Part shown: positions 1 through 64,000 of the stretch, one piece after another
Position numbering within the stretch: position 1 is the stretch's first letter
Layout: each line of letters opens with the position of its first letter
Source: Cenococcum geophilum 1.58
Lineage: Eukaryota; Ascomycota; Dothideomycetes; Gloniales; Gloniaceae
Assembly (NCBI GenBank): GCA_001692895.1
Contig: KV748222.1
Location: 278,683-342,682 of the forward strand
Reading direction: 5' to 3'
Length of the DNA: 64,000 nt
Notes under the pieces: model-generated
Told to the model about the DNA's origin: nothing
The model's database searches: none
What the model saw: the letters and a program-made list of their open reading frames with translations, nothing else
Made by a program: the position numbers and the translations under genes

Positions 1-640
1 TAACCACCTAACTAGGGGTTTAGGAGATATTTCTACGTCTCCTAGCTTTAACCCTTCTTCTATAGTAGTGCGTTTACTATAGAAGTGTATAAGCTCTGTT
101 TTACTAACGTTGAAACTAATAGCAGCTTCCTTAGCTTTAGACATTAGCTCTAGCGCTATTCTCTCTAGCTTTTTACAATTAGACTTGGCTGAATTTGAGG
201 TAACCGTAATTGCAAAATCGTCTATATAGCTAAGAGAGTAGGCTCCTTCTGTCTGTATGCTGCAGATATTNCNTATNTATAGTAGAAATAAAATAGGGGA
301 TATAGGCGATCCCTGTGGTATCCCTGTTTCTAGTTCTACTTTTTCTTATATTTGCCTATTAAAGGAGAGCTGTAGCTTTCTATTGCTAAGGAAAGTAGCT
401 ACCTATTGTGTAAACGCTATAGGTAGTCCTAGTTCCTTATAGATAGATAAAAGCTGGTTTTTAGAGACATGGTCAAAAGCCCCTCTTACGTCTAGGAATA
501 ACGTAGTGGCTATCCTTTGTCTAGCTTTTTTCCTACTATTTTTTGATTGGATATTATTTAGAAGTAATAAGACTGCGTCTATTGCAGACCGCTGTCTTCT
601 TCCTCCGAGAAGGAATATAATACTAGGGTAAGAGCTAGGG
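1..640 (-). mobile_element. LINE (non-LTR retrotransposon) reverse transcriptase fragment
   Basis: The minus strand reads through the core of a non-LTR reverse transcriptase. In order from high to low coordinate I see GGRRQRSAIDAVLLLLNNIQ (about 620-560), LFLDVRGAFDHVSKNQLLSI (about 505-445), GIPQGSPISPILFLLY (about 325-278) and the catalytic motif LSYIDDFAI (about 240-205), followed by the typical ISFNVSKTELIHF stretch (about 130-85). These are RT motifs of the fungal Tad1-like LINE type. The frame is nearly continuous, with stops where family members have Trp (for example before VATFLSNR), as RIP produces. The piece runs off the left edge, and its upstream side stops near 640 without endonuclease or ORF1. 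Ambiguous bases lie at 271, 273 and 277. The small plus-strand frame at 257-442 is antisense to this RT. Confidence 0.88.
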
Positions 641-729
641 CTAGACTATAAGCGAGAAGGTAGTTATGTCTAGATATAGATAACTTAAACAAATATAACC
701 ATAGAATAAGGCGTAAGAGAGAATCTTAA

Positions 730-1011
730 CTAAATAGACAGAAACTAAGTAGGCGCTTTTATTTAGATAAAGAAACCTCTAACATAAGCAATAATAATAG
801 CTTAAATAGCAATAGCTTATATGGTAACAACCGTAGAATATATAAAAGAAAATTAAAACGGACTATTATATAAACTAGACGGAAACCAAGTAGGCGCTCT
901 TATTTAAATAAAGAAACCTTTAATACAAGTAATAATAATAGCTTAGATAGCAACAGCTTATATAGTAATAACCGTAGAATATGTAAAAGAAAATTAAAAT
1001 AGGCTATTGCA
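730..1011. repeat. Tandem duplication, period about 141 bp, two copies
   Basis: Two adjacent copies share the landmarks 'aggcgct', 'aataataatagctta' and 'aaccgtagaatat'. The motif gaaactaagtaggcgct at 741 recurs as gaaaccaagtaggcgct at 882. Copies differ mainly by transitions. No coding sense was recognised. The rest of 640-1570 shows nothing identifiable. Confidence 0.75.
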
Positions 1012-1569
1012 CAAACCGGACACTAGAATAACGCTATAGCTAAGATAATAGTGGAATTTATAAGAGAAATAAAGGAAAGTAGGCGTTAAACAAATAAAAT
1101 GTTTAAAAAGGTTTTACGTTAACTACCTATATCGGCAGAGTCCTTATAAAGGGTTTATATTTAAGTTCTATATTTAATAATTTCTAGCGTTCTTTAACCA
1201 TAATAAGCTTCCTTAAGTCTTAGCTATTCCGTCTTTCCTTTGCTTATACCTATTATTAGCTAAAATAGTTATATATAAAGAGAATATATTAATTTATAGA
1301 AATACGTCTAAATAATAATATATTACTCGTTAGCAAACAATACTTTAACTAGAATTTTAGTAATTATACTATTTTAAAGGGAGAATAATTTATATAGGTA
1401 TAACACTATATAAATATTAACCCTATAGGTTTTAGGAACTAAACAATATTAAAAAAGCAAACTCTTAATAATCTCCATAAATTACATAGTTAATAAGAGA
1501 GTTAAACTTATAACCTAGAGATGGCCGTTCTAAGTTAATCTATAAGGTAATACTTTTCTTATTTCCTTA

Positions 1570-2345
1570 TTTTGCTACTTAGCAGAATTCCTTTATAATT
1601 CTTCTTACACCTAAAACCTTTAGCCAAGTTTTTATAATAATAATAGCATCCGGACTCTAAGTTAGATCACTTTTTAAGGTAGTTTTAATTAATAACTTAT
1701 TTAGCTATAGGCTATTATTACTATATAAAAGTATTTTTAGCCTAAGCACTCTAACGCCGCGTAATCGCAAATTCGCTCTTATACGCTCCGCCTAAGTATT
1801 TTTGCATTATTTGCATAAAGGAAGCTTAGCTTCTTAAAACTTTTTAGGAGTAAATAGGTAATAGTGCCTATAAGTTTAGTGTATAGCTATATCTAGGCTG
1901 CTATAAAGCATTATCATTCTAGCTAATAATAATAGTACCATACCATAATAATTAATGCCGTTAATATTCTATTAATATACTCGGAGGACGCAACCCAACT
2001 ATACTAGGTAGTTTAATAAATAATAAAATAAGGTAGATGTAGCTTAAAGAGTAAGTATAAATATTCTATATACCATTTAAAGGAAGCGCCTAGTAGATTC
2101 GTCCGTAGCGTAGACTAAAATATTAAAGAGGTTACGGCTAGAGCCTTTAGGGCTATAGAGAGTGCAAAAGTTAGGAACTATAATATATTTAGATTAGAAT
2201 ATTAAAGCTAATAGCTTTAGATATAAGCTTACTATCTATATCTACAGAAATGCCGGCGCTACTTATAATAATAATTTTACTTTTATTAAAAAGCATCTCT
2301 CTTAACGCTTTAATTTCCTTAACTAGCTTTATAGATTTAGCAAGG
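1570..2345 (-). pseudogene. SIR2-family (NAD-dependent deacetylase-like) relic
   Basis: Reading the minus strand downward from 2345 gives a decayed SIR2 catalytic domain. The nucleotide-binding start appears as SKIIIISSAGISV (about 2275-2237), equivalent to the family's K-I-V-V-x-x-GAGIS. After frame changes comes MVYRIFILTLQATSTLFYYL, then LRVYQQNINGIN (about 2000-1965), the counterpart of the conserved LRxYTQNID motif. Next is the zinc-ribbon region with LPLCKQCKNTQAERIRANLR (about 1815-1755), and finally a PDAIIII segment and LGVRRIIKEFC (about 1610-1575). The block order is that of fungal sirtuin-like proteins. Several stops and frame breaks make it a pseudogene, and the stops replace Gln or Trp codons as RIP does. 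Intact sirtuins remove acyl groups from lysines using NAD+. What this copy did is not knowable from the window. It lies downstream of another minus-strand frame (2346-3720) that may be its N-terminal part. Confidence 0.8.
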
Positions 2346-3720
2346 TTAATATACTTTGGCTACTTTAGCTAGGTCTAAAATGGCTTTAGATAGGGTTACC
2401 TTCTAAAACATTAGCGGCATAAAGCGTGTGATTTACTCTGTTTTAGAGAATAAAAGTATTTAAATATAGTAGAGTATCTTTAAACAAATAGGAGGAAAAG
2501 TAATAGGTTAAGCGGATAGTACAATATAGGCGTAAGCACACATACTTATACCCAATAATACCTAAATCCCGGCCCTAAAAGACTTTAGGCTCGGCTATAA
2601 GGTATACTTATCCTACTATATACGCCGGAACTTATAGGCTTAGAGTAAGGTATATTGCTTTAAACCCTATTAACTTCTAAATCCCTTAGATTTATAGGCA
2701 CTAAAAGAAACTATAGAGCTTGGATAGTATTAACTTACACCTACTATACCGGTTATAAATTAACCCTTACCCTATAGCGTAGGCAGCTAACAGTTACTAT
2801 AGACTTATAGCTTAGAATAATAAAAGAATTGTTTTAGTAAGGCGAGCATTTCTTAAAGTGGAGCAGCGCTTTAGCATCACCTTAACTATAAGCTAGGATA
2901 ATTTACTATTAGTTTAGTAGTAAGTAAGGGCTGGCGTTAGGATATAATATAGGGCTTAAGAGGTAAAAATAAGGTTATATTAGCAACCCCTTTTACAACC
3001 AAACGTATAACTAAATAATTAGCTAGACTAACTATTAAACTAGGATTAGGATATACTAATTAGGGAGGTCTTTTGGGTTAGTTTTAGGAAGTAAATATAT
3101 ATAATAGATACCGGCTAATACCTTCTAATAACTATAAATAGAAAGCTAGCTTAACTTATATTAGACTTAAAGCCATATAAATAAAATGCTAGTAAGACTG
3201 CGTAAACACCCTACTTATAAACGCTATATTAGGCGTTAGGGCTAGAGGATATCTATATAACTTAGTAACCTATAGATATAATACTATACTAATAGAAGAA
3301 GCAACCTTAAAACAAATAAAACTAAAAGTATACCACTAGTGGCGTCGCCCCTTAATAGATAGGCTTCTAAGAGTATTATCTATATACGTTAAATAGGGGC
3401 AAACGGTATCTAGCCACTCTATCCTCTAAGCATCCTTTACGTTTATAGGTATAGCGAGATTATATAATATGCCAATCTCTTATATATTATAATAGGATTT
3501 AAGGGAACCTAGACCTCGCAGACCTTAATAAACTAGTTAGATCTATATCCTTAAGTAGGGGTCTAACGGCCTACTAAGCTATCTTATAAGCAGCTAGAAT
3601 AACCTAGTATACTAAAAGCGCCTTAGTCGGATTTAATATTATAGCTTACAGAATTGCCGCACCTAGGATGGCGATTTTATTAGTTAAGATAGGGATTTAT
3701 AAATAATAGCTTTTTAATAT
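2346..3720 (-). pseudogene. Unidentified decayed coding frame upstream of the SIR2 relic
   Basis: The minus strand gives one largely continuous frame, interrupted only by TAA/TAG, for about 1.3 kb just upstream of the SIR2 relic and ending next to its start. Readable stretches include EMLALLKQFFYYSKL (about 2850) and WLDTVCPYLTYIDNTLRSLS (about 3400). I recognise no domain. It may be the N-terminal portion of the same protein or a separate gene. TGA is rare here for compositional reasons, so an open-looking frame is weak evidence. Confidence 0.3.
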
Positions 3721-3972
3721 AGCACGTCTTAACCTAATGGCTTTTCTGGACCCTAGCTTAATTTAATAGTTATATAAGCCACTAAAAGCGAGATATAAGA
3801 CAGCTTCTACAGCTAAATAGCCCTAAGGCTTATATTCTATAACTCTCCCTAGTATAAATTATATAATAGCTAATAATCGCTCTTATAGGCACTATTATAT
3901 ACGGCCGCCATTAGCCCCTTACTAGGTTTCTATATATAGCGTAATCCTTTAACTAAATCCCTTAGTATAATA

Positions 3973-3996
3973 TTTTAATATCCTAGGATATTAAAA
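3973..3996. repeat. 24-bp perfect palindrome shared with 42747-42770
   Basis: TTTTAATATCCTAGGATATTAAAA is a perfect palindrome. It is followed by ggcctataggttacatatata, and nearly the same about 45-bp block occurs in opposite orientation at 42725-42770. Nothing else is clearly shared between the two sites, so it could be the end of a dispersed element or a coincidence of low complexity. Confidence 0.5.
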
Positions 3997-4229
3997 GGCC
4001 TATAGGTTACATATATATATATACCCTTAATTAAATTTTTTTCTCGCCACTCCTACTATTATTATATATTTATATAATAGCAACTAATCTTTATTTCCTA
4101 CTATTTGCCTTTAATATATCCTACTATAATAAGATTTAATAATTTACCGGCCTCGGTAAGTGTAGAGGTAATAGTTATCTAGGAAAAGCCCCTTAATTAA
4201 TAGGTAGAAATAGAGAACAACTATTATAG

Positions 4230-7200
4230 CTAGCGCGCCTTTTATATATAGTTTAGGAGGGGAGCTAATTATAAATAGAGGCAGATTGAGATACTAGTAA
4301 GTAGTAAATATAAACTTATACTAAAGCTTTTAGAAAAATTCGTCGCTAAGATTAGCTTAGATATAATAACTAAAATTTAGGTTTAACTAAAGGTATATAA
4401 AGGCCCTTTACTAAAAACGGATTATATTTTAGAAATCTCACTATAAACTAGCCTAGTTCCGTTAAATTATTCGCAATTTATATAAAAAGCCCCTAATACT
4501 GCTTAATTCTTAACTACTACTATCCTAAAATATGGCTATATAAATAACGGTAGGGATAATATTTAGGATAAAAGCGTAAAGCATATAAGACGCAAGACTA
4601 TATTATATAAAGATCTTTCCTATAAACCTTTAAAGTCTACTAAGGTTAAAACCGGGGAAGTAAAAGATCTAGGTAAGGTTAATCTATAGCAAACTAAAAG
4701 CAGTCTTAACTATATAGATTACTAAGTTTTTCCAGGGCCTTATAATACGTCGGTTAATACGGAAAACTATTAAGTAGCTCTTAGGGATTACAATACTGGT
4801 AGTAAAGTTTAATAAAGTGCTACTAAGTCTCCGGAGCTAGGTAAAGGTATATAGGGTAGTAAGGCCAAGCTATATATAAGTAAAGATATTTAGATCGCTA
4901 TAGAAGATTCTACTAGAGCAGAAATAGCGATAGATCGCTAAGAGGTAGGTAGAATATTTATAAAGGAAGTAACCCCAGAAGCTAAAAACCCTAGAGTATT
5001 AAATAAAGGCGGAGATTAAACTAATCTGGTGGGAACGTATACTACACAACCTTAAGAACCTCCCATTAAAACAGCAGCGCTAGTTACACCAGCGTAATAG
5101 ATAGATAAAAATGTTTTTATCTCTTCTAAAACAAAAGAGATCTATAGAAAAAAGATATTAATATTAATTAAGAGTATTTCTTTATCGCCTAGCCTTTCTA
5201 TAGCTTTAAATTTAACAAAGGTCACTATAATAAGGGACATAATCGTTAAATCAGCCTAGGTTATTTATAGGTTTAGCAAGTATTAATACGGGGTTTCGAA
5301 AACGGTTTATATAAGGATTCTATAAACAATGCAAGTTAGTTATAAGGAGCCTTTAAACCCGCCAAACTTAGGTAAGTAGTTAGACGGCTCTATATAGATA
5401 TAGGTACTAAAAGCGGAATGGGTCCAAAACTAAAAGATTATAATATTTAATATATTGGAGTATATTAGAGCTTAGGAGTAGTATAATACTTAGGTTAAAC
5501 TAACCTAACCTATAATCTATACTAAAAAGAACAAGCCGGTAGATTGTAGAGGTATAGTAATTTATATACTAAATAAAATATAAGGTCTCCTAATAATAAA
5601 TAATCAATATAGGAAATGCATTAAAAATGTGGGGAAAATAACTCTTAAAGAAAAGAGGAATAAATCTTGCGACTTAGCAGACGATAGTATTATAGAGAAA
5701 AATACTTAGCTAATAAGGAGGCGAATTAATATATAACTTAGTAGAGGGAATAAGCTAAGTATAAAGCTTATTAAAGAGCTTAGCTTAGGTATACTCTTCA
5801 GTCTAAAGATTTAGTAAGTAGTGTAACCTTAAACCCTCACTAGCTACTAGCACTCGCTTTAAATAGGAAGTATACTAAAATAAAGACGAAATAACTTAAT
5901 AGTCTTATTAAAGATACTAAAGCGAACTTAAACTATATACAGCTGCTCTAAATCCTAGGTTAATAGTTAGAGGTATTAATAAATAAAGGAAAGCCTAACC
6001 TTAATACTCTATTTAGTTTACTAAGAGTAAAGACTCTAGTTTTGGAAGAAGAGTATAAGGAGCTAACTACTACCTTTACTTTAGAAGCGGTAAGTTAGTA
6101 ATATAGAAATAGCCTATATATTAACTAAGTAATTTCTAACATAGGGATCGACACTAAAGGGATCTTTAGGTGCCGCTGTTAATTATTTAATTAAGAAAGT
6201 TAGCACTAAAGTTATAGGTAAGCAAAAGCTTAAGAAAGATAATAGTATTACAATTAATAGTGGAATAGAGTTGCCCTATAATATACTTAATAGGCTTTAC
6301 CAAGATAAATAGTTTAACAGTTAGCTCTTAATAGCTAGAATAGTAATATTGGACAAACTATATTTTATAAGATACGGTTATAGTATTCTACTAAAATAGT
6401 TTAAGCTATTTAGCAGAAGTGGTAAAATAAGACGCGTTATAAAGCCTCTTGCGGGTTAGAGAAAAAAATTAAAGCGTTCCGTATAGAGGCCTAAGGATAG
6501 TAAGGGGGAGAAATACTGCTAATTTATTTCTGCCTACTAAACTATAATAGTAACCACTTTACATTACTAGAGATAAACGAGTAAGAGGAAAAAATCTATT
6601 ACTATAACTTAATAGTAAGTAAAAGTGTTATTAATAGTATAGAGAGGTTAAGTCGAGTTAGAAAATTAGTATAGGTAAGTTAGCTTTAGTATTTAAAACC
6701 CCCTAAAGCTAACGCTAAGGTAGGAAGAGTTTGGCTATTTAGAATTTAAATATATTAAGGCGGTAAGTACTAAAACGCTAGACGAAATTCTTATAAAGCT
6801 AATATCGACTTTAGAACAGCCTACCCCTTAATAAAAAGATATATTAAGCTACGGTCCAATAGTTATAAGGAACTCAGCGTATTAAATAAACAGTTTTTAA
6901 GTTAATAATTAGCATAATAAGTTAGATCTAGAGCGCTTAAGAATAGATATTATTAAAGCCTTTAAGACATATATATTAAACAACGCTCTATAGTAAAAGA
7001 GAGCGGGAAACTTAGCTAAGTTAAATAGCATAAACGTCGTACTAAAGGATAATTTGATAAAAGCTATTATAAATGTATATAGGAGATCGAAACGGCTAAA
7101 GGCGTAATAGCTGTAGGAGGGGGTTATAAAGAATGCTAAGTATTAGTATATTGGGAATACGTTAGAAGCTCTAAAGCTTAGTATAATGTATAAACCATTT
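4230..7200 (+). pseudogene. Unidentified long decayed coding region
   Basis: A plus-strand frame broken almost only by TAA/TAG can be followed with a few frame changes for nearly 3 kb. Readable parts are polar and include Lys/Glu/Asn-rich stretches, for example VFPGPYNTSVNTENY (about 4730), SATKSPELGKGI (about 4820) and EVGRIFIKEVTPEAKNPRVL (about 4945). A later part (about 6910-7180) reads DLERLRIDIIKAFKTYILNN and NVVLKDNLIKAIINVYRRSK. I recognise no family. It is divergently arranged with the SIR2 relic. Given the compositional shortage of TGA, coding origin is plausible but unproven. Confidence 0.35.
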
Positions 7201-7529
7201 ATAAACACTAAAAATCCTCTTTTTAAGCTTTTTACTAGCTTGGTTTTAATTTACAGTACCTCTAATTTAAATTCCCTAAATATATTAAAGTCTATAGCTC
7301 TATTTTAAATAGAGTAGGTAGACTATTAGTAGAATAAATAAGCCAAATAGTATAATTATCCCAAATTACTGCGTTAAAGCACTCTTTAATATATAAGTTA
7401 CGCCCTTCCCTATTATATAAATAAAATCCTTAGCTTATATAGAACCTAACTTCCTCTATAACTATAAGATTAGTAGCCGTTCTAATATCTCTCTAGTTAC
7501 TATTTTTCTAAAGCATAATTAATATACTC

Positions 7530-8260
7530 TTAATATTCTAGAATAATATTAGCTTAACATTATTATATAATAAGAGGCTTTAATACCTTCTCTAGGCTTA
7601 GTATAATTAAACTTAATTATATAAGCAATTTTAATATAAATACTTCTGCTTCCTCTCCAATTCTACTATCCCTCTTTAAACTACGCCGTTTATCTTCCTC
7701 AGCCCATATAAACCGCTTTAATTAGTATTATTTAGAATCCCACTCTTATCTAAAATTGTAAGAATCCCGCTCCTAGCTATCTTCCCTTATAGATTAAGCC
7801 AGCTCTAGTTAGTATTATTTAGAATTATAAGAATCTCGCTCTCTTCTAAAATTATAAGAATCTTGCTTTTGTTTATCTTCCCTTATAAGCAACAGAGACC
7901 AAACTCGCTTTCTTTAGCCTTAGAGGGCCATATCTCTTATCTTAGTATCCTAATCTAAGTTACCTAGCGCCGTTTGGCCTTAGAGTGCAATATCTACCAT
8001 CTTGGTATTCTAATCTAAGTTATCTAAAGCTAGTCGGTCTTAAAGTATTTTATCTAGTATATTAGCATTCTAAGCTAAATTTAAAGATATTACCTTGTTA
8101 TCCAAATCTTAAGATAATATTTTGCTCTCCAAATCTAGAGATATTATATCACTATCTTTACTTAGCGACGCTATTTTATAGTCTAAGTTTGCGTATATAG
8201 GACCTAGCCGCTTATTATCTCTAGGGCCTAATTTATAGTACTAGAAGCTAATATCAGTAC
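7530..8260 (-). pseudogene. Decayed coiled-coil-like coding region with a 60-bp (20-residue) repeat
   Basis: At 7919-8080 a 60-bp unit is tandemly repeated about 2.7 times (7919-7978, 7979-8038, then a partial copy). In the minus strand it encodes a 20-residue repeat with Leu/Asp/Lys heptad-like spacing, for example around NTKMVDIAL. Reading on to about 7530 gives charged helix-like sequence (IREDKQKQDSYNFRRERDSY). Units of 60 bp keep frame, which favours a coding origin. No named family was recognised. It ends about 150 bp before the solo LTR at 8408. Confidence 0.4.
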
Positions 8261-8407
8261 TTTTAAAAAAAGCAAAATAAACAGATTTTTAAATAAAAAG
8301 GGAGCTAATAGACTTTCCTTTACCAATTATTAGCTTATTTAGGAGATTAAAGAATAAATAGTGCCGGTTATAATTATAAGCTTTCGCCTAATACCTACCG
8401 TACTAAC

Positions 8408-8651
8408 TGTCACGGGACTTACACGTTCTCACGTCTCTGCGCGCTTTAACGTTCTTAACCCTTGCTCACGTTCGTCCCGAGACACCTACGCACATTCCCC
8501 TATAACCCCTATTTATACCCGTACCTAACCTGTTCTATTTCTGTATCTAAATGTCTTTGTATTAACCACGCATAGTTACGCGTACGTAGCCTTCTTTAAT
8601 TACTACCCTGTTTAGTATATTGTATTCCAGCTCATGCCCACTTCCGTGACA
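8408..8651. mobile_element. Solo LTR, 244 bp, with 5-bp target duplication
   Basis: The segment begins TGTCACGGG and ends TCCGTGACA, an 8-bp perfect inverted end TGTCACGG. It is flanked on both sides by CTAAC (8403-8407 and 8652-8656). TG...CA ends plus a 5-bp duplication are what a Gypsy/Copia-type LTR leaves after LTR-LTR recombination. It is visibly richer in GC and CpA/TpG than its surroundings, so it probably arrived after most local RIP or was too short to be mutated. No internal region or partner LTR of this family is present in the window. Confidence 0.8.
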
Positions 8652-8769
8652 CTAACACTCTATAGCTTCGCCTTAACCATTAACTATTATAAGTAGTCTT
8701 AAATTAGGGGGTGATATTTTTTTAGCGGATTAATATATTCTAATTATCTTACGTATAAATCTTTCAAAA

Positions 8770-10190
8770 TCGTCTTAATTATACTTAAAAAAAATCTGGT
8801 TTTTAACTATATAGTAAAGCTTCCCGTGCTTTCTTATTATTAGGGCTTAAAAGCCTTAGCCTATAGATCTTATCAGATTTAAAGCCTAATTTATAGGCTA
8901 AATTGCCTAATTAATACTATCTCTTAGGGTCCGGTGTTTAAGGCGCTAGGGCGGCCGCTCCATTTTCTTTTAAGAGGCACTCTCTTATTAATTTAAACAC
9001 ATATCTTATAATACTTAAATATATTACCTAAAAACCAATATTAATCCGCTGAGTTATATCTCTAGGATATTCCCTAAAATTAAATTTAGAAATTTATAGA
9101 ATTAGCATATCTTCCCTCTAATTTACTCTAAAATAGGTATACTTAGCGGCCTAACTAAGAGTGCCTTTAAAACGTTTATTAGAAGTCCTAAATAGCTATT
9201 ATATAATCTTAACGTAAGGACTTAGATAGTTAAAGTTGCGCTAAAAACTATATAGGGAAGGAATTAGATATTTAAATTCGCTTAGCTTCTTTAAGACATC
9301 CTATCGCTTAAACTAATCTTTAACTAATTAAAAGATCCGATATTTACACATTAGCCGCTCTAAAAAGCTAAAGTCTTCCTAAGAAACTCCTAGGGCTCTT
9401 AGTTAAAGATAATATACGTCTATCTAATCTAATCTAGCCATTAAATCTTTATTTCTGTTTAAAATTTTCCTCTAAGTAGTTTGTATATACTTAAGATAGT
9501 ATATAACTTACTTATTAAAGGTTAAGAGATATAAAAAAGGGCTAAGTAATACTCACCTCGTCACTTTTTATAGCTATAATCTTATACTATTTACCGATTT
9601 TAAGGTCTTCTAGCAAGGTAGAAATAAATTAAAGATAATTAAGTACCGCACTAAATTGCTTATGTTTAATTACTCTCTTTAGTATATCTTATTTACACTT
9701 ACTAAGGCAAGCCCACTACTCTACTTTTATAAACTTGTTCTCGGATTTATAATCTTAAATTTTAAGATATATTTCTCCGTTAGAAAAGTTTTTAAAATTA
9801 AAATATTCTTTAATTAAAGTCCTCCTTGCTTCTTAACTAAGATCTAGACAGATAGTTAGTAACTATAAAGAATAATACTAATATAGGACAATTACTATTA
9901 GAATAGAGATTAACTATCTACTATTTATCTATAGGTTTAAGGCTCCTTAGCTCTTTTATAGCCTAGATACAGTATTTTCTATATAAACATTTAAGATAGA
10001 AGTTAGAAGGGAATTTTAGCTCTAGTAGAACTTCTTTAGGATTATTAATAAGTTTATTAAGGGTAATCCCTAATTACGCGATTACATTCTAAAGGTTATA
10101 CGTATTAATAACTACAAGTACCTAATTTTTAGCTTCTAACTAATAGCATCCTTTACGAAGTATTATAAGGCAGTATTGCTAGGGTGTATG
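8770..10190 (-). pseudogene. DUF3723-family relic (Starship-associated accessory gene)
   Basis: The minus strand carries an almost complete, collinear run of DUF3723 motifs. From the N-terminal side: ALYYFVKDAI (about 10175-10145), SILIVIVLYQYYSL (about 9910), RRTLIKEYFNFKNFSNGEI (about 9835-9778), LMARLD (about 9450), QLRALGVS and FSFLERLMCKYRIF (about 9400-9330), LFRTSNKRFKGTLS (about 9190-9150), FREYPRDITQRINIGF (about 9080-9035), and a C-terminal LGNLAYKLGFKSDKIYRL (about 8920-8860). In-frame stops replace Gln or Trp at expected family positions, typical of RIP. The N-terminus is cut near 10190, where a 145-bp GC-normal patch and then Gypsy A begin. DUF3723 proteins have no established biochemical role. 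They recur as cargo in Starship giant transposons and in repeat-rich regions of ascomycetes. Family assignment rests on remembered motifs. Confidence 0.83.
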
Positions 10191-10335
10191 ATAGGGAGTA
10201 GGTAAGCCGAGCATGAGTTACATAGGGAGTCGATGGAAGAGGACGATATAGTAATGAGGGTAGGCAATAGCCTAAGTACAGAGAGACAAACCGATAAGGG
10301 AAAGGGCTGCAAGCCCGAGGAGCTTATAAGGAGGT
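10191..10335. other. GC-normal junction segment between the DUF3723 relic and Gypsy A
   Basis: About 145 bp with ordinary CpA/TpG content (for example gtaagccgagcatgag and gcaagcccgaggagc) separates two RIP-decayed sequences, each truncated at this point. No ORF, inverted ends or recognisable motif was found. It marks a breakpoint or filler DNA. Confidence 0.5.
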
Positions 10336-13306
10336 GCCAAGCCTAGCGGATATTAAGCTTTATAAAGATCTTAGCTCTACTTATTTGGGCCAAAGTCTTA
10401 TTAAGTAAAGGTAGTAGGTAGCGGTCTTTAAGGGTTAAATTATTAAGCTTATGGTAGTTAATACAGAAATAAAGTCCTCTATTTAGCTTTTTAGTAAAGA
10501 GAATAGGTAAGTTAAAAGGGGCTTAACTAGGCTCAATAAAGCCCTTATCCAGGTTATCAATAAGATACTACTTTATGGCCTATAATTCGGCAGTAGATTG
10601 CTATCAGAGGGGGCTATAGCTAAGGGTAACCACCTTATCCGGCTCAATTTTAATCTTATAGTCGTACGGTCGGTAAGGCGGGAGTATATTAGACGCTACT
10701 TTAGAGAAGGTGTCTTTAAATTTCTAGTATTAACGGGGCAGTTTCTGTTCTACTAGCTCCTCGTCTATAAGCTCGCCTTTCTCTTAAACTAGGGCTTCTT
10801 TCTCTTTAATTATCTAATTAATTTCGTATAAGCTAGTTATAAAGGCAATAGTATTAGGCTAAACTAGGTTTTAGTAGAATTCTATAGCGCTAATGTAGCA
10901 GATATTAACTGGCGGGAGGTCTATAGGTTTCTTTATAGATATTTGTCGGGCCGTATTTTGCGGTATAGGGTTTATAGTCTTCCTTAGCTTACATTCCATT
11001 TTCCACAAGTTATCCTTCTGGTCTATTAGTTTAGTATATCGTCCAATATCCCTAGCCTTTCTTTATAGCTGCGTAGGGCCTAAGTTCTCCATTAGGGACT
11101 TAGCTAGGCTACTACCGACTTCCTAAGTCTCTAGTGCGGGTAGTGTAACATAAGTAGTCTGGGGGCGGCGTAGTATACGGATCTGTTGCGGATTAAGCTA
11201 TACATCCTTCTTAAAAGCCTAGTCCCTACGCGTCGCATCAGCCTAGTAAACAGTGTTTATCTACGGCCGTATAAGGTTTTCCATTATAATACTAATCTCT
11301 TTTATAAAGGAAGGCGTTAGGGGCATAGTTTCGGGCCAAATAAGCTGCCTATTTTATATATTAAGCTATAAGCCTAAATAGGCTAGCCATTTTCTCCCTA
11401 AAATCATATCATAGCTTCCAAGGTCCGTAATAAGGAAGGGGATATTATACTACCTTCGTCTATTAATACGGAGGTAGATCTATAAGATAATAGTAATAGG
11501 TAGTCCTATCTATCCGTTATAACCGCGAATAGGGACTGGTTTAGGCAGTTCTTTAAGGGGTGCATTTAAAAAGTCAGCCAGTTTTATAACGCACTTTATA
11601 TTAATTAAGGTAAAAGCATTTACTCCTAAGTTAGCTAAAGCAGAGGTTAAAACTTAATATCTATTACGAAATAAAGTATAAGGGATAGTATAGCTTCTTC
11701 TACTAACTAGCCAACCCAGATTAATATGTAATATATCAATCCCTTTTAACCCTAGAGAGGAGTCTTTCTCTAGAGTTCCTCTTTTTCCGGCTCCGTACTA
11801 TCCTCCTAAATTAACAGAACCTCATTTATCTTTGCCTTTATTAGGCAGTTCCTTATAGGGTGGCCTATTTAACCGTATAAGAAGCAAGCTCCTTAATCAC
11901 TAAGGGCCTATATATAGGGGTCGCTGTATATAGGCCGGGTATATACTAGGCCCGTAGTAGGGATAGCTACGCGGCTAGCTGCTGGGTTAACTATAGGAGT
12001 TGCTAATTATACCGGGGCACTATAGGCCATACTTATAGTACTTACGGCCTAGTTTATAAGGTTTTTAGTTTTTAGCTAATTAGCGCGTGCCTTAATTTAA
12101 TAGAGGCCTTAGTTAATAGCTAGGCAATAGTCCGTAAGTTCCTTTAACGTCTATGCCGTAGTATAAACTAGTAATACGGCCCGCTATAGGTCTAGGGTAA
12201 GCTTATTAAAGAGGTCTAGTAGTAGGTCTTCCTAGGGGATCTAGGCCTATTTAGCCAGGTATAGAAAGCGGGTTTAGACGGCTAAAAAGGTCTCCATTAT
12301 TTTTATGTTTAGGCTTTTATAGCCAAGGCAGGCGTTCTATACTTTAAAAGGGTCTTTATAAATAGAAGATAAGTGTTTAATCATTTCTTCTTTAGAGATA
12401 AAGGGGTTTGCTAAGTCTTTAGTATATTGCGGGCGTAAATACATCTAGGCGTCTCCGCCAGTACAGCCAAAAACGTAAGCTATTCTAGCTCAGGCGTTAG
12501 GGAAGTGGTCTACATTAACTTCAAGCTTATCCCGTAATTAAAGCTTCCAATTATCAAATATAGGGTTAGTTCCGTCTATAAGTAGCAGGAAATCCACGAC
12601 CTTTGCCAACCGCCTCAGTGCTGCATAAACCTTAGTAGGTCCACTAAGGCGCTAAGATAAGGCCTAAAGGACTATAGCAAGTCTTTAGTTATCTAATAAT
12701 AACTCATTATTAGATACAGGGGTATCTCTGGCTTTAAGCAGCTCTTACAGTTGTTTAATTTCGGCATTAGCAGCCGTAAGCTCCGCCTAGGGGGTTAAAA
12801 CGTTAATTGTTTCTTCGTCTAAAGTATTTAAGGGTCCTACAGCTGCTTTACCTGCTGCTGTAGTTCGTGGCATAGTAGTAGGGGTATTAGGTAATTCCGG
12901 GTAATTTCTTCAGGGGTTCTAGTCTATGTGTATCTTATAGGTTCTTTCCTTAGAGTTCTATCCTTTTCTTTTAGGTCCTGTCCTTATAGTCCTATTAATA
13001 TCCTTAGGGTCCTGTTCTGTGTTCTTATAGATATATTTAAGTTCCTTCTCAGGAAGAAAGAGTAGAGTGAGCTTTAGATAATATTAGCGACTTAATTAAT
13101 CAAGATATAAGCACGGCAAAAGGGTCGCGCAAGCCTATACGATTGGATTGTCCATAAACGAGAATCTAAAGCTAGAGAAAAGGAAAGGAAAGGACAAGTA
13201 GCAACCCGAGGAGTTATATACAATCCCTAGTCACGTAAGAGTCACGTAAGCCCTGCGTCTACCATAACGTCTACCATAGCTGCCGCTTTCTGCCAGTGCC
13301 GTAACA
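10336..13306 (-). mobile_element. Gypsy-type LTR retrotransposon fragment (family A): 5' LTR, gag, protease and start of RT
   Basis: A minus-strand Ty3/Gypsy fossil, broken in many places. The 5' LTR has its outer end at 13306 (minus strand TGTTACGGCACTGG) and extends to roughly 13050. Gag starts around 12873 (MPRTTAAG). A zinc-knuckle region lies near 11900-11850, protease-like sequence follows, and RT begins around 10760 with NLDKGFIEPSQAPF (about 10550-10510). The element stops near 10336, early in RT, so the rest of pol and the 3' LTR are missing. A second copy of the part equivalent to 10946-11715 sits at 51889-52653, and a partial LTR copy in the opposite orientation at 18423-18655. Base changes are RIP-like, so it is old. 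Confidence 0.85.
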
Positions 13307-13309
13307 TTT

Positions 13310-13740
13310 TTAGTATTAGATTTAGACTAGTATAAAGGGAGTTACTTAGTTATAACTAGTATAAAAAATAGACTGGTATATTTTTAGTGTTAGATTAAAC
13401 TAGTATAAAGAGTTTACTAGTAAAAAGCATAGATTAGTAATACGTTATTAAAAGGATAAAGACTAGTACTATAAACCTACTAATAAAAAAAGGATACTAG
13501 TATATAAGACTAGTAGTTTCGTACCAGTCTAAAAATTATACCGTTTTATATACCGTTTACACCTATATACTAATATATTCTATACACCAATCTATATTAT
13601 ATACTGGTTTAATAACTTTTAAAGATAGCAATAGAGCTATAAATGATTCTTCTTATAAATAGTATACTAATTTCCCATCTCGCCTATAAAACACCCTCCT
13701 ACTTAACTAGAAGTCAGTCTAAAACAATATTAAGCGCTAT
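13310..13740. other. AT-rich spacer with a cluster of ACTAGT motifs
   Basis: No gene was found. Between about 13325 and 13525 the hexamer-like motif (a)ctagta recurs about eight times (gactagtataaag, aactagtataaa, tactagtaaaaa, gactagtacta and others) at irregular spacing. This looks like an eroded short tandem repeat next to the Gypsy A LTR. Confidence 0.4.
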
Positions 13741-13741
13741 T

Positions 13742-14970
13742 TTCTCTCTGCTAGCAGAGCTCTTTAGTAATATCTTTTCTAATTTATTTACTATTAATAC
13801 CTATAATATAATATAAGCTTCTAAAACATTTTATAAGTTATACCTTTACGCCTTTTAGAAGAATTGCTTTTACCTTATCTAAATTTAACTCTCCTATAAA
13901 GGCCTATAGAGATTTAAAAAAAATCTTAAAGTATAAATACTCCTATTACATTTATACAATTTATTTATATTACGATACAGCCATACTAGATAATGATAAC
14001 AGACTAACCTATCTATATAACGGATACTTTAACTCTATTATTACTAAAACTATCTAATATAGTAGATTAAAGAAGCTTAATACTATAATAATTAATAAGG
14101 GCGATAAACTAGAGAGAGATATTTTATTCTACCTATACTTAATTAAAAAAGCTACTAGGAATTCACACATGGCTCTAAAAATTTTCCTATATAACCTATA
14201 ACTTTACGACCTTATAGGGAGGGGCGAGCTATTCTTGTAAGCCCTTAGCCGTGTTAAAGAGCTTACCCTAACTATTAATAAGTTATTAATAGAGGTATCT
14301 TACGTAATTAAAGAAAAAATACCGCTTCTAAAAAATCTTTATAACTTATCTCTTACCTTTAACTTAGAAGAAGACAACTCTTAAGAAATAATTAAGCTAA
14401 TTCTAAAAAATATTAAAAGCGTATAAATCCGAAGTTTAAAACTCTCTAATTTTTTTACCTCTTCTTACTTTTTTATAACAGTCTTAAAACCCTTTAAGTT
14501 TTCTTTTAGAAAACTTACTATTAAACACGTTATCTTTTATGGGGGAGATAATAGCGGAGATAACAGTAGAGATAATAGTAAAGATGGCATTAGAAGCTTT
14601 ACTAATTTTATTTAGCATTTTAAAAGACACTTCTAATTAGACTATATTTGCTTTAAGTAAATTAGTAGCTATTATATATTCCCTAGCTCTATTGTATTAA
14701 ATATAGACAGCTTACCTTTATTTTTTTCTAATATAGTTTTAAAATACAATTAATTATACTATTAATAGTTGTATTTACTCACTACTATAAACTATCTAAA
14801 ACTTATAGGTCTAAAGCCATTAAATAGAATCTACCGGGAATAGCTAAGGAAAATTCCTCTTTAATATGCTAAATAAACAAAGTTAGTCTTAAAAAAAGCT
14901 TTTTTAAGAGTAAGCTCCGTTAAGGAAGGCCTAAAGGGCCGCAAGACCTCTTTAAGAATTTTTATTAATT
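13742..14970 (+). pseudogene. F-box-like protein relic 1
   Basis: The plus strand starts with an F-box-like segment, LLAELFSNIFSNLFTINTYN (about 13748-13807), whose pattern L-x-x-E/K-L-x-x-x-I-x-x-x-L fits an N-terminal F-box. A long leucine- and lysine-rich region follows, with RVKELTLTINKLLIEVSYVI and later LDYICFKQISSYY (about 14640-14680). That last motif has a close match, LNYICFKDIYSYY, in relic 2 on the other strand, which ties the two to one family. There are stops and at least one frame change near 13920. Intact F-box proteins recruit substrates to SCF ubiquitin ligases. Which family this belongs to, and its function, are not known. Confidence 0.5.
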
Positions 14971-15089
14971 AAGTGGCAATATCGACCGGGTGGTAATGGC
15001 GAACTATTGTCGTAAGCATTGTCGTTAGCCTTTTACCACCTACCTAGTATATATAGTAAGGCTCTAGAGCCTCTTGAAATAAGATAAAA

Positions 15090-15560
15090 TCTTCCTTTTT
15101 TTAATCTATATTAGATTGATAAAGTATAGGTTATAGGACTATTAGCAGCAGCAAACTATAAAGGCATTTAGGTTATTATTAATAGAGTAATAAACTGGGA
15201 GAAACGAAGCGGCGCAACGTTTAAAGGTAAAAAGACTATATTAGTGCACTTTATGAGAAACGCGGAGCAGACTAATACTACCCTATTTATAATTAAAGGA
15301 AAAACAGTTATATTAGGGTATATAGTAGTTATAGATGCGGAGCTTTAGTATAAGTAATATATTAAAGCAGCTACTAAGGGCCTTATCGTAGTTATAGCAC
15401 TAAAGAGGCTCTAAATAGTATCCCCTTTAATTGTAAGATAGCTGTTTAGGGCAATAGTAGTGCTAATAGTAGACTACGCCTTAAATATTTGGATATACGC
15501 TTGCGGGGTTCCGCTATAGCCGTATTAAACTGGGTATAAAGAATTAGAGCGCTTCTTTTA
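15090..15560 (+). mobile_element. LINE reverse-transcriptase C-terminal fragment
   Basis: The plus strand reads a piece of non-LTR RT downstream of the catalytic motif: NRVINWEKRSGATFKGKKT, then TILVHFMRNAEQTNTT (about 15180-15290), a spacer, YIKAATKGLIVVIALKRL (about 15358-15412) and VDYALNI (about 15471-15491). The order matches Tad1-like fungal LINEs. It is flanked by the two convergent F-box-like relics and has no 5' or 3' element ends, so it is a captured fragment. The next 300 bp (15560-15870) keep a readable plus frame with basic sequence (KKRVVSYKVIRTSVVSYISS) of unknown origin. Confidence 0.75.
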
Positions 15561-15949
15561 CCTATAGGTTTATATAAAAAGTAAGCTTAAAGCTAAAATT
15601 AATTCCTAGCCTAATTTTAGCTATAAGCTTTTATAGTGTAGGAATTAAATAAGCGACTTTAATCTTAAATATAGCTTTAAAGACTCTATATATATACAAA
15701 AAGGGTAGTAAAAAAAATAGCGACGATTACCTTAGTAGATAGCGCTTATAATTAGCAATAATATACGAGTTAAGAAACGGGTAGTAAGTTATAAAGTAAT
15801 ACGAACCTCGGTAGTTAGTTATATTAGCTCTACTAAAAATATTTTATATTACAGTTTTACTTCTTACTTACTCTCTGTTTATATTTTAGTTACTTAATTA
15901 TTTATATTACGCAGCTAAAGAGAAAGACTATTCTAGCGATTTAAGAATA

Positions 15950-16990
15950 ATGCTAGAAAAGAATATAGACAAGTCCCTAAAAGTATTATATCTGCTAAAT
16001 TCCATAGGACCTTTAATAAAATAGTAACTATATATATCCTTAAAGCAAATATAATTTAATAAGAAACTTTCCCTAAGGTCCTAAATAAAATCTGTAAATA
16101 AGTTCTTTATAAAAAATACATATTATAGAGTAAGTTCCCTTAAAGAAAGCTTAAGTTATTATAAGGCATTTATAAGAAACTTAATACGGTCCCTTCTAGA
16201 CCTAAATATCTTAAAACTTTAAAGACTGTAAAGATTAATTACCTTTAATTCATCTATAATCTACCGAGGTATATACTTTAGAGTAAAATTAAAATCTAAG
16301 GATAATTCCTTAAGATCTAGTAATTATAGTAGTAAATCCCAAATCCGAATAGTTGGCTTAAAATTACCGTGACGTAATAAATTAGAATTAAACTTTAGAG
16401 TAAAAGCTAAGATATTCTTTAGGGCTTCTCGCATATATTCCTTAGCAAAATCATAATACATTGTATTCTCTAGGTGAATTTTAAGAGGCCGACGCTGCCC
16501 TTTTATAGCCTATATCTTATCTAAGCAGCACTAAAGCTTTATAGATATTATTCTTCTTAGATGGTAATCAGGGGATTTACAGAGTATAATTATATTGCAC
16601 TTTGTATCTTATAAAACTTTTATAATTAAAAAAGAAAATTCCTTAATTACGTCTATTATTAAAGAGGTAGCATTAAGGTTAAGTAAAATAGTCTAGAGGT
16701 ATTAAGACCTTTTCTTAGTAAGAAAGTCTTCTAATTTGTCTAATTTACGGAGATCCACTAATATAAAGCAAAAGCAGTTGTTTTAGAAAGTATTATAGCC
16801 TTTATTATAAAGAGCCCTATAACTTAATAATATACTATAAGTATCCTTAATTAGCAAAAAGCTAATAATATCGCTAAAAAGCTTTGTTAGTAACTTAAAT
16901 ATAAGTAGCATATTTTTTTATCTTAAAGGAAGGGATAAATTTATATCTTTCTTAACTCGTTTATTAAATTAGCTCGCCTGTTTATCTTTT
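15950..16990 (-). pseudogene. F-box-like protein relic 2
   Basis: The minus strand begins with LLTKLFSDIISFLLIKDTYS (about 16960-16900), an F-box-like pattern, then CFCFILVDLRKLDKLEDFLT (about 16775-16715) and IIILCKSPDYHLRRI. A leucine-rich repeat-like region follows, with HLENTMYYDFAKEYMREALK (about 16480-16420), DLLLQLLDLKELSLDFNF (about 16345-16290) and LNYICFKDIYSYYF (about 16055-16015). The last motif is shared with relic 1 at 14640-14680. The relic is mostly in one frame with RIP-type stops. It faces relic 1 across the LINE fragment. Confidence 0.5.
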
Positions 16991-17225
16991 ATAGGTCTAA
17001 GTTTAGAGTCTAAATTAGTTTCTAGTCTATTTTTAGTTATACTTTATAAAAATTAAATAGAATTAGGCATGCTTTAAAAATAGAATTAAGTTATAAGCAT
17101 TAATAAAGCATATTATTAAATCTATATTATTAGAATTTAAATATTACTTAGTATAAAATATTAAGCTCTTATATACTATAGGAAAACTTAAAATTAAGTA
17201 TCTACTATATAAAACGCATATTATT

Positions 17226-17428
17226 TATAACGGCGCTATAGCATATTATCTATTAAATTCTACTATATTCTGCCACACCCTACTAGCGCTTTAGTGGCTA
17301 GCTCTATATATATTTATATATATTTACATCAGTCCTAATAACTCCTTTTCCTTCTCCTTAGCTTAGTATTTTTATAATATAGTATTTGTTTAAGCTTCGG
17401 TTTAGAGGCATTTATTTAAGCTATAACA
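17226..17428 (+). mobile_element. Solo LTR of Gypsy family D, 203 bp, TSD TTATT
   Basis: The segment starts tataacggcgctata and ends aagctataaca. It aligns over its whole length with the LTR at 52654-52863, sharing tttacatcagtcctar, ccttttccttct and tttagaggcattta. It is flanked by TTATT at 17221-17225 and 17429-17433. It is decayed by transitions compared with the 52.7-kb copy. There is no internal region, so it is a solo LTR. Confidence 0.82.
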
Positions 17429-18422
17429 TTATTACCCTTTCTTTATTGGAAGAGTTTTAGTACAAGCAGAATTAGTTAGAAGAGAGTATAGTATATTATA
17501 TTTAGTAATAGTACAAGCTTTTAAATGCTTAAAGATTAAGAAAGGGAGCATTTTTATATCTAAAAGCCTATAGATCCTAAACTAGAGATTATAACTCTCT
17601 ATATTTTAACTAGGGCCTAAATAGGTTTTAGACTAAAGCCTAAATAGGGTCTAAACTGAAATAGCAATTCTTTTAGCTATTAAAGACAGGTACCCTAAAA
17701 TTAATTAGATTACCCTTTAATCCGCCAGTATAAGTATCCCTCTATTAGCTGCTAATCGTTCTTAATCTAGATTTAGAAATATGCCTAGCACCTAAAACCA
17801 CCTTAATTAAAAAAAAAAGAGGGCTCTACTAATAATAATACCTCTATATACACTAACTATATAATTATATCTATCTAAGTAAATAAAGCGGCAATAAAGT
17901 ATAATATTCTCGCATCGGTTTTTTTATAGCTTATACTAGCTAGATATATTATTCTCCTAACTACCTTTACTTTTTTTAAGAATTCTTAGATTTTTAGTAA
18001 CAGTAAAGATAAAAAGATAGTTTAACATATAATTTAAAATGTGCCGATTCTACTGGTAGTAGTGCTTCTATTTATTATAGGAACATTAGGAATATTCTAG
18101 CTATAGTTAGCTTAGCGACACAATTATATATAGCTACTTAGAAACCTATTCCTATAAGTAGTTAGAATTATATAAGCGGAGTAGAGCACTAATTAAAAAG
18201 ACAGCCCTGGCTTAGTTAATTTGTGGTTTAAGTTTACTACTACGCTAATTAACGTGTACACCGCTTAAGGTAGGCATTAGTTTATAACTACAAAAGTTAC
18301 AATTATTGTAATTTATATTTATATAGGGAATATATCTATATAGTCTTTATAGTACGCCTAGCTTTTAAATAAGTCTAAAAAGCTTAAGAATAAAAAACTA
18401 GTAAACGATAAATAGACATTTA
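17429..18422. other. AT-rich spacer, nothing recognised
   Basis: Depleted of CpA/TpG like its surroundings. No frame gives a recognisable motif and no terminal repeats were found. Confidence 0.4.
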
Positions 18423-18655
18423 TATTACGGTACTAGCAGAAAACAGCAGATTACAGCGGTAGAAAGTGGTAAATAGCTATAGTTACGTAACTAGTGGTTT
18501 GTATAAAACTTTAAGCGGCACTACTATTTTTCTCCTTTCCTTTTTCTAGCTTTAGATCCTCGTTAATAAAAAATCCAATTATATAGGCTTGCATGCGTCC
18601 TTCCTGCTATACTTATACCTTAATTAACTAAGTCGCTAATAACTTACACTTTAGT
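18423..18655 (+). mobile_element. Partial LTR of Gypsy family A, inverted relative to 13050-13306
   Basis: The plus strand starts tattacggtactagcaga and matches the reverse complement of the LTR ending at 13306 through ctagctttagat, aatccaattatataggcttgc and ttaattaactaagtcgctaat. Similarity stops near 18655, short of the expected LTR end. No target duplication was identified. Confidence 0.7.
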
Positions 18656-19310
18656 ATTATTTATAGGGCGGTAGGCTTTTAAGGTAAATTGATTTAAGAT
18701 ATACCTAGCATTTATCTATAGTAATTTACCTTTATTATTTATACTAAATAGCATTTTTAGTACTAGAAAGCTTAAATGCATTAGCTATAGCTTTAGAAAA
18801 AAATAGTGTAAAACCTATAAGCGAAACACTAAACACTAGCAGCCAGCCCATTTTAGAGTAATAATACGTATTATTAGCTAAGCTTAGTTTAAATTTAGAT
18901 ACAATACTCTTTTATAAAAAATATTAGTAAAGGAACATATGGCTATAAGAGTAATAGCACTTTCTTATTTAATGTTACTTTATATAAGAAACTTTCCTAT
19001 AATCTGCTAGTATATAGTATAATTTAGGAACGCTAGAAGGTACTCCTTATACTAATACTTAACTAGCTTGGTTTATATTAGCTTACTATAGTAATAGTAA
19101 TAGGAGGGAATAAACAATAGTAAAGCGAGTAAAGGATGGCGCGGAGTTAGGGACCGAGCCAGACCCTAAAGAATAGCCTATTTTTAGGCATATCCATTTT
19201 TAGCCGCCCTAGTTTCTAAATCCTTAGATTTTTAAGGCCGTATTAGGTAGTAATTAAGGAGTAGAAAGCTGCGAGAGTTCTAATATCCTTAGCAAACCTT
19301 AAATTTTCTA

Positions 19311-19728
19311 ACGTATACTATAAGCGAGCGGTCTACCTCAAAACTCACCAAAAATCGTAAAAATCGTACCTTAATATCTTAACAACCACTTTATAATAAA
19401 TTCTAATAATTTAGATTTAGGCTTTTATATATACTTTATAGCTTCTATTAAAGTTATATAGGTAATAGTTTAGTGGTTTTTAAGATAGATCAATTTAGCC
19501 CCAATTTAGCCCCGGTTTAGCCCCTAAATCACTTTATTTTAAAAACTACTAAACTATTTACTATATAACTTTAATAGAAGCTATAAAGTATATATAAAAG
19601 CCTAAACCTAAATTATTAAAATTTATTATTAAGTGGTTGTTAAGATATTAAGGTACGATTTTTACGATTTTTAGTGAGTTTTGAGGTAGACCGCTCGCTT
19701 GGGTGGACCGCTCGCTTATAGTGTACGT
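19311..19728. mobile_element. Foldback (palindromic) MITE-like element, 418 bp, TA target
   Basis: The left end ACGTATACTATAAGCGAGCG and right end CGCTCGCTTATAGTGTACGT are inverted repeats with one mismatch. They are flanked by TA at 19309-19310 and 19729-19730. The inverted arms extend inward for most of the element: tctacctcaaaactcac at 19332 mirrors gtgagttttgaggtaga at 19674, and agcttctattaaagttatat mirrors atataactttaatagaagct. The centre near 19500-19530 holds three short tandem units (tttagcccc). The right arm has a duplicated gagcgg box. TA duplication and long inverted arms fit a non-autonomous Tc1/mariner-pogo-type element. No transposase is present. Confidence 0.8.
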
Positions 19729-20246
19729 TATACTAACTCTAAACGTTTAATTAATAACACGCGTATAGGGCTGTAAGCCATAGCTTAGAAATAAGCAAAT
19801 TACACTTTAAAAAGTTGTATAACCCTAGTCTATACTTTATAAACCCTTAAAATTGCGGGGAGACTAATATATAGAAGATAGAGCCCACTCTCTACAATAG
19901 GGTCTCGTAAATATTAATAAAGGCGTTAATAGATTAAACTTAGAAAGAACTAATAAATATATAATGCTGTTTTAGGTGCGAGTTAATATAAATTAGCTAC
20001 AAATATAGGAGACTTAACTATAAAGTCAATTCCTTATTATATAATCTAACGGTATTAATATAGCGAAGCACTTTACTAGAATATGGCTAAGAACCTAAAA
20101 CAACTCCAGTTCTAATAAGCTGCCCCTTAGTAATAAATGACCGTACAACTCTACTTAATCTATGTTTTACCTAACGTCTTTTATATAACACCGCGGTTTA
20201 AGAACCCTTAGAAATGTAAATCAGATAGCTAAAGGGCTGTATAAGA

Positions 20247-20945
20247 GATAATTTGGTAAACTAGGGAAATTTTAGCTTTGTCTATCTAAACGCCTTATTA
20301 GGGAGTGTTATCAAGATCCCTCACTTTAAAAACGACGATGTAATTCTTATTAAAAGAGCTATATACGAGCGCTTTAACAAATATAGCGGTAATGCGGGGC
20401 TTTTACAATATCGAGGGCGTTATAACGCTGGTATTCGGCTTAAGTTTATAAGTAATTATAATCTCTAAGCTTATCTTCGGGATTATAAGGACAATATTAC
20501 TTTAAAACAGCAGCTTTAATAGGGACAAGAAATTGCGGATACGGTTACTTTTATCTATTTAAACGGCGTAATCTATAGGGACCTGCAATGCTATAATATT
20601 CTCTTAGACCAAGATTTGCATATAAAAGTCGCCAACTTTAGTAGCTTATTTTTAGATAGCTCTGCTCTCCTTATTACCGTAGCTTATAATTATTAATACC
20701 CTAAAGAGCTACTATCGGTATAGGTAGATATCTTCGCCCTTAAATCCACCCTATATAAAGTGGCAAGTGGCCAAACTCCTTTTAATAGTTAGACTAATAA
20801 AGAGATTAAAGAGTTATTTAAAAGCTATTAATTCTTTAACACGGAACACTTAGGTCTTATAAGCTATATTATTATAAACTACTAAGAAGGAAATTACCAT
20901 AGTGCAGATAAAGTCATAGAAAAATTTAAAGGTATATTATTTTCG
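20247..20945 (+). pseudogene. Protein kinase-like domain relic
   Basis: The plus strand gives a nearly single-frame kinase C-lobe. The catalytic-loop block VIYRDLQCYNILLDQDLHIK (about 20568-20627) corresponds to the HRDxxxxN motif, VANFSS to the DFG region, YPKELLSVQ-like sequence to the APE region, and VDIFALKSTLYKVASGQTPF (about 20727-20787) to the DxxxxG helix. Before it lie KNDDVILIKRAIYERFNKYS and FISNYNL. A tail follows with an inserted Asn-rich stretch. Its wording resembles small fungal Ser/Thr kinase-like proteins often found in accessory regions. HRD and DFG are degraded and stops are present at RIP-type positions, so it is not functional. Confidence 0.75.
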
Positions 20946-20949
20946 CTAA

Positions 20950-21420
20950 AAACTTTAATACTAATAACAAGTTTAGAGAGCCGTTAAATCACTCCTAAAT
21001 CCTTCAACCCCTCCAAAATAGCAGCATTAGCCTTTACAATATTGGCATTTAGGTTACTCGCGGCAGTCTTATAGGTTTGGAGATTAGCACGTTAATAAGT
21101 ACACTTAACGTTAAATATACTATTAGGTGTAGTTAGGGCAATTCCTTTTTACTAAGAAACTACCTAATTGCATAATTACTCCGTTTCTACCCTTTATCGG
21201 CTTTAAGTCTAAGTAAGGAGTTTCGCTATTTAGTATATTTAGGCAATAGTCCTAAATCTTGTAGTTAACTATATAGTTATATATATACTTTTTAGGGAAA
21301 GATATATAGTAGCACATCTTATTTGCCGTACTCTCGCAGTATATTTAATAAATATTTATAGACGTCTTGGAAGGTTTTAAGGTGGTGGTTAATATTTAAA
21401 ATATTTAATAATAGGAAGTG
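20950..21420 (-). pseudogene. Possible decayed coding fragment, unidentified
   Basis: A minus-strand frame reads ILNSETPYLDLKPIKGRNGV (about 21240-21180) followed by a cysteine-bearing stretch, KCQYCKG (about 21050). Only RIP-type stops interrupt it. No family was recognised, and coding origin is a guess. Confidence 0.2.
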
Positions 21421-21519
21421 AGGAAGAGATTATATACGCTATAATAATACTAAAATATATTTTAAAAATAGGATAGTGTTAAAATTAATACTATAAAAAT
21501 ATAGTTTAATATAAGTATA

Positions 21520-21943
21520 TGTAATGGAACCTTATAGTAGGAACTACAGTAGGCTCGTTATTAGGCTAGGTATATAGGTGATATAAACTAAAGTTAACAA
21601 CGTAATAACAACTAGTGGAGTAGTTGCCCAATAGATTAACTTTAATTGTATTCTAAGAATTACTATAAGGAAGGAACTATCTAGGTAGGGACTAAGGGTC
21701 CTTAAATATATAACCGTACTCCTATAAAATCCTTCTTATATATAATAAATATATACTCTATTTGCTTTATAACGGATTATATAGATTATATAGATTATAT
21801 AAATTACATTATATAACCTTAGCTACCATTCCTTATTATATAGCTCTATCGGCTCTATCTTAGACCGTGCTTATATTAACTAACTAGATTCTTCTAACTC
21901 TTCCCTAAGTAGTTATAATATCGTGCTTAAAGCGTCCGTAATA
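21520..21943 (-). repeat. 3' LTR of Gypsy C copy 1
   Basis: Direct-repeat partner of 29004-29400. It also matches the reverse complement of the LTR at 56243-56665. The ends read TGTAATGGAACC (left) and GCGTCCGTAATA (right). Confidence 0.93.
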
Positions 21944-24900
21944 CCATCTCCCTCCTTTCTATCTTCGTCCTTAAAGATTCCTAATATCTCTAAGTTATTT
22001 ACTAGAGGTATAATGTCCGTCTAATTAATTTAGTTAATATTATTACTTATTATACCTAAAGCAATTTCCTCATCTTTAACTGTCCGTCGTGCTTACACTA
22101 TTGCTATAATATTATCTCTTAGTAAGATTATACTATCTCCGTATTCTTATTATTTAAAAAAGGGGTTAGTTTATATTACGTTAGCAAGTCCATTCTTGCA
22201 ATAACCGTCCTTTTACTTAAAGTACACTAAAGCAAATATTTATTTGTCTTGCGACGTTCGCTCTATTTCTAATGCTAAATATATATAACTTATTACCCTT
22301 AGTAGTTATCTAGTTCCTTAATTAATTTATCTTAGGGTCTTATGTTTAATCTACTGCTACGCAGCTAGATAATAAACTATCTATTACTCTAGCAGAGTTA
22401 CGCTATTCTTATAACGTAGAACGGAAGGCTACTAATACTTAGTAACGGGCCCTTAAGTCTTATCTTATAGCGTCTACTTAGTTAATCTATCTTAAGAAGG
22501 TTTATAAGAAGGTTTATTCTAAGGAGCAGAAACTAATAGAATAGGGTCTATAGAAACTTAGTAATAAAAGAACGGATTCTCTTCTAGCTAAGAAGGAAAT
22601 AGATTTAAGTAGCTTAGTAACTGCTCTTCTTAGGTCCCCCTTAGGTAACTTATTTTTTAATAATCCTTCTTTATTAATACTACCTGACCTAATTTCTTTT
22701 AATACTCCTATACCTTTCCTATAGCGTTTTTTAAATTCTCTAGTAGCTCCTAGGTAGTCTTATTATAGCCTATCTACTTTACCTTATACTATATTTTATT
22801 ATTAATATCCTTATAGCTAATAATCTTTAAAACTTACTATTCATCTTCTTCTTATCCTCTATACGTATCTGCTTTATAAACTAGTGGCTTAATATTTCTG
22901 TATACTAGCTCTAGCATTACAATATACTATATAGGGTAAATCTTTATTTTAGCTAGTAGGTTTAACTTAAATGTAACTAGTAAAATCCTTTACTTAATTT
23001 TAAAAGGTCCTAGTCTAACGTAGTCTAATTTCTTACTTAGTTGTTAACTCTTAAAATTTTTATATAGTAGCTATACTTTATCTCCCTCCTTAAGATCTAG
23101 TCCCTTAGATCTCTTAGTATTATAGTACCTTTTTATTCTCTCTTATACTTTCTTTACTAATTCCATAAGGTCTATATAAAGATTTATTAACGTCTTTATT
23201 CTTTCTTTAGCTATACTACTTATTTTCTTCGCTTACTATAGTAACAATGATATTCTTAGCTTATATCCGTAATTTGCCTTAAATAGTAATATACTTATTC
23301 CTTCTTATAGTATTATATTATATATAAACTATATAACTAGTAATAGTAATACCTAATTATTCTATATATAATTAATATAGTGTTTTAGGTACTGTTCTAG
23401 TATCTAATTTAGTCTTTCTATTTAACTGTCTATCTATAGATAATATGTGGTAAAAGTTACTACTCTTACTCCTTATTTCACTAAGAATACCTTTTAAAAT
23501 ACTACTATAAATCTTAGATCTCTATCTAATATAATCTTACTTAGTACTCTATATCTTGCGAATACTTCCTTAATATAAATTCTAGCGACATCTTCTGCTA
23601 ATATTTCTTCTGTGCATACTATAAAGTATCCCCACATTATAATCTTATCTAGTAATAGGATCTCTTAACTTTAGTAACTTAATAATAAAGTCCCATAATA
23701 TAACCTCCTATAATCTCTTTAGTATTTTAATAGGTTATAGCCCTCCATATAGCTTATACCTCGTTAGTTTATTTCTTTAGTAATCTAGATATTCCTTTAT
23801 AACTTTCCGTGCTAAGCCCTAGATTTTATTAATAATATACTCCTCCTAGAGTCTTAATACTAAGCCTATAGCTCTATTATATCCTTAAGTTAATCCTTTA
23901 TAGAATTCTTCTATAAATTGCTCTGCTATACTTTTTAGGATATACTTCGCTTCTTAATTTTTGTATATATCCATCTATAAATCTTCTAGCTATGCTTTTA
24001 GAATTCTTTACGCCTAAAAGCTTTCTAGTGACTTATAAACTCTTTCTAGTTCGTCATCTCCTTAAGTTACTATAATTTTTAGATAATTATACCTAATTAA
24101 TCCGTCTATATCTCTTTGCAGTAAAGCCCCTAATGGCTTTTCGTTATTTTATAGTTTAGCTTTTTAACTTAGAGCGTCTGCTTATATATTATCTATACCT
24201 TTAGTATACTAAATTCTAAAATAGTATTCCGTAAGTATCTCTACCCATTTAACCTATCTTTAGTTAAGTTCCTTTATTATTAGGAATCCCGTTAGGTTCT
24301 TATAATCTATCTTAACTATAAATAGTTTTTTTATACCTTATAAGAATACTCTCTATTTTTTTAGTGCTATAACTATACCTAATAACTCCTTATTATAGAT
24401 GTTATAGTTTAACTTTAGTAGTATTATCTTTTAACTATAGTATACCACTAGGTGCTATCTATTTTAATATTTTTATATAAAGCACGCCCCTAGTATATAG
24501 TTTAATATATTTATTTCTATAACCGTTTCTAATCCTAGTTAATAGATCTTAAGAACTAGTTCTTAGGTAAACAATTCTTTAACTCTTTTAAATAATTCTT
24601 ACTGTTTCTCTCCCTATACCTATAGTTCTTCTTTCTTTATTAGTTATATAAATGGTTTAATATCCTTTAACTACTGCGCTATAAACTATCTATAGTAATT
24701 GTAAAACCCTAGGAATAATCTTAACTACGCAATATTTTCTAGTTCTTACCAATTTACTATAGCTTTAATTTTCTTTAGGTCTACACTAAGTTGGCCTAGT
24801 TTAATAATAAATCTAACGAAATCGGTTTTTTTGGTAAAGAACTCGCATTTCTTAATTACTACTAATATCTATTCTTCTTATAGTCTCTTTAAGACCTATT

Positions 24901-27900
24901 TAATATATTCCCTATATTCTTCCTTAGTTATTAAGTAGATAATAATATTGTTAAAATATACTATAACAAATTTATCTAAGTATTCCCTTAATACGCTGTT
25001 AATATACTTCTAAAACGTTACTAGTGCGTTTATAAGTCTAAATTGCATAACTAATAGTTTATATAGCTCTTCCTTTAACCTAAAGGCCGCCTTCCATTTA
25101 TTGCCTTTCTTAATTCTAATCTAATAGTACGCCTATCTTAGATCTATCTTTATAAAGATTTATACATTACCTATCCTATCTTAGATTTCGCTAATTAAGG
25201 GTAAAAGATACCTATCCTTTCTAGTAATACTATTTAACTATCGGTAGTTAATATATAGCCTTAGTTTACCGTTTTTCTTTAGTATAAATAGTACTAGATA
25301 ACCCGCTAATAACTGCGGTGGTCTAATATATCCCTTTTATAAATTTTCCTAAACAAACTCTTTAATGCTCTACCTTCTTCTTTAGTAAGCTTATAGATTA
25401 GAAAGAACCTTAGACTTATTCCTAGTTCTAATTCTATCTTATAATCTTATACTGCATATTTTAACAGCTTCTTGCTTTCCAGTAACTATAGTTTCTTACC
25501 GTACTTATAGTATCTCTTTAGTATATAACTTAGTCCTTTTTCTATTTCTTTATAGGTTGCCCCTATTTAGTACTATACTAACTTAGCTTGTTATCACATT
25601 TTACAGCATTAAATATTCCTAATATTAACCTAACCTATAACCTAATCGATCTTTAGATTATATTCCTATAACTAAGGCATTCCTAGTACTACCTTATTAT
25701 TCCCCAATAGTAATATATTAAAAGATATCTTAATCTATCTTCTTTTAATAGTTAACTAAATAGGTCCTATTTTAAGATTAATAATGCCTCCTCTATAGGC
25801 TATNNGATCTCNTAAAATTGTTACTAATANGTAANGNNNNTNCTTTTNCCTATATAGTANNCCNATTNTTTNAACTNCTACTANTAAGATATAGTTCCTT
25901 ATTACTCCACTATCTATTAATACCTTAAACTATTAATCTTACCACTTAACTTATAGATTTAGGTGTTATCTTTAAATTCCTTTAAGGGTCTAAGGCTTTA
26001 CTACTAGTTCCCTCTAGTCTTATAGGCCTCTACTTTTCCTAACTATTAGCTGCTTAATCCTATTTGTACTTAGTCCACTTTTAGCCAATACTTAGTTCGC
26101 TTTTTATCTTTAATATACTATAGATACATATTCTCTAGGCATTCCTACTACTATTATCTATCTAGGTATTCTTCTATAAGAAATCTTCCTAATTAAAGTA
26201 TTAAGTCCCCTTAGGCTTATACTTCTACTAAATGCCAACTATATATATACTTAGCGTTCCTATATTTCGCCTTATTTAATAACTAGTATATCCTTACTAG
26301 GTACTTCCGGTTCTTATCTTTTAGTATTCTATATATATTACACGCATTATCTACATATATAATCTATACTAAGGTATAGTATACTTAGTATCTTAGGTCA
26401 ACTCTTAGCTCGTCTTTATTCTTAAGTTTAAACCTCTTTTATAATAATCTAAGCGTTATAACTTCGTTCGCAGGTACTATAATTTACCTCTTACTTCTCT
26501 AGTCCTCTAACCACTCCTTTAGATCTTTTAACGTTATAATTAAGGCCCCTTTAATATAACTTATAGCCTTTTCTATAATTAGGTGGTCCTAGATAACTTT
26601 TTCATCTAACTATATATAGAAATCTTCCCACTTATCATTATGTCTTTGTCTATACCACCTTTAGTGCAGCTACTAGAGTATATACGGCGTATCTATAAGA
26701 AAGTATCTTCTTATTACTGCGTCGTGGCAGCCCTTTATATATCATTCCTTAAACCTAGTTAAAATCCCTAAATCCTCTGCTTATTCTAGTTTAGTAAGCC
26801 ACTTAGCTCTTAATATACCTATCTTAGGCCTATTAGTAATCCTTTATATAGATACTCTATCCCTTATACAACCTAGTATACTAGATTTCTTATCTAGTTT
26901 CTGTTCTTGCTATAAGGTAATCCTTACTCTAAATTTCTCTATAGTTTCTTTCTTTTTACGTCTTACAAGTAGATCTCTAAAGTCTTCTTACTTCTTAGTC
27001 TTAATATCGACTTTCTAATCTTTAGGCTAAATACTATATTCTCTTAGTAAGTCTTTTAGGTCTATATATTTATCTCCTAATTTAACTACTGTCTATATTA
27101 TAGATTCTCTAGTCTATAAAGAAGCTCCTTACCTCTTATCTATAGGTGCCCTTATTTATACTCCAAATTCTTAGTCCTTTAGATTCTTTAATCCTAAGCT
27201 TACTTCTAACTTAAGCTTTACTCCTACCTTAGTCTAACTAGGCTTAAGTATTCTTATCTTATCTTAAAAGTCTTAAATCTTACTTATCTCGTCTTAAGAA
27301 TCTTATACCTATAGGAAACTCTATCCCAAGCTCATTCGTATATCCTTAAACTAAGCTACTACTCTACTCTATCGGTTTCTATCTATTATAAGTCCTTAAG
27401 CTTCTCTTATCTCGTCTTAAGAATCTTAAGCCTTTAGCTTTTTGCCTTTATTAAGTGCCGAAGTAGTTCTTTACCCTACTTCTCTTGCGTCTTATAAAGC
27501 GATAGACATTATATCTAGTGGGGTTTTAATCCCTACTAATATTCCCTATTCTATAGTAGAATTATTCTCTACCTTTTATATAATATCTCTAAGGTCCGCA
27601 TACTCCTAGTAAGCTGCTTTTATTGCCTTATTGTTATAGAATATTTTATCTACGTTAAATTCATTATCCTTAATATCCGATCTACGAACTAGTTCGTTAA
27701 TTCCTTTACACTCTAAGGATTTTAGCTCTTATAGCCAATAGCTTGCGCTATACTTAGCATCTTTATAAATTTAGTATATATTGTTATAACAAAACGCAAA
27801 ACTTCTAATTAAACACTCTTTTGTTCCTTATAGTACGCTATTATCCCTCTATATATATACGTCTCCTACTATTAGTCTAGTTCCCTTTATTATATAGTAA

Positions 27901-29003
27901 TTCTAACCATCTTTATAATCCCTTATAAAGTGACCCTATTTCCTATAATTTATATAAGCTCTATCCTTAAACTACTAGCTTTACTATAGAGTCCGCCTAA
28001 ATATCTTCTACTACTAAGATCCCTAGTTTAGCCTCTNCTCCTTAGTTCTATAATTACTAGATCCTTAACTTCTAGGTTTTTATAGTTTTTTACTCCATCT
28101 CTTATAGGCTTCTTTAGTACCACTTAGGTTTATTAGCTTTACGCTACACTATAGTTTTTAATTTAGCTTTAGTCGTTACGTGCTTTACGCCTTATATAAC
28201 TATAAAACTCTATCCTAACCTCTCTTAGCCTATTCTCTTTAGTAGATCTAATTATTAATTTTAATCGCCTAATCTATTAACTCTCTTAAGGCGTCCGTAT
28301 CTTCTATTAAAATAATTACGTCCTAGACTTTAGCCTTAAGTCCTTACTTATACTATACTATAAGCGCCTTATTATTCCACTTAATTTATATTACTAGTGT
28401 CTAGAACTACGTCATATACTTAATTACTAAGGTTTATTACGTAATATCTTAGAGTTTTCTTTTTACCGTAGTTACTGCCTCTAGGTCTCTAAATATTTAT
28501 ATAAGTCGCTCCGTAAACCCTTCTTAGCTTAAGAATATAAATCGTACCTCTTAGTTAGTGGTCGTTATTTTATTTGCTTATATTTCTATAAGGTAAAGCT
28601 TAAACCACTTAAGTACCCTTCCTAATAGGAATAGTCCCGCATAGGCTATTCGATCTATAGGTGTTAGTAACTTTACCCCTTCTTATATAACTTTAAAGTG
28701 CATTTAGGTAAGAAACCCCTTAAGCTTTAACCTTTCTCCTAAGTACCTTTTAATTAATAGTAACTTAATTTTTACTACTCTAATCCCATTAACCCTTTCT
28801 TCTAATGCTATATTATTTATTATTAACTAGTTAACTATCTCTTATAGTTATCTAACCGTTATAGGTTGTTATAAATTAGTATCTGCTATACTAGTATCGC
28901 CTAACCTTAAAATAGTTGCCGCCGTTAATAGCGTTATAGTAGCTGCTTTTAGTGGCATATTATTCGACTTCCTATATTTAATACTATATCTAGGTAGTAA
29001 TTA

Positions 29004-29400
29004 TATAACGAAACCTTATAGCAGGAACTATAGTAGGCTTGTTATTAGGCTAGGTATATAGGTAATATAAACTAAAGTTAACAATATAATAATAACTAGT
29101 GGAGTAGTTGCCTAACAGATTAACTCTAATTATATTCTGAGAATTACTATAAGGAAGGAACTATCTAGGTAGGGATTAAGGGTCCTTAAATACACAACCA
29201 TACTCCTATAAAATCCTTCTTATATATAATAAACGTGTACTTTATCTTCTCTATAACGGATTATATTATATAACCTTAGCTACTATTCCTCGTCACATAG
29301 CTTTATCGGCTCCATCCTGGACCATACTTATATTAACTAACTAGCTTCTTCCAACTCTTCCCCAAGTAGTCGTAACATCGTGCTTAAAGCGTCCGTAATA
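29004..29400 (-). repeat. 5' LTR of Gypsy C copy 1
   Basis: Direct-repeat partner of 21520-21943. The outer end abuts the GTATA target duplication at 29401. Confidence 0.93.
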
Positions 29401-29405
29401 GTATA

Positions 29406-30596
29406 CTAATGCACATCAATATATACTAAATCATCACGCCTTAGTAGATACCCCTCCTCTGCCTAGCGAAATTCCCTAAATATATATTTATAAAAGCAGA
29501 GTGTCTTAAAACTTTTAAATTATATATTTTTTTAATAGAGCTATTAATCTATGATTTTAAAATTCACACTTAGGCCTATAGTTATAATAGAGCAGGGGGG
29601 GATAGCTAAAGTAGCTCTTAACGCCACTAATAGGACGATTAATAGCATAACCAACTATAGTTATGTTCTTGCTGTAGAGTGGTTTCTATATAAAGAAATA
29701 GCCGAAGAATAAGAAGACATTAAGTAACGTCTATCCCTACGTCCTAAGACACACCCTATTACGAGACAAATCTATAGTTTTAAAATTATAAAATCTTTCT
29801 TGGTAAGTCTACAAAGTTGTTATTTATATATTACTTTCTTTAACTGCCTTTCTCTAAGGAGACTACTTAGCAATAAAGAAAAGACCATAGTTAATCATGC
29901 TATTAATCGTTTTAATTACGCTACTAATCACCGCTTCGGCTATTCCCCCTTATTTAATCGCGACTATTAAAGTATTTTCAAAATTCGGAGTACTTAGGGA
30001 AAGGTTCTATAATAAAGTAATATAGCTCTAAAATTTAAAGACACCTAGAGAGGAAAACAATGCAGTCTAGGAGTTACGCCGGTGCGAATAAAAGGGCCAC
30101 ATGTTTTAGTGCTTAGTCATACGCATTAACCGAGTCACAATATACTATATTCACGCCCGGGTTTGCTATATGTTTCATAGCCACAATTCTTAGGCCTAAT
30201 TACGTGCGTTGCATAGAATGGTCACGCGTGTGGCGTAAGAGCAGGTTTCTCAAAACATTTCTATCGGCAGGTACGCGGCTAGTGCCTAGGCCCAGGAGAG
30301 CGCTCTCTCCGTCTCCTTCCATATCGCCATCATAACGGTAATATGGACACAGCCAGTCAAATATTAGCGCGAAGCGTGCCTCCTGTTATATCGTGCTCTT
30401 GCAGATCATGGCAACGTTCTACACTCTACACTCTATTATCGTGCTCATAGACGACGCTCGATGGATGAGAAAGCTAGAGCCAACACTACCTCATTCCGTA
30501 GGAGGAGGATATCCTTGTTAAGTATTTGCTACACCATCCTTAGCATGGTGCTAACGATGCAATGCTTTCATAACGACAACCCCACGTCGCCATAAA
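29406..30596. other. Transition from RIP-decayed DNA to the GC-normal island
   Basis: From 29406 to about 30050 the DNA is AT-rich and CpA/TpG-poor. One readable plus-strand stretch (about 29600-29770) has no recognised family. From about 30060 composition becomes ordinary. No gene, repeat array or RNA was recognised in 30060-30596. Confidence 0.5.
29724..29770. repeat. Left member of an inverted repeat flanking the gene island
   Basis: gtaacgtctatccctacgtc followed by acaccctattacgagacaaat is the reverse complement, with transitions, of 34575-34619 and less closely of 34482-34523. The pair brackets the GC-normal island. Confidence 0.65.
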
Positions 30597-30818
30597 ATGG
30601 AGTTACTACTCAAGGCATCCGACTTCTCCCATGCGCAGCTGAGGAAGGAGTTGCGGAACTTTCACATCAAATTTTGTCACCCAGACAAATTCTTGGCTTG
30701 CAAAGAGGGTGTCCGGGAGCAATTTTAAAAATTGGCAACGTCGCACTTTAAAACAGTACTGGAACCGTGGTATAATAAGCTTGGTCGTCAAGAGCAGGCA
30801 CCTGAGAATACAGCATGA
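30597..30818 (+). pseudogene. J-domain (DnaJ-like) gene fragment, broken by one stop
   Basis: From the ATG at 30597 the frame begins MELLLKASDFSHAQ, then gives a helix-II/HPD/helix-III arrangement. Arg/Lys-rich LRKELRNFHIKFC leads into HPD and KF (HPD at about 30681-30689), then VREQF. A TAA at 30726-30728 interrupts, followed in frame by KLATSHFKTVLEPWYNKLGR up to TGA at 30816. The TAA sits where a Gln codon (CAA) would continue helix III, a single C-to-T change of the RIP type. J domains stimulate Hsp70 ATPase activity through the HPD tripeptide. Helix I of a standard J domain is not obvious, so this may be a divergent J-like protein or a fragment. It is the only sign of light RIP in the gene island and lies 0.5 kb beyond the 3' end of the membrane-protein gene, convergent with it. 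Confidence 0.55.
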
Positions 30819-31339
30819 CATTCGATACAATAGTAGCACCCCAAAACATTTTCACAGAAATCTAAAATTGTTTGTGAGCGGCCCACCAGCCGTCTAGTGC
30901 CACAAAAATTGCATTATGTAAGCATAAACGCTTGGCGTCTCGAGGGCAGGCTTTTGTTAGGGACCGATCTTGCATGAATTTGCAGACTGCATCAGCTACA
31001 AAGCTAAGTTATCAATTAAGTAAGGGTTTCATCATCATCTATTATCCATTACGAGTAACCGACTTCAGACATTTAGTCGCAAGTAATTGCTGCAAGGTAA
31101 TAAGTCACACCCGGGGCACACGAGACAGATATCCAGCAGATCAGACGGGCGAACATAGGACCATATTGAGTGAAACTTAACGAGGCAATAAAATAGTGCA
31201 ATAAGGCAGTGAGATGTTTTATATTTGCGACCTTTGTTTCCTCAATCTTAATATCGCAACTTAAAGAGGCAAACTTCGTGTTTATCGTTGCTCCAGACAC
31301 CAGATTTCACTTGACGTCCAGCCAGAAGAGATGTGGCCA
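30819..31339. other. Intergenic, no gene recognised
   Basis: Ordinary base composition. Short frames on both strands (for example 30932-31180 plus and 31073-31300 minus) show no motif, no sensible start context and overlap each other. The segment is the 3' flank of the minus-strand gene at 31340. Confidence 0.5.
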
Positions 31340-33346
31340 TCAGGTCAACTCTCGTCTCGTAGGCTTACACTTAAGATCTTGCAGTCTCAATTGCATACCT
31401 TTCAGCTCCTCATCCCCCGGACAAAGCAACCTCCTGCTATCCCTTGTGTGGAACCAAACTCCCCCAAGCAGCATAGCCATAAGAGCCAGTCCTCCCCCAG
31501 CAGTAACGCTGAGCTCAACCCACCTCATCTTATCCTGAAAGCCGACTAAATTCCACAGATCAATAACCTGATTCTCCTTCCTATAAAATGCCGTACCCGA
31601 ACCTTTGCACTTGCACGTGCTCGTCATACCAATGTGTGTAATGATGATGATGATGAGAATACAGAAAGAGATTACGATGTCTTTGCGAATTGTGCGATGC
31701 CAGAGACTGGCGTAGGAGCCGGCTGTGGTGTGCGTCAGACTGAAGACATAGTCAAGGAAAAGACTCAAGATCCAAAGGGCGTAGATGATGCTCCACATTA
31801 AGGAGCGACATCCAAATCCGTAGTGGCCGATTGCAAAGAAAGAATTAAAGAGGGCTGCCAGATAGGAGACGGAGACGAAGCTGAGAGCAATTGCCAGAAG
31901 AGTCAGGGCTTGGAAGTCGCGGCTGTCGCGGCTGTCGTAGGGCGTGATACGTTTATGAGGTCTCCAGGTTGGGTTCATGCCTAGATAGCCTGCTTCCTTG
32001 TGCCACTCGTCCGTAAGATCGAGTATGGGAGGTATTCTGACAGCGATAAGCTCCTCTTCACTTCCGGCACCAGACATTCGCTTCCATATCTCTTTATGGT
32101 CAGTGCTAATCGTGAAGAAGAGACTGTCTTCTGTCTGTCTGCTCACAGCTCGATCTCTCAACTCGAGCTTCCGTTGCAAATTCTTCAGTACGATCAGCGG
32201 GCCTAGAGGAGATTTGAAGGCTCCAATGCTACCACTCATTTGGACCAGAGCAACGAGATGGAAACTCAGAATCACCATGGGGATAGTGCGAGATGACCAC
32301 GGCTTGCTGCTGTTTTCGTACTGTCTGATGAAGGATCCGATGAGAGACCCAAGAAGGCCGGCTATCGCGAACCAAGTTCCGAGTTGAGTGTTGTTGCGAT
32401 GGGCAACAAGATCGTGTCTTGCTTGGGCCAAGTATATAATCTCGTGTGGATCTAGGAAGCGTTCGCGGACAGCAGCTGATGCTGAAGCTGTCGTGTCCTG
32501 AGACAAGCTTGTGGTCATTAGAGGCTCCTTTCTCCTGCCTTGGTTTCCAATATCAATCTCTTGAGCCTCAACGGAGGCAGATACTGATCCTGGGCTGCAA
32601 GAATCTTCGATGGCGGTGGTTGTCAAAGGTTTGAAGTTACGGTTTGCGACTGGTTTTCGGGCAATCAATTTGGTCCTAACGACAGGTAAAGGCGTTGTCC
32701 TTCCAAGAATAAGTCCTGCTTGCTGCTGAGGAAGAGTTGCTGTACGGCTAGCTCGAGCTATTAGTCTCTGAATGATAGGCGGATGATTCCATCCAACTTC
32801 ATCGCAAGAGGCAACCACGGCTGCTATATCTCTCGCAATCTCTTCAGCCAATGCCAGGTTGAACCCTTGTGGTTCAATCTCTCTCCAACTGGAAACCACA
32901 GCCTTAAATGCTTGGTGATAACATCTGCGAAATACTTCATGTCTGGTGAGCAAAGCATGTAGGCTTCCAATTGGATTCCCAAAGATCGCGACAGACACAG
33001 CGAAGGTGTTTTTCTTCCCCAAACATGCAAACTGAAAATGTGCGGCCAGAACAATAACCGGTAGGATCCACAGAAAATACCGATCCAGAATATCACTCCA
33101 AGCATCAAAGTCAATGCTGTCTCCGCAGATGGAGTCGCAGCCTTGTCTGGATAGTATCGGCCTTGATATATTCTGGTTTGGGACACATATAAAGTTTGGG
33201 TTGGCGCAATCGACTGGAGCCAGCTGAGTGAGCTTGACAAGACATTGATCGAAGTCTGTCTGCTTGATAGCAGCTACAACTTGAGAAATAAGAGTTGCTA
33301 AGTACAGGAACAAGAGCAGCGAAGGTTGATGCATTAAAAGGCACAT
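31340..33346 (-). CDS. Multipass membrane protein, 668 residues, function unknown
   Basis: This is the only intact long reading frame, intronless as read. Residues 1-25 form a signal peptide (Leu-rich, then SQVVA-A). Residues 26-85 are a Cys-containing non-cytosolic segment (Cys 35, 47, 54, 70, 74). Hydrophobic segments fall at about 91-108 (FLWILPVIVLAAHFQFAC), 114-134, 324-340, 355-376, 480-507, 514-536, 556-573 and 609-632. A polar, Ser/Thr/Arg-rich loop spans about 190-300, and a basic C-terminal tail follows residue 633. The WSDIL...WILPVIVLAAHF...G(N)PI.SL..LLTR pattern at 83-135 resembles an uncharacterised family of fungal integral membrane proteins, and I cannot name a function. Met5 is an equally good alternative start. 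Base and codon composition are normal and free of RIP, unlike the DNA on both sides. It has no operon-like neighbours. Confidence 0.88.
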   Translation of the reverse strand: MCLLMHQPSLLLFLYLATLISQVVAAIKQTDFDQCLVKLTQLAPVDCANPNFICVPNQNISRPILSRQGCDSICGDSIDFDAWSDILDRYFLWILPVIVLAAHFQFACLGKKNTFAVSVAIFGNPIGSLHALLTRHEVFRRCYHQAFKAVVSSWREIEPQGFNLALAEEIARDIAAVVASCDEVGWNHPPIIQRLIARASRTATLPQQQAGLILGRTTPLPVVRTKLIARKPVANRNFKPLTTTAIEDSCSPGSVSASVEAQEIDIGNQGRRKEPLMTTSLSQDTTASASAAVRERFLDPHEIIYLAQARHDLVAHRNNTQLGTWFAIAGLLGSLIGSFIRQYENSSKPWSSRTIPMVILSFHLVALVQMSGSIGAFKSPLGPLIVLKNLQRKLELRDRAVSRQTEDSLFFTISTDHKEIWKRMSGAGSEEELIAVRIPPILDLTDEWHKEAGYLGMNPTWRPHKRITPYDSRDSRDFQALTLLAIALSFVSVSYLAALFNSFFAIGHYGFGCRSLMWSIIYALWILSLFLDYVFSLTHTTAGSYASLWHRTIRKDIVISFCILIIIIITHIGMTSTCKCKGSGTAFYRKENQVIDLWNLVGFQDKMRWVELSVTAGGGLALMAMLLGGVWFHTRDSRRLLCPGDEELKGMQLRLQDLKCKPTRRELT

Positions 33347-34160
33347 TTAAAACAGATCTCAATCGTGCTGGCTGTAAGCGGACACGGGGGTAGACTTCGT
33401 TTCAATGATACAATTTGCATTCGGCCTTATTTAGGGTACATGTCCATGTTTTAGCAGAATTCCAAGTTGTGCGACTTTGCTTAAATTACGACTAATCCGA
33501 CCGCAGTCACTTCTAGGCGCTACTTTGATATGGGCTGTGCAGCGCTGCGTAACACAGCCACCACTCTATCGACTTGCCGACACAGAAATACAGGAATTTT
33601 CAATGGATACAAAACTTCAAATATTATTTGAATTCAAAGTACCGATGGTCTGTCTCGTCACAGGGTATCACTACTTCGGTAAATTAGCGCAGCACTGCGA
33701 CTTGAAGGTCGAGACATTGAAGAACTGAGCGTGAGAAGCATATGCAGGCGTGGTCGTAGGCGCCCACGAGGCTGTATCGTGGCGTAACCTGGCCAGCCAC
33801 TTGCGTGGCGAAGGCAGACAGAACGCGAAGGACGCTTCATTTATTTAGAAACCTTAAACACTACAGACTAATTCTAGGACAAGTCATCCGTTGTTGTTAA
33901 GATGCCGGCTTCTACAAAGTTGAAGAGCGGCAAGATGTTGCAGCTGGTGTTTACGGGGACGGGACGGGCATCCAAGGTCGCTAAAAGAGGGACTGCTTCG
34001 GAGGATGTCGGGACGCGGGATTTCCCGGCAGATCCGCCACGCGCAGCCACAGATTTTATTACAATGTTACCGAGATTACTATAACCACACCGCCGCTGAC
34101 CAGGATCTTTAATCGCTTAATTGGAGGAGGTATCAGCCTATATAGCGATGGCGTATAACA
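33347..34160. other. 5' flank of the membrane-protein gene, GC-normal, no supported gene
   Basis: Ordinary composition continues to about 34150. Small frames occur (33477-33728 plus, 33658-33840 minus, 33902-34084 plus). The last, MPASTKLKSGKM..., is basic and GC-rich and might be a gene remnant, but nothing supports translation. The promoter of the gene at 33346 must lie here. I could not identify its elements. Confidence 0.45.
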
Positions 34161-34481
34161 TAGCGTACTCTAGCCGCCACAACACTAAGAATAACTTTTC
34201 AGCATCGTGATTATACTTAGAGATCTATATCTAGTCGTTCTATAAGTTTAAGAGGCGAAAAGAGCTTATTAGTGGTGTTATAAGTTAAGGGGTCCTATTA
34301 TAGTATAATAAAAGGCTCTTTATAAATCAGATGGGCAGCGACAACGCGATTTAAATTTTCGGACTTAATAAGTCAGGAGTGTTCGGAAGAGGCATATAAC
34401 ATAACTAAAATTTTGAAATTTTGAAATTTTAATATATTCACAGATTTAAAGTCGCTTAAATTCAAAGTACTTATAATTTAT

Positions 34482-34619
34482 CTCGTTATAGGGTACGTCT
34501 CGCTACGCAGGGACAGACGTTATAACTTTATTAACTCCCGAGTAAGAGACTTTAGAGGTTAAAACCGCAAATTTGTCTCTTAATAGGGTGCGTCTTTTAA
34601 CCTAGGGACGGACGTTACA
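34482..34619. repeat. Two direct copies of a motif inverted relative to 29724-29770
   Basis: Copy 1 (34482-34523) contains agggtacgtctcgctacgca and gggacagacgtta. Copy 2 (34575-34619) contains tctcttaatagggtgcgtct and tagggacggacgttac. They lie about 93 bp apart in the same orientation, and the left-hand partner at 29724 is their reverse complement. They may be remains of inverted ends of a DNA transposon. No transposase is visible. Confidence 0.6.
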
Positions 34620-34639
34620 CAAACCTCAAACAAATGCCA

Positions 34640-35450
34640 TTAATGCACTAGTTAACAATATTATAAAAGCACAGTAGAGAGCTCCTAAACAATACCTACT
34701 TACTTTACTTACCTCTACTTTAAAAATCAAAGGCAAATCTTTCTTAATTATTGCCCGGAACTTTAACTAAAGAATAAATAAAATAATAGTAGATACTAAA
34801 AAGGAAATAAAATATACTAAACCAAATAGTAAACCAATTATCAGTCTTACTAAGATACTAAGATTTTAAAAACAACTAGTTAAATAATAGAAAGCTACCG
34901 TGGTAATAAATATAAACATAAGTCCTATAATTAATAAGTATTAGGCATTTCCTAGGGTAGCGTTTACTAAAGAGTCGTTTAGATTTTAAAGGGTTTAGAT
35001 TTTGTCGCCTAGTAAGTCTAAAATGACTTTTAATACAATATCGGAAATATTTAAAGGTAATATATAGTAGTCCCGTATACTATTAGCATACTTAAAATAA
35101 AGCTTTTTTATTCCTACCAATAGATTCCTAGGGATGTTTTTATTAATAAAGTTATTTGCTATATTCTAAGCTGCTATAGTAATAGCATTTACACCACTTT
35201 TAATTGCTAACGCAGCTATATTTATACCGCTCTTAATTACTAACGTAGCTATATTTACACCGCTCTTAATTACTAAAGCGGCTACATTCTTAGCGCTTAG
35301 AGTAGCTATAGCAGGACCCCTAACTGCGCTCTCTACTAAGGTAGTACTATTACCTATAAGACTTTAAACCTAGCTAGGAATAGGCTAAAGAATATCGCTT
35401 ATAGCCTGCAGCTTATAGGACAACCCCATTAATAGAGTAAAGTTTATTAA
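34640..35450 (+). pseudogene. Decayed multipass membrane-protein gene, 5' part
   Basis: A plus-strand frame with RIP-type stops begins with a polar part (IKGKSFLIIARNFN, about 34725). It passes into hydrophobic segments encoded by a 33-bp tandem repeat (35190-35290) that specifies an 11-residue unit close to PLLITNVAIFT, repeated three times, then ALRVAIAGPLTALSTKVVLL. It runs to 35450, where the LTR element begins, and the readable frame seems to resume after that element. No family was recognised. Confidence 0.4.
35190..35290. repeat. 33-bp tandem repeat, three copies
   Basis: Units close to acaccgctcttaattactaa plus cgtagctatattt. The multiple-of-three period fits an 11-residue hydrophobic repeat in the plus-strand relic. 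Confidence 0.7.
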
Positions 35451-37467
35451 TGTTCGGGTCACGGTAGGGGGGGGGGTTTTTAGTTTCAATCGATTTCTTT
35501 TTCCTTCTTTCTACTTCTACAGGTGGAAGTTGGTGGATCTCCTAAGCTCGCTTAGCTCACGTAGTAAACCCAATTGGTTATAAGTAACCGTGTCTACTAT
35601 ATTACAGAACCTTATTCAGACACTAGCAACAACTAGGAAATAAGAGAAAGGGGTACTAGTAAATAAGTCCGTAGTCTCTATCCCTCTCCCTTTTCAAATT
35701 TGGTCCAAAACACCTCCGCCTTAGGGTCGCCGTGATAACTAGGACAGGGTTCTATGTTAAGGTAGAAGTTAGAAGCTCCAAACCTTGCTATAAAGGTATC
35801 CCCTTGGTTATCGTCGTCGTCGTTAGTATCGCCGTTACTGCCCTCAAAATCGGAGATATATTAACGTATTTTTCGGTCCCTTTCGTCCTTTATATGGTTC
35901 GTAGACTAATATCCAGATTTACTGCATACAAAGCACTTTTTGCCCTTATTGCGGTATTAACGGTTAGGGGGGTAATATTATTAGTCGGTATAGAATAATT
36001 TAATCTCTGGTTCTTATTTACCGTATATCGCGATTAAGGATTTAATATCACTAATAAGGCCGGTAAGGGTAGTAGCGGGTTGGAAACAGGCTGGTTTATA
36101 AGCTAATACATCTTAGCACGCAGTAAGAAGCTTATTATAGAATGTTGTGTTATTCTAAAGGTCCTTTACTAACCCGCGTTGTAGCTACCACATCTTATTA
36201 ATTAATACCTAAAATGCTTGGCCTGTATCAAGTCCTTTTTAAGCAGTAACTTATTTAAGTATAATCGCATTCTACTTTAATAGAATATCGCGTTTATATT
36301 CGTCGCCCTTAAAGTATAATTTTAGGCCTATGCATACATTCTTAAGAAGGTTAAGGTCTTTAAGGTAAATAAAGTAGTATTTAAGAGCAAGGCCGCGGAG
36401 TATAGTAGGAATAGCAATAATATACGCTTGCTTAGGGACGCCAGCTTAAAGGCAGTAGTTTTAGAAGATCTTAAACTTAAAATCAAAGTTATCTTATTTG
36501 CTGGAGTATTTAACTTCGTCCGTGTAGAGCTTAGCTAAGTTAGTAATCTCTCTTCCGAAGCTTCCTTATACGGCGAGCTGGTCTATAGCTTGGGTCGCAG
36601 TTAGTAGTAATAGTAGAGCTAGGGTAGAGTCGTCGGTAGGGTCGTCGGTAGGGCCATTAGTAGGGTCATTAGTAGGGTCATCAGTAGGGCCGTTGGTAGG
36701 GCCGTTAGTAGGGTCGTCAGTAGGCCATTTTAAGGGAGTTGGTTCGTAAATAACTCCTAAAAGACCGTCTATAATTAACTTCCTTGCCTCCTTTCATATA
36801 TATACCCTATTTTCACGGAGGTAATCCCTAATCTCCCTTAATCGATCCTTACCAAGGTTATTAAGTATATCCTTTATAAACAACTTAAAATCGTCAATAA
36901 AGCTCTCCCATAAGTTAAATCCCTTCCATCCCTTCTTCTTATATATTAATAATCGCCAATCAACGAATACTTCGACTTCCTTAATATTGGTTACAGTCGC
37001 GTCAATTCCGGTCTTCTATTTTGTAGTATTTATTACGGAGGTAGCCATCGCGGAGGTAGCCATCTTTTGGTTCCGTAGTTAATTAGATTTAATAGTTAGA
37101 CTAGAAGCATGGAAACCCACAAACTAATTATTCTAAAGGCGTAATGGACGCAGGTTAGAAGCGCGAGTAACCTTATAAACTGGCCTTTAGGCTTAGCAAG
37201 CAATACCTTAATTCTTAGCCTTTGATAAGAGGTCTAGAGAACCAGACAGTGCCTCTCTTCGTTATTCCTTTGCTAATCTGTGCGGCACTAATCAGTATTT
37301 AGGTCATGGTGGGGGGGGGGGTTTTTAGTTTTAATTAATTTCTTTTTCCTTCTTTCTACTTCTACAGGTGGAAGTTGGTGGATCTCCTAAGCTCGCTTAG
37401 CTTACGTGGTAAACCCAATTGGTTATAAGCAACCGTGTCTACTATATTACAGAACCTTATTTAGACA
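35451..37467 (-). mobile_element. Gag-only (TR-GAG-like) non-autonomous LTR retrotransposon, 2,017 bp
   Basis: Direct LTRs of exactly 172 bp lie at 35451-35622 and 37296-37467. Each begins with a TG-type end followed by a poly-G run and ends ...agaca. The 5-bp target duplication ATTAA lies at 35446-35450 and 37468-37472. The LTRs differ at about 12 positions, all transitions, so they diverged by RIP. The internal region read on the minus strand encodes a Copia-like Gag only: a Pro/Thr/Asp repeat region (about 36720-36600), a Gag core with SLIAIYGK-type ending (about 36040), a zinc-knuckle-like CFVC (about 35935) and a C-terminal ASNFYLNIEPCPSYHGDPKA (about 35785-35725). There is no room for protease, integrase or RT. 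It is structurally whole, coding-dead, with many breaks. Confidence 0.87.
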
Positions 37468-37472
37468 ATTAA

Positions 37473-40030
37473 ATTTACCTATAACTAGGTATAAGTTTAA
37501 GAGCACTAAAGATAGTATTAAATAAATCTATTTACTTACGTTTAACGTTGCAATACCTATATTTTTAAATTCTAGTTTAAATAATACCAGAAGCCTAAAT
37601 ACTGCATAGTAGATAGCGATAGTAAAGAAAACAATTAATATGCCAAACTTTACCTATTAGTTATCGTATTTTTAGCTACTATATTTACTAGTTATAACAA
37701 CTCCACTATATTAGCTAGTTAGGCTTAATAGTAGATCTTTCTTAAGCACGGTATAGTTCTTAGGCGGTTTATAAGTACTTCCTTAGGTATTTAACCAATA
37801 GAGTTATTCTACAATTTTTTCTAAGTACCTTTCCTTTAGCATAATAAATGGAGATTAAATGTCTTTAGACAATAAGATTACTTAAAAAGGCTGCAGAAGT
37901 TTCTAGTAAGAGGTTAAGAGATTAAAATTCTTAAAAGTATATAATTGGAAAAGAGTTCTATACTTAAATACTAATTACTAACTAAAAGCTAATCCTAGTA
38001 TAGTTAGCTCTAAAAGGAGCTAATTTAAGACTCTTTTTATCCTATTTAGGCTTAATTTAGCCCAATAAGGGTTTCTTTATAACTAAAATAGCTATAAAGG
38101 TAGATTTCTTACTCTAAAGCATTTATAGTTCTATTTACTAATATATTCTAAAAAGACAATTTATATCCTAATCCTACTTAGAGGCTTTTTAGCAACTTAT
38201 AAACTATAACAAAATTTTAATAAGGCCTCGGCATAATATAATCTCATTAGGTAATAAGAGAGTAAAACTATCTATATATAGAGGAACCTAAAAGAAATTT
38301 TTACTAAGCCTCTACTTAGTTTAAGGGCCTAAAATAAAAACCTTCCTCTTAAACTAGTAAGGGTTTATTAAAAATACTAATAAATATTCTACTATATATT
38401 TTATAAATCCATATATTTAGGGCTGTAAATTACACTTTACTTTTATTACTTAGTTTTTAACCGCAGCTATATAACTCCTTTATAATATTTATACCCTTAT
38501 TTATATATCCTCCCTTACTCTAAAAAGCCTTACTATTACCACATTAATTTATCTAGAGACAATAGATATGGTAGGAGGTAGTCCGCTAAATAGTAAGATA
38601 CCGACTATAATATCTATAAGTACAATTACGGAGCTCCAGTTAGCGCAATTTCTTAAAAATTTAGAGGTTTCGTTTTTTAATAACAGCCTAATAAATATTA
38701 GAAGATAGGGCACTAATAAATACGCCAATAACACTGTTGAAATTGTTAGCAAAATCGCTGCTATAGGTATCCCTCTCTATGCTATACGCCATATACTAAC
38801 TAACACCTTTATAGTAAGAAGAGGTCTACCTTAAGAGCCTTATAAACCTCCTTACAAACTATAACGCAGTATTAATTCCTCCTTGCAATTATTTATTCCC
38901 TATAAACTTAACTCCTAAATTCTTTACACTTACTAATCTTATAACATCTATAAGTATTAGCGCCACTATTGGACTTTCCTAATATATAGCAGCTACTAAT
39001 CCTTTGCTTATAGGTGCGGTATTATTAATACTTATAGTTAAATTACGATATAACGCCTTCTTTTATTATATTTAGGGTGAAGTGCCTAACCCAGCTCTAT
39101 TTAATACTAGAATTAGCGGTATATAAGCTTACAATCTTACTCTTTTATTTACAGTCTCTAAATTATACCCAGTTAAAGTCCTAGTATCTATTTTACTAAC
39201 ACTAACGGTTATATAACTAGCTAGTGCTAAATATTTAAATAGTACCGGAAGGCTGGTAAAGTAAGAGTTTATATAGGACCTAATATAAATACCTTTCGTC
39301 GCTGAAGCCGGTAAGCAACTATTAATTAAATAGGTTAACTAGCTAAATAAACCTATCTATAAACCACTAAATATAACCGTAAAAGGAAAGGGGACTATAT
39401 ATATACTATAAGAAATAAACGGAGCGGCTTTTGTAATAGTAATAGTTTAATAACCTAATAATATTAATAACCTAACTCTTATAACAATAGCAGGACTAGT
39501 TATTATACTATTATCCTAGGGGGACATTATAGAGGATTTTATAAAGTTATTATTTTAGAGAGAAAAGCTTAGTATAGAATATAGATAGCGTAATTCTTTA
39601 ATGTTTTAGTAAATTAGATTTTAGTTACTTTATTAGCTTTATTTATAGCTAACTTTACCCCCTTAAAAATTTAAACTCATTACGTACAAGTATTTATCTC
39701 GCTACTATAGTATTTATATCCGTATAGGCCTTCCGCTAGCCTTACTATACTAAGTTAAGTAGTATAAGAGTAGAATTTCCTACTAAAGCTAGTTATGCAA
39801 AAGAATATATAATTTTTTTAAAATTAGCTTATTAGTAGGTCTAGTGGCACCTAAACCTCCAAGTCTATACTACTTAAGTGCGATTTAATAAGGTAAAAAT
39901 AGGTATATATATAAATAGCAACTCCTATCTATATAAGGAAAGATATTAGACTATAAAATAAGTCCTATTTAGCTTCGCTAAAGGACCGGTTCTTTTAGGC
40001 TAATTAGGCGTTTAATAAAAGGGGAAATGT
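37473..40030 (+). pseudogene. Decayed multipass membrane-protein gene(s), 3' part
   Basis: A plus-strand frame with RIP-type stops can be followed with frame changes for about 2.5 kb. The clearest part (about 38930-39700) alternates hydrophobic segments with short loops: TPKFFTLTNLITSISISATI, PLLIGAVLLILIVKLRYNAF, YPVKVLVSILLTLTVI, INNLTLITIAGLVIILLS, with many stops where Trp is likely. An earlier part reads TIDMVGGSPLNSKIPTIISI (about 38560). It may belong to the same gene as 34640-35450, split by the LTR element. The 67-residue minus-strand frame at 38549-38752 is antisense to this. No named family was recognised. Confidence 0.45.
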
Positions 40031-40329
40031 TAGGCGCTATAATTTTCAATTAATATAGCTAAGCTATACGCCTAGGCTATATTACTTATAAACTTCGCTT
40101 TGTCAGTAATAAGAGACCTAAAAAGCCGGTAAAGAGTAATCTAGAACCAGTTTTAGAACCTTTAAATTTAAAAGGATGCCTTTAGCTATATAAGCCTAAG
40201 AGCCAGAAATAGTATTTAGAGAGTTCAAAAACAGAGCCTCTACTACTTTAAGTCAATCTTCTTCTTTAAAAGGCCCCGTAAACACCAACTAAGCTTAAAC
40301 ACGTTATATCTTTATCTATTTAGACTCTC

Positions 40330-41190
40330 TTAAACTATATAGCCTCTAACTATATTATAAATAATGTGTTTACCTCTACTCTCCTTACTAGTAAAACTCT
40401 TTAAGCATATCCTTAATTACTTACCTATTTAAGATATCCATAATATAATATATAGCTCTTAACAACTCTATTTTATAGGCCTAAATACTTTTTAGCAGAA
40501 GTATTATTATAAAGTAAAAGTTAATATATCGCTAAAAGGCTTAGTAGAGTTTAAAGAATTCCTAAAGCGCGAGCCCTATTATTATATTAAAGAAATCACT
40601 CTTAATATAACCTTACTAGACTAGCATGGACGTTGGCTATTATTAAGCCCTCTTACCTCTCTCCTTATTAAAAGCTTAAGGGTTATAAAGAATTTCACTA
40701 TAATTATATATTATAATACTCCTTACTACTATAGATATAGAGACGAATATAAACTCGCGATTATACTATTAATAATAGCAAAAGCTTTATAAAATAGACC
40801 CCTTAAACTCTAACTAAAAAATATAAGGTTTAAAGACCTTCGCAATCTAAATAAATACTTATTAATCCTTAAGCACGTAAAACTCCTAAATCTTACAGTT
40901 ATACTTAGTAGATTTTCACAGCTGTAGGTAGATAGTCCTTTTTGGTTTATATATTACTTATTAAACCTTAAAACTCTATTATTATTTATTAAAGTATTTA
41001 AACCGGGTAATCGGAGTGCTATTATAGGCATATTAGAAAATATTAGTTCTAAGTAGCTATAAGAGTTAACTATATCTGGGTGCACGATAGGTTATTAAGG
41101 TCTTAGAACTGCTCTATAACCATTTAAAGGTTTACTTAAGGCTTTAACTTTAATAAACGTAAAACTTTATAACCTTAGCGAGTTTATAAA
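40330..41190 (+). pseudogene. F-box-like protein relic 3
   Basis: The plus strand opens with KLFKHILNYLPI followed by DIHNII (about 40387-40446), an F-box-like pattern like those at 13748 and 16960. It continues with FIGLNTF and KVKVNISLKGLVEFKEFLKR (about 40510-40570). A leucine-rich region follows, with LKNIRFKDLRNLNKYLLILK (about 40820-40880), HVKLLNLTVIL and ELTISGCTIGY (about 41070). It ends where a palindromic element is inserted at 41193. Stops are of the RIP type. Confidence 0.55.
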
Positions 41191-41192
41191 TA

Positions 41193-41584
41193 ACGTGTTC
41201 CACCACCGAGCGCATCACTTCAAAATACACCAAAAAGCCTAAATTTTAATCTTAAATATCTCAACAACAACTTAATAATATTTTCTAAAAATTTAAATAT
41301 NAGCTCTTATATACCTATTCTANTNCCTATTATAATATTAGAGCGTGCAGTCTAGTAGTTATTGAGATATTTCGAAAAGTCTTTGTTTTTAGGCCCTAAA
41401 CCCTATATATCTTAACAACCACTAGACTGCACGCTCTAATATTATAATAGGNANTAGAATAGGTATATAAGAGCTNATATTTAAATTTTTAGAAAATATT
41501 ATTAAGTTGTTGTTGAGATATTTAAGATTAAAATTTAGGCTTTTTGGTGTATTTTGAAGTGATGCGCTCGGTGGTGGAACACGT
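41193..41584. mobile_element. Near-perfect palindromic foldback element, 392 bp, TA target
   Basis: The ends ACGTGTTCCACCACCGAGCG and CGCTCGGTGGTGGAACACGT are perfect inverted repeats, flanked by TA at 41191-41192 and 41585-41586. The arms continue inward for about 185 bp each with almost no mismatch, centred at 41388.5, leaving a tiny diverged centre. Ambiguous bases are mirror-placed: 41301/41476, 41323/41454 and 41325/41452 all sum to 82777, as do the element ends. The TA target and ACGT start match the element at 19311-19728, and both carry a ttaacaaccact box, so they belong to one structural class. There is no coding content. Confidence 0.88.
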
Positions 41585-41639
41585 TATATAATTCTTTATC
41601 TTAATATTAAGTATATCCGCCTTTAGAGTATTATAATAT

Positions 41640-42700
41640 ATAGTAAATATATTAGGTTTTTTAAATATTATAAAAGTAATATAGGCCTTTTAGATAAGCT
41701 AGTTACTAATCTTAAGTATAGGCTCTAATATTAACTTAAATTTGCTACTTCGTTACTTTAATATTGCTACTCTATTTAGCTAAGGTTGTAATATAGCCGG
41801 GCTAGGACGGATTTTAAAATTTCTAACCTATATTAGGCGCTTCCGCCTATATAAATATATATAGAGGGCAATTACTATAATAATAAATATAAAAATAGCT
41901 ACTGTAATACCTGCAACTCCGCCGCTACCTAAAGACTTATAGTTAGAGACTTTTCGTTAACTATTAAGAATCTTATTACTACTTTTTTATCAGTATATAT
42001 ATCTCTACTATAGGGTTTAACTTACCTTATTACTTAAAACATAGTTTTTAATTTAAATCCCTTTAAAAGGTTAGAGGGAGACCCTATACTTATATATATA
42101 ATTACTAACTCTTAATTACTAAAAATAAAGAGGCCCTAGAAAAGGATCTTATGCTCTACTATATTTAGAAAATAATATTATTTAAGAAAGTTTATAATAT
42201 AAATCTACCTATAGCAGCCCTCTTATCTACTATTAAAAGGATATACAGCATAAACAATTCTATCTCTATTACACGCCTATTAAGGCCTATACGCCCTATA
42301 AAACCGTCCTACTATAGTTATCTAAAACTCTATCTTACTCGCGTCTCTTATTAGTTTTTTAATTTAGGCTATAAATTAGAACTAAGTAGCTCTTATATTC
42401 CGATTAAAGGACCTCCGCTACTATATTATAATAATATTAACTATAAAACTAGGGTCTCAATTAGTTAATCCTTAAATCTCTTAGATAATAGGAGTATAAT
42501 ATTTAGATCATTAGATTCTAGGAAATATATATTTAAGCCTAGCTACTAGAATACAAAACTATTAAAAGCTAAATAGGGCCTAGTTTAGGGTTTTATAGGG
42601 GGTCCCTCTCCCCTATATAAATAGCCTAGATCCTTATCAATATAATCCTAATATAATTTCTAACAGAAATACTATTTAGGTTTAGTTAATGCTAAATAAG
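41640..42700 (-). pseudogene. Decayed single-pass membrane-protein gene
   Basis: A minus-strand frame reads from about 42400 through FYRAYRP, NRDRIVYAVYPFNS (about 42270-42230) and SIGSPSNLL (about 42085). It then gives SLGSGGVAGITVAIFIFIII (about 41940-41880) followed by VIALYIYLYRRKR (about 41880-41840). A Gly/Ser stretch, about 20 hydrophobic residues and a basic stop-transfer sequence is the typical C-terminal arrangement of single-pass fungal cell-surface proteins. The extracellular family was not identified. Stops replace Gln/Trp. Confidence 0.45.
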
Positions 42701-42746
42701 CTAGGGTTTACTTTAAATATTAGCACATATATATAACCTATAGGCC

Positions 42747-42770
42747 TTTTAACATCCTAGGATATTAAAA
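42747..42770. repeat. Second copy of the TTTTAATATCCTAGGATATTAAAA palindrome (one change)
   Basis: Reads ttttaacatcctaggatatt aaaa, preceded by ataacctataggcc. This is the inverted counterpart of the block at 3973-4015. Confidence 0.5.
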
Positions 42771-43239
42771 TGTTTAGAAAAGTGACTTTTTAATTCTTTA
42801 AAGCCGTCCGACGTGATATATATAACTAGTTTTATTAATAAATATAAAAGGAGAAGAAAACTATTAATCTAGACCCCAAGATAGGACGCGCTATTTTTAG
42901 TGTATAAAGTATGCCTATATAACTCTAGAAACGGTTCCTATAAGGGTGTTAAAACCTTACCTAAATTGATTCCTATATAATTTCAGCATATAGAACGGTC
43001 TCTTCCTTTAAAAAATTATTTTTATAGAACTTTGGCTATAACTAAAACGTGGAATAAATAAGATCTTTAGCGTAGAGGTTATTAAAAAATACATTCTCCC
43101 GATATACGCTTAACTACTTATATATCCTTTTTATCTAACATTCTCGTAGGATAAGATAACAGCTGCCAATTATAAAAAGAGTAGAGTAAATTCTTTAATA
43201 TAAGTGTCCAAGCATTATTATAAAGCTTTAAATATTACT

Positions 43240-43990
43240 AAGTTAATTAATAACAGTATTGCTAAAACTATCAGCACTAACAGCTCTATTATCGCCCTTT
43301 TAAATAATACTATAAACACCTCTAAGTTTTCTTATAGAAATATTATATTAGTTAAAGGTTAAATAGGAAAAAGTATAATCTTAATTATATTAAAGAATAA
43401 TAAGCTAAAAGACGGTATTGCTTAAGTAGATTATATTATTTGTAATAATCTTTGGGTTATAAGTAGTAATAGCATTTAGATATATCTATGTCTGGATATT
43501 AAACCGGTAGGTATTTCTATCGATTTAATAATAATGCTAACTATATTTAGGCTAAGTGTATTACTATTTGTCCTATTTAGAGCAGTATTACTAATTTACT
43601 ATTTAATAACTTTCTTATTCCCTACTTTTAGGGGGCCTACCAGCCAGTATACTAAGGTAATAACTTTATAGCTTATAACGGCATAAAGCAAGTTAAATTT
43701 AAGGTTATTAAGGTAGACCCTTTAGAATTTGGCATTATTACACAGGATATAGTTATTTATAATAGTAAGCCAATCCGACGCAAAAGTAGCCTATTAACTT
43801 TATTTACGTATAAGCCAATAAAGGTCCCGTTTAGTCTTAGCCTAAAGCTTTAGCTTAACAATAAATATAAAAATATAATTTAGTAGAAAGAATGCCTTTA
43901 TAGTATAGGTAAGTGCATAGGCGTATATAAGCTAGATACTTTAAACTAGAGTTAGAAACTCTTTATTATATAGATTAGGCCATAATATAG
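43240..43990 (+). pseudogene. CDC48/p97-like N-terminal domain relic
   Basis: The plus strand matches the N domain of the AAA ATPase CDC48/p97 in order. NSSIIALLNNTINTSKF (about 43285) equals the NxSVV...L start. YRNIILVKG is the counterpart of RGDTVLLKG. ILKNNKLKDGIA precedes VDYIICNNLWV, the counterpart of NRVVRNNLRV. YLCLDIKP follows. After a break the second subdomain reads GAYQPVY (family EAYRPV), IAYNGIKQVKFKVIKVDP and LEFGIITQDIVIYNSKPIRR (about 43725-43784), matching VEFKVVETDP.YCIV..DTVI...EPI.R. Beyond about 43990 the match fades: I see no Walker A or other AAA motif. CDC48 unfolds ubiquitinated substrates, and its N domain binds cofactors. This copy is dead. Confidence 0.72.
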
Positions 43991-44259
43991 ACTTCCGTAT
44001 TATCCATATAACCTAATATTAAATTAATAAAGAAACTTAATAGACGAGTATTTTAGTATATAAAGTTCGCTGCTATACTAGCATTATAACTAGGAGTTAA
44101 GCAGGAGATAGATATAACATATTAGTACTCTCTATGTCCTATTATCTTTTCTAAATAAAAGTTCTGTGAGCTTATACTTTTAGTCTAATATATCCTAGCC
44201 CGTTTTACTAAGATTTATTTTTTAGTTAATAACGCTCTACCTAACGTAAAGTTGAAATA

Positions 44260-45300
44260 TAAGTCGGACGCCTCTTTCTGGCACGGCGATGCCTATATAC
44301 CCTAGGCGTACCCTCTATATAAATAGAGCTGCCTATTTAACCCATCACGAATTAGTTTTAGCTAGCTATAAATTATATCCTTAACACCAGCGATAAATAT
44401 TTTATATATACCAGTTGGTATCCGAACAGTAAGTTAATAATTTCTTCCGTTATAGTTATATCTATCTAATTTCCATCGTTAGCTAGCCGCTCTATTATCC
44501 CTTAAGCCTATATACTATATCTTATCCTTTATATAACTAATAGCGACTTATCTTATATAAGCTGGAAGAGTATCCATAGGTAATGCTTAAAGTGTCTTCC
44601 AGCTTTAATATATTTAAAAAGTGCAATAACTTAGTAAGCTTTAGTAAAGGCTTTATTATCGGTTAGCGGAGGCGTTAAAGGCGTATCTACGTCTATAACG
44701 CTTAAAGGTGGTATAATATAATATTTTTTTAGAGAATTCTATAACGTAGATATAGCCATATATTATATAATAAGTTAGGCCGTATTACGAAGTTAGACTA
44801 TAATTATCGCGAGCTTAGTCCGCGTTAAGATTTCCTATACGCTTTAGTTAACTTAATAATAGGCAACCTTAGGCTACGGCAATATAATCTATATAAGAAT
44901 ACTAGCGTTTGCCAAGAATATAATAACTTTAGTCTTAGGCGAGTTAAGGCAAAAGCTAGTTTCGTAAGTAACTATATATTTAAAGCATACCTAGGCTTTA
45001 TAGCTTCTACTTATTAGTACTTAGTTACTATTATAAATTCTACGCACCAGAAATAGAGCATTAGTCGTCTACGGTAAGGGGTTGGCTAAAGTAGCATAGT
45101 AAGTAATTTTGAGTTAACTAGTTACTATTTTTAGAAGGGCTTTATTCCAGCTCCCTTTCTCTATAAAATGCGCTTCTATAGTTAGTATAGTAGAAAGCTA
45201 ATAGATTCTAGCTAAAGCTAATTTTACCACTAGCTATTCTGGAATACTTAAATTTCGGGGGGCCTATATATAAATAAAATGAAAAATTCAATCCCAGAAT
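44260..45300 (-). pseudogene. Unidentified decayed coding frame
   Basis: The minus strand gives about 1 kb of one frame broken almost only by TAA/TAG, for example IEAHFIEKGSWNKALLKIVT (about 45185-45125), NSPKTKVIIFLANASILI and YYIIPPLSVIDVDTPLTPPL (about 44725-44665). No family was recognised, and compositional shortage of TGA means this could be spurious. Confidence 0.28.
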
Positions 45301-45559
45301 AGCTTTACCTTAAAAAGTAAACCTTAAGCGTGCTAAGTGGAGGGCTTAATATTAACAACAGTTATCTAAATATATTTATAAGGTTATAGAACTTTTAACT
45401 AGCAGACTTAAGTTACTAATTAAGTCTTAAAGCTAGTAAATTGGGGATTTTAATTAAACTATTATAAGTCCATCTAATTATAGGTCCTAATAATCCTTAT
45501 AATTAGACATTTCTACCTAAGAAGCGGCATTTATTTAAAAATATATATATATATAAGTA

Positions 45560-47050
45560 AGTATTTAATTAGAGCGTATATAAAACTATACCGTAATGTA
45601 GGTATATTATTTAAAGCTATTCCTACTGGTATATCTATATATTGCACAGATTATTTAGAGAAGAATACTTCTTAGTAAAAAGACGTAAGCTTTTTAAGGA
45701 AAATTAGAAGTAGAGAATAGCAAATTAACCGTTAAGCTTAATTATTAGCGGGATTAAGCAATTAAAGAGTCTAAATTAAAAGGACACGTAGAGGAGGAAG
45801 TAAATAAACTAAAACCTATACTCTAGGCAGCCTAAGCTAATATTTAATAAATATAACAGATAATAAACGATTAGGCGCAGATTATAGATTATTTTAGAAA
45901 ATTTGCAATTAGCTCTTACTAGGCTATATAGGAAGTAAAGTCTAAGTTAGAGTTTACACCCCTACCTAACTAGCAAGGCCTAGGGTTAAATCGATTTCTT
46001 ATACTAAATTAAGTATAAGTTAGCGTAGTAACAGCTTAGCAAGTACATAGAATAAGTCTTAAATTTATTTATATCTTAAGTGGCTATATTGCTGCGTTAT
46101 ATTAGGTTTTTTTTACGTAGCGGTTTTTATTAGCCGCTTTTTATAGAAACCTCAATTAAAATAGCCGATAGAGCGTTATATACTAAGCCGCGCAACGGAC
46201 TCTTATAAAAGTCTTTAAGCTCTTGTTAGTTCTCTTAATAATACTAAAGGCTATACTTTCTAAAGTCGGATTTAGAAGTTAGGAGAAGTTTTAATAACGG
46301 CCGCGATAGTGGAATTATTAGTAGGATGCTTAAAGATAGGATAGGCTAGAATATAGGCTCCTAGACCTAGTTAGAAAAAACGTTAGAGGTAGCTATAGTA
46401 ACCAGATATACTATGACTATTATTATAATTTTTAATAATATTAATAGGTGGAGTTTACCTGCCTAATTTGCACTTAAGATAGCTACGGCCGCCGGGTATA
46501 CTAAAGTTAAGGGGGCACTAAGGACAGTGCTATTTTTAAAATAGGTATTAAATAACAAGTTAATATATATGTTTTATATATCTAATCTTTTATCTAAAAT
46601 TTACGAGCTATATAAGGTAGCTCTTATATTGTAAATATATAGATAGAATATTATATAAACCAAAACTATAAGAATAGAATATATAAAAATCGGTCTTTAT
46701 TAGTCTAATAATATTAAATCCACAATTTCTAAGGTTAAATACTCTTTTAGTATAATATAACTGTATAAACTAATAGGATAGTTAAGCATAAAGCCTAGAG
46801 GCTACTATCTTAAACGTAGATCAATCTTATCCTTATTAATCGCATCTTTATTTCCTAAAATCTTAGTTTTAAAGGCTATATTTAATTTACAGAGGTCTAA
46901 GCTAGGAAGACTCTAAGAACTCTTATTACTTATAACGCTTATACTATAAGGTGGTATAGAGATAGTTTTAAACGCTAGAGTAGGGTATAGACCTACGCTT
47001 TTGCTCCGCAGGTTATTAAATTAGGAAGGGTGCCACTTAATAAAATGTAT
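45560..47050 (+). pseudogene. Possible decayed coding region with a coiled-coil-like start
   Basis: A plus-strand frame begins with KLYRNVGILFKAIPTGISIY (about 45580) and enters a charged helical region with ESKLKGHVEEEVNKLKPIL (about 45770-45826), then IINDQ-like and VKSKLEFTPLPN (about 45930-45970). Readability on both strands from 46300 to 47050 is similar, so the 3' part is uncertain. No domain was named. Confidence 0.28.
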
Positions 47051-47389
47051 AAAATCTATTCCTACCTACTTTTTTTTATCCAGGGATTCTAACCTCCGTT
47101 TACTTAGGCCTTAACTTATATTATTCCTCTTATATTTTTAAACTATCTTAATCTCGTCTTTAAGGTCGCCTTCTACCTTATCCTCTTTAAGATAATCTCT
47201 ATTCCCGCGACGGTTTAAAACATACCGCCAAAAACTATAAAAATCGCTTAGATAATAGCGATATAACGCTACACTGTTTAAGGTCTTACACCGGTTATCC
47301 GGGTAGGGAAAGGGCTAGGTACGGTTATTAATATAGGTCTCCATATAATCCTATAACTTAATACTCCTTATCTACTACCGCATTCTTAA

Positions 47390-49650
47390 TAATACTAAAA
47401 GTCCAGTATTATAGAGGCAGAAGGTATAGTACCCAGCATAAATAAGGGTATGTTAATATATTATAATCTTACACCTAAACAACTTTATAGATATAAGATA
47501 ATTTCAGTAGTATATCTCCTATTTTTACTTGTTACTAAACTATTTAAAGCATAGAAAGTAATAAATTAGCTTATATTCCTTTCGGCTAAGCCTTATAGCA
47601 AATTCCCTATAGCGGCAACCGTAAATATAACTGCTTTATTACGGTTTTTAAAGACTATACTAATTAGTATTATAGTAGAGCTTTAGGTAGTAGATAGTGG
47701 TAACCTTTATATATACTTACCGCAGCCTTTAATCGGACACTTTTTATTAATTAGCTCTTCTCCTAGTCGGTAAATAACTTATAGGTCTCGCTTATACAAA
47801 AAAAGAAGATCTTTAACTACCCTTAGCTTTTCTTTCTTTAATAATACTTTTATAGATTTCCACATTTTAGTAATACGGGCACGCTCTAGTATAACTCTAA
47901 AGATATCCCTAATAATATTAGTCTTAGTAGGATCTTTTAGAAGCTTTTTCCCTTAAGATAAAATCTTTTAATCCCTTCTCCTATATATTTAGTCCTATTA
48001 GTACTAATAACAAGCTTCTTCCCTAATCTATTTATAACAAAGTCTAAGCTCCGATTTTATATTAGAGATTTTGCTCTTATCAGCACCGCTTAGTTTTAGC
48101 TATTAGGCTTTTCTCTCTAGCCCTATAAGTTCCGGATTATACGAAATAAATTCTTTTATTTTAGCTAGCAGAATAATTAAAAGACCCCGTTCTTAGTACC
48201 TCCTAGCGCCCTAAAGATATTTAATATGCCGAGTTTTAGCTAGCTTATCCAAATATGCTACTATTACATTTACTACTATAACATTGGCGATATAAGCCTT
48301 GCTATAAATTTTAGGGTCTCTCTAATTTAAAAGCTATAACTATTTAGCCTTGGTTACCATTTCTAAAGAAATAGTTAGTAAATTAAATATAGGTAATTAG
48401 CGCGAATGTAATAAAAGAAAGGATCTAACTAGATATTAACTTACTGTTAACTTTATTTGCTAAACCTTAATATATTAAGTAAATAGTAATACGCCTAAAG
48501 AACCCTAAGTTCTCTAAGGCTAGTCGCAATAGTTTATAAAAGACCATATTATTAAATAGCGCGTCCTTAGAAATGCATCTATTTATAAAGATTATCCATA
48601 TTACCGGTTTCTCTAAGGCCTTTTCTTTTTATTAAAAAACTACCTTATCCTTACTAGAGATAATCTCTTACTCCTATAAATTTACTAGAGAATTATACCT
48701 AAAGAGCATATTGTCTATAAAAGCGAGTACTAAAAGGAATAGCGCGGCGGTAAATTTAAGGACTTTATTCTCTATAAATGGAATTCCAAACCTAAGTGGC
48801 CCTATTATTAGCTTACTTACTAAAATAAGTAGAGTAGCTAGGAAGTATAGTACTTTATAAATTTCGAATCTTAATTGTTTTTTATAAAACGCTAATTAAG
48901 TTAATAATTTATAACCTAGCCATCCGGAACGCGCTAAAGAAAAATTTTAATATCCTAAAAAGTTAGATATAGCTCAAAATTAATACTAGATATTACCTAC
49001 TTTATAGCGTATACCTCTATTTTTCTATAATAGCTTAGGAATAAAAGCGCTAATTCTTGCTCCAGAAAAATAGAAACTTAAAATAGCGAACGTAAGCTAA
49101 ATTCTATAGCGTTTATAGATAAATTTAGGATTATCTATAGCCTATATAGAGTTAAGGAGGTCGATAAGATTCTGCTTTATAAAATTATGTTTTAGCCTTT
49201 TTATATACTTAATAGTGCCATTTTTAATAAGAGTGTTATAGATCTACTAGTAGTATTATAAGTTAGCAACATTATCTCGTAAATACTATAAGAGACACTT
49301 ATATAAAAAAACATTACTCCTATCCTATATATTAAATTTTAGTATTAGTAAGCCGCTTAAAGCCACTAAAAAATCTTTCCGTAAAATTTAACACTAATAA
49401 TTGGATAGGGTTAAGAGAAATTTATCCTTTTAAGGTTTTAATATAGAAGTGAATAAAATCTTTAACGGTTGCTAGGTTAGGAGCTTACGCTCCTTTAGTA
49501 AGGCACTCCCCCTTATTATTACTATCCGCTACTATCCATCTATTTTCCCAAAGTTAGTATAGTTCTTAAATATATTTTATAGTCTACCTACTTCTTATAT
49601 AGGATTAAAGCCCAGTCTTAAAGTTCTTTGGTTACTTTAACGTATTTATT
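47390..49650 (-). pseudogene. DUF3435 tyrosine recombinase relic (Starship captain-like)
   Basis: The minus strand is a nearly full-length, collinear DUF3435 fossil. N-terminal: LWENRWIVADSNNKGE (about 49550) and APNLATVKDFIHFYIKTLKG (about 49480-49420). Catalytic core: FYFSGARISAFIP (about 49065-49025), where SGAR is the conserved arginine box of tyrosine recombinases, then RYKVG and FLLVLAFIDNMLFRYNSL (about 48745-48690). The RRG-type box survives as RRITIYLIYQGLANKVNS (about 48505-48450). C-terminal: DPKIYSKAYIANVIVVNVIV (about 48325-48265), SYNPELIGLERKA (about 48145) and a Cys-bearing EELINKKCPIKGC (about 47755-47715). Stops fall at Gln/Trp positions (RIP), and the His/Tyr boxes are degraded. 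In Starships the captain is the first gene at the 5' end and reads into the element, which here would extend toward lower coordinates. Orphan DUF3435 genes are also common in repeats. Confidence 0.85.
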
Positions 49651-50261
49651 TTTATTCTTTACAAAATCCTTCTCTTAGTAAGCTCCCCTTTAGTAGCTAT
49701 TAGCTATAGCGCATACCTAGCGCTTATAGGCGGTAGGTTTTTATTTAGCTATAAATAGCTAAGGCTATAGTTATACAACGTAATATAAACTAGAATATAA
49801 AAGGATTATTAATAAAGATTATGTAAAAAGTAATAGAGAGGAGTAAAGAGAGCTAGAGGCTATTTATAACATTTTAAGGGGAAAGACAGGAAAGTTATAG
49901 ACTCCCTTCTTTAGGATCCTTTCCTTTATGGTCCAAATTAGTGCTTTAAAAGGAGGTTAGTTTAGGCTATAGGGTAAGGCTAGGTAATAGCGAGTAGGTA
50001 ATAGGTAAGTAACTATATAATAAGTTGCATATAAGTAAGCGAGGGTAAGTAAGAGTAAGCATTATTACCTATACTTAGTATCGCATCACCTAACTTACCC
50101 GGCTCACCCCGTTAAAGCGGCACTGCCCTATTTTTAGTAGTATCTAAGGTCTTATAGAAAAACCATACTTTAAGACACCTAGGTAGCCACCTTATTTTTT
50201 ACCCTTTCTTATATCCTCCTTACTAAGAAAGACACTAAAATAATAGCTAGTAGATAACCGT

Positions 50262-50875
50262 CGCCAAAACTAAACGGCCGTTGCTAGAGCTAGACAACTA
50301 TTGCTGGAGCTAAACAACCGTCGCTAAAGCTAAATAACCGCCGTTAGAGCTAGACAACCGTCGCTAAAGCTAGACGGCCGTTGCTAAAGCTAAATAACTA
50401 TTACTAGAGCTAGACGACCGTTGTTAAAGCTAGATAACTATTATTAGAGCTAGACGATTGTCATTAGAGCTAGATAACTATTATTAAAGCTAGACAACCA
50501 TCGTTAGAGCTAGATAACCGTTGTTAGAGCTAGACGACTATTATTAGAGCTAGATAACTATTATTAAAGCTAGATAACCGTTATTAGAGCTAGATAATTA
50601 TTGTTAAAGCTAGACAATTGTCATTAGAGCTAGATAACCGTCGCTAAAGCTAGATAACCGTTATTAAAGCTAAACGGCCGTCGCCAGAGCTAGATAACTA
50701 TCGTTAAAGCTAGATAACCGTCGCTAGAGCTAGACAGCCGTTGCTAAAGCTAGATAACTGTCGCTAGAGCTAGACAACCGTCGCTAAAGCTAAACAACCG
50801 TTGTTAGAGTTAGATAATTGTTATTAGAGCTAGATAACTGTCGCTAGAGCTATATAATCGCTACTAGAGCTATAT
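50262..50875. repeat. Minisatellite, 20-bp unit, about 30 copies
   Basis: The unit is close to ccgttgctagagctagacaa, with frequent C/T and G/A variants. It is the RIP-altered counterpart of the array at 59060-59640 in inverted orientation. Confidence 0.92.
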
Positions 50876-50937
50876 AATAACTATTTAAATAACTAGCTAG
50901 CGAACATAATAAATAATTTAATTAATTAATTAAATTA

Positions 50938-51135
50938 AGGTAATATAGACAGGTAGGCATAAATAGGTAAGTATAGACAGGTAGGTATAAATAGGTAAGT
51001 ATAAATAGGTAGGTATAGAGAGACAGATAGATAGATAGATAGGTAGGTAAGCAGGCAGGCAGGTAGGTAGATAGGTAGGTAGGTAGGTAAATAGGCAGGT
51101 AGGTAGGTAGGTAGGCAGGTAGGTAAGTAGGTAAG
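50938..51135. repeat. aggtaggtat/aggt-rich simple repeat
   Basis: Runs of aggtaggt, agacaggt and agatagat. It corresponds in inverted sense to the ctacctat array at 58612-59020. The frame at 50930-51142 is simply its translation. Confidence 0.9.
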
Positions 51136-51140
51136 TAAAC

Positions 51141-51584
51141 AATTTAGAGCCTTTATAAGAGGCTTCCCTCTTAACGCCTAAAGTAGATAGCTCTATATTT
51201 TATATAGTTATAATATAAATATATTTAAAAGTATATTATAGTAATCTATGGAAATATATAATAATTTATATCCCTTAATACGTTAGTTCGCGTCTATCTA
51301 TTATTAATAAGGACTGGCTAATTAAATTAACTAAATTAAATCGTCCTGCTTAGGAATATAAGGCTAGTGATATTTATATAATCTTATATAAAAATATCTA
51401 TATAGCTTATTTCTTAAAGTTTAGTCGCTTAGTATAAGGTAACTAATACTCGTTCTTTCTGTAAAACGGAATCTAATATATTTTACACCCAAAATATATC
51501 TTCGGCGCTCGCTAGTATTTTAGTATTCTACATACAAACCACACTCTAGATAGACGCTGACGTATTAAGGGATAGTTACAATTT
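51141..51584. other. AT-rich spacer, nothing recognised
   Basis: No gene or terminal repeat was identified between the two simple-repeat arrays. Confidence 0.4.
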
Positions 51585-51675
51585 ATATAGTTTATACAGT
51601 TTATATAGTTCGTATGGTTTATACAGTTTATACAGTTTGTATAGTTTGTATAGTTTATATAGTTCGTATAGTTTA
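51585..51675. repeat. 9-bp tandem repeat
   Basis: About ten units of tttatatag/tttatacag/ttcgtatag. Its flanks (51676-51888) contain no recognised gene. Confidence 0.8.
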
Positions 51676-51888
51676 CACGCTATTTATTTATAGGGTAGCA
51701 AAAAGCTAGCATTAGTTTAATAGTTAAGCGTTTTACTGCAATTTACTAGTAGATACTACAATTTTATTACAAAACGCGCGGTTTACGCGAATCGCTAACG
51801 ACCATATATAACTACGTAAATCGCATAGTTTATAGCAAATTGCCGCAACCTGCAACAACGTGCCTAAAAAAAATCCTAATATATTAGG

Positions 51889-52653
51889 TTATATTTTGCG
51901 GTATAGGGTTTATAGTCTTTTTTAGCTTATATTTTATTTTCTATAAGTTATCTTTTCTATTTATTAGTTTAGTATAGCGTCTAATATTTCTAGCTTTCCT
52001 TTATAGCTATATAGGGCCTAAGTCCTTTATAGTTAACTTAGCTAAGCTACTACTAGCTTTCTAGGTCTTTAGTATAGGTGGCGTAGTATAGCTAGTCTAG
52101 GGGCGGTATAGTATATAGATCTATTATAGGTTAAGCTATATATCTTTCTTAAAAGCCTAGTCCCTATATATAGTATCTACCTAGTAAATAGTATTAATCT
52201 AGGGCCGTATAAGGTTTTCTATTATAATACTAATTTCTTTTATAAAAGAAGGGGTTAGTAGTAGGATTTTAGGCTAGATAAGCCGCTTACTCTATATATT
52301 AAGCTATAAGCCTAAATAGGCTAGCTATTTTCTTTTTAAGATTATATTATAGCTTCCTAGGTCTATAATAAGGAAAGGGATATTATATTACCTTTATCCG
52401 TTAATATAGAGGTAAATTCATAAGATAGTTATAATAGGTAGCCCTATCTACCTATTATACCCATAAATAGGAATTAGTTTAGATAGTTCTTTAATAGGTA
52501 TATTTAAAAAGTTAGCTAGCTTTATAGTATATTAGGTATCTATTAAGGCAAAGGTATTTACTCTAAAGTTAGCTAAAGCAGAGGTTAAAACTTAATATTT
52601 ATTGCGGAATAAAGTATAAGGGATAGTATACCTTCTTCTACTAACTAGCTGAC
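51889..52653 (-). mobile_element. Second fragment of Gypsy family A
   Basis: Collinear with 10946-11715 (for example attttgcggtatagggttta at both) and more decayed. It covers the protease-to-RT approach region. It ends abruptly at 52653, where the Gypsy D LTR begins, so it was cut by that insertion. Confidence 0.85.
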
Positions 52654-55600
52654 TATAACGGCGCTATCGCACGTTACCTACCAAATTCTGCCATATTCTG
52701 CTAACCTATAATTAGCCCGCCCAAAGCTAGCGCCTTAGCGGCTTACCTTATATATTTATTTACATCAGTCCTAGCAACCCCTTTTCCTTCTCTTTAGCTT
52801 AGTATCTTTGTAATATAGTATTCTATAAGCTTTAGTTTAGAGGCATTTATATAAGCCGTAACATTATACTAAGCTCTCCCTACCTTACCTAGGAAGGCCT
52901 TAATAATATTCCACCCTAAGGAACTTTGTCTGTAACGACGCATTAATATACTATACTTAGACACTAAAACAACTTTATATTACCTAGGAAGGCCTAAATA
53001 ATATCTTACCTTATAAGCCAAATAGGACTAGACCTATACCCCTAGAATTAAAACTAAAGCGTATAATACTAATAAACCTTAAAAAGCTAATAATAGTACC
53101 TAAAGTAAGCTTATTTAAGAGAGCTGCCTTTATCTAAGAGGAACCTAAGATCTAATTAGGATTAGAAATTAAAGATAATAATAATATTATAGACGTACGC
53201 AAGTAGATTCGCGCCCTTATAGCTAGCTAGGAAGCCAATTATCTTAAAGTAAAAAATATATAAGAGACCCTATAAGAGATCCTAGAAAGCCTTACGGCCC
53301 TATAAAATAGCCTAGCTTTCCCTTTTTAAAGCCCTAGCCAACCTATTTACTCTACTAAATATAATATACTAGGGAGTACGGATATAATAACAAAGTAATT
53401 AAAGTCCGTTAAACTTCTTAACCCTCTACTACTATCTAATAGAATAAACCCTACCTTTAAAAATTAGAGGATTTAAGTATAAGGAAAGCTTTGCGTTAAC
53501 TATAACTATTTCCTTTTTAAAGAAGCCAAAATACTCTACCTTTTTAGTTAAATCACTAGGGACGCCTAACAGCACCTTTAAGCTAAGTTTGGGGATGACT
53601 TCCCTATCTAATTTATATCTATTAATAAGATAATACGGCACCTAGTAGCTATCTATATTAACCCGAATAAAGTACGGGATGCTTATTATAACTATAATTA
53701 CCTAATAATAAAACTAAACTAATCCTTTGCCGAATTCTAAACTTAATTCCTATACCTTATAGGAGAAGGCTAGGTTTCCCTTAAGAACTACTAATTAAAC
53801 CTATATAATAAGCTAACAATCTAGCTATAAAAAAAGATTGCTGTAATCTTAAATAACCTATTAACCTATAAAAAAACTCGCAGCTTATTGCCTATTATTA
53901 GACTTAGAACTAAAGCGGATTAACACCTACCCTAATTAGTAGAAGCAACTCTATAACAACCAAAACTCGCTAGCTATACCTATAGAAGCTAGAGTAGGAA
54001 GATAAGCTATAACTACTCTTATACTAAAGGCGGTTATACCTACATACCAGCGAGCCTCGCCCAACTAGTTATATACTACGCTATTAACTAATATTTACCG
54101 CAATACTCTAATTAACCCTACCTTAGTTATGTGCTACAACTATAATAAGTAGGGTTACTTTACTTTATCCTGCCCGGAGCTAAAGGATATAGGCGATATT
54201 AAGGAAATAGAGGAAGAAGAAACGTCTAATAAGTTAGGAAAAAAAGAACCCTAGGGAAAGACTCCCCCTTAGGGTATCCTATTAATCTTAAAGAGATTAA
54301 TCTTAGTTAGTTAATAGGTAGAAAGCATTTTACGGTTCTATATATAGTATCTTAAAATGGATATAGAGTTAATATAACCGCCCTTATCAATACTAGAGTA
54401 AATAGCTTCGCCTTTATAAATACTACCTATATAAATAATATTACTAAGTTTTTAAATACAGAAGCTATCTAACTAGAGAAGCCTATTTAAGTAAAAGGCT
54501 ATAATAGCTAAGCCGGTTAGCCTGTTACCTATATTTTAAAGTTATATATTACTTTTAACGGACGACGCTAATATAGTATCCCCTTTTATATCCTAGACCT
54601 AGAGTCCTATAATATAATCCTTAGACGGAAATAGATGTCCTATTTTAATATTTAGTTAAACGTATAATAAAGATATTTTGTTTAGCCAGAGGATAGACTA
54701 AGGTTACCCTCCTTTATTAGGGAGATTTAAACCAATTATAAGATACTAGCTATAAGGGCTAACCCTATTTACTAGTAGGATGTCCGGGCCTATAACCTAG
54801 CCTTTACCTAAGAAAACGCCTGCTGTAAAGCTAGAAAGAACTCTATACTAATAAAGATACTCTTCTAAAGCGCTATATTTAAAGAGGACTCTATATATNN
54901 AAGTNGNATANATAGTAANNTAGATAATNTTTAAATNGNATAGATNTAACTGGTATAGAAAAGAANGTATTAATAGGATATAAGGGATAACCTTTAAAAG
55001 ATATAATAGGAGCTAAAAGGAGTAATAATAACGCTAGTACCTTAGAAGTCCCTAAAGTTATATACGCCCCTATTATTAGGTAACCCCCCTACTATAAATA
55101 TTACTATAATTAGTATTATAGTATTCTACTTTAATATATACCAGAAGGACAATAAGGTCTTTATAGTAAGCCTATATAAAATTAACTAAATTATTAATAA
55201 TAAAGAGGAAAGGCTAGCTAAGGAAACTAATAAGGAACTAGTTAAACGCCTTCTTTTTACTATTTATATAGACTATAAGGATACATTCTTAAAGGCGGCC
55301 TTAGATAAGTTACCCCCCTACTAGACATATAATTATAAAATTTAATTAGAAGCCAATAACTCGCTAGGCTATAGCCCCCTCTACTATTAATTAATAGATA
55401 AGCTAAAAGTAATAAAGTAGTACTTAATTAACAACCTGGATAAAGGGTTTATTAAGCTAAGTTAAGCCCCTTTTACTTCCCCTATTCTATTTATAAAAAA
55501 GCCTAATAAAGGCCTTTATTTTTATATTAACTATTAAAAGCTAAACGCTATTACTTAAAAGGACCGGTATCTTATTCCTTTAATTAATAAGACCCTTATA

Positions 55601-56242
55601 TATCTAAGCTAGGTAAAGATCTTTACCAAACTTAATATCCGCTAAGCTTTTTATTAAATTAGAATAGACCTTATATCTAAAGATTTAATAATGTTCCGTA
55701 CCTATTATAGTTCCTATAAATATAAAGTTCTTCCTTTTAGACTAATAAACGGACTGGCTATATACTAAAGGTATATAAATAACGTTGTTTTTAATTACTT
55801 TAATAAATTCTGCATGGCATACCTAGACGACATTTTTATATACTTAGATGACAAACTTAAGTATTAAGTTTATATTAAGAAGGTTTTAGAGAGATTACAG
55901 AACGCAGGCTTATAAGTTAATATTAAGAAATATAAGTTTAGGGTAAAACGTATAAAATGCCTTAGTTTATTATAACTATAAAAGAAATTAAGGTTAACCC
56001 TAAGAAGGTAGAGGCAATCTATAACTAGAAGCCCCCTTATATAGTAAAAGGAATCTAATCCTTTTTTGGCTTTTATAACTTTTACTACTAGTTTATCTAT
56101 AACTATAGGATTATAATAAAACCTCTTATATAACTAACTAGGAAGGATATGCCTTTTGTCTTTAATAATAGCTATATAAAAGCCTTTAAAGAGATAAAGG
56201 ATCGGCTTATCTCTTCCCTAATTCTTTATTACTATAACTTAG
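52654..56242 (+). mobile_element. Gypsy-type LTR retrotransposon (family D), truncated by a nested insertion
   Basis: The 5' LTR is 52654-52863 (tataacggcgct...taagccgtaaca) and matches the solo LTR at 17226-17428. The internal plus strand shows Gag (about 53040-54250), a zinc-knuckle region with GYFTLSCPEL (about 54150-54180), protease-like sequence (about 54340-54450) and RT. Visible RT parts are NNLDKGFIKLS (about 55430), SPILFIKKPNKGLYFYINY (about 55480-55535) and the catalytic AYLDDIFIY (about 55820-55846). It stops at 56242 in the RNase-H approach, where the LTR of Gypsy C copy 2 begins. The remainder is not in the window. Many breaks, and ambiguous bases cluster at 54899-54965. Confidence 0.88.
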
Positions 56243-56665
56243 TGTTACGGACGCTTTAAGTACGATGTTACGACTACTTAGAGAGGAGTTGGAAGAAGCT
56301 AGTTAGTTAATTCGGGCACGGTCCAGGATAGAACTAGTAGAGCTATATAACGAGGAATAATAACTAAGGTTATATAATATGCTACGTATTAAACGAGAGG
56401 AATGGGAGGAACTTACGTACCTTATATATAAGACGTATATTATATACAAGAAGGATTTTATAGGAGTACGGTTGTGTATTTAAGGACCCTTAGTCCCTAC
56501 CTAGATAGTTCCTTCCTTATAGTAATTCTTAGAATATAATTAGAGTTAATCTGTTAGGCAACCACTTTACTAGTTATTATTACATTATCGACTTTAATTT
56601 ATATTACCTATACACCTAGCCCATTAATAAGCCTATCGTAATTCCTGCTATAAGGTTCCGTTATA
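56243..56665 (+). repeat. 5' LTR of Gypsy C copy 2
   Basis: 423 bp, the reverse complement of both LTRs of copy 1 apart from RIP-type differences. It sits inside Gypsy D at 56242/56243. Confidence 0.92.
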
Positions 56666-58611
56666 TAATCACTACCTAGTTACAGTATTAAATATAGAAA
56701 GTCGAATAATATACCACCAAAAGCACCAGCTACGACGCTATTAACGGCGGCAACTACTTTAAGGTTAGGTAACGACACTAGTATAGTAAACACTAACTTA
56801 TAGCAACCTATAACGGTTAGACAGCTATAAGAAATAGTTGACTAGCTAATAGAAAATAATGCGATATTAGAAAATAGGATTAATGGGATAGGCGCAGCAA
56901 AGATTAAGTTACTATTAATTAAAAGGTACTTAGGAGAGAGATTAAAACTTAAAGGATTCCTTACGCAAATGCTCTTTAAGGTTACGTAAAAAGGAGTAAA
57001 GCTGCTAACACCTATAGATTAAATAGCATATACGGGACTATTCCTATTAGAAAGGGCACTTAAGTAGTTTAAGCCTTACCTTACAGAGATATAAGCGAAT
57101 GGTATAATAACTACTAATTAAGAAGTATGGTTTATATTTATAAGCTAGGAAGGGTTTACGGAGCGACTTATATAGATGTTTAGAGACCTAAAAGCGGTAA
57201 CCATAGTAAAAAGAAAACTTTAAGATATTACGTAATAAACCTTAGTAATTAAGTATATAACGTAGTTCTAAACGCTAGCAATATAAGTAGAGTGGAATAA
57301 TAAGGCGCTTATAGCACAGTATAAGTAAGGACTTAAGGCTAAAGTCTAGGATATAATTATTTTAATAGAAGATGCGGATACCCTAAGGGAACTAATAGAT
57401 TAAGTAATTAAGATTAACAATTGGATCTACTAAAGAGAGTAGGCTAAGAGAGGCTAGGATAGAGTTTTATAGTTATATAAGGCGTAGAGTACACAATAAC
57501 TAAAGCTAAGTTAAAAACTATAGTATAGCGCAGAGCTAATAGACCTAAGTGGTACTAGAGAAGCCTATAAGAGATAAAGTAAAAAACTATAGAAACCTAG
57601 AGGATAAGGATTAAGTAATTAAAGGTCTAAGGAGCAGAGGCTAAATTAGGGATCTTAGTAGTAGAAGATATTTAGGCGGACTCTATAGCAAGAAAAATGG
57701 TTTAAAGAGGGAGCTTGCATAAATTGCGGAAAACAAGGTTATTATATTAAAGACTGTAAAAGTGGTTAAAGTTACTACGCAGTAAAAGGAACGAGACTAG
57801 TAGACGATATATACGTACAAAGGGACGATAATATACTGCGAGGAATAAAAGAATGTTTAATTAAAAGTTTTGCGTTTTATTATAATAACGTATACTAAAT
57901 TTATAAGGACGCTAAGTATAGCGTAAGCTATTGGCCATAAAAGCTAAGTTTATTAAAATGTTGAGGAACTAATAAACTAGTTCGCAGATCGGACATTAAG
58001 GACGATGACTTTAATGTAGGCGAAACATTTTATAACGATAAGGTAATAGAAGCGGCTTACTAGGAGCACGTAGACCTTAAAGATATTATACCAGAGGCAG
58101 AGGATGATTTCACTATAGAGTAGGGAACATTAGTAGGGATTAAGACCCCACTAAATACGATATCTATCACTTTATAAGACGTAAGAGAAGTAGGATAGTA
58201 AGCTACTTCGGCACTTAATAAAGGCAAAAGGCTAAAAGCTTAAGATTCTTAAGATAAGATAAGAGATGACTAAGATTCTTAAGACGAGATAAGGTAAGCT
58301 TAGGGACCTATAATAGACGCATCGGCAAAATATAGTACCCTTTCAATGGCCTCAATGGTTGGTGGTTGACGCAATTAGCGCGCAGTTGAGGGCATTTGGC
58401 AACTCGACCGACTAGCCTATGTCGTGTTTTTTTGACACGCAGCCTACGCGCAACCTGCCAGTAATCTGCGCATTTGGCAACCATAATTATATTTACCTCT
58501 TTTATACTAATAATATATTTTAAATAAATAAAAGCTATTTTAAAGCTATTTATAAGGCTAGCAAATAAATATTATTATTTTAGATAATTTAATATAATAC
58601 AGCGATGGTTC

Positions 58612-59020
58612 TCTTCTACCTATCTACCTATTAACTTACCTACCTGCCTGCATCGCCTACCTATTTATATTGCCTACCTATCTACATCTACCTGTCTACA
58701 TTTGCTACCTATCTACATCTACCTACCTATCTATATTTACCTACCCGTTAGCATTTACCTACCTATCTATATCTACTTACCTGTCTGTATCTACCTACCT
58801 GTTATATCTACTTGTCTGCATTTACTACCTATCTATTATTCTACTACCCGTCAGCATCTACCTACTATCTACATCTGCTTGCCTATCTGCATCTACTTAC
58901 CTATCTACATCTGCCTGCCTTATCTATATCTGCTTACCTGTCTGCATCTACCTACTTTGTCTACATCTACCTACCCGTCAGCATCTACCTGTTTATGCCT
59001 TACCTGTCTGTGCTACCTTA
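58612..59020. repeat. Degenerate ctacctatctacat simple repeat
   Basis: Units of about 10-13 bp around ctacctatctacatct with TCT/TGC variants. Long frames in it translate to Tyr/Leu/Pro/Ser repeats and are not genes. Confidence 0.92.
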
Positions 59021-59049
59021 ATCGATCGAATCGATCGAATCGTTTATAG

Positions 59050-59640
59050 TGTTGCTGGCTAGTCGTTGTCGTCTGGCTCTGCGGACGGTTGTCTGGTTCT
59101 GGCGGACGGTCGTCTGGTTCTGGCGACGGTCGTCTGGCTCTGCAACGGTCCCTAGTCTGGTAACGGTCTCGTCTGGTTCTGGCGACGGTCGTCTGGTTCT
59201 GGTAACGGTCGTCTGGCTGGCGACGGTCGTCTGGTTCTGGCGACAGTCGTCTGGTTCTGGTAACGGTCGTCTGGCTGGCGACGGTCGTTCTGGTTCTGGT
59301 AACGGGTCGTCTGGCTGGCGACGGTCGTCTGGTTCTGGCGACGATCGTCTGGCTCTGGCAACGGTCGTCTGGTTCTGGTAACGGTCGTCTGGCTGGCGAC
59401 GGTCGTCTGGTTCTGGCGACGGTCGTCTGGTTCTGGTGACAGTCGTCTGGTTCTAGCGACGGTCGTCTGGCTCTGGCAACGGTCGTCTGGTTCTGGTAAC
59501 GTCGTCTGGCTGGCGACGGTCGTCTGGTTCTTGGTAACGGTCGTCTGGCTGGCGGACGGTCGTCTGGTTCTGGCGACGATCGTCTGGCTCTGGCAACGGT
59601 CGTCTGGTTCTGGCGACGGTCGTCTAGTTCTAGCAACGGT
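59050..59640. repeat. Minisatellite, 20-bp unit ggcgacggtcgtctggttct
   Basis: About 29 units, GC-rich, with regular variants (ggtaacggtcgtctggctgg and ggcaacggtcgtctggctct). Not RIP-altered. Frames on both strands across it (for example 59013-59636 minus) are repeat translations. Confidence 0.94.
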
Positions 59641-59775
59641 CCTCTGCTGGCTGCCGTTCTGGTGCCTTCCTATCTAGGGTAGGAGAGATATAAAGAAGGA
59701 AGGAAGGGTAAAAAAATAAGGTGGCTACATAGGGTAGAGGCACGTGTAGAGGCTTATCGGGGAATTATAGCGGGG

Positions 59776-60125
59776 ACCCGATGCAGAGCTTCGTGTAGAG
59801 CCTCTGTACGCAGAGCTTCGCGCAGAGCCTCGTGCAGAGCCTCTGTACGCAGAGCTTCTCGCAGAGCCTCGTGCAGAGCCTTCTGTACGCAGAGCTTCGC
59901 GCAGACCCTCGCGCAGACCCTCGCGCAGACCCTCGTGCAGAGCTTCGTGCAGAGCTTCGTGCAGAAGCCTCTGTACGCAGAGCTTCGTGTAGAGCCTCGT
60001 GTAGAGCCTTATGCGAAGCTTCGTGCAGAGCTTTGTGCAGAGCCTCTATGCGCAGAGCTTCGCTGCAGAGCCTCTGTACGTAGAGCTTCGTGTAGAGCTT
60101 CGTGTAGAGCCTTATACAGAGCCTC
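59776..60125. repeat. Minisatellite, 12-bp unit cagagcttcgtg
   Basis: Alternating cagagcttcgtg/cagagcctcgtg/cagagcctctgtacg units. It gives spurious frames on both strands (59765-60280 minus, 59832-60083 plus). Confidence 0.93.
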
Positions 60126-60289
60126 CAAGTAAATAAGACTATATAAGATTGTATGAGATTGTATAAGATTGTATAAGATTTTATAATAATAGTTAAATAT
60201 ATAGTATATAACTTTACCTTAATCGCACATCCAAGAAATATAACAGTTAGCTTTTTTAAAGTTATTAAGTAGGTTAACACTGCATATTA

Positions 60290-60660
60290 AGTTAGGTTAA
60301 ATTATATGTTATAAGTAGGTCAACTGCGTGTTAAGTTAATTAAATTGCATGTTAAGTAGGTTAACTGCATATTAAGTTAGTTAAATTGCATATTAAGTAG
60401 GTCAACTGCGTATTAAGTTAGTTAAATTGCATGTTAAGTAGGTTAACTACGTGTTAAATTAGTTAAATTATATGTTAAGTAAGTCAACTACGTGTTGAGT
60501 TAGTTAAATTGCATATTAAGTAGGTTAACTGCGTGTTAAGTTAGTTAAATTGCATGTTAAGTAGGTTAACTGCGTGTTAAGTTAGTTAAATTGTATGTTA
60601 AGTAGGTCAACTGCGTGTTAAGTTAGTCAATTGCGTGTCGAGTTAGTTAAATTGCATGTC
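60290..60660. repeat. 41-bp tandem repeat made of two related half-units
   Basis: The unit is gttaagtaggttaactgcgt followed by gttaagttagttaaattgca plus t. About nine copies with C/T and G/A variation. Confidence 0.92.
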
Positions 60661-63600
60661 AATTACGCGAAACGCGAAAACCAAAGTCTACTTAAATCTC
60701 ATCCTGCGAATATTTTCCCGATGCGATAACCGATAGAGCAGAGCAGCAGCTTAGTTTAAAAATATACGAATAAGCTTAGGACAGAGTTTCCCACGGGCAT
60801 AAGATTCTTAAGATAAGATAAGTGAGATTTAAGACTCTTAAGACGAGATGAGAATACCTAAGCCTAGTTAGACTAAGGCAGGAGCTAAGCTTAAGTTAGA
60901 AGCAAGCTTAGAATTAAAGAATCTAAGGGACTAAGAATTTGGAGTATAAATAAAGGCACCTATAAGCTAGAGGTAAGGAGCTTCCTTATAGATTAGGGAA
61001 TCTGTAATATAAACAGTAACTAGACTAGAAGACAAATATATAGACCTAGAAGACTTACTAGGGGAGCGCAGTGCTCGGCCTAAAGATCGAAATATCGATA
61101 TCAAGATTAAGAAGTAAGAAAACTTCGAAAATCTATCTATAAGACGCAAACTAAAGGAAACCATAGAGGAATTTAGGTAAAGAATTATTGTATAGCAAGA
61201 ATAGAAACTAGATAAGAGATCTAGCATATTAGGACGTATAAGGGACAGAGCACTAGTACGAAGAATTACTAATAGGCCTAGGGTAGGTATACTAAGAGTT
61301 AAGTGGCTTATTAAACTAGAAAATAAAGAGGATCTAGGGATTCTAATTAGGTTTAAGGAACGATATATAAAGGGCTGTCACAATGTAGTAATAAGAAGAT
61401 ACTTCCTTACGGATAAGCCGTATATACTCTAGTAGCTATACTAAAGGTGGTATAGGCAAAGGCATAATAACGAGTGAGAAGATTTCTATATATAGTTAGA
61501 TGAGAAAGTTATCTAAAACCACCTAATTATAGAAAAGGCTATAAGTTACATTAAAGGAGCCTTAATTATAATATTAAAGGATCTAGAGGAGTAATTAGAG
61601 GACTAGAGAAGCGAGAGGTAAATCTTAGTACCTGTAAATAAAGTCGTAACACTTAGATTAATATAAGAGAGGTTTAAACTTAGGGATAAAGACGAGCTAA
61701 GAGTTAACCTAAAACACTAAGCATATTATATACTATTGTGGATAGTATACGTAGATAATGTGTGTAATATGTATAAAGCACCTAAGAATAAATATTGGAA
61801 GTATCTAATAAGGATATATTGGATAATGGATAAGGCAAAATATTAAAACGCTAAGTATATGTATAGTTGGTACCCCATAGAAGTTTAAGAATAAGAGGAC
61901 TTAATACTTTAGCTAGGAAGATTTCTTACAGAAGAATACCTAGATAGATAATAGTAGTGGGAATACCTAGAGAATACGTGTCTATAGTATATTAAAGATA
62001 AAAAGCGAACTAAGTATTGGCTAAAGATGGACTAAGTATAAATAGGATTAAGCAGCTAGTAGTTAGGAAAAGTAGAGGCCTACGGAACTAAAGGGAGCCA
62101 GTAGTAAAGCCTTAGACCCTTAAAGGAATTTAAGGACAACACCTAAATTTATAAGTTAAATAGCGAGATTAGCAGTTTAAAGTATTAGTAGATAGTGGAG
62201 CAATAAAGAACTATATCTCACTAGTAGCAGTTAAGAGAATAGGATTACCTTACAGACAAAAGGAGTACCCTTACCTATTAGTAACGATTTTAGGAGATCT
62301 AATAACCTATAGAGGAGGGATTATCAATTTAGAAATAGGACCTATTTAGTTAACTATTAAAGGGAGATAAATTAAGATGTCTTTTAACATATTACTATTA
62401 GGGAATAATAAGGTAGTGCTAGGAATGCCTTAGTTATAGGAATATAATCTAAAGATTAATTAGGTTATAGGTTAAGTTAATATAAGATATATTTAACGCC
62501 GTAAGATATAATAATAAGCTAAGATAGTATGGTACTAAGTAGGAGCGACCTATAAAGAAATAGAAAAAGGATTCAGTTACGTACTAAAGAGATACTATAA
62601 GTATAGTAAGAAACTATGGTTACTAGAGAGCGAAAAGCTATTAGAATATGCAGTATAGGACTATAAGATAGAGTTAGAACTAGAAATAAGTTTAAAGTTC
62701 TTTCCAATCTATAAGCTTACTGAAGAAAAGGGTAGAGCATTAAAAGAGTTTGTCTAGGAAAACTTATAAAAGGGATATATTAGACTATTATAATTATTAG
62801 TAGAATATCCAGTACTATTTATACTAAAGAAAAATAGCAAATTAAAGCTGTGTATTAACTATAGATAGTTAAACAGTATNACTAAAAAGGATAGGTATTC
62901 TTTACCCTTAATTAGCGAAATCTAAGATAGGATAGGTAATNNNTAAATCTTTANNAAGATAGATCTNAGATAGGNNTACNANTAGATTAGNATTAANNAA
63001 GGNNANAAATANAAGGCAGCCTTTAGGTTAAAGGAAGNACTATATAAACTATTAGTTATATAATTTAGACTTATAAACGCACTAGTAANGTTTNAGAAGC
63101 GTATTAACAATATATTAGGAGAATACTTAGATGAATTTATTATAGTATATCTTAACAATATTATTATCTATTTAATAACTAAGGAAGAATATAGAGAACA
63201 CGTTAAATAGGTCTTAAAGAGACTATAAAAAGAACAGATGCTAGTAGCAATTAAAAAATGTAAGTTCTTTACTAGAAAGACTAATTTTATTAAATTTATT
63301 ATTAAACTAGGCTAACTTAGTATAGATCTAAAAAAGATCGAGGCTATAGTAAATTAGTAAGAACTAGAAAACGTTACGTAGTTAAGATTATTTTTAGGGT
63401 TTTGTAATTACTATAGAAGGTTTATAGCGCAGTAGTTAAAGGATATTAAGCTATTTACGCGACTAATAAAGAAAGAGGAACTATAGGTATAGGGAAAGAA
63501 GTAGTAAGAGTTATTTAAAAGAATTAAAGAGTTGTTTACCTAGGAGCCAGTTCTTAAGATCTATTAACTAGGATTAGAGATAGTTGTAGAAATAAATATA

Positions 63601-64000
63601 TTAGACTATATACTAGGGGCGTACTTTATATAAAAATATTAAAATAGATGGCACCCAGTAGCATACTATAGTAGAAAGATAATACNACTAGANTTAAACT
63701 ATNANATCTATAATAAGGAGTTATTAAGTATAATTACAGTACTAAAGAAATAGAGAGCATTCTTATAAGGCATAAAGAAACTATTTATAGTTAAGACAGA
63801 CTATAAGAACCTAATAGGATTCCTAATAATAAAGGAACTTAACTAAAGATAAGTTAGATAGGTAAAGATGCTTATAAAATACTATTTCAAGATTTAGTAT
63901 ACTAAGGGTATAGACAATATATAAGTAAATGCTTTAAGTCAGAAGGCTAAACTATAAAATAACGAAAAGCCATTAGGGGCTTTACTACGAAAAGACATAG

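Follow-up and report, generated by a model that had tools for sequence, protein, structure and literature searches.

A probable Starship-like giant transposon, ruined by RIP, whose four copies abut one ten-base motif in Cenococcum geophilum

Starships are usually detected through comparison of strains and through intact captains. According to PMC12153272 they measure ~20-700 kb, have their captain at the 5' end and carry short direct repeats; PMC12134995 gives 15-700 kb and a DUF3435 captain, degraded elements being known. Among 20 A. fumigatus Starships, PMC12153272 also reports direct repeats in 19 and inverted repeats in 18; it describes a 10-bp target motif for Tardis that is over-represented in the genome, and states that RIP can degrade multi-copy Starships. 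DUF3723 figures among Starship accessory genes in PMC12506042, which also places ToxTA, a TA transposon, as a passenger within the Starship Sanctuary.

We analysed a 64,000-nucleotide window of Cenococcum geophilum 1.58 (C47:278683-342682; positions below are those of the window unless a contig is named) and compared it with the whole assembly (177 Mb, 162 contigs). The block that we describe is probably a copy of a giant transposon of Starship-like type that is present four times in this genome and that RIP has ruined. Like Starships, Tardis included, as PMC12153272 presents them, it is large, has an inward-facing captain-type gene near its end and a short, specific, common target, carries DUF3723 and occupies several loci. 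Unlike them, its captain is a weak relic, and the far end and the direct and inverted repeats were not found in the regions searched; it is also present in several copies in one genome, all of those examined RIP-mutated, and has another target motif and four variable junction bases. It is best filed as a new Starship-like member of an already known kind: RIP-killed, multi-copy, with its own target motif and one oddity at the junction.

A genome search found the DNA of 47.3-50.1 kb again on contigs C14, C29 and C4 at 89-91% identity. The C14 copy is colinear with the window from 607 to 50175, at ~90% identity, and continues for 22.5 kb to the left of the window start. The blocks common to C14 and the window lie at 607-10163 (broken by a short repeat at ~8405-8651), 15821-18971, 34616-35450 and 37468-50186. 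Part of the second block also occurs on C4, the third is common to C14, C29 and C4, and the last is common in blocks to all three as far as 50175; among the matches listed, C29 and C4 hold the right part of the element only, homology on C4 reaching ~15251. Leftward, the sequence common to C14 and C47 extends to C47:256223. The C14-common blocks add up to ~33 kb, and the gross span on C47 is larger, at 72.6 kb, because of nested insertions; both figures fall in the Starship size range of ~15-700 kb. It does not fit the Cryptons, which are small tyrosine recombinase elements and lack large cargo, since it has at least 33 kb of common sequence and a further gene. The same-order copy on C14 favours a single element over several superimposed ones, a question that the earlier note had posed, and moves the left limit, which had been placed at 1570, at least 22.5 kb beyond the window start.

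The captain-side end could be fixed to the base. All four copies are alike up to CTTT, followed by four insertion-specific bases (AAGA in the window; 50160-50175, plus strand), and all four then abut the 10-bp CACCTAGGTA, so that the element ends at 50175|50176. Past CACCTAGGTA the flanks of C14 and C29 are unrelated, and those of the window and C4 are alike and contain a 20-bp array. In the window this right half of the target, CACCTAGGTA plus the array (50176-51010, plus strand), is part of an interrupted dispersed minisatellite repeat. When the flank was searched against the genome (40 candidates scored), at least 29 of 65 match rows began at 50175-50180 among the matches listed, which omit C4's own element-side copy. 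Twelve of those 29 were retrieved, and in 12 of 12 the uninterrupted repeat reads CCCCTATATA followed by YACCTARGTAGC; in these twelve the empty site is thus seen in its right half, and the element itself stands at four loci. No RNA gene was recognised as a target by Rfam at E 0.1 at the four loci.

The flanks of the window and C4 are 83.7% alike over ~86 bases, no closer than either is to the twelve uninterrupted members (80.2-90.7%), and the C4 flank has a private 4-bp insertion. On these grounds the simplest reading is that the two copies inserted separately, each into its own repeat member but at the same base. At the junction, the four bases vary from insertion to insertion (AAGA, GAGA, CATC and TAGG) and match neither the target, which has TATA, nor the element; their differences include several transversions, unlike the rest of the copies, where transversions are few. 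Because this is out of keeping with the RIP pattern and the bases are not the target TATA, the comparison suggests a short crossover segment that would have been carried over from the previous site, as read from one end of the element.

Tn916-type conjugative transposons have variable junction coupling sequences, and the junction here resembles theirs in being short, variable and neither target nor conserved element. Unlike those bacterial elements, this one is known from one end only, and carry-over is what we infer. In the literature searched, with few subscription journals, we found no paper that joins Starship and tyrosine recombinase with a minisatellite, or Starship with ACCTAGGT.

The gene beside this end is a probable captain, although the similarity is weak. 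The relic (47302-49650, minus strand) ends ~0.5 kb from 50175 with the common sequence on its left, so that a captain-type gene comes first at one end of the element and faces inward. A Pfam search with stops as X gave no DUF3435 match to the captain region. Run with stops read as residues, the search returned DUF3435 at 48360-47968 (E 0.0013, profile 213-328) and, with a shorter piece of the window, E 0.015. The C14 copy matched with E 0.0035 and 0.0011 (profile 213-334) and, over the preceding profile part 97-216, with E 0.0056; the C4 copy matched with E 0.0023 (profile 213-302), and the C29 copy gave no DUF3435 match. All these captain matches fall under the Pfam cut-off of 25.8 bits. The matched parts, at ~48769-48430 (from the C14 copy) and 48360-47968, correspond to adjacent stretches of the profile (97-216, then 213-334); they follow each other as the profile requires, lie on the minus strand and adjoin the element end.

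The three copies that match are mutually homologous and so not independent. A DUF6463 match of equal size (E 0.0011, under cut-off) occurs in an unrelated ORF, so a single E-value of this kind proves little. With eight other DUF3435 readings of the genome as queries, tblastn reached a best E of 0.05 genome-wide and gave nothing convincing at the captain; hhalign against a small in-genome DUF3435 profile gave E 0.089 in the expected frame and place, with a profile that is unreliable (its C4 row is misoriented). For the DUF3435 captain of the earlier note, place, strand and colinear matches in three of four copies speak in favour; all of these matches are sub-threshold, and C29 has none.

Inside the first C14-common block lies a DUF3723 relic (8767-10148, minus strand), as had been claimed from the sequence alone. 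Three frames contribute its Pfam matches (E 5.4e-41, 9e-15 and 1.3e-14), and DUF3723 was found again in a second scan, so that the element carries a gene of a family known as Starship accessory. The SIR2, three F-box and CDC48-N cargo genes that had been named alongside it were not recovered: six-frame scans of 601-10300, 13311-21519, 29720-34525 and 37471-47270 gave no Pfam match to SIR2, F-box or CDC48-N at E 0.1, with a sensitivity lowered by RIP. Unrelated Pfam matches (E 0.012-0.076, under cut-off) were judged to be chance.

The kinase of the earlier note is real (20439-20831, plus strand; Pkinase E 3.2e-11), but it is part of a nested TA transposon and not cargo of the element itself. 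This unit (18971-34615, plus strand; ~2.5 kb net) is truncated at its left end in the window and interrupted at 19311-19728, 21519-29400 and 29727-34520. C14 lacks it at 18971|34616 and carries one at the equivalent of 40089, where the window site is empty. Although shortened internally, the unit on C14 keeps inverted ends that match perfectly over 13 bp and has TA on both sides, that is, inverted repeats and a TA duplication; the window unit is without its left end. In 18301-21519 we found the kinase domain alone and no transposase. The unit is like ToxTA in Sanctuary, as described in PMC12506042, in looking non-autonomous, having a TA duplication and riding in a Starship, and unlike it in holding a kinase relic, occurring at many genomic places, being RIP-mutated and showing no transposase in 18301-21519. 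Both junctions of the first kinase insertion are common to the window and C4, and at least the right one to C29, so the lineage of these three copies probably moved after acquiring the unit.

Other insertions came later. They comprise the LTR element that had been called Gypsy C (21519-29400, with terminal direct repeats of ~0.4 kb), an un-RIPped 4.8-kb transposon with inverted ends and a TA duplication (29727-34520), a repeat at 10339-13304 with at least 34 long matches at 90-92% among the matches listed, a repeat at 35446-37467 with 177-bp terminal direct repeats that are 92% alike, and at 1-609 the right end of a ~9.6-kb insertion that starts left of the window, with an 8-bp overlap at its ends. 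The un-RIPped transposon holds a 668-aa ORF (31340-33346, minus strand). A search for solved relatives of this ORF came up empty at E 1, and its DUF6463 match (E 0.0011-0.0013, under cut-off) was set aside as chance.

That the block was killed by RIP, as had been proposed, agrees with the composite RIP index, which is positive throughout, at 0.68 to 1.75 per 1-kb bin, apart from 30001-34000, and with the dominance of transitions. Across six copy pairs we counted 158-195 transitions against 5-8 transversions (2053-2055 aligned sites, 48045-50100). C followed by A and G preceded by T are the most frequent contexts, and others are common too: the classic CpA/TpG context accounts for ~26% of C-to-T differences and for 32% to 48% of G-to-A differences, depending on the counting method, and is enriched among the differences, not exclusive. 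Most divergence between copies therefore looks RIP-like, and the few transversions suggest that the copies arose within a short time of one another. The DUF3435 and DUF3723 gene families and RIP fit a Pezizomycotina host.

At the far side the common sequence ends at C47:256223 and C14:504836. Beyond these points lie, on C47, an LTR element ~73 bp further (C47:245246-256150) and, on C14, a high-copy repeat ~200 bp further. Comparison of C14:478001-519600 with C47:216683-278682 did not reveal the left terminus; farther left only repeats are common, some of them inverted. Neither ACCTAGGT nor the target repeat's left half, used as queries, nor the surroundings of the LTR element yielded a proven terminus, and CACCTAGGT at C14:491668 was set aside as a candidate left repeat since nothing nearby is common to C47. 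Near 49.7-50.1 kb, where the earlier note proposed to look for short terminal direct repeats, the element has an exact end against CACCTAGGTA; all four copies show this motif on the captain side, and no direct-repeat pair was recognised. When the right terminus was sought in inverted orientation, nothing scored above shuffled sequences in the regions searched for the left end, which was itself not located.

In the explanation that we prefer, a DUF3435-type tyrosine recombinase encoded next to the captain end would cut and join DNA beside CACCTAGGTA, where all four copies have a common end base, and would move at least ~33 kb net, with DUF3723 inside. The element would then spread to several sites, two copies interrupting different members of the dispersed repeat; RIP would then mutate the duplicated copies, whose differences are nearly all transitions; and other transposons, the nested later elements, would then fill the wreck. 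We put forward more tentatively, as a possibility that we would not bet on, that this Starship family targets the 10-bp CACCTAGGTA within a dispersed minisatellite, that the crossover segment need not match the target and leaves four bases from its former site where the captain side joins the target, and that a kinase-bearing TA transposon was ferried around the genome before RIP.

Three other accounts bear on the same observations. The copies could owe their number to segmental duplication of repeat-rich DNA and not to transposition, as the one flank family found past the element end in both the window and C4 might suggest. We regard this as very improbable, since the C14 and C29 flanks are unrelated and start at the same base, and the window and C4 flanks are alike only as random members of a repeat family are. 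The element might instead be composite, the captain-side part (~15-50 kb) being separate from the DUF3723 part and the sequence left of the window, which would belong to a second element that lies beside it by chance. Among the matches listed, the left third occurs in C14 and the window only, and the C29 and C4 matches end further right; yet C14 and the window both have the two parts, arranged and oriented alike, at similar identity and with no common break between them, which makes two elements an unlikely reading.

Unlikely too, and a shade less probable than a composite, is that the element belongs to some other class of large, site-specific transposons and resembles DUF3435 by chance. The matches (E 0.001-0.015) are indeed under cut-off, the DUF6463 match of equal size looks like chance, and the genome-wide tblastn search gave no close DUF3435 relative. 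Against this stand two adjacent profile parts, in the right order and strand, in a gene placed where a captain belongs, and the DUF3723 gene inside the element.

With one Starship-like element as the preferred reading, a single assembly alone was enough to derive, for a RIP-saturated region, how many copies there are, where one end lies to the base, which motif is targeted and in what order events took place. The captain was not among the matches listed by our DUF3435 search of its own genome (100 of 346 candidates scored), a hint that dead Starships may lie in repeat-rich genomes unnoticed by captain-based searches. Should further copies show the same kind of four-base difference at the junction, it would bear on how captains join DNA.

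Insertions within the Starship-like element include two foldbacks, one at 41187-41590 with arms 98% complementary and one at 19322-19700 with arms 93% complementary, and sequence comparison revealed no counterpart of either at the corresponding sites in the element's other copies. The second copy of the later-inserted LTR element contains tandem arrays of 20-bp, 12-bp and 41-bp units (59139-60671), which resemble the dispersed minisatellite target repeat on the opposite strand and are high in G+C with lower RIP mutation. We also identified an un-RIPped 4.8-kb transposon (29727-34520) with a TA duplication and inverted ends resembling those of the kinase unit, the nested transposon carrying a protein kinase relic. 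Its 668-aa ORF (31340-33346, minus strand) returned no convincing match in a Pfam search or a search for solved relatives.

The kinase-bearing inverted-repeat transposon itself, an element of the TA-duplicating type, occupies 18971-34615 in the window and 566483-564183 on contig C14. Copies at approximately 88-90% identity were found at many genomic sites, including contigs C2, C39, C11, C18, C36, C26, C1, C43, C61 and others, and on C2, C39 and C43 the flanks on both sides of the unit are mutually alike.

Searching the whole assembly for DUF3435, the captain recombinase family, with 100 scored out of 346 candidates, yielded at least 165 matches. Internal stops interrupt the majority of those listed, and one gene, C49:752543-753905, is nearly open. 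A 2.1-kb stretch of the window (4899-6995) has 72-73% matches on seven contigs (C36, C43, C11, C61, C18, C28 and C39), and on all of these except C28 a kinase unit lies approximately 16-25 kb away with the relative orientation inverted. The arrangement may represent a second multi-copy giant element.
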